From Heterotrichella gracilis (taxonomy: Eukaryota > Sar > Xanthophyceae > Tribonematales > Xanthonemataceae), in contig JAULBX010025120.1 of NCBI GenBank assembly GCA_032358255.1, forward strand, positions 1 to 64,000: DNA of 64,000 nt. The letters run 5' to 3'. Numbering within the stretch: position 1 is the first letter of the stretch; each line of letters opens with the position of its first letter. Made by a program: the position numbers and the translations under genes. The notes under the pieces are model-generated. The model saw only the letters and a program-made list of their open reading frames with translations. It was not told the DNA's origin and ran no database searches. This document shows positions 1 through 64,000 of the stretch, piece after piece.

Positions 1-1403
1 CCCCCAGCCCCAGCTGCGCCCCCACCTCCTCCCCCACGTACTCGTTGAACGACCCCTCATACCCCTTGTCCTGCATCTTGAGGTACTGCAGGAACAGCTG
101 CACAGTGGTGTCCTCAGCAACGGGGTCCTCCTCTGCAGGGGGGAAGTAGGGGGTTCAGGAGAAGAAGAGGGGAGTGGGGGGTGCATAAAGGGCAAGCACT
201 ACAACACAAATGTAAGGGGAGGGGAAGTTTGTGTGTACACGGGGGCAGCTTATTGTGATCAGCTCTGATCGTGTACACTGTGATCAGCTCTGATCGTATA
301 CCATGCACACACCAACCCCATGGCCTTCAAACTCACCACTGGGATCAGCCCTTGTCATCTTCATTCGCCCCAGGTGATTGATCCTTGTATGCTGACATAT
401 ACATCCCGATACACGCACCAAAACCTTAAACCCTAATGCACTGGCTCCAAACCCTACACCCCCGCCACTGTCGCGCACCTTCCTCCCCAAACTCCTCCAT
501 GGGGATTGCCTCTGGCTCCTCCATCAAAAACCCTAAACCCTAACACACTGGCTCCAAACCCTACACCCCACCGCTGTCGCGCACCTTCCTCCCCAAACTC
601 CTCCATGGGGATTGCCTCTGGCTCCTCTATCTGGAAGTGGTGCGCATTGGTCCCTGAGGAAGAACCACAAAGTAGGGTTAAATGCCTGGGAGAAACAGTG
701 CCACCTTGAACACCACTAGTCACATAAGCAGAGTTGGGGTGCCTGGGTGAGCACTTCTAATCAGCATTATTCCGTTGATGCAAAGATTCCAGCAAAATGC
801 GTGTGAATGCAGGGATGGTGTGGGTGTGGCTGCGGGTATGGGTGAGGGTGCGACTTACCCTCAGGTACCCTCACAAAGTACCTCCCCTCCCCTGCCAGCG
901 CAGGCCGAACCCGCACGTAGGCTGCACCAGAAGAACATGTGTAAGCGGCCAAGGGGGCATGGAACACGATACCACCAGCATTTGGCGGGCGTTTTGTACT
1001 GCATTAATTTGCTCTAACCGGCAGGAAATGCACGTGGTTGGCTGTTGCCGGGGGAACAACAGCCCGCTGTGTGAATCGTGGAGCAGCAAGGGGCCATGCA
1101 CCTAGGGGCGATACATGCATTCTGCCATTGGTGTGCACCCGGGCGGCAGATGGCGCACGCGTCTGCGTGGTTACCACGGGTGTGCATTGATGGCAGCAGG
1201 AGCAACAGCAGGGTGCAGCGCAGGCAAGCGAAAACCCAGTTCCACGCAAAAACCCTTGCAAAGGGTTTGAAAACCTTGCCAGGCACACACCCCTGGGAAG
1301 GGTTCCCCCTACCCCAGCCAGGGCACGCACCGTACTCCCCCGTGTGCATCCCGATGCCCCCAATGGTAAACGAGCGCTTGAGCGTCTGTTGGTAGGGCCC
1401 AGG
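1..1403 (-). CDS. LPXC: LpxC-like UDP-3-O-acyl-GlcNAc deacetylase, N-terminal part (gene runs off the left edge)
   Basis: Zn-dependent deacetylase of the lipid A-type pathway that plants and some algae keep in organelles. I assemble four in-phase exons on the minus strand: 1331-1403, 859-921, 585-653 and 1-132. The joined peptide contains QQTLKRSFTIGGIGMHTGEY followed by AYVRVRPALAGEGRYFVRVP, which matches the first LpxC beta-strand block (QTL...GxGLHSG...VRxxPAxAGEGRYF). The next two exons (HFQIEEPEAIPMEEFGEE; VAEDTTVQLFLQYLKMQDKG) are not familiar from bacterial LpxC and may be an algal insertion. The Zn-binding HLLSA region is not reached, so it should lie to the left of the window. The first exon(s), with start codon and transit peptide, were not found; they should lie above 1403. 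The 585-653 exon has a decayed copy of its 3' end in the following intron (see repeats). Confidence 0.62.
422..645. repeat. Tandem duplication (about 107 bp period) of an LPXC exon end plus intron edge
   Basis: The stretch beginning near 434 (CCCTAATGCACTGGCTCC...) is repeated about 107 bp further right near 541. Each copy carries the end of the LPXC exon, the donor GTGCGCG and the flanking CCCTAAA filler. Only the right copy (585-653) has the acceptor side and the upstream half of the exon, so the left copy is a pseudo-exon end sitting inside the intron. Confidence 0.85.
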
Positions 1404-3297
1404 CTGCACACGCACATGCGCAGTTGGCGTGAGCCAAGGCAGGTGATGGTTGAGATGTATGGCAACCGAGTGTGGCGTAGGCCGTCAAGGGCAAGCACAC
1501 ATGCGTGTGGCAGCAGGAGAGCAGCACAGTACTTCACTGTCCTTCCCAAGCCGTGATGTATGATCACATGGAAATTGGCCGAAACTTTGGTGATGCAAGG
1601 AGTCTATCTGATGTAATTTACATCGCACATGCGGCTTCATGCATCCTACAGATGACACATGATATTACCTATGATGCAACACATTCGCCCTGCACAGTGC
1701 TTATATACCAAGCACACAGTGCTTATATACCGATGCACAGTTCTTATATACCAAACTACATTATAATACAAAAATATTTATTGTACAATACCACACTACA
1801 ATAAAAAATGATGCACTGCAAAATACTGTAAAAATACACTACAATGTGCTGTACAGGAAAACAGTCAGCAGTGCGCACCGCCGGCATCTGCGGCTTGTCT
1901 GACTTTGGCTTCCTCCCTGCCCTGCTCTTCTTCACAGCCTCTGCTGCGCTGCTGCACTGGGTGGGGGAGGCATGGCGCACAGCGGACGGGGAAGCGTGGC
2001 CGGCCTGCGGGGGGGCAACAGCACACAATGACATTACGCAATGCGCATTCTGTTACGTTGAAGAGGGGCAATTGCCCTGCTTTTGATGGGTTGCATTGGG
2101 ATGGGATGTGGGCGATGAGGTGTGTGGGTAACATGGTAATGCAATGGAGGGGCATCCATGCCATGGCCGGCCCTGCTGGTCGGTGGAAGGTGGGGCAATC
2201 CACTATTATGAGATGAAGGTGACGTGGTGGGGAATACGGCAAGGCTCTTGCCATGTGAAATTTGTTGTACCCTAGGGTTGGCCGCTGCGGTCACTGTGGT
2301 ACTGCTCCTGGTCAAGCTGTGCAGTGTCCTTGCGCCACTGGCGTTCATACCTGGAAGACGCTCGTGTTTGCAAGGAAGCTCGAGCTTCGATGGGATGTCA
2401 ACAGTCTATTCGTGGTCTTCCCGGGCAGGGCTGTACAACAGGTTGTACGTTTTGGGTGAATGCCCGAACCGATAGTACATGCATCAACATGCATCAATAT
2501 GGGGAAGTGGGTGCAAAAGCAATTGAAAGCTTAGACCAAGCTTAGCTCACCTATTGCAGCCCTCCCAGTGCCACTGACTGGCAGAACCCTGCTCATCTCC
2601 CCAAATGCACCTACAGAAAGGGTGCACCAGTTTAGCACAGTGGCCCACCTATGCCAGGGCCTAAACAGGCACCTCAGCACGTCCAAAAATAACGTGCGTA
2701 CAGTGTATAGTGTTGACTACCACCCGTCCAACCTTACGTGGGGGGCTTGGTGCTCCTGCTGCTGTATCTAGCCAACCGTGCTAGGCTAGGATGCTGCGGC
2801 TGCCAATATGGTATTTACTGATGCCTGTGGCAAACCCTATAGGTAACCAACGTTTCCTATAACCTCGTAAAACAAAGGGCAAACAAGGCTACGAGCCTAG
2901 CTACTTTTACAGTAGACCAAGTTGCGGCACTGGTGGGCACCCACCGTGTTCAAACAGGCGAAACAACTGCAAGCAAATTGGCAACTTGTGCCGGAGAGGG
3001 GGTAGTCATACCACGAGCAGAAGCCAGGTGCACTGGCACTTTGACCTTATAGGCCAAACGCATGGCCGCCACAGTCGCTGACCCTCGAGCCTGAAGTATC
3101 ACCCTCCCAAGGTGTATCAATAGTGGCAGGGGAAACGAGGTGAGAAAGTGGGCCCAACCATCGAGTGGCTGACGGGTCGTGGTACGTCGAGCTTGAAACC
3201 TTGGACCCAGCTACAATACGGACTGCAGGCTCTTACAATGGAGCTGTTACACGTGCGTTTTACCCTTGCATCCCTTGGAAAAGTGTTGCCCCTCGGC
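1404..3297. other. Intergenic stretch, no gene recognised
   Basis: Separates the LPXC fragment (minus) from the NTF2-like gene (plus), so it should hold both promoters and the missing first exon(s) of LPXC. Short reading frames here do not look like proteins. At 1691-1755 there are three imperfect 20-21 bp copies of a GCACAGTGCTTATATACC unit, which could supply TATA-like sequence. The 1755-1850 region is AT-rich. Confidence 0.5.
1691..1755. repeat. Three imperfect copies of a 20-21 bp CACAGTGCTTATATACC unit
   Basis: The core CTTATATACC recurs at about 1700, 1721 and 1743, each time preceded by CACAGT. It is a small tandem repeat in intergenic DNA. The TATATA cores could act as TATA-like elements, but no transcription start is visible. 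Confidence 0.8.
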
Positions 3298-4629
3298 ATG
3301 TTGTCCTCTCGGCATGTCAAGTTAGTCCTAACTTCTTCGTACCTACGCCAAAGCCAGGGGCTTGCGACACCCGCGCGTTCAGCTTTGTACAGACGGTCAG
3401 CTGCTTCAGCACGCGTTATCTTCCTCGCAGTGCTTCTAGCACGGCCAACATCCAGCTTTGCAGCGCAGGTAAGTTAGTAAAAGCCCAACACCACACACCC
3501 ACTGCGTGCCCCAGTGCACCTTCTGCAGGGTGCTGGTAAGTGGTGTCTTTACCCAACGCTCTTAGGGGTCTCTGAAAGGAGTACTAGAGTTTGGCACCAG
3601 GCAGTTTGACGTCTCTAGAGCACCAGCCTGTGAACCCCATGTTCCAGCCATGACCCCCACCGTGGTGCTTGTGCAGGGTGCCCACCACCACACGGCTGGC
3701 CAGGAAAGTGACAGCCTTCGTGCAAGCTGTACTTCTGATACTCCAATGACTTCATCTGACGCACCACCCTCAACCGGTCACCTTGGAGGGTCCATGGACA
3801 TGGACGTGGCACCTAGTGTCCAGGAGCTACTGGTTGATTTGGCCGAGGTATGCCACAGGAATCTCGTAAATTCCTTATTTGGATTGAAGACAGGAACCAG
3901 TGGTGCTTTTTAATGTCTATTAGGCAACGCACGGCGCCTTTTGCAAACCCACACCAGACTGTGTACCAACACTGCCTGTACCACGTAGGTCTACACCACC
4001 AAGGATGTGGAGGAGCAAGTGCGTATGATTGACAAGCTCTATGCAGACAAGGCCACGTTCATGGACAACATGGTGTGTGCTACCGGGAAGAAAGCCGTCA
4101 AGCTGCAGCTGTACTCACTCATCAAGCTTTTTGGGCCCATCACAATCACCCCAGACCAGCCGACTGTCAAGCAGGTGGAAGGCGCACAAGAGGTATGAGC
4201 AGCACTGTATCGCAGTATCACTGAATCAAGGCAACTCACCTTCTTTGCAAGCCAGTTGCTTGTGTTTCACGCAACTGTCAATGGTAAGCCGCTTGCTAAT
4301 GCCATGGCGCTCCCGCGCAGGTCGTGTTCAAAAACACCCAGAACTACAAGTTCGAGAGGAACGGGTGGATCAGCAAGAAGATTCTGCCAGAAGAGGTTGA
4401 GCTGCAAGTGCTGACAACTCTGACTCTCGACGAGCAATCTGGTCAGATCACACGGCATGAGGACGCATGGCAGGGCTATGGCTCACAGCCTGTGTTCCTG
4501 AGGAAGTTCACTGCAGGGTCTGCCAACACGATTTTCAGACTGATCGGCTGGGAGCGCCAGATCAAGAAGGCCAGCAAAGCAGGCTCGGTTGAAACAGGTC
4601 CAACTGGTGCTTCGACACCGTCCTTGTAG
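3298..4629 (+). CDS. Protein with C-terminal SnoaL/NTF2-like fold, possibly plastid-targeted
   Basis: Four exons keep phase: 3298(?)-3468, 3677-3847, 3989-4192 and 4321-4629 (TAG stop), about 284 residues. Introns are GT-AG and phase 0. The N-terminal exon is rich in Ser, Ala and Arg (RSALYRRSAASARV) and resembles an organelle transit peptide. The start at 3298 is the most sensible Met, but 3148 is also open. A low-complexity Ser/Thr/Pro linker follows. The body (VEEQVRMIDKLYADKATFMD ... VVFKNTQNYKF ... SGQITRHEDAWQGYG) reads like a SnoaL/NTF2-like alpha+beta barrel, in which a short helix pair is followed by strands ending in a charged HEDxW-type strand. I cannot name a substrate. The family assignment is inference from sequence pattern; that the exons are coding is well supported by phase and codon use. 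Confidence 0.7.
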
Positions 4630-5630
4630 AGCTGCTTGTACAGCAGGCTCAGTGCCGGGAAACAAGGTTTCTGGGCTGTGTATTAGGTTGAAGCCAGAAT
4701 GTTGATATTTAGTGCTTAGTTCCTTTTTTTGCCGTGGATTGTGGACCGGATTAGGTGCGGGGTTTGCCTATTGATGCTATTACCCATGATTGACAAGGCA
4801 AGTACCCACGGTTGTCACGGCAGTGCCTGAGGTTTGGCACACGGCATGGCCATACTTGTTGTGGAATTGTTAAGGTACAGCCTTGTTAAGGTACAGCCTT
4901 AGGCAAGGGAAGCGCAACGTGCCCTTTCTGAGCCATAGTTGCAAGCCAAGGGCCCCACTGTGGCTTAGCCAGGGCACCACATATCAGGAGCTCCAAAATC
5001 AAACAGACTATTCTCACGTGTAATCATGATAGCTTGATGGCTGCTCTGCTTTTTATGGACTGCTTATGAGTGCTCTTGTTGATGACCTGCATACTGTGGA
5101 TGATATGCTTTTAAGGCAAGACCAAAGTGGGTTTGGTCTGCGGCCCTGTTGTGTCTAAGAGTTGGTGTACCGGTTGCCGTGCTGTGCTCTGTTATCAGAA
5201 GGTCGTTATACGTGGCAGGTACTTGTGGGTGCTTCGTCAGTACTCAGTAGGTGAGCTGATGTGCACCGGTTTGTCAAACTTGTAAACATGCCTTGCTTGT
5301 CAAGGACTGCTGACCATTAGGTCAATTTGCACCGGAACCCACTTACATACGGCAAAGCGCAATCCGCTGGCTTGCTAACGTGAGGTGCGTGACATGGCAC
5401 ACCCTACGGGTGTCAACAGTGCACTGTTCATACTGGCGACCCTCTCTGTCAGTGTGCCACCTCGTGAGATTCAATATGTGAGAAACAATGCAAGAATCTC
5501 TGCCACACCCCGCCACAAATATCTGCCAGTGGGGCTGGATGAGGAACACCACTGAGGCAAATCTCTGTGGACAAAATGGGTTCATGGAGTGTGTAACATC
5601 AGCAAGCCTATACACTGCACCCTCCCCCCT
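4630..5630. other. Intergenic region between convergent genes; small 16-bp direct repeat
   Basis: Contains the 3' ends of the NTF2-like gene (plus) and of PSMA2 (minus). At 4869-4900 a 16-bp unit GTTAAGGTACAGCCTT occurs twice in tandem. On the minus strand a TGTAA (TTACA at 5344-5348) could be the PSMA2 poly(A) signal, but it lies nearly 290 bases past the stop. Nothing coding was recognised. Confidence 0.5.
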
Positions 5631-6538
5631 CTACTCCACTTCCTGCAGGTAATCTGTGACTTCTGCTTGCGTGAGCACCTTGAACTTGCGGTCCTCGCCA
5701 ATGATGGCCACCTCAATGTTGCTCGCAGACAGCTCCCCCTCGAACCCCTCTTTCAACGTGAGCAGCGCTGTGTGGATGGCATCCTCCAGCTCCATATCGT
5801 CGCTGTACCGCTTCTCCAAGAAGGTCTTTGCGTTGCTCATGTTCTTGCCGATGGCTGACGCCTTCCAGGCAAAGTATGAGCCAGATGGGTCGATCTGATA
5901 TAGCTGTGGGCCGTTGTCATCGCAGCCTGCCAGCAGAAGGGAGACCCCAAAGGGCCGCACTCCACCAGACTCTGAACAGTGTCGAGGGGAGGTGTCAGGC
6001 GCATGCTGGAGGCATGTGACCAGGGCAAGCACAACCAGCACAGCAGGAAACAGGAAGGGAGTCAAACGTGGATTGTCTTACGTGTGAACTCCTGCATCAC
6101 GGTGGCCACCTCCCTGACCAGCTGCGCCACTGGGATGTGCTCCTTGTACAGCTGGTAGTATGTCTGTGCTGACTTCCGGGCCTTTCTCACCAGCACCCTT
6201 GAGTCTGGCCCCATACCGCTGTACACAACGCCTATATTGGGCGTTAGCAATGAGGTTTTCTGAACTGTTGTCTCGTCCACAAGTATCGACGGCAGCTTTT
6301 TCTCTGTTGCCAACACCACGCCATTGCTCGCCTTGATGCCGAGGGACGTTGCCCCGCCGTTGACAGCGTTGAGAGCATACTCAATTTGCACCAGTTTCCC
6401 ACTTGGACTGAAGGTTGTGAGGGAAAAGGAGTACTGCAAACACCCATGCGCATAGTTTAAGTTCTTGACAATGTGAACGGGCATATGCATGCATTGCATC
6501 AGACATCAGACAACCCAACTCACCGCAGACTCCCCCAT
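5631..6538 (-). CDS. PSMA2: 20S proteasome subunit alpha type-2
   Basis: Structural alpha subunit of the 20S core, nuclear/cytosolic. Three exons: 6524-6538 (MGESA only), 6082-6433 and 5631-5971, giving 235 residues, the usual length for alpha2. Diagnostic stretches are [20 protein letters not shown] (alpha-subunit N-terminal signature), [53 protein letters not shown] and a C-terminus ending DYLQEVE. Splice phases agree at both junctions (GCG|TAC; C|AG). The first exon carries only five codons, so the start lies far from the bulk of the protein. As an alpha subunit it has no catalytic threonine. The gene lies head to head with the Alba gene, about 960 bp between start codons. Confidence 0.97.
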
Positions 6539-7500
6539 CGTCGTTGACCTTTGCACTCAGTGCTTCTGTCTCTTCTTTATCGACAGCGATGCTTCAAGCA
6601 AGAAAGATAGGTCGAAACTAAGCAGTGGGTCCCCAGTTGGTCTATTAAGTGGTGTGTGCATGCAAGCGCTTGTACTCAGAATATATGTATGTTTAGTTGG
6701 GCTCACACAGCGTCAACACAGGAGATGCTGCGTCTGTTATGCTACGCCCCGGTCCGGGCGCGCTCTATCAAAAGGCATCATGAAGGGCGCACCAAAGTGG
6801 GAGGCCAACAAGAGCCCAACACACCCTAAACCCTAATTGTTGGCCCGATCTCACGGCCGGGCCCTAATCGATGTCGGACATTTCGCGTACCTGTCCCGTC
6901 GCTTCTTTTGGGCCAGAGTAGCGGGATTCTCCTGGGCCAAATCAGATGCTGACTTGAGGCGGAAAATGCGCAGAGATCTCGCGATCCCAGCGCCATATTC
7001 ACAAGATTTACAAGATTTACAAGATTTATTTGACAGTGACATTCAGGGATACAGGAAAAAGCCAACTTCACGCGATCTTCCTCGAATTCCCCAGAAAATC
7101 TCGATTGGGTCCTAATTAGGGTCCTTCTGCTGGCCCTTTCTGCGGGCCCCTTGCTTGACACTGCAAGGTGGTGGGATATAGGGCACAGGCAGCCACCTTC
7201 TCTGTGACAAAAGTTTTCTTCTTCCGCAAGCATTGTCAAGGTAATGTTCCCTCCAAGACCGCGATGCCCGTCAGTTCTTGTATTCGTATTTGCAGAACCT
7301 CTGTAACCCGGCGCTCGCCCCTCATTCTACTTGTATAGGTGCCTGAAGACACCCTGCCTGGTTTCATTTTGTGAAAGCCTTGTGCCCTCGCCCTGTTTGG
7401 CAAATCGCCGGACCACGAAACAGGAGCACCATAGCGAGGTAGCCTCAAGGCTGTGTAAATCCCCAGCTGTGAAGCTAAAGAAATCTGCTCATCATCAGCA
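6539..7500. promoter_or_regulatory. Shared intergenic region between divergent PSMA2 and Alba genes, with GGCCCA-type motifs
   Basis: The region contains two exact TGGGCC hexamers (6909-6914 and 6933-6938) plus related GGCCCG/GGGCCC cores near 6843, 6860 and 7140. TGGGCC/GGCCCA is the Site II element of plant housekeeping and ribosomal promoters, so a bidirectional promoter is plausible. It also holds three exact 9-bp ACAAGATTT units (7001-7027). Transcription starts cannot be placed, and part of this stretch may be 5' UTR or a 5' UTR intron of the Alba gene. Confidence 0.4.
7001..7027. repeat. 9-bp unit ACAAGATTT repeated three times
   Basis: Exact head-to-tail triplication in the PSMA2/Alba divergent intergenic region. 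No function can be inferred. Confidence 0.95.
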
Positions 7501-8911
7501 ATGGATGGATCAGACTCCCAAGTAGCCCTGGCCAGGTACAGCAAGCCTGTAAACCCTTAGGCATGCCTGTAGGGACGTGCAATGCACTTGCTGTTGCCCA
7601 AGCCCACCCCTAGGCAGTGTGGTCGAGGTGAAACGGGGTGCGTGCTGCTGGCTGAACCTGAGCGCCCTTCCTGGCTCCGGCCCACAATGCACACAACGCA
7701 TCCTCGTGTCTTTGCCCCTTTCAGCGCTGCACCAAGCTACTGGTGACTCGCTAGCCCGCGCACAAGTTAGGTCCCACACGTTGCGTTCCACCTGTCCCGT
7801 CGTGACCGTGCCTGTTGCTGTTCTTGCCCCACTGTGGCCAGGTGGTGGCCCCTGTTGCACTGCAGCACACCGTGTGCCCCTCCCGATCGCCACAGTGGTT
7901 TGTTGCAGCCCTTTCCGCCCTTCCTGTTGCTGATCATCTTAGTATTATTGCACGGTGGGAAGACATGAATCGGATAGAGCAGATCACTTGCAAGTGGGGG
8001 AGTGGCACGCACTTTTTGGCCACACATGCTGACAGGCGCACTTTTTGACAAACCCTTGTTACTGACAGGATTCAAGTCTCGAACAAGCAGAAGACAATCG
8101 CATTCTACGTCAACCTGGCAAAGGTATGCTGTCGTACACGCTGCAACTTGTTGCACTTGTTCGCCGCCGCACGTTGGTGGTCGCCCACTGACAGCATGTT
8201 TGCTGACCACACTGACAACCACCACGGGTTTTGTGCTGCAGAGGTTTCTGCAACAGTATGGGGAGGTTCAATTGTCGGCGTTGGGGCTAGGTGCGTGTTG
8301 GCAGGGGCGTTTGTAGCCTCTGTGGCAAGATTTGACAGCATCTGCAAAGCTGGATGGCTTGTGCTGTTTTGAAGTTCTGTTGCAGCAATACCAACGTAGT
8401 GTGAAGCTCTGCTTCAGCAGTGCCAGCGTGTTCTGAGCACTATAATTAAACTCCCACTTTTTTGTGCTGCAGCGATCTCAACCATGGTGACAGTGGCTGA
8501 AATCCTCAAGGGCAGTGGCCTGGCAGTTGAGAAACGTAAGGAACTGACTTGCACTTTTGTGTTGCACCACTTGTATCTGCTGACTGTACCGCTCTTTGAA
8601 GTGTTCACGATTGCTATGTTTCCTGTGGGCCTACGTGGGCCACGCACTGCTTTGTGTGTTCAAAGATGGTTCACGCCACCTAACAGCCGCGCTCCACGCA
8701 CCGCACAGGGACGTTAACTGGGCTGAATACAGTGGATGATGACGGAAACCCCCGTGCTGTCAGCAAGCCCAGCATGGAGGTTATCCTGATCAAGACAGCT
8801 GAGTTTGACACCATCATGGCTGAGCAGCTGGCAGAGCACCAGCAGCAGGATGACGGGGTGGACATCGCTGTGGAGGTGGACGGAGGCGAGGAGGAGTTTG
8901 AGGAAAACTGA
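7501..8911 (+). CDS. Alba-domain DNA/RNA-binding protein
   Basis: Small nucleic-acid-binding protein of the eukaryotic (Rpp20/Rpp25-related) Alba family; plant members bind RNA and R-loops. Five exons: 7501-7535, 8069-8123, 8242-8290, 8473-8535 and 8709-8911, all in phase, 134 residues. The Alba core is clear: RIQVSNKQKTIAFYVNLAKR, then GEVQLSALGLAISTMVTVAE, ILKGSGLAVEK, and a last strand MEVILIKTAEFD. The acceptors share a TTGTGCTGCAG pattern. Instead of the RGG tail of long Alba proteins, this one ends in a short acidic tail (VEVDGGEEEFEEN), so it belongs to the short form. There are two candidate Met codons at 7501 and 7505; only 7501 is in frame with the Alba core. Confidence 0.93.
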
Positions 8912-11085
8912 TGGGCGCGGAAGGGCAGAAACAGCAGGGCAGGTGACCTCAAGCTCACCATCACAGGGAGTGGAGCTTATGGACCTCACCCGGACGATCC
9001 TCCCATACCAACCTTGCTTCTGCTCCTGCAAGCCCATTTGTGGACCAGCACTGGCACCGGTGCACACTGGCCGTGGTTCAAGCTGCGGCCAGCGGTACAG
9101 AAGCCTTTGCAGCACCTTCAGGCAGTTGCGCCAGGCTGCAGCAGCCTCAGCGTGTCCAGTATGCGCATACTACAACATACAGTCTACATGCTACGACCCC
9201 CCCCACCTCCCCTTGGGCGCACTTAAGGGCCTCAGTTGCTACCAACCCAGATCCACATCTGCCCCGCCAGCTTTTGAGAACAGGTGCCAGCCTAAGCAGT
9301 GCAGCAGTATGTGTGGGTGCTGGTTGGTAGTTCGGTTTTGATTGATTTCGTTGCATGGTCCTTCAGCACTTGAGAACCCAATTTTTATCCGTACCACGGC
9401 ATTGTTGCCTGTGCGTGCACAGCTGTCGTGTTTCAATAGGCAGCTGGGCAGGACTGTGGCGAGGGGAGCACCCAAGAAGGCTGCACCTGCGTGGTGTGGT
9501 TACTGCTCTTACCATTACCCCCTTGCCCAGGGTGGCGTATCGCCGCCACAGGTGAACTTGCAAGTGTGGGAGACCAATGAATGAGGCAACCTTTCCGTTA
9601 GGGCAGTGCTTTTCCGTCCTGTGCGTGACTTGGACCAAGGGCACGCCAGGCTTGTTTGTCAGCATCCCGTGGGAAAGGGCTACATTCAGCAGCCTGCCCT
9701 GTTTTGTACTTGACCCCGGTGCTTGTTGCCACCGTTTTGAAACCAGATCCTTATAGGCAACAATCGTTTCGTATACAACCACTTTGTTTAGCTCAGTTGA
9801 GACTTTAAATTTGACCCAACTCAGGCCATGTTCAGTTCAGCCTGCATATGGTTTGGGACTATTCATGAAGCATTGCAGTACGTCGTGTGTGTTGTGCTTG
9901 GGGTCCTGTGTGCGGGGAGTGTGCCCTTGCGTGGCAGTACTGTGTTCCCTCGTTCATATCAGGGAACCCTGTGTGACACTGTGAGGATGAATGTTGTCTT
10001 GGGTGTGTGTGCGTATTTTGTATTTAGGTAGCTTTTACCATTTTTATCCGCTACGATTACTGACTCAGAGTCTCCCGATTGCAAGGCATCCTGCTTGCAG
10101 TCACTCTTTTATGCTCAGCCTTGTTAGCCACAAAACCCTACCGCAATCCCTAGCTGTTTGAGCTAGTTGTGAACTATGAAGTGGTGCATCACACGCTCTG
10201 TGGTATGTTTTGCGTGCTACGTTGGTTGCTTTTTCTCGTTTCTGCTCACACATAAGGCCCTCGCAGCTGCTGATTCCCATAGCATTTTGATGCGTAATTA
10301 TATCCATACTGTGCTCATGGGAACAATTTTCAGCACGTCAAGATTCTGTGTCAATGCCGCATCAAGCACTTGGAAGTCACGTGGGCCGTACTAGGCAGTG
10401 TTGACGTAATACGAGGGCCATACTATGCACTGTTTTGTCACACAGTAACACATATATCTTGCCCACTGTGCCGATGTGTGCCAGTCTGCCGATCATGGTA
10501 CAAATTGGGGACCTGCACGTGAATTTGAAACCCAGGGGTTGAGGATGATCGGCTGCAACAACAATAAACAATTAAAAATCTTTGTTTTTGCGTGACTGGC
10601 CAACCGACACCCTTTATGATAGATGGTGATCACTGTAGAGGAACCGTAGGCTATTCAAATTAATTTTTGTGGCTGGTGATTTTGCAATGCTTGCCCGGCG
10701 CTGCATGGGCATTGTTGGTAAGCACATAACGCGCATAGTTAAACTCTTGTAAACAATCCAGTACCGGATCCGCTACAAAATTTGGCGACGAAAAAGAGAA
10801 GCAGAATGGCCCCACACACAGCGGCATGCCCGCCACAAAAGAAAGAAAACAAATCATAAAAGTTGAACGCCCCCATCTCGCTGGCAGTGCCAGCCATGGC
10901 CCAGCCCGGGACTACAGGGACATTCACATTGGTTGCAATGTTCTCAAGAAGCAAGTGCATCATTATTACTAGCGCCTGACTGGCGGGACTCTCACCAGTA
11001 TGTCATGTCGCTGGCATGCCTTGCAAGGCTCTTGATCAACGCCGCCATAGCAGTGGTTGATGGCCAGCAACACACCCACACTCTA
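8912..11085. other. Non-coding stretch between convergent Alba and SGNH genes
   Basis: About 2.2 kb with 3' UTR sequence from both sides. I find no convincing exon. A 74-codon minus-strand frame near 10739-10963 has hydrophobic runs but no recognisable family and no splice partners. Base composition becomes AT-richer around 10560-10830. Confidence 0.5.
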
Positions 11086-11086
11086 C

Positions 11087-11505
11087 CAGCCTCCCACCAC
11101 GTCGCCAAAGGTCCTCCTGGAGCCGGTGCTGACACCCAAACCGCCCAGGCGCAGCGGCCTATACCGGCCACTGGCAGGCGCCACCGCCACTGTAAGTGCA
11201 ATGCCCTCATCGCCCCAGCAGGCGCCGCCTCGCACTGCAACCCAGCCAGCCTCACGCTACAACGCCGTTGGGGCAAGCGCCGGCACCCAGATCCGCCCCG
11301 CCGCAGCGGCCTGTACCGGCGCAGCGGTCAATGCAGGCGCCGCAGCCTCTGTCAGTGCAGCGGCCCCCCTTGCTGCAACTGCCTGGAGTCGTGCACCACA
11401 CCGCCACCCAGCCAGCCTCGCGCTACAACGCCGCTGGGGCAAGCGCTGGCACCACAACCGGCCCCGCCGCAGCGGCCTGTATCGGCGGCGCGGCCGATGC
11501 CGGCC
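11087..11505. repeat. Three diverged tandem copies (about 160-180 bp) of the SGNH gene's last-exon tail
   Basis: The end of the SGNH open frame (11410-11505 on this strand) is repeated with divergence at about 11232-11340 and 11087-11190. On the minus strand each copy reads a stretch ending in a variant of QAAAAG..VPALAPxAL followed by a stop, so the downstream copies are now 3' UTR. The whole block is very GC-rich and encodes runs of Ala. Confidence 0.75.
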
Positions 11506-14500
11506 CCGCCGCCGCCGCCGCCGCTGCAGCCGCCATAGCCGCCTCCGTCATGTTGGCCAGCACTGTGGCATTGGGGCAGTGCAGCGTCTGGAACTTGTGC
11601 TGGCCCATGACGCACATGACCTGCGTCTGCAGGGTGTGTATCTCCTCCAGCTCGGGGTTGCCCCCGTTGAGGAAGGGGGTGAAGGCTGGATCCAGGCATG
11701 ACATCATGAGGGAGGTGATTTTCACCTTGTGCTCGCCGCTGCTGGTGTCGGGCAGCACAGTGACCGTCAGCAGGCACCTGAGGAAGGGGGGTAGGGGAGG
11801 GGGTCACATGGGGGTTGCATGAGCACATGTCAGCTCATCGCATCCTGGATTGAAGATGGTAGGCAAGCAGGCAACTCGTTCCAGGTCCTACACCCATTTC
11901 CAACCTACTTACACATGGAGTGGCACAAGGGGTGCACAGCCAGTTCCTCGCCAGCGCCCCCCCCCTTTCTCCACCAGCCAATCTCCAAATATGCCAGTAG
12001 GATCCACTGTGAGGTCGCCCCCCTAGCTAACTCACATTGAAACACCATGCTTAACTACCTGACTGCGACGCCTGCGTGCAGTGCCAAAACCCCAAAGACA
12101 CAGGGGAGTCTTGGAGCAGACCAACCAGAGACACTTGCATGCGCACCCTCCTACACCGGAAAGCCCCGGCCCAACCACACCACACCACACCACCCCCCCC
12201 GCCCCACGGCCATGCAGCATGCAGCGCCCATCCTGAGGAGTTGCAAAACCCTACAAGCAGAGGTGTCCCAAACCCTGTCCACAACCTGTCTGACTGCGAC
12301 ACCTGCATGTAGTGCCAGTATTCCTGGGACACAGGGTGGTCATGGTGCAAATCCATGGTGCTCTCGTCACGTTTACACCACCCTACACCGTGAAACCCCA
12401 CTTTTCAGACCCCGCTACTCCCTGCAGCCCCACCTGAATACCTACATGCAAGGCTATTCCTCAGACGCTNNNNNNNNNNNNNNNNNNNNNNNNNNNNNNN
12501 NNNNNNNNNNNNNNNNNNNNNNNNNNNNNNNNNNNNNNNNNNNNNNNNNNNNNNNNNNNNNNNNNNNNNGCTGAAATCTACATGCCCCACCTGTCTGATT
12601 GCGACACCTGCATGTAGTGCCAGTATTCCTGGGACACAGGGTGGTCATGGTGCAAATCCATGGTGCTCTCGTCACATTTACACCACCCTACACCGTGAAA
12701 CCCCACTTTTCAGACCCCGCTACTCCCTGCAGCCCCACCTGAGTACCTACATGCAAGGCTGTTCCTCAGACGCTGCTGAAATCTACATGCCCCACCTGTC
12801 TGATTGCGACACCTGCATGTAGTGCCAGTATTCCTGGGACACAGGGTGGTCGTGGTGCAGGTCCATGGTGCTCTCCTCGCAGGTGCACCCCCCTGTGCAG
12901 CGCACCACTGCCCTGCCCATGTGGCTGTACGAGCGCAGGTGACCGATCCCAAGCACGATGTTGGAGGCCGAGGTCAGGCCCGTGCAGTGCATGGTGGCCA
13001 CCTGCGGGTGGGTGGTTATGTTGAGGGGTTGGAGGGAACAGGGGGGGGGGTTACCCAGATGCAGCCGTAAACATTACCCTGCGCAATTTGGGCCACGCGC
13101 CGCAGCGCACGGCCATATATGCAAAAGCGGGTGCAGGAACCTACAACAAGGTACCCGGATACCCTACGCAAGGGTGCACACCAGGCACAGCCCCGCCCAG
13201 CCTCCCTCCAGCTCACCTCAATGCTCAGCACTGAGCCGGGGGTGCTGGAAATGTAGCCGATTTTGGGTGCCCCCCGGTGCCCCTCGTCCTTCCACTCCCA
13301 GCCCTGCAAGGGGGGGGGGAGGGTGCGTCAACATGATTAGTAGGGCAATCAGGTGGCATGCGCACCCAGCAATGGACGTGATTCTTTCCGAATGCTTCGA
13401 GGGTTTCAAAAGGGCTGCACAGGGCTGGTAACGTCTGCCGCGCGCTTCCTAGTACGCATTGAACCTGTTGCAAAGTCAGGCTATTGGCTTTGTTGGGCGT
13501 GGCAGGTTTGCCCCCTCCCCAGCAATTTGAGGCAATGATTCAGGATGTAGAGAGTGCTCAGTTGGATTCCTTGATGGTACATGCATTATGGTACATGCAT
13601 TAAGATTTCTAGACTTGCACTGCAGGTCCCTGCGCTTCATTTGAACCACGAAGACCCCCACCCTCCACCCACCCCCACCTGTGCCCCAGTGACATGTGCC
13701 TTGAACCCATCCCGAGTGAGGCAGGTGTAGGCGGAGTCCCCACTGCCTGGCAGGATGGGGGGCGGCAGGGGGGGCGGAGCGCCGCCACCCCCCGCCCGCG
13801 CCAGGGGTTGCATGAGGGTGAGCGTGGCAATATCTTGGAAGTATGAGATGATGAGGTCAGCCAGGTACCTGGGCCAGGAACAAACCCTATCTTGCTAGAG
13901 AATTAAACCCGATTTACCAAAACAACGGATTGTAGATGATTCACAACAGAGGGAGATGATGAGGTCGGCCAGGTACCTGGGCCAGGGGCCGAACAATCAT
14001 GCTGACATTTGTAATGATGTGAAATATTGGTAACAGAGAAAGATGAGGAGGTCATGCAGGTATCTGGAGAAGGGGAAGGGGGGCATTGCAATGCAATGCC
14101 ACGAGATATGGAACAAACCATACCAACATGTTGCAGCACCTGCTTGTTACTACATCAGCTCCAGGCAAGCACAAAAGGGAAAATTTCCACATTCGTGTTC
14201 CAGCAATCCCACTCACCCCCACACATTCCCCCGCGCGGAAAAAGCCATGCACAGGCAGCACCATGCTATTCCTATGCCCCAGCAAACCCCATGCACCACA
14301 TCCTCCCCGCACCCACCTGTGCCCCACCACATTTGGGTGCACCTTGTCGCAGTAGATCTGGCTGTACCGGTAGCCGTGCTCCTCACCCATCAGGCCGTGG
14401 AAGATGGCGTTGCGCCACGACAGGGAGGGAACCTGGGAGGGGGTTCCTTAATTAGGGTTTTGCTTAGGGTGCTGATTAGGGTATACTTATGCTTCCTCGC

Positions 14501-16746
14501 CCATCAGGCTGTGGCAGATGGCGTTGCACCACGGCAGGGAGGGAACCTGGCATGGAGGTCCTTGGCTAGGGCTTTATTTAGGGCGTCAGGGACCTTAGTG
14601 CTGTGGCATATGGCATTGCCCTCCCTATGCCTCCCCACGCATCAACCCTAAACCCTCCCTCCACCCCAAAGTATGTGTGCTCGTCCTCTGCAGTGTCCCA
14701 GAACACCCCAAACCTCAAACCCTAAACCCTAAGCCACAAAAACCACTTCCCCCCCACCTGGTAGTACGGTATGTGTGCTTGATCTCCAGCCCATCCCCCG
14801 TCAAGTCCCAGAACACCCTAACCGGTGCACCATCAACCCTAAGCCCCTAGCCTTCACCACCCCACCTCATAGTATTCATGCATGTTCTCCAGTTCATTCC
14901 CCTCCCAGTGTCCCACAACACCCTAAACCCTACACCACCAAACCCTCCCCCCACCTGGTAGTACGTGTGCATGATCTCCAGCTCATCCTCCGCAGTGTCC
15001 CAGAACATCTGGTTCATGAGCACGGGGGTGTACCACTGAACAACAAGCACCGCGGGCTGGCTCAGGTACTGGCCAAGCAGCTTGCGCAGGATGGTTTCGT
15101 AGCCGGTCCTGGGGCAAAGGGGGTGTGAATACGTCTCAGCAGGTCAGGGGATACTGGGGGAGGGGGTCATGGCGGCAGCACCAGGCATTTCCGCCACCTG
15201 TAAGGCTTTCCTAACAATCCCACCAAAACCTGGTGCCCTCATCCCTCACCTCAGCGGCGTGTCAAACTCCTTGCCCGCCAGCTGGTAGTCGTTGAGCGTG
15301 AACTCAACCACCACCAGGTCCACCCCATCGGGCACAAAGTCGGTCAAGCAGGGGGCGTAATACAGCGAGGTGGTCCCCCCCAGGCCCCCATTCAGCAACA
15401 CGTGGTCGGGGTGCGGGAAGGTGGTCTTGACCCACTCGTACACCAGTGAGACGTAGCCCTCTGTGGATGAGTTGGCAGTGCCCGCGCCCTGGCTCACGCT
15501 GCCCCCTATGGTCATTATTGTCACGGGCTGGCCTGCGGCAAGGAGCTAGGGTTGTGGTAGGGTTTGGCACAGGGTTTGTGGTAGGGTTTTGGGTCCAGGG
15601 TTGGGGTAGGGATTATGCTAGGTTTGAGGTTGGCTGTGCCTGCGCCCTGGCTCACGCTCCCTCTTATGGTTGCGGGTTTAGGGTCATCATACTCACCGAA
15701 TGGCAGGGAGCGCCAGGGGCTAGGGTTCTGGTAGGATTTGGCTGGGGGTGTGTTGGGGTTTGGCTAGGGTTGCGGTAGGTTTTGGCGAGGACTTGTGGTA
15801 GGGTTTTGCTAGGGTTTTAATGTGCAGTGCATCATGGTGACAGGGGCTGGGGGGTGGGCGTCAGGGTTCAGGTTAGGGTTCATCCTGGGGTTCTCGCTAG
15901 GGTTCACTAAGGGTTCCTGCTAGGGTTTGCTACGGTTCAGGGCAGACTTGCTAGGGTTGCTTAGCGCACCTGCCATCAGCTTTTCCACAAATCGCTTCAT
16001 CCTCACCAAATCCCTGGGAGCCGACCTGCTTGCGCTGATCTTCTCCTCAGGCAGCAGCACCCCGTGGGAGAAGATGGAGTCGAGGAGGGCGCTGGAGTTG
16101 GGCTGTACCAGGGTGGGGTGTGGGAAGTGAGGCGGGGAGTAGGGCATGGGTGGTAGCGTGCAGTACCCTAAACAATTGATCCTTGCAATCTCCCAAGAGG
16201 GGGTGCCATTAGGGCCTGGCTTGGCCGTGTCAGGGTAGCTAGCTAGGGGTACCGGACGTCAAAACCCTAAACCCCAACCCCAAACCCTAAATTCATAAAC
16301 TAAACTGTGAGAAGACTGGGAGCAAGGCTGTCCCTGGGAAAGAGATGCCATCAAGACCCTCGCACGGGGCTTGAGCACGGGTGTGTGGGGGGGAGCGATG
16401 GTGCATTTTCAGTGCACTGCTAGGGTTTCACAACACCCTAAGGGAGCAGCCAGAGCGCCTAGGGTTCAATGGGGTTGTGGTGGGCACGTACCGTGATGGG
16501 CTGGGAGCACGTGGCTGTCCCCGAGAAGCAGATCTCGTCGAGCCCATCGCAGGGGGCCCTGGCGCGGGGGGTGAGCGTGATCTGGTTGAAGGCCTCGAGG
16601 GCACGTGCCTGTCCCTCCTCGGGAGAAAACACCCCCGTCACGCAGGTCTGGTTGGGGTTGAACTCCGCCGCCGCGCCCGCCACCCGCCGCCACGGGCCCA
16701 GCCACAGCAGGGCGGCGGTCACCCACAGGGGGCGAAACGCATGCAT
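11423..16746 (-). CDS. Secreted SGNH/GDSL-type hydrolase with C-terminal Cys-rich domain
   Basis: Nine in-phase exons: 16492-16746, 15970-16102, 15250-15532, 14955-15108, 14317-14432, 13679-13868, 13217-13303, 12796-13001 and 11423-11777; 592 residues. A signal peptide opens the protein (MHAFRPLWVTAALLWLG then GAAA). The SGNH blocks are VTIMTIGGSVSQGAGTANSS (nucleophile Ser in block I), LNGGLGGTTS and VEFTLNDYQ (block III); the late block is KVHPNVVGH, whose D..H pair fits the catalytic Asp-His. The C-terminal part (MGRAVVRCTGGCTCEES ... YMQVSQSDRC ... LPDTSSGEHKVKI) is a Cys-rich beta domain that I know as a partner of SGNH domains in algal proteins. The mature protein probably acts on esters in the wall or secretory path; the substrate is unknown. 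The end is an Ala-rich run. The intron between the last two exons contains a tandem array and the N gap. Confidence 0.85.
12059..12795. repeat. 205-bp tandem array of an SGNH exon end, interrupted by the assembly gap
   Basis: The donor-side end of SGNH exon 12796-13001 is repeated leftwards: a near-identical copy at 12591-12795, another at 12286-12469 that continues after the gap at 12570-12590, and a diverged one from 12059. Each copy retains the exon codons for SQEYWHYMQVSQSD and a donor-like GTGGGGC or a relic of it. Confidence 0.9.
12470..12569. other. Assembly gap of 100 N
   Basis: The flanks join to give exactly one 205-bp repeat unit (184 bp on the left plus 21 bp on the right). The gap therefore sits inside the tandem array with no base missing from the period; the 100 N are a placeholder for an unknown number of units, possibly zero. 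Confidence 0.95.
13860..14070. repeat. Repeated acceptor-side edge of an SGNH exon
   Basis: GATGAGGTCAGCCAGGTACC followed by TGGGCCAGG, the 5' end and acceptor of exon 13679-13868, reappears at about 13955-13987 (one base different) and more weakly at 14041-14066, all inside the intron to the next exon. Confidence 0.75.
14433..14954. repeat. SGNH intron built of copies of both neighbouring exon edges plus telomere-like filler
   Basis: Next to exon 14317-14432 a copy of its acceptor side lies at about 14488-14553, surrounded by TTAGGG-type sequence. Next to exon 14955-15108, decayed copies of its donor side lie at about 14668-14705, 14752-14818 and 14865-14925, surrounded by CCCTAAA-type sequence. 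Filler orientation switches inside the intron, between the two sets of copies. Confidence 0.8.
15533..15969. repeat. SGNH intron: copied exon edge and TAGGGTTT-rich filler
   Basis: At about 15633-15712 there is a diverged copy of the acceptor-side part of exon 15250-15532 (CCTGCGCCCTGGCTCACGCT shared). The rest is dominated by TAGGGTTT/GGTTTTGG variants of the telomere-type unit. Confidence 0.7.
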
Positions 16747-18193
16747 GGCGTGTGGGGGTATAGGCCTTGCCCTTGCTAGCTGGCTGCTATTTTACCCAAG
16801 GTGAGCGCTGGGAAGGAGTTGGATGTTGTGGACTGGAAACGCATCGCATGGGCGTGGGGGGTTATTGTTTGCTGCGGGATCTCCCGTTGCAAAAAGGCGT
16901 CATATGCATGCATAATGGCTAGGGCCATGCATGCACACACAGCATTCGCGCAATAGCTATCATAAGTGCACCATACGGATATCTAATTGCGTTGAAAATA
17001 CGACGGCATATACCACTGCAAGTCGAAGCGGCGAACAACCAAGCTTGCATAAGCCAGGTTCAACCAAACCCGGCGCAAAAACTGCGTGGGTGCCTGTCAA
17101 GTGGGCACTCAGCTATCGCAACAAGGACAACATATCAGTAAAATCAGTAAAAAGATCTTTCTTACGCAGAACTCGAACCACCACACAGATACAGTTTGCA
17201 TGTTGATAGCATATTTTATTAAAAAAGTCGGTTCCTTTTTGTCGCAAAGCTAGGGCAGCCGGTCCCTCGACAAGGTCTAGGTAGGACCGCCCAACTCTCT
17301 TAATGCACAGGCTTAGGGAGACTCCCTAGTTTTCTCCAGGTTTGCTCACAGGACAAGCTATTCGCAGCTTGACTATCGCTTCTTCGAGGCGGGAGTGGGC
17401 AGGTCGTGTGGTGCATTGCAACCTGTCGTCTGGTGGGCAGGAGCGGCGCTGGCAACCGACAACACACTCGGAAGGTTTTGGTGAGGTGGGTGGATGCTCA
17501 TGCAGGAAACCCAGAGCCCTGCACGGGTTGTAAGGCCATCTGCCGTGGGTATCCGGTCGGGCGAGGGGGTAGCTGTGCATATTTGGAGCCGTTTGCATGC
17601 ATCCGCCCCCCACCGCCGCACATGGGATACCCACGCCCAACCTTGCAAGCAACGAGCTATCGTGGGCCTAATAGCGCAGGTTTGTCACCTTCTCCAGCGC
17701 ATGGTTCGTTGCAGCGTAGCGCAGCGCGTGATGCTGGGGCTCGTGTCTGTGCACCTTCAGTGGCAGCCACACAAAAACGTGGCTGTATCTCGACTTGCAC
17801 GCAGCTGGGCAACCAACGCCGTGCATCTACCGCAATGTAACGCTGACCTCGCATTTACGCCTTCTTTTTCGCGTATAACGTCAGCCCTTGCGCCTATATG
17901 CGTTGCTCGGGGTGTGGCCATCTGTTGATGCCATCCAACCTAGTGACCCAAGTTACCCAACCTTCGTTAGAACCTCACGGTACCTGCGTGTCAACCTTCT
18001 CTTTAGTAAATTTTACCGTAGCACCTATAATAGGAACAGCGTTTGTCTCACCGGCTCCTACGAACCTCACCCCGCTGCACCCTTACCCTTGCCAGAGTCC
18101 CCATGCCCTGCACTCCATTGCCCTGCCCCCACTCCCCTGCCCCATCCCTGACCCCCCCTTCCCCCCCTCACAGTACCCCTCAGCCCAGTCACC
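16747..18193. other. Divergent intergenic region between SGNH hydrolase and symporter
   Basis: About 1.45 kb that should hold both promoters. No coding exon recognised. The last 150 bases before the symporter start are strongly pyrimidine-rich (C and CCT runs), typical of a 5' UTR here. Nothing else stands out. Confidence 0.45.
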
Positions 18194-21100
18194 ATGGGGC
18201 TCTCCCTGTCGGGCTATCAGGCCCTTGCCTACTCCATCACCTGCGCGGTGGCTGTGGCCTTTGCCGCCTACGCCATGTTCCTGGGCTACAAGCTCCGCCA
18301 GAAGACCAAGAACACGGAGGACTTCATCACAGCCAGGGGCCAAGTTAGCTCCCTGCGGATAGGCTGGTCCTTCTATGCGGGCGCGGTGGGCGCGTGGGTG
18401 ATCACAGGTGAGCGGGGTGGTCCCTCTTGGCTGGTGCCTGGTGCGTGTGGGCAGAGGGATCCCTGAGGAACGCTACACTTGGTTCAGCAAAGGCTGTGCA
18501 AGGACTGTGCTGCACTTTGCAACTGTTGTGCAGTGAATATGCAACCTAGTGTGCAACGCTTGTACAAGTTGGCCACGCAAGCGGTTATGCACGTGCGCTT
18601 GCAAGCAACCTGGGACAACGCACTTGCCTCGCCCGCACCGAAGGTTATCCTCCTCCCCCACCCCTCACGCGCCCCTTTCCTCACCCCCTTCCTCCCTCTC
18701 CTCCCGTGCAGGCCCCACCTACTACGCCTACTCAGCGGGTCTGGTGGGCGCCATCTTCTACGCCCTGTCCTCCGGCCTGCCCATCATCATGGTGGCCTAC
18801 GTGGGCACCATGCTGCAGAAGATGCTGCCACACGTGTCGTCACTGGGTACGTTCAAGATTTGCCCTAACTAAAACCTAAAGCAAACCCTAGTGTGCCTAC
18901 GTGGGCACCATGCTGCAGAAGGTGCTGCCGCACGTTTCGTCACTGGGTACGTTCAAGATTTGCCCCAACTAAAACATTAAAGCAAACCCTAGTGTGCGTA
19001 TGTAGACACCATGCTGCAGAAGATGCTTCCGCACGTGTCGTTGCTGGGTACGTGCAAAGGGGAACCCTAGCAAAACCACCGAAAAGCTCTAGTGGAGTAC
19101 CACTACCTAGCCCTATCTTGGAGGCGATTGCGTCTACTTGGCAATAGGGTTCTTGTGCACATGCCCTGTCCACTGGTATATAAGCAAACCCTAGGTGGTG
19201 TGATTCCCGCCAAACATGTAACCCAACTCTGTCAGTCCCTAACCAAACCCTACCCTGCAGGCGACTACATCCTGTGGCGCTACGGGTCAGTGGCTCAGCT
19301 GTTTGTCAACATACTCATCCTCTTCAACATGGCGGTGGCAATGCTGGCCGAGTTCTCCACCGTGGGGTCCCTTTTCGGGTCCTACCTGGGGTCTGTTAAA
19401 TACCCCATGATCATCGTGGTGGGCACCCTCACCATGATCTACACGGCATATGGGGGGCTGCTGGTGTCCATCTATACCGACAGGCTGCAGGTGGGGGAGG
19501 GGGTGGTGGTGGTGGTGGTGGCGGTGGTGGGGAGTAATGGTGCTTGTTGCGGTGGTGGGGAGTGGTGATGGTGGGGGCGGAGGTATTGGTGTGGTGCTTG
19601 TGTGTCGTTCTACATCGACGGGCTGCAGGTGAGTGGTGAGGGAAACTAGTATTGCAGTGGTGGATAAGGGCTACTTGTGCACTGCTCGTGCGCAGGAAGG
19701 GGGTAAGATTGGTGGTGGCTTGCATTTTACACCGTTAAAAGCCTGGAATATAGACTCTTAAACCCTAATAAAGCCTGGACCCTTAACCCTACAAGCTACT
19801 ACCTCCCAGGTACTGACCAACCTGCGCACACTAGGGGTGCTTGGCGGGGCTTAAACCCCCTCGCCAGGCTGAGAAAATACCCTCACTACCGGACCAAGTT
19901 AATGCTTGCGTCGGGAAGCTGTGCTGTTTCTTGTGCTGCTGACAGGCAAACAGGGTCATGTTTGGATGGAAACCCCCTTGTATTGCCTCCAACGTCGCCA
20001 TCACCTGCGGTCATGGTATGATGGCAAGGGATGCGCCAACCTCGCGTGAGTGTGGTGGCGGGTGGGAGGAAGTGGGGTGCTGGTGGGATAGGAAGGGTCT
20101 ACGGCTGAATGTTGCTTGTGTGGAAAGGATGAGTTGCATACATTAGAAATTGAAATTGAATGTCTGATTGGGCAGGACAGACCCTGCAAATCGTGGCCAC
20201 CTTTCTTCTCTCAAACTAATTACCACCTTGCGTACCATCTAGGAAAGGCATTTTCAACCCCAAATACGAAGACAAGTAGTAAGTTGCACGCATTCCAGCT
20301 ATTGCATCCAATAATGCAGTCACCTTCGTGTAAAGTGGCGCCAGGCACTGAGTGTCCCCTCAACATGCAAATCCCCGCTTCTAAAGGCATGGCCATTCCC
20401 TGCTCGCCACCGCAAAAGGCCGCCGACCAACCCTGACCAAAACCCTTGCAGGGTTATATCGGCTGGGCATGGTCATCACCCCTAGCCCCTGTCGTTCAAC
20501 CTCAGAGGGGCCATGCCCCCGCCTCCTAACCCCTCCTCGCTCGCACGCGTGCATTTTAGAACCTGCCTGCTGCTCCCCTCCCCTCCTTTGGCCTAACCCA
20601 CCTTCAGCGCGGCAATTGCTGCCCTTCGTACCCCTCCCTCGTCCCCTCGACCCTCCCCTCCACCCACTCACCCATTCCCCTACTCCCTCCCCCATGTGCA
20701 TCGTCCCTATGGCCATGGCCACCCTCCCCAGCATGACATGTTCTTTATCACCCCCTTGCATGTGAGGTTGCCGTCCCGGGCCTCACCCCCACCCCCCTCA
20801 CCCCCCCTGCAGGGCATAGTCAGCATTGCCATGGCCTCCCTCCTGGTGGTGTACTGCGCAGTCAAGTTCCGCTACCCACTGGGGCCTATGAATGCAGAGG
20901 CCATCGCGGGGCTCAAGACCGACTGCACAGACCCCTACGACCAGTCAACATGCTCAGGTGTGTTGGGTGGTGGGGAGGCCATGTAGGTGGCGGGAGCAAG
21001 ATTGGAAGCAGACCCTATAGCAGACCCTATAGCAGACCCTATAGCAGATAACGAGGCCATGTGGCAGCGCTCATGATCAACTGCTGGAATGTAACCCTAT

Positions 21101-23410
21101 CACCCGCTCCTGCCCCAACCCCTGCCAGAAACCCTTATCCAAACCCCTCTGGCTTACAGGCATGGGTGGTGGCTGGTCCTCCATCTTGGTCATGCAGATG
21201 TGCATCTTCACCGCAACCCTGACACAGATCCGCTGGCTCAGAACCCTAGCCCAACATTCTAACTGATGCAAAGCGGCTGTGCCAACCATCATTTGCACAT
21301 TGTTTTGTATGCCAGCAGCCGGCAGGGCAATTAAACTGCGACCTTCTCCTCATGCAGGCGTGCGTGGCGGCTGGTCCTCCATCTTTGTCATGCCGGTCTC
21401 CCTGTTCACCGCCACGGTGTTTTCTGAGGCCATGTGGCAGCGCGCCTGGGCCTCTGAGAACGAGAAGGCCCTCAAGAAGGGCGCGGTGCTTGGCTGCATC
21501 GGCATCATCGTGGTGGTGTTCCTGTCTGCGTTTGCGGGCTGGCTGGCCACCAATGCGGGCCTGCTGGATAGCCTGGTGGACTGGAACCTCATACTGTTTG
21601 CGGTGAGTGGTTGTAGGACAAGGGGGTAAGGATGGGGTTTGTTTTAGGCGACGGGGGGTGGGATAGGGTTTGTAGGTGTTGTGCGTGGAAATCCTGTTGC
21701 ATGTTTGCGCGCCCAGGCTTGCCGGCTGTTGGCTGTTGAGCCCTAAAGTGTAGGGGTATGACCTACAGCCGCCACCCTACATATCCTTAACAACACCCTT
21801 TCCCACCCCTCAGGCCCTCCCCGGCTCCCTGAACGAGTACGGCCAGCTGTGGTATAAAACCCCAGCCACAAACCTCATAGCAAACCCTAACAAAACCCCA
21901 TTCCCACCCTCCAACCCTAAAAAACCCCATTCCCCACCGCCCAGGCCCTCCCCGGCTCCCTGAACGAGTACGGCCAGATCGGCAACTGGATCGGAGTCAT
22001 CGTGCTGGTGGGCTGCGTGGCCATGAACGAGTCTGCCGTGGACTCCCTCCAGAACGGCATCACCGCCACCATCTCCAGCCACTTCTTCAAGGACAGGCCC
22101 ATCATGCTTGCGCGCATCTGCGTGGTGTTGATCAACATCCCACTGGTGGTGCTGGGCTGCCAGGGCTACAACGTGCTGCAGCTCTTCCTGCTCACCAACA
22201 TGCTGGCCAGGTGGGGGGAGGGTACCCTGGGGAAACCCTAGTGATAACCCTAGTGATAACCCTAGTTGGAACCCTACATGTGCTGCAGCTGTTCCTGCTG
22301 ACCAACATGCTGGCCAGGTGGGGGATGGATACCCTGGGGAAACCCTAGATAACCCTAGTGCTCACCCTAGTTGGAACCTCATCATGTGCTGCAGCTGTTC
22401 CTGCTGAAAAACATGCTGGCCAGGCGAGGGGATGGTACCCTAGGGAGTACCCTGGGGCATATCCTAGCAAGAACCCTAGCAGTGTGCTGCTGCTGTTCTT
22501 TGCTCACAAACATGCTGTGCAGGTGGGAGGGTGCTTCCCTGGTGAAATATTCTAGCAGACCCTGGCAATAGCCCAACAAACCCTGCCGTGTCTGCTCCTG
22601 TTTCTTCTATGTATGGTAACCACTGTAACGTGGATGGAATTCTGAACCACCACCTTCTAATCTGCTGTTTCTGTCTTTCCCCAGCTGCTGCGCAACCCCA
22701 GTCCTGGTTGGCCTGTGGAAGGGGGGCTACAAGTACATCGGGGGAGGAAACATGGTGGGGTCCTCCATCCTGTCCATCATCAGCGTGTGCGGGTATGGCA
22801 TTGCCGACCAGTGGCACCTCACCCAGCAGGCACAGGAGTCCTCCGATGCCTGGAACGTGCAGGTGAGTGAGGGGGCTGTGCACCTGCCAAAACACCGGGA
22901 AGTTTGAAAAATATTATCAAGCAATCTGCTGCGCAACCCCAAGAGTGACTAGGGAATGGTGCTGGAGAAGAAATAATGGCTAAAAAACACGGGGATCTGT
23001 GGAAACTGTACCGTATAGTTTGCTGTGCATCCTCACCATTATCCTTGAAAGCATCTTTGGAAGCAACTTAGGAACTGCGTGGTAAACACTTGGGTGGCAC
23101 GAGGTTCTGACATCTCCCTGTTTGCCTGCAGAACGGTCTCCACTACGCGTGGATCGGCAACAACTACGACATCAAGTACTTTGCGGTGTCCATCGGATCA
23201 TCCATCGGTTGGATGCTGGTGTGGGGGCTGGCCAGGATGGCTATGCGCGCATGCGGGAAGGACGGGTTTGCCGTCCCCGGGTTTGTGGCCTATCCCCAGC
23301 CCGTGGAGGAGGTTCTGCCTGTGGCTGAGTTTGCGAAGGATGTGTCGAACAAGGGGGGCGAGGAGAATGGGCATGCGGGGACGGGGGGCGATGCGTATGT
23401 GGTGGTGTGA
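18194..23410 (+). CDS. Sodium:solute symporter (SSF/SLC5-like) family transporter
   Basis: Eight in-phase exons: 18194-18407, 18712-18846, 19261-19490, 20813-20957, 21358-21602, 21945-22210, 22685-22862 and 23132-23410; 563 residues with about 12-13 hydrophobic segments. The N-terminus enters a membrane helix directly (SGYQALAYSITCAVAVAFAA) and is followed by ITARGQVSSLRIGWSFYAGA and GPTYYAYSAGLVG, the early SSF core; GLLVSIYTDRLQGIVSIAMA, GCVAMNESAVDSLQNGITAT and GCQGYNVLQLFLLTNML resemble the central and late core. The pattern is closest in my memory to uncharacterised fungal/algal SSF members rather than to DUR3; the substrate is unknown. The cytosolic tail is hydrophilic and Gly/Glu-rich. 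Five of the seven introns hold copied exon edges. Confidence 0.85.
18793..19060. repeat. Symporter exon-2 end present three times in tandem (about 100-bp period)
   Basis: GTGGGCACCATGCTGCAGAA through the donor GTACGT occurs with the real donor at 18847, then again with donors at 18947 and 19048. The spacers contain AAACCTAAAGCAAACCC-type filler. The spacing (100 and 101 bp) is not a multiple of three, so use of a downstream donor would shift the frame. Confidence 0.95.
21008..21047. repeat. 12-bp unit AGCAGACCCTAT in tandem, just over three copies
   Basis: Perfect short tandem repeat in symporter intron 4. It directly precedes a decayed copy of an exon-5 segment (GAGGCCATGTGGCAGCG near 21053). 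Confidence 0.9.
21053..21235. repeat. Two decayed fragments of symporter exon 5 in the preceding intron
   Basis: GAGGCCATGTGGCAGCGC at about 21053-21070 matches a mid-exon segment (21426 on). GGTGGCTGGTCCTCCATCTT at 21166-21190 matches the exon-5 start with part of its acceptor. The two fragments are in reversed order relative to the exon, so more than one duplication event is needed. Confidence 0.8.
21811..21980. repeat. Duplicated acceptor and start of symporter exon 6
   Basis: CAG followed by GCCCTCCCCGGCTCCCTGAA CGAGTACGGCCAG occurs at 21811-21846 and again at 21942-21977. Only the second copy continues into the conserved transporter sequence. The copies are 131 bp apart, so use of the first acceptor would break the frame. 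Confidence 0.95.
22166..22530. repeat. Symporter exon-6 end repeated four times with CCCTAG filler
   Basis: The CTGCAGCTxTTCCTGCTxAcC...ATGCTGGCCAG edge ends at 22210 (real), 22317, 22423 and, more diverged, 22522. Donor dinucleotide GT survives in copies 1, 2 and 4; copy 3 has GC. Between copies lie ACCCTGGGGAAACCCTAG-type spacers. Confidence 0.92.
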
Positions 23411-24220
23411 GCGGCCCACGTGGAAGGGAGGGCGGTGGGGGGTGGGGGTAATCAACCAGTGACTGCCAAGCGTTGCCTGCACTGGTGTGCGTTGTGTGCT
23501 GGATCCTGCAAACTGCAGTTCAAGCATTGCTGTGGGCTTGCACAAGTAGCTGACATTATCAACATGGGCAGCTAGTTGGCAGCACGAACATGCCGCAATA
23601 TGGACCAGGTGGTTGCTGACGCACAGCGTGCCACGCCCATATGGCATTGGCACTGTATTCAAGCTTTTCCCGCGTCTGCAAAAGAACATGATCAGTCGAC
23701 TTTTGAGATGTCATCTTGTATCGCGATATGCTTTTCTGCGGGTTGAAAAATTCGTAGACCGAATTGGTGTCGAATACTCTCAGTGTTCCAGTAATCAAAT
23801 ACTCTGATTGCAGTGGATCCCAGACCCATGAGAATTCCCATGGGAATTGATACAAAATTAATTTTGTATCAATTGTATGTAAACATACAATTTGTAGAGC
23901 CTCGATCGACGTTGTACAGGCACTAGGGCCTTGACAAGACAATGTCTTGAACCATTTGCAATCACATGCAGTCTCCCAGAGCTTCAAGGTCGCATCTAGA
24001 TGACATCTCGGTGAAACAGTCTCAAGATGTTCCAGAATGGTTACCCGCACGCTAGTGACAGCTGTTTGAGACCAGGCCATGGGGCATAAGCAAAGGGATG
24101 CTGCGTGTGGGATCATCTCAGGCAGAGTCCATCTTAGGCAGCCCATGTGCAGCAACACTTGCACCATGTGGCAAGAAAACTAGATTTCCAGCCAAGGGTG
24201 CCCCCCAGCAGCACCACCCA
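23411..24220. other. Intergenic region between convergent symporter and glycosyltransferase genes
   Basis: Holds both 3' ends and the palindrome chain listed separately. No exon recognised. Confidence 0.5.
23833..23892. repeat. Chain of three overlapping perfect palindromes
   Basis: AATTCCCATGGGAATT (23833-23848) overlaps a 30-bp perfect palindrome (23845-23874, arms AATTGATACAAAATT), which overlaps a hairpin 23871-23892 with arms AATTGTATGT and a two-base loop. All are exact. They lie in the intergenic space between the symporter and glycosyltransferase 3' ends. Confidence 0.97.
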
Positions 24221-27200
24221 TCACATGGCGAAATCGGGGGTGTAGCTCGTGGGGAGGGTGAAGTTCTCCCTTGCCTTGCTGGCGCTAATGTTTTGCATGT
24301 CCACCTTGAGGGTGGCCCCCTTGAAGTGGTGCACAAACGCGGCGGTGTGCAGGCAGGCCGTGAAGCCTGGCATGCGGTGTGTGGCACGGTGGTACAGGTC
24401 CCTCTCCTGGCCGATGATCTGGGGGGTGGGGGGTGGGGGGTTGGGGGTCAAGGGGAGGGTGGCGTATGGCGCGTGCTTGCATGTGCACGCGGGGGTTGTG
24501 CAGGTATATGGCCATTCCAGTGGTCAAGTATGTGCGCAGGCTGAGGGTGTAGTGGGTTCTGTGGTGTGGTGGGTTTTGTGGGCTGATCAACTTGACATTG
24601 AAGTAAAGCCAGCCCATGATGTGACAATGGAGTGAACCTAGTCCATAATGTCCGATTTGCATGAACACACATGGACCAGTGACACAAACAGGGTGCATTA
24701 CATGCACGCGTGTTGAGTGCAACGGGGATCCATACAGCACTGGGGGCGCACCCTGTGATAGATGGCATACGAATAGCGCACAGAACATAACCCTTATAGC
24801 ATACACCTTACCACGGTTAGGGCTTTTTAGGGGAAAACCTAGCAGGCAGAAGCCCTACCAGCACCTACCCTATTGCTATCAGTGAATGTAGCTCATATAG
24901 CAAAACCCTAAACCATGAACCCTAACTAGCACGTACCCTGTTGCTGTCATTGAACAGCAGCCCCGGGGCATACTCAATGTCCAGGCCTCGCCGCAGCCCA
25001 AAGAAAAACCCAGAAAACCCCCGGGACCACTTCACCCCCCTCTCCCGCGTGTCCACCACCTGGGACTCCAGGGGGAGCGCGCTACGATCGAGCACCGCCT
25101 GCACCCGTGCGTAGTTGAGCGGGTGCTTGATGAAGCGCTTGGCGCCCGCGGAGGGGTGGTGCACAAACTCAAACCCTAGGGTCTTGCCGAAGATGCCCAT
25201 CCCTGCAAGGGGGCAGGTACATGAATCCCACAACATGCGCTCATTACTGCTTAATATTATGGACTCGTTACACGCATGGATGGCCACTAGCAGGCAGATA
25301 GGGAAGGAACAATTTGGCACAGGGGCCGCATGAGAAGCACATGTAAGGGGTGCATCACACACTTGCAGACGATAGATAACTGGCAGGGGCATCTGATTCA
25401 TCACACTCTGGGGACACCGTTGAACGCGGTGATGGGGTTCACCAGGTGGCACGCCCTGTCAGCCCCATCCAGCGCATCCATGACCTTGCTGACACCCCCT
25501 GTTTTTGGTGAGAGTAATATGATGTGATTACAAGGCGTGGTTCTAGAAGTACTGCCAGGGGCACCTGAGTCATCACCCTCCGCTATAACCCTCAGCAAGG
25601 ATTTTGGGCGCACCTTTGAAGGTGGTGATGGGGTTCACCAGGTGGCATGGCCTGTCGACCCCATCCAGTGCATCCATGAGCTTGCTGAACACCCCGTCAG
25701 GCACAAGCACGTCGTTGTTGATGAGGAAGAAGTGGGTGTAGGTGGTGTGGTTCTGGAAGTACTGCCAGGCCAGGTTCCAGTTGTGGGTAACGCCCAGGGG
25801 TTCGGGGGGGGAGATGGTGCGGACGTTGAGGTGGGCCAGGGACTGCGGGGGCAGGGGGAGGGGGGGAGCAAATTAAGGGAAGGGGAGCATTAATATCAAG
25901 TGATGCGTTCCGTCACGAGTGGTCCGTTAGGTGTACATCAACTGCACTAGGGTTCCAATGGTTTCCTAAAGGGTGGGCCCCCGTGCTTGGCTATGTTGTT
26001 TTCAACCTGTGGATACCAGTTTCAACATAATGATACCAATTCAAATTGAAGTTACAGCGTGCCCCCGGAGGGGTGCATCACGACAGTAGCCACATGCCAT
26101 GCATTCCTGTCCAGCCCAAGGCTGTAAATACCATTTCCCCCCCTATTCTGCCCCCTTCCCACCTTCCTGGTCCCCTCCATGTTCCCCACACCAGCAGGTC
26201 GACAGGGTCCTTTAGGGTTTAGGGTAATTTCAATCTCCCCACCTTCCTCGTCCCATCCACGCTCCACTCATCAACCACCAGCAGGTCAATAGGGTCCTTG
26301 AGGGCAGCCAGCGACACCAGCAGCAGCAGGGTGCGCTCCCACACGTTGGCAGTAGACACAGCCACAAGCGCCCGGCGGGGGGTGCTGGGGGGCGGCGGGG
26401 CGGCGGGGCAGCGCGCCAGGGGGGGGAGGGTGCGGTTGGGTGTGCGGGACAGCCAGGCGTCTTCCGAGGTGGCCTCCTGTGCAAGGCGGGGAGGTGGGGG
26501 TTGGTTTTAGGGGCTGCGTGGTCCCGTTGCCTCTGTAGGGGTACAGGCTGCAAGGAGATTTCATGTGCCGCCTCACATCCAACCCTACTAAAAGTTCTAG
26601 GAACTTTTCAGTAGGGCCTGACAAGCGCTTTAGTAGGGGTATCCGCCCTTCAGTTCACTTCCAAAACCCTTGGGCAGGGTTTTCCAGGCCCCTCCCCTTA
26701 CCAGCTCCAGGAGCCAGCTCAGCTCCTTGGATGAGTTCCAGCAGGGCAGGTGCTGCAGCGTTGCCACCTGGCGCCACGCCTCCCTGGCGGCCTCCTCCTC
26801 CTCCCCACGCTGCTTGGCAGAGGCCCCTTTACCCCCCTTGGACGGGACCCCTTTCCCTTTTCCCCCCTTGGCAGCGAGCACCATGCCCTCCCGGGCATGC
26901 AGCTGCAGCATGCGGGGATTGGAGTCACCTCAAGCCTCAAGATGAACGCATACGTTGATCACCGGGGTATGAAAGCACGCGCACGGCAATCCAGCCAATG
27001 TTGCTGCTGAACCAGCTGATTAGGGTTTTGGGGTTTAGGGTTTCCGGGGACATACCTGCACCAGCAGCAGCATCAGCAGGGCCAGCCGCACAAGCCCTGT
27101 GAGCGGGCCATACCCTACACAAGGGTTATGGGCTGATCCCGGTGCGGGCCTGCAAGCCCAGGCACTGCCCTTGGTGTGCGTTGGCTGCTGGGTGTTGGAG

Positions 27201-27223
27201 GGATTTGAGCGCGCCACCATCAA
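24221..27223 (-). CDS. GT2-like glycosyltransferase, type II membrane protein
   Basis: Six exons in phase: 27056-27223, 26702-26902, 26243-26476, 25614-25842, 24937-25202 and 24221-24418; 431 residues. The N-terminus has a signal-anchor (GPLTGLVRLALLMLLLVQ, about residues 38-55), followed by a Lys/Gly-rich stem (GGKGKGVPSKGGKG). The GT-A fold is suggested by ALVAVSTANVWERTLLLLVS with DLLVVDEWSVDGTRK (nucleotide-binding half) and by THFFLINNDVLVPDGVFSKL, whose NND takes the place of the DXD metal site. Later segments (GIFGKTLGFEFVHH, GFSGFFFGLRRG) would form the acceptor side. Likely Golgi; donor and acceptor are unknown. Most introns carry a decayed copy of the preceding exon end. The start at 27223 is the first Met of the open frame; another Met directly follows. 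Confidence 0.72.
24790..24975. repeat. Duplicated donor-side end of glycosyltransferase exon 24937-25202
   Basis: AGCACGTACCCTGTTGCTGT of the real exon/intron edge (24929 on) is matched by AGCACCTACCCTATTGCTAT near 24859. CCCTAAACC filler lies between them. Confidence 0.8.
25395..25700. repeat. Duplicated donor-side half of glycosyltransferase exon 25614-25842
   Basis: About 110 bp from 25395 to 25510 repeats 25570-25700 at roughly 80-85 percent identity, e.g. GGTGATGGGGTTCACCAGGT and CCATCCAGxGCATCCATGA in both. Confidence 0.88.
26152..26302. repeat. Duplicated donor-side end of glycosyltransferase exon 26243-26476
   Basis: CCCACCTTCCTxGTCCCxTC plus CACCAGCAGGTCxAxAGGGT occurs at 26158-26213 and at 26239-26300. 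The segment between the copies contains TTTAGGGTTTAGGG. Confidence 0.88.
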
Positions 27224-28111
27224 AACCCGTCACGCCAACATGCTTCAGGGTGTCAGGCTGGCGAAATTGTGGTCAAGTGCTACGCCTTCTATGGCGGCTG
27301 GCTGCAACACTAGTAAAAGATAAAGCCAAGTACAGGCGGGGAAAGTTGGCCAGTGGTGGGATGAAACACACACTTGCTAACTCAGCGATCTAGCGCTACA
27401 GCCACCGCATTCTGGTTGGGCAGTGGTACAATGAATTTGGTCCTGTCAGTTAGTCAAATTGGGTGCTTTGGCATACGGACACTAGCAGGCAGAGCACTGC
27501 ACATCCGTAAGCATGTTGTATGAATGCCACCATATCAAGGGTTTGCAGAGTACGATGTGACAACGAGACCAAAAAAGCAGGATTGCAGGTAGTGAAAGAC
27601 CAGGGGACACTGGGTGGAGACCACTGGAGAGGACTGGATGGCTATGCGAGCAAAATGCATGCATGCATGTTAGCGGTTCCTATAGGATAGACATCTACCG
27701 CAGCTTGTTTGACCAGTCCAACCTTGGTATCGGAGCAACGCAACCCACCCAATAAGTTTGCTGTGTACAAGGGTACAGGGCGCCCCGCCCCACGTTGTTT
27801 AGGCTTAATATGGGGTAATGAGTTTTTTCGAACTTTTTTCAAATTTAATAATGGTATTTCCGAGCAAATTGCCACCCATTTTCCGACGCCAGGCGGCGCC
27901 CACCCACAGCCTGCTAAAAGCTTACTGTCGCGAAGGGCTCTTCCTCTTCCTGCTTGTCGCGGATAGCAGATTTCCTTGGCGCTAGAAGGTAAGGCCTGCC
28001 CGGCGGCTCAACAAAGTTGCTGAGCGGAAAGTGCGGCGCAGCCTTTGACAAGGGGGTTTTCCTGTGCAGGGATTCTTCATCCCTGTGGTTAAAGCGCACC
28101 AGTCTATCAAG
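27224..28111. other. Intergenic region upstream of RPS29
   Basis: Divergent spacer between the glycosyltransferase start and RPS29. The 27810-27880 part is AT-rich; 27925-27960 has a CTCTTCCTCTTCC pyrimidine tract near the likely RPS29 transcription start. No gene seen. Confidence 0.45.
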
Positions 28112-28801
28112 ATGGGTCACGCCGAAGTGTGGAACTCCCACCCAAAAACTCACTCCAAGGGAGCCCGTGTCTGGTGCGTACATCGCCAAACCCCTTTGTA
28201 GCAGCATACATGCATACGCACAGCACCTCTTCAACGGCTTGCTGCTTGCTGTGCTCAACTCGGCTGCCGTACACAACCGTGGAATAATAGCATCTGTTGT
28301 ATACTATCAGAAAGATCCTTGCATGGCGGTGGTGGCTTAGAACATCGGAGTGAGATTCTGGGCATTCATCCATGCACATCTCCTGTAGCAGGCAGTCTGT
28401 TGTACTTGGCACACCATACCTGCTGCGGTTCTCAGGTCTCTGCTACTGGCACTGCCTTTACAACAGTATTGCACTCCAGCTACTGCTGTCTCTGTTCCTG
28501 CATCAGTTGACATCCCCCAGATGTGCTGCGCTGGCGTCTGCTGACCCTGGTTGATGCTTTTTGCAGCCGCGTGTGCAGCAACAACGGTGGCCTGATCCGC
28601 AAGTATGGCTTGAACATCTGCCGCCAGTGCTTCAGGGAGTATGCCAAGGATATTGGCTTCATCAAGGTAAGGCTTGGCAGCCTTTGCTCATGCTGTATGT
28701 GGGGTTGGGACCTGAGGCTTCGCTGCTGCCCTGGTGCCACCAACTGCAACTGCACCCAGCACGTTCCTGACTCTGTTTGTTTCTTCTTGCAGTACCGTTA
28801 A
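28112..28801 (+). CDS. RPS29: 40S ribosomal protein S29 (uS14)
   Basis: Cytosolic small-subunit protein, 56 residues as in all eukaryotes. Three exons: 28112-28173, 28567-28666 and a 9-base last exon 28793-28801 (Tyr-Arg-stop). The start [11 protein letters not shown], the zinc-binding pairs CRVC (with the first Cys split by the intron) and CRQC, the segment [20 protein letters not shown] and the end KDIGFIKYR are diagnostic. A TGTAA poly(A) signal lies 74 bases after the stop. Confidence 0.97.
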
Positions 28802-28874
28802 GCCAAGGTGCTATTGGGCGGGAGTAGACCTGGCTCCTGCAAGGAGGCTGTGACAGTGTGTTTGTTCAGAACTC

Positions 28875-28879
28875 TGTAA
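28875..28879 (+). terminator. TGTAA polyadenylation signal of RPS29
   Basis: TGTAA is the usual poly(A) signal of chlamydomonadalean algae. Its position shortly after the RPS29 stop codon is as expected. Confidence 0.6.
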
Positions 28880-29564
28880 CAAAACCCACTTGTCCCACGT
28901 GGCTCTGCACCAGTCAAGTGCTGGTTCCGATGCATGAGATCATCACAAGGCGGTGGCCAGTGAGCCTGCAGCAGTGCCAAAAAAAGTGCAGGGCACCGCA
29001 CTGATGCTGGGCAGTGTGGGGCAACCGGCGGACGTGTGCCTGGCAAGCACCATTACGCGCCGCTCTGACTCCCATCGTGCATGGCAAAAGTCGTTCTCCA
29101 TGCACTTGCAGCTTGTTAGCTAATGCGTTGCAATCACAAACTGCCTCTACCAAAAATTTCTACAGAATGGGATATAGACACCAACCAAATCTAGGCCACT
29201 TTGCGTGGGGGTGCAACCCGTCCCCAAAAATACCCTCCTCCAATGCCTGTTGCACGAGCGTTGCGTGGTGGTGGTTGTTTCAGCTGACGTGCAAGTGGTT
29301 GTGCACAAGGTCTTTCACGACCCACTTCAAGCCAACTAAGCTTCGCAGGTCATGGAATAGCTAGCGTGTACTGTCCGTTGTGATCTGCCCCGGAAGTTGC
29401 ACTGGTGCCTGGCATGCCACCACGGGGTATCAGCATTGGAGTTTGCTGGGCGCATGCCACACGGGGCCAGAGCTGTTTGATTGCTCACTCTACTTAGTTT
29501 GTAAACCATTTTTCGGCCTAGATTCCATTTGTTTGCTACCACGCCAGCAACGCAACCCGCCGAG
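28880..29564. other. Intergenic spacer between RPS29 and SNAT-like gene
   Basis: No exon recognised; should contain the promoter of the acetyltransferase gene. Confidence 0.45.
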
Positions 29565-30952
29565 ATGTTGCTGAACGCTTCAAGCATGCACAGATGGCAC
29601 CACAGGCCGTTGACACAAGTTGATGCAGTAGCCCCTAGCAAGCCGTTCACCAAGTGCCGGGTGCCTTTGAGGATACACTGTATACGACACCCGCACTCGA
29701 AACCCAAACTTCAGTATGTGGGTGCCACTGCTGTAGGTACGAGGTTAACCCCTTGCACCAACATACCTGTTGCTCTGGCGAGGAAGTGTATCTCACAGTG
29801 CCACTCGTTCTATGCCTGACGGGTTTCATTAATTACAATAATTCAGGCAACCATGTGCTGTGTAGCTGTCGGGTTCTCATGTGGTGATGCATGCATGCGC
29901 CATAGTGGGGCATGCTTGCCCTGCCACCTGCCCACTAGCCTCCCTGCCCACAACCCACCCTCCGTGTCAAGCTGTTGGTGCACCCACCTTGATACACTAA
30001 CTTGTGCAACTGTTCACCTGGGTGCTGCATCAAACTGCCTGACACGGATGCCTGTGATCTGGCCTCACAGCGGCTGAGGGCATGAGCCCAGTCAAAACAG
30101 CCTGGTGTGCAAAGCTGGATGACCGGGTCCCTGCGCCGCGAATCAGCAAGAAGGACCCTGACTTTCTGGTGGAGGGTGTAGAGTTTGTGTTCGGCCATGA
30201 AGGGGTGGACCTGCCGGAGCTGAACGACCTTTTCGAGAAGGTTTGTTGGCCTCACCTTCACTCCTGTACTTTCTGCTTGCACCTGTCATTGTGGCACCAG
30301 CAACCGGTGAAGGGCATGGAGCACGGTTGCCTTGCATGGAGTTGTAAGCTTGTTGTGTGGCCCTTGCTTTGCAGGTGGGCTTCCCACGGAGAGACCTCGA
30401 CAAGCTGAAGATTGCTCTTGAGAACACCCACACCGTGCTGTGGGTGAGGTCTGCCAAGCAGTCCCGCTATGCCAAGATGGGCCAGCTGCTCGGGTTTGCC
30501 AGGGCCACCTCCGACGGGGCGCTGTCAGCAACCATATGGGATGTCGCGGTGCGTCAGCTTGACACCCATGGGCACTTGCTTGCAGATGTCTTTCACCGAC
30601 TGTGCATACGTGTTTGATTCATTCACATTCATGATAATGTGGATGCTGGATGTGCCATGCTGGTCATTTACCACAAGCATGCCCTACCGCCTGCGAGATA
30701 CGCATGCTCACGGCATGCATCTCTCTGCAGGTGACTCCTGGATGGCAAAAGAATGGGCTTGGAAGGGCCCTCATGGAGCGGCTATTGTCCTGCATCATCT
30801 CGCAAGGGATCAACACCATCACGCTGTACGCGGAACCGACTGTGGTGGGATTGTATGAGAAGCTGGGATTCACCAAGGATCCTGAGGGCATCCGGGGGAT
30901 GGCTTACCAGCGGACGAGCAAGAACGCACTCCTTGTGGGGTCCAAGCGATGA
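29565..30952 (+). CDS. SNAT: GNAT acetyltransferase of the SNAT/NSI type, probably plastid-targeted
   Basis: Plant members acetylate serotonin-type amines and/or plastid proteins (NSI). Four exons: 29565-29736, 30071-30240, 30375-30548 and 30731-30952, all in phase, 245 residues. The first exon is basic and His/Arg/Ser-rich (SSMHRWHHRPLTQVDAVAPS), fitting a transit peptide; it joins exon 2 in phase (G|CG). Family marks are VDLPELNDLFEKVGFPRRDL, LLGFARATSDGALSATIWDV, the acetyl-CoA loop VTPGWQKNGLGRALMERLL (QxxGxG) and GLYEKLGFTKDPEGIRGMAY. The start in exon 1 is an inference; the GNAT part is firm. Confidence 0.85.
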
Positions 30953-32034
30953 TGCCCATGTGCCATGGCCGGGTAAAACGGCAGTGTGCTGTACCATATT
31001 CTTGTTATTTTGGGCTTTGGTGAGGGCCATAGTACGTGCTGGGGTTGTAGCACAGGGTCACTGGCCTGTTGAACAGCATTGTGAACGCATTGACGTGCCG
31101 ATAGGTAACATGCCAACAACTGGCGGGCCTGGCTGGGCTGGTTGTGCAACACTGAATTGGGTTTGGTGGCCACATGCAGTTGCCCTGCTGGCTGCCAATT
31201 GACTTATTACTGCTCTTTCTGCATTGTGATACTGTACTTGTTTTGCCCATTTTTTTGGCCCAAGGATTTTGAACAACCCTTCTTGCAGTCTGTAACCAAC
31301 CGAGGTTGTCTGATGCTGCATGCGTCAACTTGCACATGCTTGTAATGATACACACCACCTCAACACATGTTCATAGTAGTGGCATTTTAAATATTATGAT
31401 TACAGAAAATGTTCTCATTATTTTTTATGGGGTTGTTCCATCTCGTCAATGGGGAAGCATGTGCACTTGCCTGTATCAACGTGGCACAAGCTGTTGAGAA
31501 AAAAAGCATTTTTATATCTCCATAACTGAGGGCTCTAGTCTGCTCCCCTCGGCCTTGAGATTCAGTCAGCAGGCGCCTGTATCACCTGACCAGACTGGAA
31601 GTTGCAGTGCAACAAATAAACTGAGCTCCAGTCAGGAGCAACAATACTAGGATACGAGCGGGGAGTGAATGAAGCCGCCGAGCTGGACAGGGTCACGAGC
31701 ACCTGTTTCAATTTTGGCGCACTCCAAAAACTGGGGTTGGAGTTCTGCCCTGTACAGAAAGCACTTGCCATCGAGATGCTCAGCGTTTAGAGTCCACGAC
31801 CGTTGTGTTCATTAATGCAGCATTTCCCTCTGCGAGCGAGGAACCTGTCGTCACGCAAGCTGTGATAGGGCATCCAGGGCAAAAGTGGCCTAGAGCCGTA
31901 GGTTGTCGTGCAAACTGTCTGCAAGGAGCAGGGTGTGCAACACCCGTGGCCTCAAAGCTTGTCCAGGGTCGTTTCCTTCCTGGCATGCTATGAAGGCAGG
32001 GGCGTAGGTTGGAGAGTTCATCCGGGGCAGTATT
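30953..32034. other. Intergenic spacer upstream of PP1
   Basis: 3' UTR of the acetyltransferase gene, then AT-rich DNA (31380-31440, 31500-31520) and presumably the PP1 promoter. TGTAA at about 31342 is a possible poly(A) signal. No gene recognised. Confidence 0.45.
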
Positions 32035-33862
<1,828 letters not shown>

Positions 33863-35549
33863 GCAGGGGATGCTGCACCACCCCACACGTCATGGCCCTC
33901 TGTGTACCAAGGCTGAGCAGCGGGTGAGGGGGAGCCTGTGTGCACTCCTGTTGCCAAGGGGAGCCCCTCGGGGGTATTTCAAATTCCATACATTCAAACG
34001 CCACTCACTATCCGCATGTGCGGGAGCGGCATATACCTTTTTAATTCCTTACCGTATGGCGAGGGGTACTCTGGATGGACCTCATCTGTAGTGTGGTTCC
34101 TGCAGGGTACTGGTATTGCCTCAGTGATAGCTTGGATATCACGCACGGTGCTCGTTTTGGGTCGGTTTGCAATTTCCTTACAACTGAAAGTGTGCTCTGA
34201 CTGGCATACAAAACATTTTACCGCATGTGTCCTGTGGTGAGCCCTGCAACTTGAACTCGCAAATACAATAGTACCTCTTGAATCACACGTTTATGGAGCA
34301 CCTGCAAAAGTTGTTTAGAGTTTGCCGCAGCATGTCAAGAGGCACTACAGTTCTGCCCGGCACGTGCTTGGCAAGGTAAGCTGCCTGGGATAGATAGCCA
34401 TTGTTTCCCCAAAGTTTGTACAACAGGATATGTGCTGGGCATAACTATGATGTGGGGCCGCAAACTTGTGCACCCAAACCCGCTGTAAACTTGTTTGCCA
34501 GCAATGCTGCAGCTGGGCGCCGCCGGCAGAAAGAACTGTTTCACAGCCTGGCTGGTAACTCATTGTCCAGAACAGTTGACTTCTGTGCAGCTGCAATTTG
34601 GGCCTCCCTAGTGCACGGTATGTTGTCTTCTAGAAGGCTGCAGCTGTCCGATATTGCTGAAGTGCATCAGCAGCGGCCATCTGGGCGACACGCTTTCGAG
34701 GCTAGCCTCAAGCTTGAGAAAGTGTCCGGCTAGTGAGGTGCAGTGACTGTGGTCATAGACTTCCAACTCCAAATCTGTTATTCGTAAGAAGCACGCGAAG
34801 CTGCAATTGTTGCCCTTATCTGTGGGCTTGAGTGTTCCAACATTCCAAGGAGCCAGTGGCCGCCTCTTGGTGTTGAGTTGGACACCAATATTGTAACCAA
34901 TGCCAGTGAGGTTAAATTCATGGACCCGAGGAAACGGCATGTGTACGTTGCACTACATGTAGCAGCTTCATGCCCCATGGCAAACACCAGTGAACAGCTG
35001 GCACAGCGACCACTGCCCACTGGTGCTGTCAACACTGAGGGCAAGCCGCAAAGCAATTGGAGCGCATATACCACCAAAGTGGGACAGCACATCAAAGGTG
35101 GAGGTGGCTCAGCCTGCAGCAAGCTGCATGACGCAACCAGACGCTGCGGCAACAAAAAGCAGGAGCGGCCACACACCACACCATGCAAGGTCATCGTTGA
35201 TAAGACAGCTGTGTGGTGGGTCATGCAGGCACTGGCAAGAAAACATGGTAGTTGCAGCATCGTTCAAATCTACTGGGAAATCCGAGTGATCTGTCAATCG
35301 GCTGCCCCTCAGCGTCAAAACGCCCAAGCAACCAAAGTTGGGTCTGCCACTGGGTGCACATATTCCAGAGACTACAGGTCCAAAGACACACACTACTCAT
35401 CAGCAGACACTGGGGTGTATCAATTCACCCTTAGTAGGCAGCATTGGACCCTTACGACATGCGTTGGGGGATTGGCCCCAAACCACACACAGAGGTGAGT
35501 TTCGTTCTAAGAGCAAACCCCTAAATATTTTACCACTCCTGCAATACCC
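33863..35549. other. Intergenic region between convergent PP1 and GET1 genes
   Basis: 3' ends of both genes plus a possible LINE endonuclease relic, listed separately. Nothing else is supported. Confidence 0.45.
34895..35130 (+). mobile_element. Possible relic of a LINE-type endonuclease (EEP) domain
   Basis: In one plus-strand frame the sequence reads NSWTRGNGMCTLHYM, a stop, then VNSWHSDHCPLVLSTLRASR. The WTRGxG...LDY and SDHCPL motifs are those of the C-terminal half of LINE exonuclease-endonuclease-phosphatase domains. The in-frame TAG, the lack of a reverse transcriptase nearby and the short length point to a decayed fragment. It could be chance similarity. Confidence 0.3.
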
Positions 35550-36747
35550 TCACACCACTAGCACCAGGATTGCGTCTGACACTCGCGCGCTCACCCGCCG
35601 ACACACCGCCAGCCACGGCACCACCATCACCGCCCCACTCCCTAGTAGGCGCCTATCCAGGCGTGGGAGCGCCATCCACACATCCAGCGGCCACACCGCA
35701 CCCGGGGGCAGGTGCAGCAGCGGGACCCCCCACCAGGCTGCTATGGTTGCCAGGTGCAGGAGGAAAGAGGCTGTCTTGAGGGCGCGCGACAGGCGGGAGT
35801 GCGATAGTCTCACCTGCAGGAGGGCAGGGTGGTGGTGGGTTGGGCTGTGTGTGTGTAAGTGGTCTGCGTGGGACGAAGCACTTGCAATGGGAAGGATGGA
35901 TGGGGTCACTTTGGACGAGCAACAGTGCTGCCTAGCCTTCCAGTGCCACACAGGCCATGATGGGCATGCACACCGCGCGTGCATTATATTACGGCGTTGT
36001 CTATTTGTCACCACCAAACTGCACAAGCAAATCACCCCAGCAGCTGTCATACGGATGCTGTGTTTTTGGCCCGCCAGTGTGTGGCTGGTGCCCTCCCACC
36101 TGCTGCTGTGTAACCCTGTCCGCCTCCTTGTCAGCTGCGTTGGCCTGGCGCTGGAGCTTGGCGTGCTGGACAAAAGTGGCTGCAGTGTTCACCTTCTGGG
36201 CATGCTTACGCAAGGCCTCGGCTGAGCTCTGCAGGCTTTTCCTCTTCCCTTCAAGCTTGAGCACCTGCAGGGTGTTCGGAGGGCACTGGGATGGTGCAGC
36301 AAGCACTTGACATGCAAGCAAGCTGCTTTCAAATGGCACGAAAGGAGATAGCTGCTTATCACACCAGCAGTTGATATTGTACGGGTTTCGATGTGGGTGC
36401 TTGACATAAAAGCTTGGCGTTGATGCAGCAGTGGACATGCAAGCAAGCTGCCCTCAGATGGCACGGAAGGAAACAGCTGGTTATCACATCCAGCAGCTGA
36501 TATTGTACGGGGTTTCAACGTGGGTGCTTGACGTAACAGCTTGGCGCGCAACAGGCTTTGCATTCCTGCATGCATGCATACAGACGGCATGACCTGGCAT
36601 GCAACCGGCTACGATGTGTTACAGGGCCCATACCTGCCTCTTGACGATAGCATCTTCGAATACCCGCAGCACAATAGCCAGCAACAGGATGGCTGCAGCT
36701 GGGTGCAACGAGTGGGTGGCCAAGACACTCTTCCAGTCTAGCTCCAT
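35550..36747 (-). CDS. GET1: GET1/WRB-like receptor for tail-anchored protein insertion
   Basis: ER-membrane receptor subunit that docks the GET3-cargo complex. Three exons: 36634-36747, 36100-36264 and 35550-35813, phase 0 throughout, 180 residues. A first membrane helix (HPAAAILLLAIVLRVFEDA) follows a short lumenal N-terminus. Then comes the cytosolic coiled coil that binds GET3 (LKLEGKRKSLQSSAEALRKH, FVQHAKLQRQANAADKEADR), and then two or three further hydrophobic helices (ALKTASFLLHLATIAAWWGV; PLDVWMAL; GAVMVVPWLAVC). Length and helix-coil-helix-helix order match GET1/WRB. The first intron has a 125-bp tandem duplication that does not include an exon edge. Confidence 0.85.
36309..36545. 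repeat. 125-bp tandem duplication in GET1 intron 1
   Basis: GACATGCAAGCAAGCTGC starts one copy at 36309 and a second at 36434; both continue through GATATTGTACGG and GTGGGTGCTTGAC. Identity is high (around 85-90 percent by eye). It is purely intronic. Confidence 0.92.
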
Positions 36748-36900
36748 AACGGCTAGGGTGCCCTAGAGTGCCACAGAGAGGAGTATTTTGGTGCTCCTAC
36801 CGATATCGATACACATCACAATGCGTCGTAAAGAGGTCACAATGATGAGCAATGGGCAGTGCCTGATGCATCGTGGTGTATGTTAGCTAACTTTCTTTTT

Positions 36901-36934
36901 GTAAAAGAACACACATTAATGTGTGTTCTTTTAC
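36901..36934. repeat. 34-bp perfect palindrome
   Basis: Arms GTAAAAGAACACACATT and its exact reverse complement, no loop. It lies in the divergent spacer between GET1 and the next gene, preceded by CTTTTT. No flanking direct repeat is visible. Confidence 0.97.
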
Positions 36935-37232
36935 CTGCCCGCTTCACATTCAAAGGGGAGGAAAACTGCCCCTGAGTTGGAAGCCCAGTAAAGCAGTGGA
37001 AGCCAGCGCAATTGGGCTATAGCTGGCTCCACAACACGCTCATAGCTCTTACAGGCCTATTGGTATATCTCACGCACCCCATCTGCACCTGTGAGAGCAG
37101 TTCCTTGCAGCCCATCAGGCTCCTTGTGCCGTCAGAGGCTGAACCGTAAGCGTGCCTGTAAATTCCTTGGAAGGTCTTCGCTGCCTCATATTTTGGACCC
37201 ACTGTCCCATAACGCCTGCACTCTTCGTTTTG

Positions 37233-38452
37233 ATGGCATCCTGCCCGGTCACCGGTGTCGAATTTGCGCTGCTGAAGTGCCCTTTTCTGCACGCTGTGTC
37301 GCAAACCAATGGCGAGGAGTTTGCCCGCCATGTGGCGCTGCAGCCCTTCCAGTCAGCCTCAAGAAGGCCAATTTTCGAGGAGGAAGACGTCAGCATAGAA
37401 ACAACCGTCAGGCTGTTCCACGGGAGGGGTGGCATCGTTCCATTGGAGAAGTTTTCAGGGCCAGCGACGTGTCCCTTCTCAAGGGGAGCTTGCGCTGGTG
37501 AAACCTCCTCACCTTTCAACGTGGCGCCCACACCGAGCGTTCCACAGGGCTTCAACAGCTCCCCATCCACCGCCAGTCCAACACGCGCTGTGCACCCTCT
37601 TGCCACGGCAACAGCTTCCATCAGCCTGTCTGGTTTCAACTTCCTGGTAAGGCCCGCATGCGCTGTTGCCATTCCTTGCTTGGAACTGTGAGTGAATAAC
37701 CATGTCTGAACACTTATCCCTTGCTTTTGCAGCCTGGTCCAGATGGGTTCCTTAGGAAGCTACGGCAGCGGAGGAAGCAGCTGGATGCAAAGAAGCAGAA
37801 CGCTGCCAAGAACAAGCCACCTTCCAACCCGCCTTCCAGCTCCTCTGCAGCAACCTCCTCCCAGACCATACTAACCTCGCAGCCCTCTAATCTGCCCAAG
37901 GGCAAGTGCCCGATGCGGAAGTTCATCGAGCCTCTGGGAGGCCTGATCCCCTTGTCAGCCGCAGGCAAGCTGCAGTGCCCATCAGTGATCATACAGGCCC
38001 GAGCAGCGCTGGCCAAAACAAAGGCTGTGAGGGAGCTCCGCCCCAAGGCCCTGGCGGTCAAGATGGTATCCATTGGCACAGTGACCACAGCCGTCAACCT
38101 TCCCTTTGGGGCCTGGCGGGAGCATGTGGAGAAGTTCTCGCCAGCCTGGTTTGTGGCCATCCACGCCTCCATCCCCTTCATCGCCATGCTGCGGAAGGCC
38201 GTCCTGATGCCCAAGTGGGCCATGGTGATGACCATCGCTGCGGCAGTGGTGGGGCAGGTGGCAGGGTCACGGCTGGAGCGCCTGCGCTTGCAGCAGGCCC
38301 AGGCACCAGTGCTGTCTCGCTCCCCAGTCAGTTGCAGCCCCGGGTCTGTGGAAGCCGCAATGGAAGCTGCGCAGGCACAGGATATGGCCCAGCTCCACAG
38401 GTTCCAGCGCAGCTCGCAGCTGCAGGTTCCAGCAATGGCTGCAGCCCACTGA
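37233..38452 (+). CDS. Conserved plant/algal membrane protein of unknown function
   Basis: Two exons, 37233-37646 and 37733-38452, phase 0, 377 residues. The N-terminal half is polar and Ser/Pro/Thr-rich. The C-terminal half has the conserved core CPSVIIQARAALAKTKAVRE, VSIGTVTTAVNLPFGAWREH, FSPAWFVAIHASIPFIAMLR and PKWAMVMTIAAAVVGQVAGS, with two or three hydrophobic helices. I recall similar unnamed proteins in land plants and algae, but no function. It ends in a Gln/Ser-rich tail. An earlier in-frame Met at 37152 exists; 37233 is chosen because the preceding codons look like UTR. Confidence 0.8.
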
Positions 38453-39260
38453 TGGGGCGTACTAAGCCGGGCGGGGGTGGGGTACGAGGGATCCGGGTTT
38501 GCAGCCTGGATCGGCATGGTTGTATGATATTTTTGGCTTTGCTGAGCAAAGTAATACTAGCAGTAGTGAGTGGTTTGAGCTATGCAGCTTTAGACTGATA
38601 TTTTGGACTGTGCACTGTGCATGAGCAATAGTAGTGAGAATCCCTGTCAACTTGCAAACCTTTGTGCAGATAATTTGTGGGTTTGACGTCCTGCTTTGAA
38701 CTTTGTACACATCCACCAAAGGGTGGTGACAATCGCACTTAGTGATCCAATAATAGTACTACACACGCTGTACCCAACAAGTCCTGCCAGCAAGCTCCGC
38801 CTTGTGTGTGGCTACGCTTCAAGCCACCAAATAATTTCATGCGCAGTGTCAGCTGCTTTTGTTTTGATACTGACTCAGCAATGTTTACAAATAACAAAAC
38901 AGGCAAGGCAGAATGTGCTTATCCATCTGGCCACGATTGTGCAGTGCCGCATTGAACGGCAATGCCATAATAAACAGTGTCGCAGGGCACGCATGCAGAT
39001 GTGACCTCGGCTCAAGGCCAAGTGGTGCATCCATGTTCGCTCTGTGCTTTACATGGGGTACAAGGGGCCTCCAATCAATGCAATTCTTGTCAAAAGCCAA
39101 CCACTTTGGTCCCTACGCTACTGAATGCTCAGACTGACAAGGTGTCTGCCACTGTGCATTTCCCTTCTTGTCTTTCAACAAAATCTAAATACCAATGCAG
39201 CCCTGCCACATTTCTTCAAGACAGCTTCAAACCGTTCATGAACTTGATGAAGGGGCGGCA
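38453..39260. other. Intergenic region between convergent genes
   Basis: 3' UTRs of the conserved membrane protein and of NCA1. No gene recognised. Confidence 0.45.
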
Positions 39261-42200
39261 TCAAGGCACCGGTGCATCAAGCTGGACGCCCCCCACCGCC
39301 TCCACCGCCTGCTGCCCCTCCACAAACCCTACCAGAGTGTTCAGCTTGGCCACCAGTGCCGGGGGCGATGCTGCCCACCCAGGCGCACCCCTCACCTCGT
39401 CAGCCATCTGCATCAGCAACACAGCCCACAAGGTCACAGCAAGCACATGCTGTACCCCCAGAACAGGGCTGGTAATATTAAACACCATCAGCCCGAGCCC
39501 ATCAATCACGCCGACAGCAGCCTACCGCGCTTCCTTGCCAGCCACCACCCCCGCATGGGTACTCAGTACCCATACGCATGCACACGTCACCACCGCAACT
39601 GCACACACACCAGCACGCACACATCCACCACCGCACGCATACCCCCACCAGCCACATGCGTGCACCCCCGCCCCACCTTGAGCGCCGCATCAAACAGCTC
39701 CGCCGCCTCCCCCTTAACCCCCACCCCCCCCACCACATCAGCCACCTTGACCAGCGCAACCACCACATCCACCTGTTGCGAGGGGGTGGCGCCGCCCCCC
39801 GCCGCCCCCACCAGGCGCTGCCGCACAGCCAGCGCCGCTCGGTAGTGGTGGACGGCGGCTGGGAGGTCGCCGGCCCAATACCTTGCATCGCCCAGCTTGC
39901 CTAGCGTGACTGACAGCGCGTGCTGTGCCTGTGGGTTGGGAGGAGGTGGGTGGGGTGGGTGGGGGTGGCAGGGGTTGTGCGATTTTGGTTGATGTGCCTG
40001 GTACCAGGAATATCACCAGCATGTAGCCCCACTCAATCCCCCCCCCACCTCGGGCCCCCAGTATGGGTCGTGCAATGGCCAAGTGCTGGCAGACGTTTTG
40101 CAGTATAGAATGGGGTGCCCCTGCTTCCATGCCTGTGTGTGAAGCCATGTGCTACATCAAGTTGATGCACGATGACGGTGGCACATACCCAGTGTTCGCT
40201 AGCATGCAATACCCACAGTTCGAACACCGTACTTCCCAAACCTCGCAACCCTCACCTCCGCGTCACCCTCCCCAGCCGCCTCCAGGTGCTCCGCACTCTC
40301 CTTGTACTCCCCCTCCGCCCCCTCCCCGTCACCCCCCTGGCGCAGGCAGTCCCCCAGCGTACCGCACACCACGCCCAGCTGGCAGCACAGCTGGGGGGAG
40401 GGGGAGGGGCCATGTGCCGCCAGGTCATGTGCCAGCTCAGCCTTGCAGCGGCGCAGCCTACATGGGGAAGGCGGCGAGGTTGTTGGCATCGCATTTTTGC
40501 AGAATTGGGTGTTGGCAGTGCATGCACACCCTCTCAGATCATGCTGGTCCACACATCCATACTTGCAAATGAGCTTGTGGTCATTGGAGGGCGCATGCCA
40601 TGGAACATCAGCACGTATGATGCACACTTCTCTATACGCGCCCAGTAAGCAAATCATGACATAAGCTGCATATGCCACATCCTGACCCGTTGCACATCCC
40701 ATCGCATTGCCCACATTATATCACTGTATGTTTATCGTGCAGCAATCATGGGCCTTGGCGAGCCCACCATGTGCATGCACATGCCCAATGCGACATGGTG
40801 TAAGGCCCCACAACCCGACCCCCACCCACCACCCACCCACCTGTCGACCGCCGCCTCCCTGTTCCCCCCTGCCATTGCCCTCAGCCCCAGCTGCAGGAAG
40901 AAGGATGCCTTGCCACGCTGCTGCCCGGAGGGGCCAGGTACCTGAGAAAGCCACCAACATTTTGGGTGGATTCTACGGGGTGGATGCTCATGTAAAATTG
41001 CACAGGCCTCATTGGCAACCCTGCATGCACCGCTTTCTTTGCCATTTTCCAAGCAAAGACAACACAGGCGTACCTACAATTGGTAAATTGCCATTCTACC
41101 AACACATGGCATGTGGTACAGTCCTGCATGCATACCCCTTGCACATGCCGCAAGCGGACACAGCACAGGCAAGGCTACAGCTCTGACTGCCCCACACACA
41201 GGGAACTCAAAGCATGACATATTATTCCCCTTCCATCCCCCCACCTGCTCCTCCGCCTGCCCCCCATCCAGCTCCCACAGCGTGCGGGTGCTGCTGTGCG
41301 CCTCAATGAACGCGTCAACGGCGCCTGCAGGTTCAAAGTTAAGGGTTTAGGAGAGAGGTGCAAAGCTTGGGTTGCTGTGTGCGGCCCCAAAAACATGTCC
41401 ACGGGCCTTGCTGTTGGGCGGTGCAAGCGAGTGCATACGGTTTCATTCAGGGTTTAAATGCGGAGCACATACGTGCGTGCTGTATCAGCTAGGATGCAAG
41501 ACCAAACCTCCTACATTTGCACCTGAGTGCAGGTATGATCCCAGGCGCTTATGCGGTACCAAGACCAACCCCGCTGCAAGCGCAACCAAGCCACTCAAAA
41601 GCACCCCAGACTGACCTTGTAATTCGTGGTTTGGCTGTGTGCTCTCTATATCCGCCCCGCACTTTGGGCAGTCCCTGAGCCTTGCTGCGCAACCGCCGCA
41701 GAAGCTGTGGCCGCAGCTGGTGGTGCAGCAGTTGTGGAACAGCGCCTTGCACACAGGGCAGTGCATGGCGGTGAGGACGTGGGTGTCGGAACCCCCAAAC
41801 CCCAAGGGGCACTTGGAAGGGGCGCTGGCAGGCAGTGCCGTGGGTGAGCTGTCAGCCTGTGGGGAAAGTGCTGTTGTTTCAAGCGTTGGAGAGGCAGGAA
41901 TTTCTGCACGTGTTGCGGGCTTGCGGGGGCAGACAAAACCTTGGAGGACAGGCCTTCTGGACTTCGCAGCCGCAGCCTCGCTACAAACGTATTTTAAGAG
42001 GATGTGCAAAGAGTTGTGTCCCGTCCAGTATTTTGTGTTGGTATAGGACTGCCACAAGTGCTGCTCATATCTACCTGCTCATCTGGTTGGCTGCCTTCTT
42101 CTCCCTTGCTGCTGAACCCTTGGTGCCTCACGAAGGGGCAACGTGGCGGTGCAACGCCATGCTGTGTGTCCACGCCACTGCTCTCAGTCAAGCCCTGCCC

Positions 42201-42359
42201 ATTCGAGCCTTGCAAAGCAGAGGTGGCGGTCAATCCCTGCAGGCTTGGGGGAGCAGCGGTTCTGCCTGTGAAAGGGCACCCACCACCTTCTACCTTGCCG
42301 GTGGACGCTGGCGTTTGGTCCACTGCGTTGGCGAGGGCCCGGTGAAACGGGCAGCTCAT
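39261..42359 (-). CDS. NCA1: NCA1-like catalase chaperone (RING-type zinc finger plus TPR)
   Basis: In Arabidopsis NO CATALASE ACTIVITY 1 keeps catalase folded and active. Seven exons: 42075-42359, 41616-41976, 41245-41324, 40841-40941, 40256-40457, 39677-39928 and 39261-39407, all in phase, 475 residues. The N-terminus carries spaced CPF motifs (MSCPFHRALA, GGCPFTGR, PRCPFVRH) and KCPLGFGG, as in plant NCA1. A C3HC4 finger follows (CPVC ... TSCGHSFCGGC ... DCPKCGADIE). Later exons give TPR-type helices, LCCQLGVVCGTLGDCLRQGG with EYKESAEHLE and HALSVTLGKLGDARYWAGDL with VHHYRAALAVRQ, then SQQVDVVVALVKVADVVGG, aligning in order with plant NCA1. The exon-2 acceptor (after ...TAGCGAG) was chosen because it alone restores phase. 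Confidence 0.85.
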
Positions 42360-42998
42360 TGTAACGGCCGCAGTAGGACGTCCTTGGACGTGACCACCAA
42401 ACGAACCTGTCAGTCTGAAATGCCGGAAACTGTGGGCGAACAAGGTGGGCGGATTGAAAAGCTGCTACTCTGTTAGAACGGAGCCAAATGGATGGTTGCC
42501 GTGCTGTTTGAACGTTTTTGCTTCCTGCAGTTGCTTTTGAAAAACGTTGCAGTCAAAAGCTTTTCATATATATGCATGCATTGCCCCCCCACCTCGTTCG
42601 AGCGCTCTGAAACCAAGACTTGACTGGCGAGTTCAGTGACTTCAGTCCAATCGGTTAACCCTTGTGAGCGTTTATCAGGCGCATAGCAACTGGTGTAAGA
42701 CGTTGTACAGCCAAGGTATGTCCTCGCAAAGCAAGGCTATTTCGCTTACTTTACTCAATTTCATTTGCATGCATGTAAACGACATTGCAGCTGGTCCCAA
42801 GCGTTTGTTTTGCCGAAAGCTGCGTCCTGACCACTATGAACGAGCCCTTCAGGTTGCTACTGATATTTTTGTGAAGAAGCGGTTACTGCTTTGGTTGTTG
42901 GCAAAGGTGCCCCAACAGCAGACAGTCGGAAGCACCGGCTATTTGTTTGGTATGTGGGCGTGGCCTGGCCCAAGGACTTGCTTTCTTCTCATGCACCG
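42360..42998. promoter_or_regulatory. Divergent spacer NCA1 / FSH hydrolase
   Basis: Should contain both promoters and the FSH 5' UTR. A TATATATGCATGCATTG element sits near 42568-42585. No further exon supported. Confidence 0.3.
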
Positions 42999-45728
42999 AT
43001 GTAAGTCTGCACCAGGTATAAGTTAGAATAACCTTGTGGGCCAGTGGCCTTGTGCTCGCAATCCAGTTCATGCATGCATGCACCCCACTGTTGCTATAAT
43101 CCAAGACACTCAGCTCTCCAATGCTACTCGCACTTGTCCATTGTCCGCGTGGCCTGCTGCTGCCTCATTTCTGGACGTTCCTCTGGTGTGCACTTTCCTA
43201 AGCCGTGGGAAGTGCCCAGCGGCATTACTGTGGTTACCTAACCTATTAGGTTACCTGGCAGTGCCGCGCCTCCTGGGCTGTAGTCCCTTATGAGCAGTGC
43301 TGTTACACCAGTGTGCATTGTTTGCAGGAACAAGGTCGTGCGGCGTCTGTCAGTGATCTCAGGCACCAAGCTATCGCCAAAGGCACAGCCCAAAATGCAG
43401 ACCCCCAAGCTCAAGCTGCTGGCCCTGCACAGCTTCAGGACAAGTGCAGCCATTTTCAAACAGCAGGTGAGCCTCTTGTGGTACCCGGTGCAGGCCTTTC
43501 TGCACGCAAACCTTGCCTCGTGGTATCTGGTGCAAGGGCGACCCGCAGCGGGACTGAGGGTGGGTTGCTCTGTGCAGATGCAGCGCGCAGGCCTGGATGT
43601 AGCCCTGGACGACCTGGTGGACATTGTAAGTGTATAACGCAATGCACGTACTGCCAATATCTGCAATTATTTTTTCGCCGCCAGGCAATGAAAGGTTTAT
43701 GGCGAATCGCCTGCCGGTTAACGCAAACGCTGTGATTAATTGGACCAGTAGTGACAAACTCTGCTGGCCATAGGTGTATTTGAATGGCGCAATGGAAGCG
43801 TCAGGGGAGCCCATGGCTGACGTGAAAGGGTTCTTTGAGGGGCCTTACTTTGAGTGGTGGAACGCATCCAAGGCAAGTTGCTCAACCGGCACCACTGTCC
43901 ACGTGCCGAGAGGGTGTTTTCATGGCTTGCTAATGGGCCAGCTTTCATGCCTAGCTGATGGGCCAGCTTTCATGCCATCCCCATCCTGATCGCACCTCTG
44001 AGGCTCTGTGTCTTGGCTCTAGGATGAGAACGGCAATTACCAATACCTGGGAGTAGGGCGCGCCTTTGCGTACGTGTCAGACTTCATCCGGCAGAACGGG
44101 CCGTTTGTTGGGCTCATGGGATTCTCGCAGGTGTGGCAAACCTTGCATGTTGTCATTGCATGTCGACCTGTCCGCTCCTGGTTGTGGTGATGACACAAAA
44201 TGTGTATTTAGTACAAATTGGAGTTAGTTTATACATAATTATTAAAGATGAAATTTTATTGATCATTATGATTCATTGTAAATATTTTGATTAAGGGCAA
44301 AATGCCCAGTTGAAAGGCGATGCTACTCATTGCAGCGTGCAGTTGCACACCGCCCTCACTTTACCCTGGTATCTATTTGCACAGGGCAGCATCTTAACGA
44401 GCATTCTGGTGAGCCTACACCAACAGGGCAAATTCATGCAGGTAAAGGGATGCCACACATCTGACATTACCACCCAGTCACATGGACATATTCTCAGGCC
44501 AAATGAATAGCATGCAAGGGGCTTGCCATGGCCATGTCGATGCACCAACAGGACATGAAGGAGATGTGTGACACGTGCTGCCGGCATTGCTTTGCAGGGC
44601 GATCAATTTGTCAAGTTCTGCATCTTGTTTGCTGGCGGCAAGTCGCGTGAGGCGGACCATGCCTGCCTATACCAGGAGCAAATACGCACGCCCTCAATGC
44701 ATATTGTGGGGGAGAAGGATTTCCTGAGGGAGGTGAGGGAATGGGCATCTCATCCGTTTTCTTTACCTTTTTGTGTGGGTTTGTGTCCACAATTCAGAGT
44801 GCATTTGCAACCAAGAGCAATTGCAACAATGGGCCCGTGAGCCGAGCACCGGCTCATGCTCCACATGGTACCTGTTCATGCGATACATATCCTGCAGCAG
44901 ATCATACCTGGAATCAGTACATATCATACGAATGAATGATGGTGATCGCCCACCATACATCATGTATGCATAGCAGCCAGGGCTTTTTCTGAGATGACCC
45001 TGTGCCCCGCATGCGCAGCGGTCCCTGGAGCTGGCCGAGTGCTTTGCAAACCCCGTGGTCATCATGCACCCCAGAGGTAGGGCAATGCTGACCATGCACC
45101 CTAGGGGTAGGCCAATGCTGATCATGCACCCTAGGGGTAGGACAATGCTGATCATGCACCCTAGAGGTAGGGCAATGCTGACCATGCACCCTAGGGGTAG
45201 GCCAATGCTGACCATGCACCCTAGGGGTAGGGCAATGCTGACCATGCACCGTGAGGTGGGCAAGCTTGTGGATGTGCACCAAGATGGAGGGCTGGCATGG
45301 GGCGGGGTAACTGGTTTTGTAAGTCACGTGAAAAAGCTGGCAGGATAGCATGGTGCCCACGCATGTTGTATTGGTGAGCAGCTGCGCGTGGCGCCTGCAC
45401 ACTGCAACCACTTTCCCCCTTGAAGGCAGGTGCGTGCTGCGTGGTGGACCCACACAGCATACCTGCGCTGCCTGCACAGCTTGCATGCTGCATGGTAACG
45501 CTTGGCATGCCCGCTCCATGGGTCATGAAGCAAGAGGTGCTTGCATGAGGACACGTGCGTGGAAGCACTGCATTCACCCACCAGCCAGCATACCGGTGCA
45601 TGCCTCTTGGAACCAGTCTAAAAGATAGCCCTTTCCACACAGGCCACGTGATCCCGGCGCTCACTGGGGATTCGCTTGAGCAACTGCGCTCATTCCTAAT
45701 TTCACAGAGGCAGGAGGCAGCGTTGTGA
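42999..45728 (+). CDS. FSH1-type serine hydrolase (alpha/beta hydrolase)
   Basis: Small alpha/beta hydrolase of the FSH/OVCA2 family. Exons: ...-43000, 43328-43466, 43578-43625, 43774-43872, 44023-44130, 44385-44441, 44598-44732, 45019-45076 and 45643-45728, all in phase. Family marks are KLKLLALHSFRTSAAIFKQQ, DIVYLNGAMEASGEP, FFEGPYFEWWN, VGLMGFSQGSILTSILV (nucleophile Ser in GFSQG, intron right after the Gln), HIVGEKDFL (Asp) and RGHVIPALTGDS (His), completing the triad. The initiator is probably an ATG split by intron 1 (AT|G, donor GTAAGT), giving 243 residues; the alternative is Met at 43395 (221 residues). Intron 43873-44022 has a GC donor (AAG|GCAAGT). The exon ending at 45076 is followed by a 33-bp repeat array. 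Confidence 0.88.
45064..45255. repeat. 33-bp tandem array copying the end of an FSH exon and its donor
   Basis: About six and a half units of ATGCACCCTAGGGGTAGGxC AATGCTGAxC follow one another; the first contains the real exon end (ATGCACCCCAGAG|GTAGGG). Every unit repeats a GGTAGG donor-like site. The 33-bp period is in frame, so read-through would add repeats of MHPRGRxMLxx. Confidence 0.95.
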
Positions 45729-45758
45729 TGGCCAGTGACTCAGAGTGATTGGTGACGG

Positions 45759-45811
45759 CAGGGGTGTTAATATATAAACCAGGATCCCTGGTTTATATAT
45801 TAACACCCCTG
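45759..45811. repeat. 53-bp near-perfect palindrome with 7-9 bp flanking direct repeats
   Basis: Arms of 25 bp (CAGGGGTGTTAATATATAAA CCAGG and its exact reverse complement) around a 3-bp centre. The palindrome is flanked by GTGACGG on both sides, or GGTGACGGC if one arm base is counted as flank. It starts 30 bases after the FSH stop codon, so it lies in the 3' UTR and would form a long RNA hairpin. It resembles a minimal fold-back insertion with target-site duplication. Confidence 0.9.
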
Positions 45812-47066
45812 GTGACGGCTAGGGAGTGATTAATGATGGCAAGTGAGTGGATCGGTGAGGTGGTTGCTGCACCTCGCCCTACAGGAATAAAATCCTACAG
45901 TAGAAAAGGCCACAGTCGCAAGGAGGTAGTTACGCTAAGCCATCGCTGGGGTCTCAAGTAGAGTAATTATGGCTGCTTGCAATCCCGCGTGGCAGCCTGC
46001 GGACTTATCGACTGCTTTACAAAGTTCCTCGTGTGGTGTATTCAAGCACACAATGTGGGGTGCCGCCACTGGGCCAGCTATGCGGCAATGATGTACATGT
46101 ACTAACAGCATTCCAAACCGTCAGATGTACTATCAGCATGGAGCATGGTCCCTGTGGGTTGCCTCTCGTGTAGCAGAACGCGTGAATATTAAAGTTTGAC
46201 CTCCAAATTGCGGTGATGCCATTTTGCAGTTTTGAACCCAACTCTTACGTTTGCCACCAATTTGTTTCCTTTTTCTGCCAAAATACAGGTTCTGCAACGC
46301 TCAGTGAATGCTTGCCGTAATGATTTTCCACTGCAATCCTCCTGCTGGTTGGTCATTGTCAAGCATTGTCAACAGAATCATCTTGACCCTCCATTGCGCA
46401 TTGCCAATTTGTAAATTGTAACAAATACATTTGACCAACTGTAAGTGACAATATGCCATGGCGCAAACTTGAACAAATGTTCATGAATGTGCGCGCCCTG
46501 TGAATATGGTCGTGAGACTGCATGCATACAGCATGGCTCAAGCCTAAGGCTGTTGACAAATTGGAAAGAAATCAAGATAGAAAAGATTTGCAAAGCCTTT
46601 GCGCGGCGCTTTGAACTGCAGTGATCATGATCTTGGGTGATATATATTACATAGACAACATTGGATTGCATATGCGGTATATACTGGACCAGGTGAGCCG
46701 TACCCAGGATTGCGCAAAACCTTAGTAAACTGTCAATGCCATGGCTAATAGCATCAAGCACATATTTAAACTATTTAGTATCATGATTACCATGGAAAGA
46801 AAAACCAGAAAAAACCGTGCTGGTTATGAAATAGTGGTAACTGTGCAATTGAAAATTCATGTCCTAAATCATGACGGTACATATTTTTCGCCGTGATATC
46901 AGGTATATCAGGTCGAGGTTGTAATGATGGTTGAATGCCATCTGCGTGTTCGTTCCTTTTGTTTGGAGTACATTCCTGTCGTCCTACACAGTGTGGCGTC
47001 AAAAGTACTTTTGTCTTCACACCACATAGATTGCACGTCTCGCACCAGGGCTGTATGCCATAAAGT
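45812..47066. other. Intergenic region between convergent FSH and secreted-protein genes
   Basis: AT-richer than average (46380-46450, 46600-46800). No gene recognised; holds 3' UTR sequence from both sides. Confidence 0.45.
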
Positions 47067-50000
47067 TTACCACTTGTTTGCCAGCCAGCTGTTCAGCATG
47101 TTGTTCAAGGTGTTTGCCTTGGGCGGGGGTGGAGGGGGGGCGCTCCTTGTGGGTGGAGGCGGGGACCTCACATTCATCCAGCTGCCCAGGTTAAACCCAC
47201 TTCCCAGGTGAAACCCACTTCCCAGATTCAGCCCACTCAGCATACTCGACATGCTGCCACTGCTGGATGATGACGATGAAGAGCCTGATAACATATTTGA
47301 AATCCCCGCTGGGAATTGTGATCCCAGCTGGCTGCTGGTCATCATTGAGCCTGCGCTGCTGGTGACTGATGCGCAGGTCTTGGGGCAGGTGGACTTAAAG
47401 GAGGGCAGGGCGCACTGCAGGATGGTGTTGAGCTGCACCTGCAGGGAATGGAATGTGTGGTTCAATGACAATGCAGGCGCCACAAGGTGAGGGATACCAG
47501 ATCACTCAAAATGTGTGCATGCCCTGAGGATTAATGTGAAGGTCTATTGCACAAAATGCACAGAAGAATGCTGATCAAGGTGCCACATGCGTGCTGCTTC
47601 CTTGCACAATGTCGCATTTTACACGCTTGCCCACGCTTGCAAATGTGGTAATCAATCATTACATGCTGCTGATTCGTCTTGGCAGGGTGTCACGGTGCCA
47701 CAGACCCCACCACTCACCTTGCACTGGTCGTTGAAATTTTGCTCACACGCAAGTGGGCACATTGTCTTGACGGTAAGGGTTCTGCAGCTGATTGTGGTGG
47801 CCAGCTTGGGGCACAGCACGTGTGTGTCGCGTCCCATGAGGCCCATCATGGGGGAGGCAGACCTGCACAGGAAATATGCTATTTTAGAAATAATATTATT
47901 TAGATACTAACATATTCAGATATATTAATAGATAAAGCAATGAAATCTCTGGAAATCTACCGTAAAAAGCGGGGAAGGGGAAGGCAGGCACAGGGATATG
48001 GCAAGTTATACCAAGCTTGGACAGGAGGGTGATGCAGTTTGAGAAAGCAACTGTGCAGCATGACTGAAAATTCGAAGGTGATGTTGGTTAAAGGTTGGTA
48101 ATGAGGGTTTGTATGGTGTTTGGTAGGGTAGAGGGGGCAAAGGGGGTAGGTAAGCCAAGGGCCACATGGGCTGACTTACTCCAGCAGGACTTCAAGTTGC
48201 GTGGGATCAATAGGTGGTGCAAACAGTGCCAGGAAAGAGCTGCGTGGCGCCGCATTTGCAAGACCGACTGCTAATCTGGCTGTATTGCTGGAATGCATGT
48301 AACTAACTAACTAATGAGGGTTTGTAGCCCTGGACTAGCAGCAGCCATGGGTGCGTGTCACAGTGAGATAAATGCAATTACATCCATATTTGCTGTAATA
48401 TAAATCGTTTCACTTACTGCAGGATGCTGGACAGGGACTGCCCCATGCTTGAAATGTCCAAAGGAGTTGACGCCAACCAGGGGATCAAGCTCCTGTCAGA
48501 GGCTGGGGCGGGAGCAGGGGCTGGGGCTGGGGCTGGGGCTGGGGATGGGGATGGCGTTGTCCCAGAGATCTGGCCCAGTGCGCTTTGTACCATGCCCAAC
48601 ACATTGAAGTTTGTTGCCAGTCCCCCCAGCAGGCCACTGAGTGTTGGGCTGGTGCCCAGGATGCTGTTGGCGGTGTCGGATCCAACGATGCTGGAAAGCT
48701 CCTGCAACGGCAGGGCATGGAAAATGGTGAGCAAAACAAAAAATAAAGATATGCACTATATATGAGTGTACACTTAATGAATCATTGTCCTGTTTCACCT
48801 AAAATGAATGCATGATGGACAAATGAATCGATTATGATGACTTAAAACGCACAGCCTGGCCTCACCCTGTATCCCGCAGGCACCATGCAGCTTGGCACCC
48901 CCCCCGTTGCTGACCAGTCACAGGTGGAGTTGAACTGGGACAGGCTCAGCACGTTCACCCTGCAGCGCACACAAGGAGGCATCGTGAGCACTGCTACATG
49001 ACGCCGCCAGTGACCAATCTGATTCGGGGTATGTATCATGAATGTGTAATCATGAGAGGATTCGTGACATGCATGCTGCATATGTGGCGCTGACTACCAT
49101 GGATATCGTGCGCCATGGCTTATTCATCCCATTAAAATGGTAGTGTCTGACCACTTGTGGGGACAACATTACCATCACCACGCACAGCAGCGCAGCGCAT
49201 CATTTGCAGTGCCTATATTATGCAGCTGTGCTGCTACAACTAAGCCCTGTCCCAGTGCCCCTTACTTGTTTGTCGTTAGTGGCCATGACAGCTCCACCCA
49301 GCACTGCTTCAGCCCTGTGCTGAACGACCGCCAGCTGGCGGCGGGGGTGGCGCCCTGCCATTTGTAGCCTGCGGAGGTGAATGCGGGGCCCAGGGTGGCG
49401 ATGAGGCGGCACATGCATGCGTCGCAGTTGCTGGCGCCAAAGGAGCCTGCAGGGGAAATCAATAAGGAGTAAATAAAACGAATCACAAGGATTAGGTTGT
49501 GGGGATTGGTAAACTAGTCAAGTGCTGGATTTTGGTGGTGGGGTGGGACCCCCGAATGGTGATACAATTAAGCTCTGCGCAGCCCTGCATGCAGCAGCAT
49601 CAAGATTCAATTCCAAAGGCAACTTGCCAATGCTTGCAAGGACCCAGGGGCCGGCCGGGTGCACTGAGCCGAGAGGGGGATGTGGAGGACCATGTAAAGT
49701 GCACCAACACATGCACATGCGTCATTGTATTGCAGCCGCTGAGGCACTTTGGTTCACTCCAATGCCAGCGGTCCACCAGGTGCCCATCACACGAGTGATC
49801 ACCACACTGCACGCTGATGCCCATCATGTTAGAGTGTAAGGTTTTGGGTTTTGGAACCTGTCACGCACCGCACTGCATGTTGATGCCCGTCATGTTGAGC
49901 CCAATGACGCCAGGCAGACCCAGTGGGCAGCTGTCAAGGGACTGGCCCAGCACGCCACGTGGCGCACCACCACCCACCAGGAGCACAGCCAGGCCCACAG

Positions 50001-50070
50001 ACAACCACAGGCTGGCATGGTGGGGGGCGGCGGGCCGCCGGGTGCGAGGCTGGGGTGTGTGGGGAGACAT
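47067..50070 (-). CDS. Secreted Cys-rich protein with Pro-Ala linker, unknown function
   Basis: Seven exons in phase: 49869-50070, 49266-49446, 48866-48959, 48418-48701, 48180-48239, 47718-47862 and 47067-47438; 445 residues. The N-terminus has a basic stretch, then a hydrophobic signal peptide (LWLSVGLAVLLVGGG). The ectodomain is Cys-rich with regular pairs (NCDACMCRLIATLGPAF; GLKQCWVELSW; STCDWSATGG; LCPKLATTISC; VKTMCPLACEQNFNDQCK), loosely like SPARK-type extracellular modules, which is only a guess. A PSPSPAPAPAPAPAPAPAS linker looks like an arabinosylation/hydroxyproline site of algal wall proteins. The C-terminus is Ser-rich, then Gly/Leu-rich, then Pro-rich. Probably a cell-wall or matrix protein. 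The small 48180-48239 exon is the least certain. Confidence 0.72.
49770..49905. repeat. Duplicated donor-side edge of the first exon of the secreted-protein gene
   Basis: CACACTGCACGCTGATGCCC at about 49802-49821 repeats CGCACTGCATGTTGATGCCC of the real exon end (49868 on); both continue with xTCATGTT. Confidence 0.75.
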
Positions 50071-51391
50071 GGTGCGGAGGACCTGTGGGCGCGCCCTTGC
50101 TTTCTTGCTTAACAATACTGTGTTGAAGAAGGTTTGGTGTTGTAACAGAGTGAATATAATATCCTGTGTTGTATCAGAACTGCTAACAGGTGTGTCTTTT
50201 TCTGGAATCAAATTCCTCAGAAAGGAATGTGTCGATGGAATCAGTGATAAAGCTTGCAAGTTGCAGTTTTGGAGGATACCGTACTAGGCAGGCACTGACA
50301 GTTTGCCAATTTCTATGCAAGCAACGTCTTCAAGTACCTCGCATACGATTGCGCAGCAGTGGGGTGTCACGCAGTGTTGACATCACTGGGCCGCCCGCCT
50401 GTCACTGGACCGGAGCGCGCGACATGTCGGTTGCCAACGGAGCGCGCGACAGGGTGACGGCGGACGCTGCCAATATTGCTACCGCCGAGGCCACGACGGG
50501 TGAAAGTAAAGGCCCTGTCGCGGACGTTGTGCAAAGCTGCAGTTCCAATTTTACATCAGCAGCATCGGGCAGGCTACAGGATACAGGTCATACGCGCGCG
50601 GTCGGCCAGCCTGAAACGGCAGGCCGCATGCATGACACATTGTGCACCAGGCAACCCGCCAGAATCATACACCTTCCTAGTACGCCTGATCGATCTGCAT
50701 TCGCGACACCTGCTTCATGCCTGTTTCCCAATGGCTGCACCTGGTTGCCGACAGTTTGAAGGGATGCCATCCATTGTAGGCATGCCTGCACATAGGTAAC
50801 CAGTGTGAAGCAGGTGCCGCAAGTACTTAGGCATCACAGGCGGAACCAACGCCAGAGTATAGTACGAGTTATACAGGCACTGTGCCAGTTACACCAACTT
50901 AACATGATCCTTCAAAGGGATTTCTGGTAAACTACTGTAGATGGCAGCTATACCTAGTTTGCGGACAGCAGATCATCATGGCAGGAACTCAACATCAAAA
51001 TTAATAATTTTAATGTTGATGATATCCACAGTACCCGCGCTTGCAACCATGTTCAGAATCTGGCAACTGGTGCTTGCAACTGGTTGCTACCATGCAGTGC
51101 TGTCGTCTGCTCTGAAGCAGTCCTGTTAGCCATGCACCATCTTGGAATGCCACTGTGGACTGCAACATGATTAACGATAGACGGCATGCATCCCATCGCG
51201 ACAACTATCCACCCCCCCCCCCCTGTCAAGGCCCCAGGACCTGTGGAGGTCACTGCGACACAACCCAACACCCCAACTCGTCATTGCTACCCACGACCCC
51301 CTCCTCCCAACGGGGTAGGAATGCGGTCATAGGGGCTACTATGATAGGGGTAGCCATGCCACACCCACCACCCTCACACAGGCTGGGTGGC
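50071..51391. other. Intergenic region between the secreted-protein start and chromomethylase 3' end
   Basis: Contains the promoter of the secreted-protein gene and the chromomethylase 3' UTR. An imperfect inverted repeat (50989-51019, arms TCAACATCAAAATT with one mismatch) lies here. A 189-codon plus-strand frame at 50190-50759 has no recognisable domain and is not called. Confidence 0.45.
50989..51019. repeat. 31-bp inverted repeat with one mismatch
   Basis: Arms of 14 bp around a 3-bp AAT centre, one mismatch. Similar in size and AT content to the palindromes at 23.8 and 36.9 kb. Confidence 0.85.
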
Positions 51392-54300
51392 TCACTGGGG
51401 CTTCCTGCGGCGCCCCTTGGCCCTCCCCCTTGGCGCCGCCCCGTCCCCTTGCACCCCCGCCTGCTCCTCCCCCTCCTCCTCCCCCCTCATCCCATACTCC
51501 CTCTGGTCCAGGAAGAACTTGCACCCCCTTGCCTCGGACTGGCGTACGCACTGCACACCCACAAAACAAACCGGTTAGGTGCTGCAGGGACATGCATGGG
51601 CATGTGACAGCATGCGCATGCGCAAAAGGGTTGGACGTTCGGCCAATGCATGCATCACACTCAATCTAAAACGAGGCACATGCCATCATTTGAATGCAAT
51701 TCACTGAGTTTTGAAAACCATCACGTGAAATACAACCATGTTGTGGGGAAAAGGACCTCAATGAATCCAATGGAAGCGATTATTGGCCCCCCTCCCCACC
51801 CCCTCCCACCCACCTCCTCATACTCCACCTCCGGCACCTTGACCACCGGCACCCCCACAGGCGACCGACCCCGCACAGCCAGCCTCAGGCTCCTGCCCAG
51901 CGCCTGCGCCACGCGGGGGCTCACAGCGTTGCCCAGCTGCTGGTATCGCTCCACCATGGAGGCGTTGCGCACCCAGGAGCGGGGGGCCCCGCCGGCGGGC
52001 ACGCATCCGACAAATACGTAGTGATCGGGGAAGCCCTGCGGCGTGGGGTGGAGGGGTTTTGAGAAGTGTGTTTTCCCTCTTGAAAAAATGGTACTGAAAT
52101 GGTTGGGAAATGGGTAGATTAGATGGTAACCCTGCGGCGAAGGGTGCCAGGGCAGGGTGGGGTGGGATAATTTACCATAATGTCCCCATCCTTTGAGAAC
52201 AAAGGAGTTTAATTTTCCGTGACCTAAATGGGTGGCCCAAGCTTGGCAAGGCTGATTGCTGACCTGAAATTCTTGCCGGAATTGCAGTTAATAATGAAGC
52301 TGATAATGAGACATTAGATTTGTTGTAACTTTTCTGTAGCACATTACAAAAACGTCTTGGTCGAGGCAAGTCCGCTGCAAGGAGGGGCGCTGAAATAATT
52401 TTGACTCATGATGAACATGGTTTCCGGTGACCTGGCTGAACCTGTGCATGTGATATAACGGACAACAATGCCTCCACCCCAGCGCGCACCCACCTGGCAC
52501 CGCGCGTTCTCCCGTATGCTCAGCACCCTGGCCTGGCTGGGGTGCAGCAGCTGCATGTTGTGCGGCTCCGCCCGACCCACCACCGTGGGCTGCACCTCAT
52601 CATACCACAGCACCCCGAAGCATCCGTGCCTGCCTGATGACTTGCCCTTCTTGTAGGAGATGCACCAGCGGGGGCACAGCAGGTCGCCGGTGGGCAGGAA
52701 GGCGGTGCGCCCGGAGCAGGCTGCGGAATGGGGAGTATGGAACTTGTATATCACTTTGTCAATTTCATTTATAACACCTTGTGAAAATACCCAGTATGCA
52801 CCAGCAAGGGGGGCACAGCAGGTCGCCTATGGGGAGGAAAGCGGTGCGCCTGTGGCAGGCTGCGGGCGGGAAGTGCAGAGTTCAAACAGGCTGCAAGGGG
52901 GAAGGGGTCACATTTCTCTGTTCTCTTGTTCACAACACACACCTCCGGAGGGGGAATGAAGATTGTAATTGAACCCTGTAGAAGTGCACCTCCTCCCTTA
53001 TTCCTATCCCTGCCCATTTCATGCATTTTCCACTTCTTTCACTTTTTAACTGCTATGATGTGGTGCATAGCAGGCTGCATGTGAGGCGCCCCCCCCACAC
53101 ACGCGCCCACCCCCACCCCCACCCCCACCCCCACCGCCCCACCTGCCAGCTGCACCCCCCTCCAGCCCTCCTTGTCGCTGTGGTCAATGCGCGACGTCTT
53201 GTGCGTGGAGGCCTTGACGTAGTCACGCGTGCCGCCACCGGGGCAGGCGGAGCGGCCGCCCTCGCGCATGGCGTGGGTGTGCCCCGCACAGCAGGTGCCT
53301 GGGAGGTGGTGGTTTGTGGTGGGGATGGCGGTGGGTGTGGTGGGATGCGAAGGGTGTGTTGGTGGGTGGGGGCATTGGGGAGGATGGGGCCAGATTGCGT
53401 AGTGGCCGTGCGCATTTTGGCATGTATAGCGCAGCAGGTGCCTTGGGTGTGGGTGGTGGTGGTGTGGTGGGTGAAGTGAAGTGCTGTGTGTGCCGCCTTT
53501 TGTGTGGTTGGCAGTTTACTGTGTGTCAACTGGAGTGGGTAGATGGGCAACCCTCGGCAGTGGCAAGGGTTCTACACAAGAATTTTTGCCCAACGGTTTT
53601 GCACAAGGGTTTTCCCCTCCCCACCTGTCGAGTGTGTTACCACCCCTGGCAGCTTGCGGAAGTTGCTGTACTTCTCACGGGGGACCTGCGGGGGGGAGGC
53701 GGGCCCAGGGTGTGTTACCACTTGTCACTTCAGTTTTGGAACATGAGCCCAGAAAAACCTTTCAAAATGTATACCCACGGCCTCAATGCGATGTGACCAT
53801 CACATGGTCGTCATGTGATCCCCACCCAGAAACCCACCCTCCACCTGTAGTGTGCGCGCTAAATCGTCTGTATTCAGGCACATGACACCCATCCCGCATT
53901 TGACACTCCCACACCCACCCACCTGCGCCCGTGCGCTCCAGATTGTCTGTATTCATGCACATGACCCCACCACTCACCCACTCCCTACCAGCCCCACCCT
54001 GCACCTGTGCCGTGCGAGCCACACCATCCGCATCCAGGCACATGTCCCAACTCCAACTCTCCATGCAATCCCCCACCACCCACCTGCGCCGTGCGCTCCA
54101 GATCGTCCGAGTTGAGGCACAGGCACCTCTGGCTCTGACACATGTCCACAGCCACCAGGCCAGCCCCACCACCCCGCACAGCCTCCCTCCTCAGCCGCTG
54201 GTAGCGCGCCACCGCCACCCCCCCCAGCACCCGCAGCGCCCCCACCATCTGCTCCTCCTCCCCTGGCCGCAGGGGGGATGCTGCCAGGATTGCCACCAAC

Positions 54301-57300
54301 CAGGTGATGGCGGCATCGGCACGCTGGAGGGCGGCCATCGCCTGGGGGGTACAGGGACAGGATTTGGGGTAATGGCATAGGGTTTAGGGTTGCCAGATGA
54401 TGGGTGGTGTCGGCGCGCTGCAGGGCGGCCATCGCCTGTGGGGGTGTGAGGGGTGTGGGTGTGTGGTGGGGGTGGTGGGTGTGCGTGTGTTTCAAGGGTA
54501 ACAAGGTAGTAGTAGTCCGACTATTATCTTCTACCCTTGGTCTTTTGAGCGAATCCCATGTAACCCTAGTAATGGTTCATGGGCCCAGCACACTACCTCG
54601 CACATGAATGCTGCCTGTGTCTTGTAAACATGTATGTGCATTTGCCGACAAATAGGGCAATTATACACGTCACCGCCCTACTGCAGGGTTATCACTCCGT
54701 GCCTGCACAGGTGCAACCGCAGGGCCTCCACCCCCCACCCACCTTCATCCCATACTCGTACGCCAGCCCCCTCTGGCTGGCCGCCACCTCCTCCACCAGC
54801 ACCCGCTGCAGGGGGGGCGCAAGCGTGGTGAGGTGCGCCACCCAGGTCTCTATAACAAAGTTGGTGGCCTTGCGCTGCTCACGTGCCAGCTCAGCGACCT
54901 CCGCCTCTGGCTCCTCCGCGGGGTCGTCATCCGAGGGGACGGCGCGGGGCTGCGAGCGGGGTGTATGAGGGTTTGAGATGGGGGTTTGGAGGGTAGAATT
55001 TTGGCTGGGTGGTTAATCAGTGCAGGGATTGGGGGTTTAATTTAACAATCCGTATCCTTGAGGTGCGCATCCAGGCCAATATTACAGGGTTTTGGAGAAA
55101 GGTAATATGGATATTTCATGGGTTTTTTGTCGCTTCATATTCCCACAGGGTTTCTTACAGAGTTTTCCCGCCCCTCACCTCCGACGCCCCCTCCTCCACC
55201 TTGCCCACCCTGGCCGCGAGCTGTGCGATGTAGTCACCGATGGCGGTGTGGGGTGCAAGGGGGGGAAGCACAGTCTTGTTAGCAAGGTACATGCGGCCAA
55301 CCTGGAGGATGGAGGGGGAGGAAATGCGAGTAGGTAATGGGGAGCAAGGGAGGGACATGTGCTCAAGTACAAGTGTTTGGGGGGGTTGGCAACACGTAAC
55401 TTGACGCACAAAGAGTTGGCAACAATTCCCCATAAATGTGGGCAGAAATGGCGTCAACCCTGGTGCAATAGCCTCATGGGCTGATTGAACCCACCACAGC
55501 CACCTATGTGATGTGGCACACTGTACAATAGGAGACACAGCAGAGACGTCGTCAACAGCCTGGCCTCTGGCTGCATGGCAGGAATGCCTGTAACCAACTT
55601 CCGGGCTGTGCAGAATCCTAACCCCAGGACCTGCACCAGTACCACCATTACCACCATTAGTGTACCCACGCACCTCCACCGCCCCCTCCTCCCCGCACCC
55701 CTTGCCCTCGTATCGCTCCCGCATCACCGCCACCATACGCGCGTGACCGGGGGTCATTGCCCGCACAGCCAGCGCCACCCTTAGGGCCCAGCTGGGCTGG
55801 TAAGTGGGAGGGGGGCGGCGGAACCAGGCCTGCGGGGGAGGGGTGCGATGCGTGTGGGGGTGGGGAGGGGGGTGCACCATAGTGGGATGGCGGTGGCTGA
55901 CACTGGTGGATGGAGTGCACGCTGAGAATGGTTTAGGGCTTAGGGTTTACTTTCTTGGCGGGGGTTGGCCATGCTAGGACCTGAAGGCAAGGTCGACGCC
56001 ACCTTCCACAAACAGGCACAGAAGCAGCTGGGCACCACACCCAAACACTCAACGCACACCCTTGCATCCAGTCCCCACGCAGCTCGCCGCACCATGGGAA
56101 CAACACAGCGGCACAACCCAGACAACTTAGAAAACCCTTTGCTAGGGTTTTTCTGTCCATCGCACCTGCAGCGGCGTCTGTGGCTGTGTTGCGTATGGCG
56201 CCACCTCCTCCACACTGAAGTTGGTGGTGGGGGGCAGGTCGGACAGCACGTCACCCATCACAACCTGGACAAAGGGTGGGTGATAGCAGGTGATTGGACC
56301 AGAGATAGTGAGGGTAAGGAGCAGGTGGTTTCACCATGGTTGGGCTAGCTGGCTGGTTCGTCCCCGTATGCGTGGACGGCAAGTTTGTGGTCGATGGAAC
56401 TGGGTGCTAGGGCGCTGGGCTTTGCCTCATGCCTCATGCAGGGGATGCAAACCATGCAGATGTGTGTGCGCTCAAATACATATTTCCTCGCTTGCCAGGG
56501 TGTGTAGGAATGTTAGGGTTTATCCATGTTCCCATTGGCCCTCACCGGCGGGTATGCGTTGTCAAAGTCCTCCCGAGACAGGAATGCCACCCTGCAGCCC
56601 TGCGCCAGGGTGGGCAGCGGCGTCTTGAAGTCCACCACCTTGTGCGTGGGTGCGGGGAAGGCGGGCAGCTGCTCAATGTGGGACAGGGCGCCCAGCAGGA
56701 AAGCCCTAAGCAAGGATTTACATGTCAGAAAAAGCTCAGGCAAGGGTTGGAGAGCAGCTACTCATCGTAGGGCAGCGCTCTGTGCAGACAAGGCCTAGAA
56801 CTAGGTGCCACTAACCCCTACATGGCTTTTGATCGCATCAGGACAGCACATGGCGGCGAGCGCACTCAGCCAGAAGGAAGGCTATGCACCCCCCCTCACC
56901 TGTACCTCCCCTGGGGCACGCCGTGGTCGCCTGCAGCGATGGAACCCAGACGAACCTGCGCACCAAACACAGGGCGGTCAGTCACAGAAAACCCAGTAAA
57001 ACCCTGGTCATTGGCGCTCACACCCCTTTTCAATGACACTGGCCAACCCTCCAACTAACATGGCCTCTCACCTGGTAGCCCAGCCCCAGCAGCGTGGCCT
57101 GTGCAAACTTTGCATATGCCCCGTGGTCCTTCTTGAAAATGTCCATCACATTCTCCATCACCACGTACCCGGGCCGCAGCCACTCCACCAGGCTGAAGAA
57201 GGCAAGCACCTGACGGTTCCTGGGTGCGTGGGAGGGAGGAAAACCCTGAGTTAGGGTACTGGAAGAGGGAAAATCCAGATTAGGGTTTTGAAGCCACTCC

Positions 57301-60300
57301 ACAACCCTGCTTTAGGGTACAGAGCGGCTGGGCCGCGGACCTCACTAATGGAATTTGGCAGACATTTTTGGCTGCTTTTTGTGCCAACTAGCTGAATGAA
57401 CTCCGGTTAAGCCACCCGTCCCCTCTCCACACACCCACACCCACCCACACATACCTGCTGTCGTCCAGTATGTTTTGGCGTGCCGCGTGTCGGTTGAGGC
57501 CGCTGACCCCCTGGCAAGGCGGGCCTCCGGTGACGATGTCCACGTCGCCGGGTAGGGGGATGCGCTCCTCCCTAGGGGTGTAGGGGATGGAGGTGAGCAG
57601 AAGCGAGGCGCATGTGCCAGAGGTAAGGGTTTTAGGGTTTGTAAGTGTCAGGGCACCAGCACAGGACCGAGATGCCCTTACTGCCCCACATGAAAAATAA
57701 AAGAACAGGAAACGCACAAAATGCTACAAAAAATAAGAATTTAAAACGGGAAAATTTTCAAAGTCTATTGTACATCATGTCGTTAGTCCTTTGCGAATTT
57801 GCAGGGTTTCTTATTTAGGGTTTTAGGCCCGCACTTTACGCTCTGGCGAATGAAGGCCTGCAGCTTGCGCCTGGCGTTTGGCATGACCGCCTCCAGCGGC
57901 TCCCAGGAGTCGTCGTCAGGCCCATATCCCTGCCAGCGCACGCGGAACTGCAGGTAGCACTCACCCTCCTCTAGGGTGAGCACGTTGCCCTTGGACTGGC
58001 CTGTGGGAGGGGAAGGGGGCAGTGGAAGGGGAGACATGAATCAGTGTCCAGCCCTTCAGGGTTTGGGGATTTGGGTTTCAGAAATACCCCGCACTTCACC
58101 TGGCCTCTGGGGCCTAGGGTTGTGGTGATGATGCCAGTCATGGCCTGTCGCTGCTGGTCGGGGTATCAACATATTATGTGGCATATGTAGAGTTACGCAC
58201 CTACAGATGCCACTGCAAAACTCTAGCTACTATCCATAACTAGAGTATTCTTTCCAAACCTTTGAAACATCTAGCCCCAATCCTACACTATGGATTTCCA
58301 CTCGCCCACATTTGCTGCCCCTAGTCGCGTTGTCCATCAGTCACACACCCAAGGATGTGAGCCCAAACCCTAGAAGCCTGACCTAGGGTTTTCCACCCAC
58401 CCACCTTTGGTGCCCCTTGTTGCGTTGTCCACCAACCGCACCCCACAAATGCGCTCAACAATGAACTCCCCGTCAGGCACCGGTTCACTGTCCGCCCCTG
58501 ATTCCTCCTCTTCCTCATCTGATGACTCCCCCTCACAGGCCGCAAGCACCTCGTCGATGGTGGCGGGGCGGGGCGGGTTGGCGGGACCTGGAGGATGGCG
58601 TGCCGCGCGGCAGTCAGCATCGCACAGATCCGAGCAATACTGCGCACATGAATAACATATAGAGTAATGATGAAACGCCCGCCGCAGTCCAAAGACCAAG
58701 TGGCAACTCCCTATTGGACACGTGCCACAGGACCACCACCGTGGCACAGGTGGGTAGAGCACGGGTGACACGGGGTAAGCCCAAAGCCAAAAGCTGGGCG
58801 CCTGCCCCCAAACTACCACCCACCTTTCCCCTTGCCCCCCCTGTCGGGCGGTGGGCCCGGCCGCTTGATGTGTTCATCCTCGTCCGCCCCCAGCACCTCG
58901 TCCCCCCCGTCCCCCTCGCGCCCTGTGCCCACCTTGGTCACCAGCTCGTGCCACTTCTTGAGCAGCACAAGGAACTCATCCACACCGTACTTGTACACCT
59001 GCGGATGGGGATAGGGTTAAGGGTTTGGTTAGGGTTTTGGGGTGATTGCGCTTCTTGAGCAGCAACGTGGAACTCGTCCACACCATATCCAGATACTTGT
59101 ATACCTGCGGGAGATGGACAGGGTTTAGGGATTAGGGTTTGCCTAGGGTCTGGGGTGTATGAGCTGCTAAAGCCCACTTTCCCTCATGGGACCCGACCAG
59201 CAGACAGGCGCACTCCACCTCCACTTCCACCATACTCCCACCCCCACCCCCAACACCCTCCACCCCCACCACGTACATGCGCTGTTGGGTGGTTTGCGTA
59301 GTATGACTCGCACATGTCCTCCATGTAGTCCACCCCCCACTGGCTGGTGATCACGCAATCATCGTTGCTCTGGTCGATGAAGGACAGGCCGCCGCAGCCG
59401 CAGTACAGGTCCATCACGCGAAGGTGCTGCACAGGAAAAAGGAGTAGGGTGTGGATTAGGGTTGGGATAGGTCAATGAAGGACAGCCCCCCGCAGCCGCA
59501 GTACAGGTCCATCACGCGCAGGTGCTGCACAGGGGGAGAGGGTTAGGGTCTGGATTGGGGGTTGGGTTGCGTATGGGGCTAAAGGGAAGCGGGGTGCCGC
59601 AGTACAGCTCGGTCACGCGAGGTGCTGCACAGTAAAAGGGTCTAATCCGATAGGGTGGGATTGGGGTATGGGTCAGGGTTCAGAGAAGGCGAGTCACAGT
59701 ACTGCAGGCTCGCTACAAGCAGATGCCGCATGGGCAGGGTTAAGTTGGGTGTATTTTACAAGCATGTCACAGGTCCAAAATTGCACAATATTGTCGAGGT
59801 CTCGCCAATCCATCCCTGCGTTCTGCAGGCAATACCCTTCATCACACGATGCCCATGTGTCGTATGAGCCGCGTTAGGGACGGCTAGGGACGGTTTTCTG
59901 CCTACTAAGTACCCACATGCCCCCACAGAAATTGAATCTATCCTATATAAGATCAACAGCTGTGTGCTGATTCTGCGCACCCTAGGTTCCCCCTCAAACT
60001 TTGCCAGGTGTGCCTGTGTTGCCTCTGGCACCTCATCGAATGAGTCCACAAAGGTCATGAAGTCCCTGTCGTGCTCCAGGTACCAGTAGTAGTCATGGGG
60101 CTCAGATTGCAGGCGGGGGTCCTGGGGGCCAGCCACGTGGATCACGCGCACGACCCTGCAGGGGGGAGGGGGGAGGGAGGGGTCATTCAGTGGGGAGAGG
60201 GGATGCATTGGGTGGGTGAGGCCCTGATTGGAGCCGGGGGTCATGTGGGGTTGCCAGGTGAATCACGCGCACCACCCTGTGTTGCGCGGGGATGTGTGTG

Positions 60301-63003
60301 CGCGCGCGGGTTTTGGGTAAGTAGCCGCGCAAGGGTACGCCTGTTTTAGGACATGCAATTGTGAAAATGTGTTATACTTGCAACGAAATTTAATTGTACT
60401 CAAAATTTCGTCAAAAAGTTTCTTTTGAAAAAAAACGTATTATTTGAACCAACTGTGTACCTCCCACTCACACACCCGCACGCACCTGTCCAATGAATCC
60501 GCGGGGTTGGTGGTGACATAGCCCCTGTGGTTGTCTGCCGCTGATGCGCGGAACAGCATCTTGTCCGGCAGGGGGCAGGGCACGTAGCCCACGCACTCCT
60601 TTTTCTCCTCGGATACCGCGGCAGATGAGGGGCCGGCGCCATCGGGGTCGGGACGCTTGCGCTTGCCTGGGAGGGGGCCCAACGGTGTGTGGAAAAAAAG
60701 GGGGGGATTATTGCTTTTCAGGTCTCCCGAGCTTGTACACAGGGGGTGGGGGGGGAGCACTCTTCTGGGGGCAATTATGGATTAAGGCATTTACTAAGGG
60801 CTGGCAGATACCCCACACTCCTTGGCTCCCGCGGCAGAGGAGGGGCTGGTGTCATCTGGGTTTGGGCGCTTGTGCTTGCCTGGAGTGGGGACCAATCAGG
60901 TTTTGGGGTAGAGAAAAGGGAGACAACTCTTCATCTTGCATTTGAGATTTTAAGTTTGGTTGAAAGACTACAGTTAACCCTTTGACCCTTTGTAACCCTT
61001 TAACCCTTTGTAAGGAACTCAATATCCCCCAGAATTGCGGCATTCAAACTAAAGCACTTGCACTCGCCTAGGACTTGGGCAAGGGGGGATGGATTTAGCC
61101 ACAGTCCACGGATCTCAGAAGGACTATAATAGGTCCTGTCCTTGACGACCCTTACCTCCCTTCCCCTTTCCATCCTCCTGCTCCTCTTCCCCTGTCGGTG
61201 CTGGGCACACCAGGGTTGTGTCCTGCGGCTTGTAGAACCAGTGGCCACCCACCCACCTCTGGCCCTGCATCATGGGGAGGAGTCAAGGGCATGCAATCTG
61301 CCTAGCGATCGGTGATGGGCATACAGACCAGGAGGAAGTGACAGGCACCGCTGCTTGACGCGCCCACCCTTACGGATCCTGTTTAGGTGTAAAACAGTTT
61401 TTTTTCAAGACGATGTTTGTAAGCACTTGGTAGTATATATTACAGACTTTGATGGTTGGGATCAATGATGTGCTGGGCTCGAAGCCTACATGCAGCTCAA
61501 TGCGCCTACCCTACCACCCCAACACCTCCCTACCACCCTGTAGCCCCTGCCGCACCCTGACCACCTCCACCATCCCCTCGATCCTCCCCCACTCCCCACA
61601 CCCCCTTCCTGCTGCATCCTATAACACTCTCTACCACCAGAAGAACAATTCCCTCCCCCGCAAACCCTACATCTAAATTCTCAGCACCCCTCACCGCTGC
61701 ATCCTGGAACATCTCCGTAACCTCCATCACATAAGCATGCGGCAACCCCTCATCATTCACCAGCCCGCTGTCAAGCTCCACAGTGTCACCCAGGTGGACC
61801 TGCGGGGGCAAGGGGGGGGTGTTAAGGGGTGGAGTCGACCGAGCGGGAAGAGGAGAGGAGGGACTGACCACACACCGCGCAAAATCGACAAGGTTTGACC
61901 AATGACAGCATGGACTTTTTGCCCCCTGGGAGGCATGTTCAGGGATTGGGGTTTCAGCTCGCGGTGCAATACCCTACCGTGCCCATCTCTTCTATCTCGA
62001 GTGTGCTGAAATGCGCCACCGCAGGGAGGGGAGTGTCGGTGTAGATGTCTTCCTCCTGCGACCAAGGGTGCAGGTACACCGTGATGAGCGGGGTAAAGGG
62101 TCTGTGATTGCGCCACCGTGGAGTGGCTATTAGGGCTATTAGTGCTCTTGAGATTGTATGCAGTTGACGCCTGGCAGACAAAAAAATGCACAGCGGGTGT
62201 ACTGAGGATGGCTTCCTAGGATAGCTATGTTTTGTCAAATGTCAGGGTATTCCTGAGTTAACGTAGGGTTTGTTGTCGCTGTAAGGGTTTCAGTTAGGGT
62301 ATTCCCCTACCTGCGCCTCCTTGAGCCGCACCCTATGGCTCGCCGTGTGCCTGTCAGGGTGCACCTACTAGGGTTCTAGGGTTTCCCTAGGGTATTCCCC
62401 TACCTGCGCTTCCTTGAGCCGCACCCTATGGCTCGCCGTGTGCCTGTCAGGGTGCACCTACTAGGGTTCTAGGGTTTGCCTAGGGTATTCCCTACCTGCG
62501 CCTCCTTGAGCCGCACCCTGTGGCTGGCTGTGTGTGCCTGCACCGCCTCTTTGGTGGCTGGGCATCGCTCCCTGTCGGGGTACCTGGCAGCAGCCTCGGC
62601 CTGCAGCGGGGGTTGGGGTTCGGGGTAGGGTTTTATGAAGTAGGGGTGGGGTTTGGGGCAGGGTATTGCATACTGAGGGTTGCGGTGCGGTATAGGGTAT
62701 TGCACAGCGGCCCCGACCTCTAGTGGGCGTTGGGCCCAGCGACAAAGTAAATATTGAAAAGGAACCTGGAACCTAGGCTTCTGTGCGCATTCAATGGCAA
62801 CAGGAATATGCCGAGTCCAACCCGGTGCATTATTTGGTGAATCCAGATATTGGTCTCAGCTATGGAACCTCGCCGCAACCCCTGCACTCTCTGCCGCGTG
62901 CAGGGGTTAGGGTTTACCTGTGGTATGGGCTGTGAGGCCCATCGCACATCTCGGTGCACACAGCCAAAGTCCAGACCAGGTGGCAGGCCAGACCCTCTGG
63001 GAC
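51392..63003 (-). CDS. CMT: Chromomethylase-type DNA (cytosine-5) methyltransferase (BAH + embedded chromodomain)
   Basis: About 25 exons, roughly 1,230 residues. Exons: 62918-63003 (doubtful), 62496-62600, 61978-about 62096, 61695-61799, 61156-61264, 60486-60666, 59981-60155 (BAH region: [34 protein letters not shown]); 59277-59426 (motif [13 protein letters not shown]); 58824-58998; 58405-58587; 57835-58000 (chromodomain [20 protein letters not shown]); 57455-57571 (motif [16 protein letters not shown], catalytic Cys); 57072-57219 (motif VI MENVMD); 56900-56955 (GVPQGRYR); 56546-56705; 56166-56264; 55674-55829; 55179-55301; 54743-54949; 54084-54341; 53641-53685 (YSNFRKLPG); 53143-53298; 52494-52720 ([20 protein letters not shown], motif IX); 51814-52035 ([15 protein letters not shown], motif X); 51392-51550 (basic tail, stop). 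A chromodomain between motifs I and IV defines CMTs, which maintain non-CG methylation at H3K9me. Two junctions (62.5/62.1 and 53.6/53.3 kb) do not keep phase as drawn. Confidence 0.9.
52780..52875. repeat. Copied acceptor-side edge of chromomethylase exon 52494-52720
   Basis: [20 protein letters not shown] CAGGTCGCCxxTGGGxAGGA through CAGGCTGCGG is present in the exon (52660-52725) and again at 52798-52866 in the intron. Confidence 0.9.
53395..53465. repeat. Copied acceptor-side edge of chromomethylase exon 53143-53298
   Basis: GCAGCAGGTGCCTTGGGTGT near 53430 repeats the ACAGCAGGTGCCTGGGAGGT exon/acceptor edge at 53288-53307. Confidence 0.6.
53800..54130. repeat. Donor-side end of a chromomethylase exon present in the exon plus three decayed copies
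   Basis: CCCACCTGCGCCGTGCGCTC CAGATCGTC...GTTGAGGCACAG (exon end at 54084) is echoed at about 53999-54045, 53921-53965 and 53838-53884, each beginning CCACCTGxxxxGTGCG and ending near a GCACATG. Confidence 0.85.
54320..54440. repeat. Copied acceptor-side edge of chromomethylase exon 54084-54341
   Basis: CGGCATCGGCACGCTGGAGG GCGGCCATCGCCTGGGG (54311-54348) recurs as GTGTCGGCGCGCTGCAGGGC GGCCATCGCCTGTGGGG at 54406-54443, with GGGTTTAGGGTT between them. The same exon is thus duplicated at both its edges. Confidence 0.92.
58300..58440. repeat. Copied donor-side edge of chromomethylase exon 58405-58587
   Basis: CCCACATTTGCTGCCCCTAG TCGCGTTGTCCATCA (58307-58341) repeats CCCACCTTTGGTGCCCCTTG TTGCGTTGTCCACCA (58400-58434). 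Confidence 0.88.
58960..59125. repeat. Copied acceptor-side edge of chromomethylase exon 58824-58998
   Basis: CTTCTTGAGCAGCAxxxxGGAACTCxTCCACACC with TACTTGTAxACCTGCGG occurs in the exon (58954-59003) and at 59050-59112, separated by TTAAGGGTTTGGTTAGGG filler. Confidence 0.92.
59370..59640. repeat. Motif-I exon edge of the chromomethylase in three tandem copies
   Basis: GCCGCAGCCGCAGTACAGGT CCATCACGCGxAGGTGCTGC ACAGG is at 59390-59436 (real), 59491-59537 and, more diverged, 59596-59634. The copied segment encodes MDLYCGCGG and its acceptor. TTAGGGTTGGG-type filler separates the copies. Confidence 0.95.
60120..60290. repeat. Copied acceptor-side edge of chromomethylase exon 59981-60155
   Basis: GTGGATCACGCGCACGACCC TG (60137-60158) is matched by GTGAATCACGCGCACCACCC TG at 60258-60279, both preceded by GGGGGTC(C/A)TG(G/T)GG. 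Confidence 0.85.
60590..60885. repeat. Copied acceptor-side half of chromomethylase exon 60486-60666
   Basis: The run from CACTCCTTxxxCTCC through CGCTTGxGCTTGCCTGG occurs at 60594-60670 and again at 60817-60882, with insertions and substitutions. Confidence 0.85.
62300..62560. repeat. Donor-side end of chromomethylase exon 62496-62600 in three tandem copies
   Basis: GGGTATTCCCCTACCTGCGC xTCCTTGAGCCGCACCCTxT GGCT is present at about 62298-62342, 62391-62435 and, as the real exon, 62486-62527. The first two copies are nearly identical (about 93-bp period) with CTAGGGTTCTAGGGTTT spacers. Confidence 0.96.
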
Positions 63004-64000
63004 CTACACAAGGCAGTGCGCAGGTGAATTAGCTTGCGATGCTTGGGTGGTGCTTTGTCCTTTTCTAACCGTATGACGTAGGATACAGCAACCAGCACGG
63101 TCCATGACAGTGGGCTCTGCAGTGTGGTTTGACTGGGTTGAAGTGCTGGTGGGTGCCTGAGTTGGCAGGATCGGTTGTAGTGGCGGCAACCAAACAGGTG
63201 GCAAGATGCAGCCACAGGTTGTTAGTCTGGGCACTAAGCAGCTGTGAAGGCTGTATGGCTCCAGGGAGCAGTATGTTTTGTGTGTGCTTGCTGGAAGAAC
63301 TATGGGTCAAGATGTTGCTGGAGGTCTGGATCACAACGAGGAAGGAGTGGTGCAAGCAACTATTGGATAAGTACCTTGGTGAACGGATAAGACGTACACG
63401 TTGAACAGACCAGGCTTAGAACAGGCCACCTTATACCATATATATGGGGACCCCCAGGGCATGTTGTGGGTTGACCCCACGGTACGTTTACGGTTAAAGC
63501 TGACCTGTACTACCGCGCCTGCTGCAAATAGCTTTAAGGTTTGGGGCAACAACCACGGCCAGTGGATCACCAAGCGTGTTCAACCACACCACCTTGTACA
63601 GCAGACGACTGGCACACCCCACCATGCTTCGCCCATGCTCAGTGGGACACCGTACCACTGGCACACCACCTGGCTGGATACAATTCAAGGCGATAAATAG
63701 ACTCTGGGCATCCAGTGTCACAACTCACCTGGTGTAGGTTTGCTCCGAGATGTGGGTTTGCTCCGTTTGGGTTTTTGACAGCGTTTAGCTGTATTCATTG
63801 TGCGAGCCATCTTGCCCCGCCTAGCCTACGGGCATCTGCTACGCCAACTGGCCCCACTACGCCAACAGGCCTCGCCTTTGCCAGTATTCAGCCGGTGGGG
63901 CAGTATGGGGACGCTCCCAGCGTGTCTTGTTTTTTAAATTGCAATGATCGTTGCGAAAACCACACCGGTGGCCGCCTGCCGCATTCGGCGGTGGCGGTGG
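63004..64000. other. Right-edge region upstream of the chromomethylase, no gene assigned
   Basis: Should include the chromomethylase promoter and perhaps its first exon(s). A CCATATATATGG-like element lies at about 63435-63447. Plus-strand frames at 63129-63404 and 63401-63700 are open but match nothing I know and are not called. Confidence 0.4.

Follow-up and report, generated by a model that had tools for sequence, protein, structure and literature searches.

Are exon edges in this alga copied into the adjoining introns more often than chance allows and, if so, by what kind of process? The question is raised by the window, the whole stretch of DNA analysed here, which covers the opening 64 kb of contig C262. 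A first-pass annotation of the window had reported more than twenty places in which a piece spanning an exon edge is repeated in the neighboring intron, and had stated that no described mechanism of intron growth is known to target exon edges so systematically. We therefore examined the duplications in the window and in further samples of the genome.

Samples and gene models

The genome comprises 68.5 Mb in 903 contigs. Genes were predicted with a Viterbi gene finder. Its self-training set (the gene-model sample, 244 kb in all) was the window together with 18 more 10-kb stretches. The genome looks like the nuclear genome of a green alga (GC 55%, CpG observed/expected 0.53). A search for the RuBisCO large subunit gave no match. 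The splice consensus after self-training was CAG|GTGNG at donors and YYYYTGCAG|G at acceptors. Repeat pairs were counted in 264 kb, that is, in the window and 20 other 10-kb stretches including two from contig C222 (L018 and L019), which were excluded from the training. This 372-kb contig has a GC content of 35-36% in the two stretches, undepleted CpG and long open frames, and it looks like a bacterial contaminant or associate. Besides the 244-kb sample, 46 short loci selected by telomere repeats were used. The gene finder overlooks genes at 11-16 kb of the window and in parts of L013, L020 and L022. Therefore, arrays classed as nongenic are in part missed exons.

Local direct-repeat pairs were collected by self-BLAST at periods of 25-1000, and one first-order Markov resample per stretch served as the control. 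In the window, overlapping pairs with a period up to 400 were merged into arrays. An array was assigned to an exon edge when a predicted edge was located at least 6 bp inside a copy.

Duplications in the window

Self-BLAST yielded 42 local direct-repeat pairs in the window, and the Markov resample yielded none. There are 27 arrays, and in 14 of them a predicted exon edge lies inside a copy. Exon sequence is contained in three more (arrays 16316, mostly outside the model, 21157 and 60096), and three further arrays (13845, 14380 and 14719) read by eye as splice edges belonging to a minus-strand gene overlooked by the finder. No exon edge, or an unclear one, is seen in arrays 11133, 12059, 12284, 15471, 36302, 45063 and 49800; both copies of array 36302 lie within an intron. 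Thus, the phenomenon is present, and it involves about 20 of the 27 arrays, slightly fewer than had been reported. Donor and acceptor edges were each found among the arrays, as had been described. The earlier statement that the copies differ in age also holds, because identities span 71 to 97% across the 20 arrays. In contrast, the reported case with a period of about 30 bp apparently corresponds to a satellite (45061-45263; 30-bp unit, 6.3 copies, with CCCTAGGGG-type sequence), to which no predicted exon edge is linked. At 12284-12894, units of 205-305 bp with identity up to 98% and an internal run of N are possibly a partly collapsed recent array. Assembly error is an unlikely source of the arrays because most copies have diverged from each other. 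The pattern of exon-edge duplication was thus confirmed as real and unusual.

Several of the gene names given at first were borne out. Pfam supports LpxC in a model (1-6214) that also holds a proteasome subunit; probably, the finder fused two neighboring genes. Pfam finds a DNA methylase with a chromodomain in the chromomethylase, and the symporter is backed by homologues, the best from Auxenochlorella (48%) and Prototheca (44%). For the glycosyltransferase, there is a GT2-like Pfam match, but its score is just under the curated cut-off. Other models in the window with Pfam matches are GNAT and metallophosphoesterase. The symporter protein is collinear with the Auxenochlorella protein across both exon joins that carry donor arrays. 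The arrays at exon edges are as follows.

420..631, minus strand: duplication of a donor edge with period 107 and 93% identity; covers the end of exon 585-653 and the intron start; the unit holds TTAGGGTTTAGGGTTT
13845..13986, minus strand: two 34-bp copies, 97% identical; donor edge GCCCAG|GTACCT of the gene missed by the finder, by eye
14380..14583, minus strand: duplication, period 114, with TTAGGG-type filler; acceptor edge by eye
14719..15007, minus strand: duplication, period 201, with CCCTAAA repeats; donor edge TACCAG|GTGGGG by eye
18795..19057, plus strand: symporter donor edge, exon 18712-18846; unit of 100 bp, present 2.6 times and made of 52 bp of exon, the intron start and filler with AAACCCTAG; protein collinear with the homologue across this join
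21772..21977, plus strand: symporter acceptor edge, exon 21945-22210; copy 132 bp upstream, CCCTAA-type filler
22173..22547, plus strand: symporter donor edge, exon 21945-22210; unit of 107 bp, present about 3.5 times and containing AACCCTAGTGAT-type repeats; join collinear with the homologue
25409..25769, minus strand: glycosyltransferase donor edge, exon 25614-25842; period 196
26155..26304, minus strand: glycosyltransferase donor edge, exon 26243-26476; period 80
52660..52865, minus strand: chromomethylase acceptor edge, exon 52494-52720; period 136
53833..54121, minus strand: chromomethylase donor edge, exon 54084-54341; unit of about 80 bp, present four times, every copy decayed
54300..54443, minus strand: chromomethylase acceptor edge, exon 54084-54341; period 93
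58288..58434, minus strand: chromomethylase donor edge, exon 58405-58587; period 95
58954..59168, minus strand: chromomethylase, across the edges of predicted exons 58824-58998 and 59084-59104; period 97
59372..59632, minus strand: chromomethylase acceptor edge, exon 59277-59426; about 2.6 copies of 98 bp, AACCCTAA filler
60605..60895, minus strand: chromomethylase, between exons 60486-60666 and 60817-60879; period 213
62284..62534, minus strand: chromomethylase donor edge, exon 62496-62600; unit of 93 bp with AAACCCTAGAACCCTAG, present 2.6 times at about 95% identity

Two other repeats were observed in the window. A piece of at most 75 bp in a chromomethylase intron (58644-58718) has 17 other matches (75-95% identity) on other contigs and, judged from these matches, is a short dispersed repeat. 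The GGT-rich sequence at 19482-19603 matches 63 other places.

Occurrence and patchiness in the sample

In the 264 kb, 153 local direct-repeat pairs were found, and the Markov resamples (one per stretch) contained none. Merging gave 104 arrays, of which 87 remained once 17 low-complexity arrays were removed. According to the gene models, 61 span an edge, 12 are outside models, eight are intron-only, three are exon/nongenic and three are exon-only; several of the 12 outside models are, by eye, edges of missed exons. Arrays recur in most of the 18 other stretches, and their distribution is patchy. Pair counts per 10 kb are 5-18 in ten stretches and 1-3 in three, and no pairs were detected by self-BLAST in L010, L014, L015, L026 and L027, although predicted genes are present there. 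In the window, few arrays are located at 28-52 kb. Telomere motifs, which are described below, and arrays vary together between stretches: in cold stretches, introns with any telomere-type motif number only 3/20 (L010), 3/14 (L015) and 3/12 (L026). The words CACCACC and GGTGGGG tend to be more frequent in array-rich stretches.

Codon bias, used as a stand-in for expression, does not account for the patchiness: its Spearman correlations with telomere motifs and with arrays were 0.05 and -0.05, respectively (31 genes). We considered a second organism as the source of the array-free stretches. This is thought unlikely because hot and cold parts share one contig in the window, and because the cold pieces of the window correlate in tetranucleotide usage far better with cold (0.900) and hot (0.852) stretches than with the bacterial ones (0.33-0.34). 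Array-poor stretches adjoin loaded ones, and a slight tetranucleotide difference remains when arrays are masked.

Preference for exon edges

The first-pass annotation had offered its claim for refutation if copies were as rare at exon edges as in mid-intron. By this comparison, the claim survives in the 244-kb sample, where the excess at edges holds under two placement nulls. When whole arrays were slid within genes (67 arrays), an edge was expected inside a copy in 32.6±3.8 and was observed in 48, and intron-only arrays were expected in 20.3±3.7 and observed in six. Both observed values fall outside all 400 randomisations. When single units were placed in array-free genes, the edge share of edge-plus-intron events was 0.37±0.07 (maximum 0.57 of 300), as compared with 0.89 observed, or 0.91 once 10 arrays in which one copy lies entirely in an exon are included. 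Among arrays with at least 85% identity, an edge or a copy lying entirely in an exon is involved in 21 of 24, and two are intronic. Therefore, slower decay of the exon copy is not the main cause of the excess.

A splice-motif score that does not depend on gene models gave a smaller effect. At threshold 7, the share was 0.51, as compared with 0.30±0.05 for placement anywhere and 0.36±0.04 for placement in genes. At threshold 8, it was 0.22, as compared with 0.13±0.03 and 0.21±0.05, respectively; thus, at this strictest threshold there is no excess over placement in genes. Therefore, the edge excess is real in the 244-kb sample and its size depends on the null. Because about 60% of arrays this long would meet an edge anyway, the first impression of the pattern has to be tempered. 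The proposal that essentially all arrays derive from exon edges is too strong, given that 6 of the 67 arrays in genes are intron-only.

Arrays were also said to enlarge introns. Indeed, introns with arrays are longer (median 412 bp, 62 introns) than the others (275 bp, 180 introns), but this is a correlation and long introns offer more room. The sequence of the copies suggests that they may plant decoy splice sites.

Telomere-type filler between the copies

Many of the arrays follow a common plan. At donors, the last 26-72 bp of the exon (10-90% range) and some of the intron are followed by a filler, and the block is then repeated; the plan is mirrored at acceptors. In 33 of 73 arrays, the filler between the copies contains a TTTAGGG-type motif; the other 40 fillers lack it. 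Thus, the earlier description captured the edge copies and overlooked both the telomere-type filler and the patchiness. In the 73 arrays, the motif density is 13.1/kb in the filler (71 in 5,424 bp), 5.05/kb in the copies and 3.56/kb in the outer flanks. In introns it is 13.3/kb inside arrays and 2.4/kb elsewhere, and in exons outside arrays it is 0.34/kb.

Because two contigs carry (CCCTAAA)n from their first bases (from position 7 of C70 and position 4 of C140), this is apparently the true telomere repeat here, and the starts of C70 and C140 are likely real chromosome ends. The motif in the fillers matches the repeat at these contig starts, but many of its occurrences are degenerate. Genome-wide, the four-repeat word has 209 overlapping matches and the three-repeat word 834; the reversed control has none for either word.

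Strong telomere clusters in the sample number 123 (86 intronic, 36 nongenic and one exonic); clusters belonging to one array are not independent of each other. Among the intronic clusters, 46 of 86 are located within 40 bp of an exon edge, as compared with 20.9±3.7 expected (maximum 38 of 1000), a comparison that repeated units inflate. Motif coverage is highest 10-40 bp into introns at both ends, also when detected arrays are excluded, and the reversed-motif control never covers more than 1.4% of the bases of a bin. Near acceptors, nearly all of the motif is C-sense, with a peak 20-30 nt upstream (7.5% C-sense and 0.8% G-sense bases). In contrast, C-sense and G-sense motifs are about equal near donors.

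Direct repeats (score at least 30) were found around 85 of 189 strong telomere clusters, as compared with none for shuffled flanks and 7.8% of 600 random positions. In the unselected sample, they flank 56 of 135 clusters, as compared with 11.2% of 600 random intron positions. At control positions 10-40 bp from an edge, flanking repeats were present in 16.8% of 600, and in 10.8% when telomere motifs were avoided. In 80 events with a score of at least 34, the median gap between the telomere cluster and each copy is 5.5 nt. Thus, a direct duplication is found immediately at the junction, as would be expected for tandem duplication at a staggered break. As an example, two identical 41-bp copies flank telomere-like filler at L013:5361-5485. 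According to the gene models, 14 of the 80 events are intron-only and 16 are nongenic; by eye, many of these seem to be exons overlooked by the finder or later copies from arrays anchored at an edge.

Loci selected by telomere repeats

An independent sample of 40 loci was selected solely by three perfect telomere repeats, blind to duplications. Direct repeats (score 30) flank the tract in 16 of the 40 loci, and the other 24 have no flanking repeat at this score. A splice edge was predicted within a kilobase in 26 loci and in none of the other 14. In 12 of these 26, the tract is located within 40 bp of the predicted edge, as compared with 5.5±2.0 under the null (maximum 12 of 400). Six additional loci were taken from the four-repeat list; they include clear cases such as L031 and others, such as L029 and L030, at which no repeat was found.

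In tracts within 60 bp of an edge, TTTAGGG runs away from the exon in 12 of 13 (12 versus 1). Read from the sequence, this exon-to-TTTAGGG direction is the polarity of a chromosome end. Degenerate clusters have the same exon-outward polarity at acceptors (24 versus 1), and at donors they have none (14 G-sense, 12 C-sense). Because the degenerate clusters are polarised only at acceptors, selection against TTTAG-like false acceptors may contribute to the polarity.

Decay of the copies and sequence context

Exon and intron copies were compared in 54 blocks. Mismatches at codon positions 1, 2 and 3 were 94/945, 82/947 and 188/944 (9.9, 8.7 and 19.9%), and this 1:1:2 pattern is the expectation for one coding-constrained and one free copy. 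Because mismatches are equal at positions 1 and 2 and double at position 3, the intron copies are mostly neutral debris and not hidden exons.

In introns with arrays, G makes up 0.43 of positions +6 to +20 after donors, and C makes up 0.51 of positions -20 to -4 before acceptors. After donors, the G content is 0.40 in array-free introns of hot genes and 0.37 in cold genes. Because array-free introns are nearly as G-rich, G-richness alone does not explain the targets. There are 37 telomere junctions within 4 nt, three of them from multi-unit arrays. In the other 34, the overlap between the start of the telomere repeat and the break site is weak: it is at least 1 nt in six and at least 2 nt in five, where chance gives about 25% and 6%. 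When we searched this genome for a second copy of two window stretches as an empty site, none was found.

Proposed mechanism and rival explanations

We tentatively propose, at somewhat short of even odds, that the arrays were left behind when broken DNA near exon edges was repaired, in many cases with telomere-type filler. The process would start around an exon edge, either with a staggered break or with two close nicks on opposite strands. In many cases, TTTAGGG repeats would be added to the free 3' end, most simply by telomerase. Both ends would then be filled in and joined to give exon edge, filler and exon edge, with the coding sequence intact. The unit would sometimes be duplicated again, up to about four copies; the intron copy would be free to decay, and the exon copy would stay under coding constraint. 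Exon edges may be preferred because the G-rich strand leaving the exon (sense after donors, antisense before acceptors) would be a good telomerase primer, possibly exposed by transcription.

The architecture of the arrays, the excess of telomere motifs in the filler, the edge excess and the one-sided decay are directly supported by the data. Break repair is favored because it fits the direct repeats on either side, the presence of the telomere motif at junctions, the lack of a filler family in the 244-kb sample and the one-sided decay. Because microhomology at the junctions is weak, most fillers lack the motif and the search of this genome with two window stretches gave no empty site, we only infer telomerase, as we do the staggered breaks and the reason for exon edges. 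Given that 40 of 73 fillers lack the motif, the telomere step is not general, or its products have decayed. A bolder reading is possible, and we hold it as doubtful: an active telomerase-linked mutational process, coupled to transcription or splicing, would operate at exon borders and treat exons like tiny chromosome ends, with TTTAGGG pointing from exon to intron on both sides, and their repair would steadily lengthen introns and add splice sites.

The edge excess could also arise without targeting. Short duplications may be unbiased, with exonic ones purged and edge-spanning ones visible longer through coding constraint. The exon copies are indeed constrained, and introns are short relative to arrays (median 241 bp in array-free genes); therefore, whole-array sliding already gives 32.6±3.8 edge cases in 67. 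At its strictest threshold, the splice-motif test likewise exceeds placement in genes barely or not at all (0.22 versus 0.21±0.05); one threshold lower, the values are 0.51 versus 0.36±0.04. However, even under this generous null the 48 edge and six intron-only arrays differ from expectation (20.3±3.7 intron-only), the one-unit null gives 0.37±0.07 against the observed 0.89, and 21 of 24 arrays with at least 85% identity are edge or exonic against two intronic. Moreover, telomere clusters, which were found independently of duplications, also crowd the edges (46/86 versus 20.9±3.7). We regard an unbiased origin as rather unlikely. Selection for splicing is less probable still. It would favor telomere-like sequence before acceptors, where CCCTAAAC would serve as a pyrimidine or branch-point element, or after donors, in the form of G-runs, and the duplications would be a by-product of unstable repeats. 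The C-sense peak 20-30 nt before acceptors is at the expected position of a branch point; however, the two orientations are about equal near donors, few introns of cold stretches possess the motif (the 3/20, 3/14 and 3/12 given above), and the direct repeats hugging the insert are left unexplained.

The copy-insert-copy anatomy resembles a target-site duplication, as though an introner or other mobile element that makes long duplications of this kind inserted at exon edges. Against this, 46 fillers of at least 30 bp with telomere motifs masked have no common family: there were three mutual matches of 17-23 bp, two of which are one pair, and no hits elsewhere in the 244-kb sample. The copy lengths also vary, from 27 to 73 bp (10-90%), and we consider an element very improbable. 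The Rogers model, in which tandem duplication of an AGGT-containing exon piece creates an intron, shares the tandem duplication and the AG|GT context with our arrays, and both a donor and an acceptor are inside the copies in 4 of 80 events. In the arrays inspected by eye, however, the copies are located within a longer intron, and the last copy is followed by non-coding sequence and then by a separate acceptor; the collinearity of the symporter protein with its homologue across the joins is also against intron creation. This model has hardly any claim to explain the arrays.

Relation to known systems

Vaughn and Bennetzen reportedly described 'patch-mediated' duplications in rice. The earlier statement that no mechanism has been described is too strong, since related routes are covered by PMC7215372, PMC3022908 and PMC8355091. 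The portions of PMC7215372 available to us report telomeric repeats inserted at double-strand breaks; such interstitial inserts resemble our arrays in that they are intrachromosomal repeats, sometimes with a target duplication, explained by staggered breaks and telomerase. In the same portions, a simple duplication is given for 3 of 66 horse loci, with two more that combine deletion and addition, the repeat is in register with the break in 31 of 40 horse loci, and the intronic human inserts (31%) fit random placement. In contrast, here 16 of 40 loci have direct repeats, exon edges are preferred and the register is weak. According to the part of PMC8355091 at hand, CST and Pol alpha-primase generate small tandem duplications at breaks with 3' overhangs in mouse and human cells. 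There too, the stretch between staggered ends is duplicated, and CST also works at telomeres; unlike for this alga, neither telomeric filler nor an exon-edge preference is described in that part.

In plants, a model in which telomerase acts on transcription-associated 3' ends has been proposed for telomere motifs near genes, in the sections of PMC3022908 that we draw on. In those sections, telo boxes of Arabidopsis introns are near the genome average (150.7 versus 155.2 per Mb), 5' UTRs are enriched and, unlike here, exon-edge duplications are not described. As far as the excerpt of PMC4974935 goes, intron gain by tandem duplication likewise involves splice-site sequence; that system creates an intron, whereas here introns appear to be lengthened. 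Introners, as treated in the excerpt of PMC9860276, likewise add to intron content repeatedly and are reported from green algae as well as elsewhere. They are families of related inserts, none of which was found here in the 244-kb sample, and the characterised introners with target-site duplications have ones of 3-9 bp. A preference for exon edges is not described in the portions of PMC8355091, PMC7215372 and PMC3022908 considered here. Searches of an open-licence library gave no title or abstract opening that describes exon-edge copies with telomeric filler.

Parts of the mechanism are known, and the new part is the concentration at exon edges together with the telomere polarity in clean tracts. 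The growth of introns is commonly attributed to transposons or slow drift. In this alga, growth leaves a recognisable scar, in which two edge copies often enclose a telomere-type repeat, and scars of many decay stages are present; therefore, its birth, decay and consequences for splicing are directly legible. Should the link to telomerase be real, gene structure would be shaped from inside genes by an enzyme of chromosome ends, at places defined by splicing.
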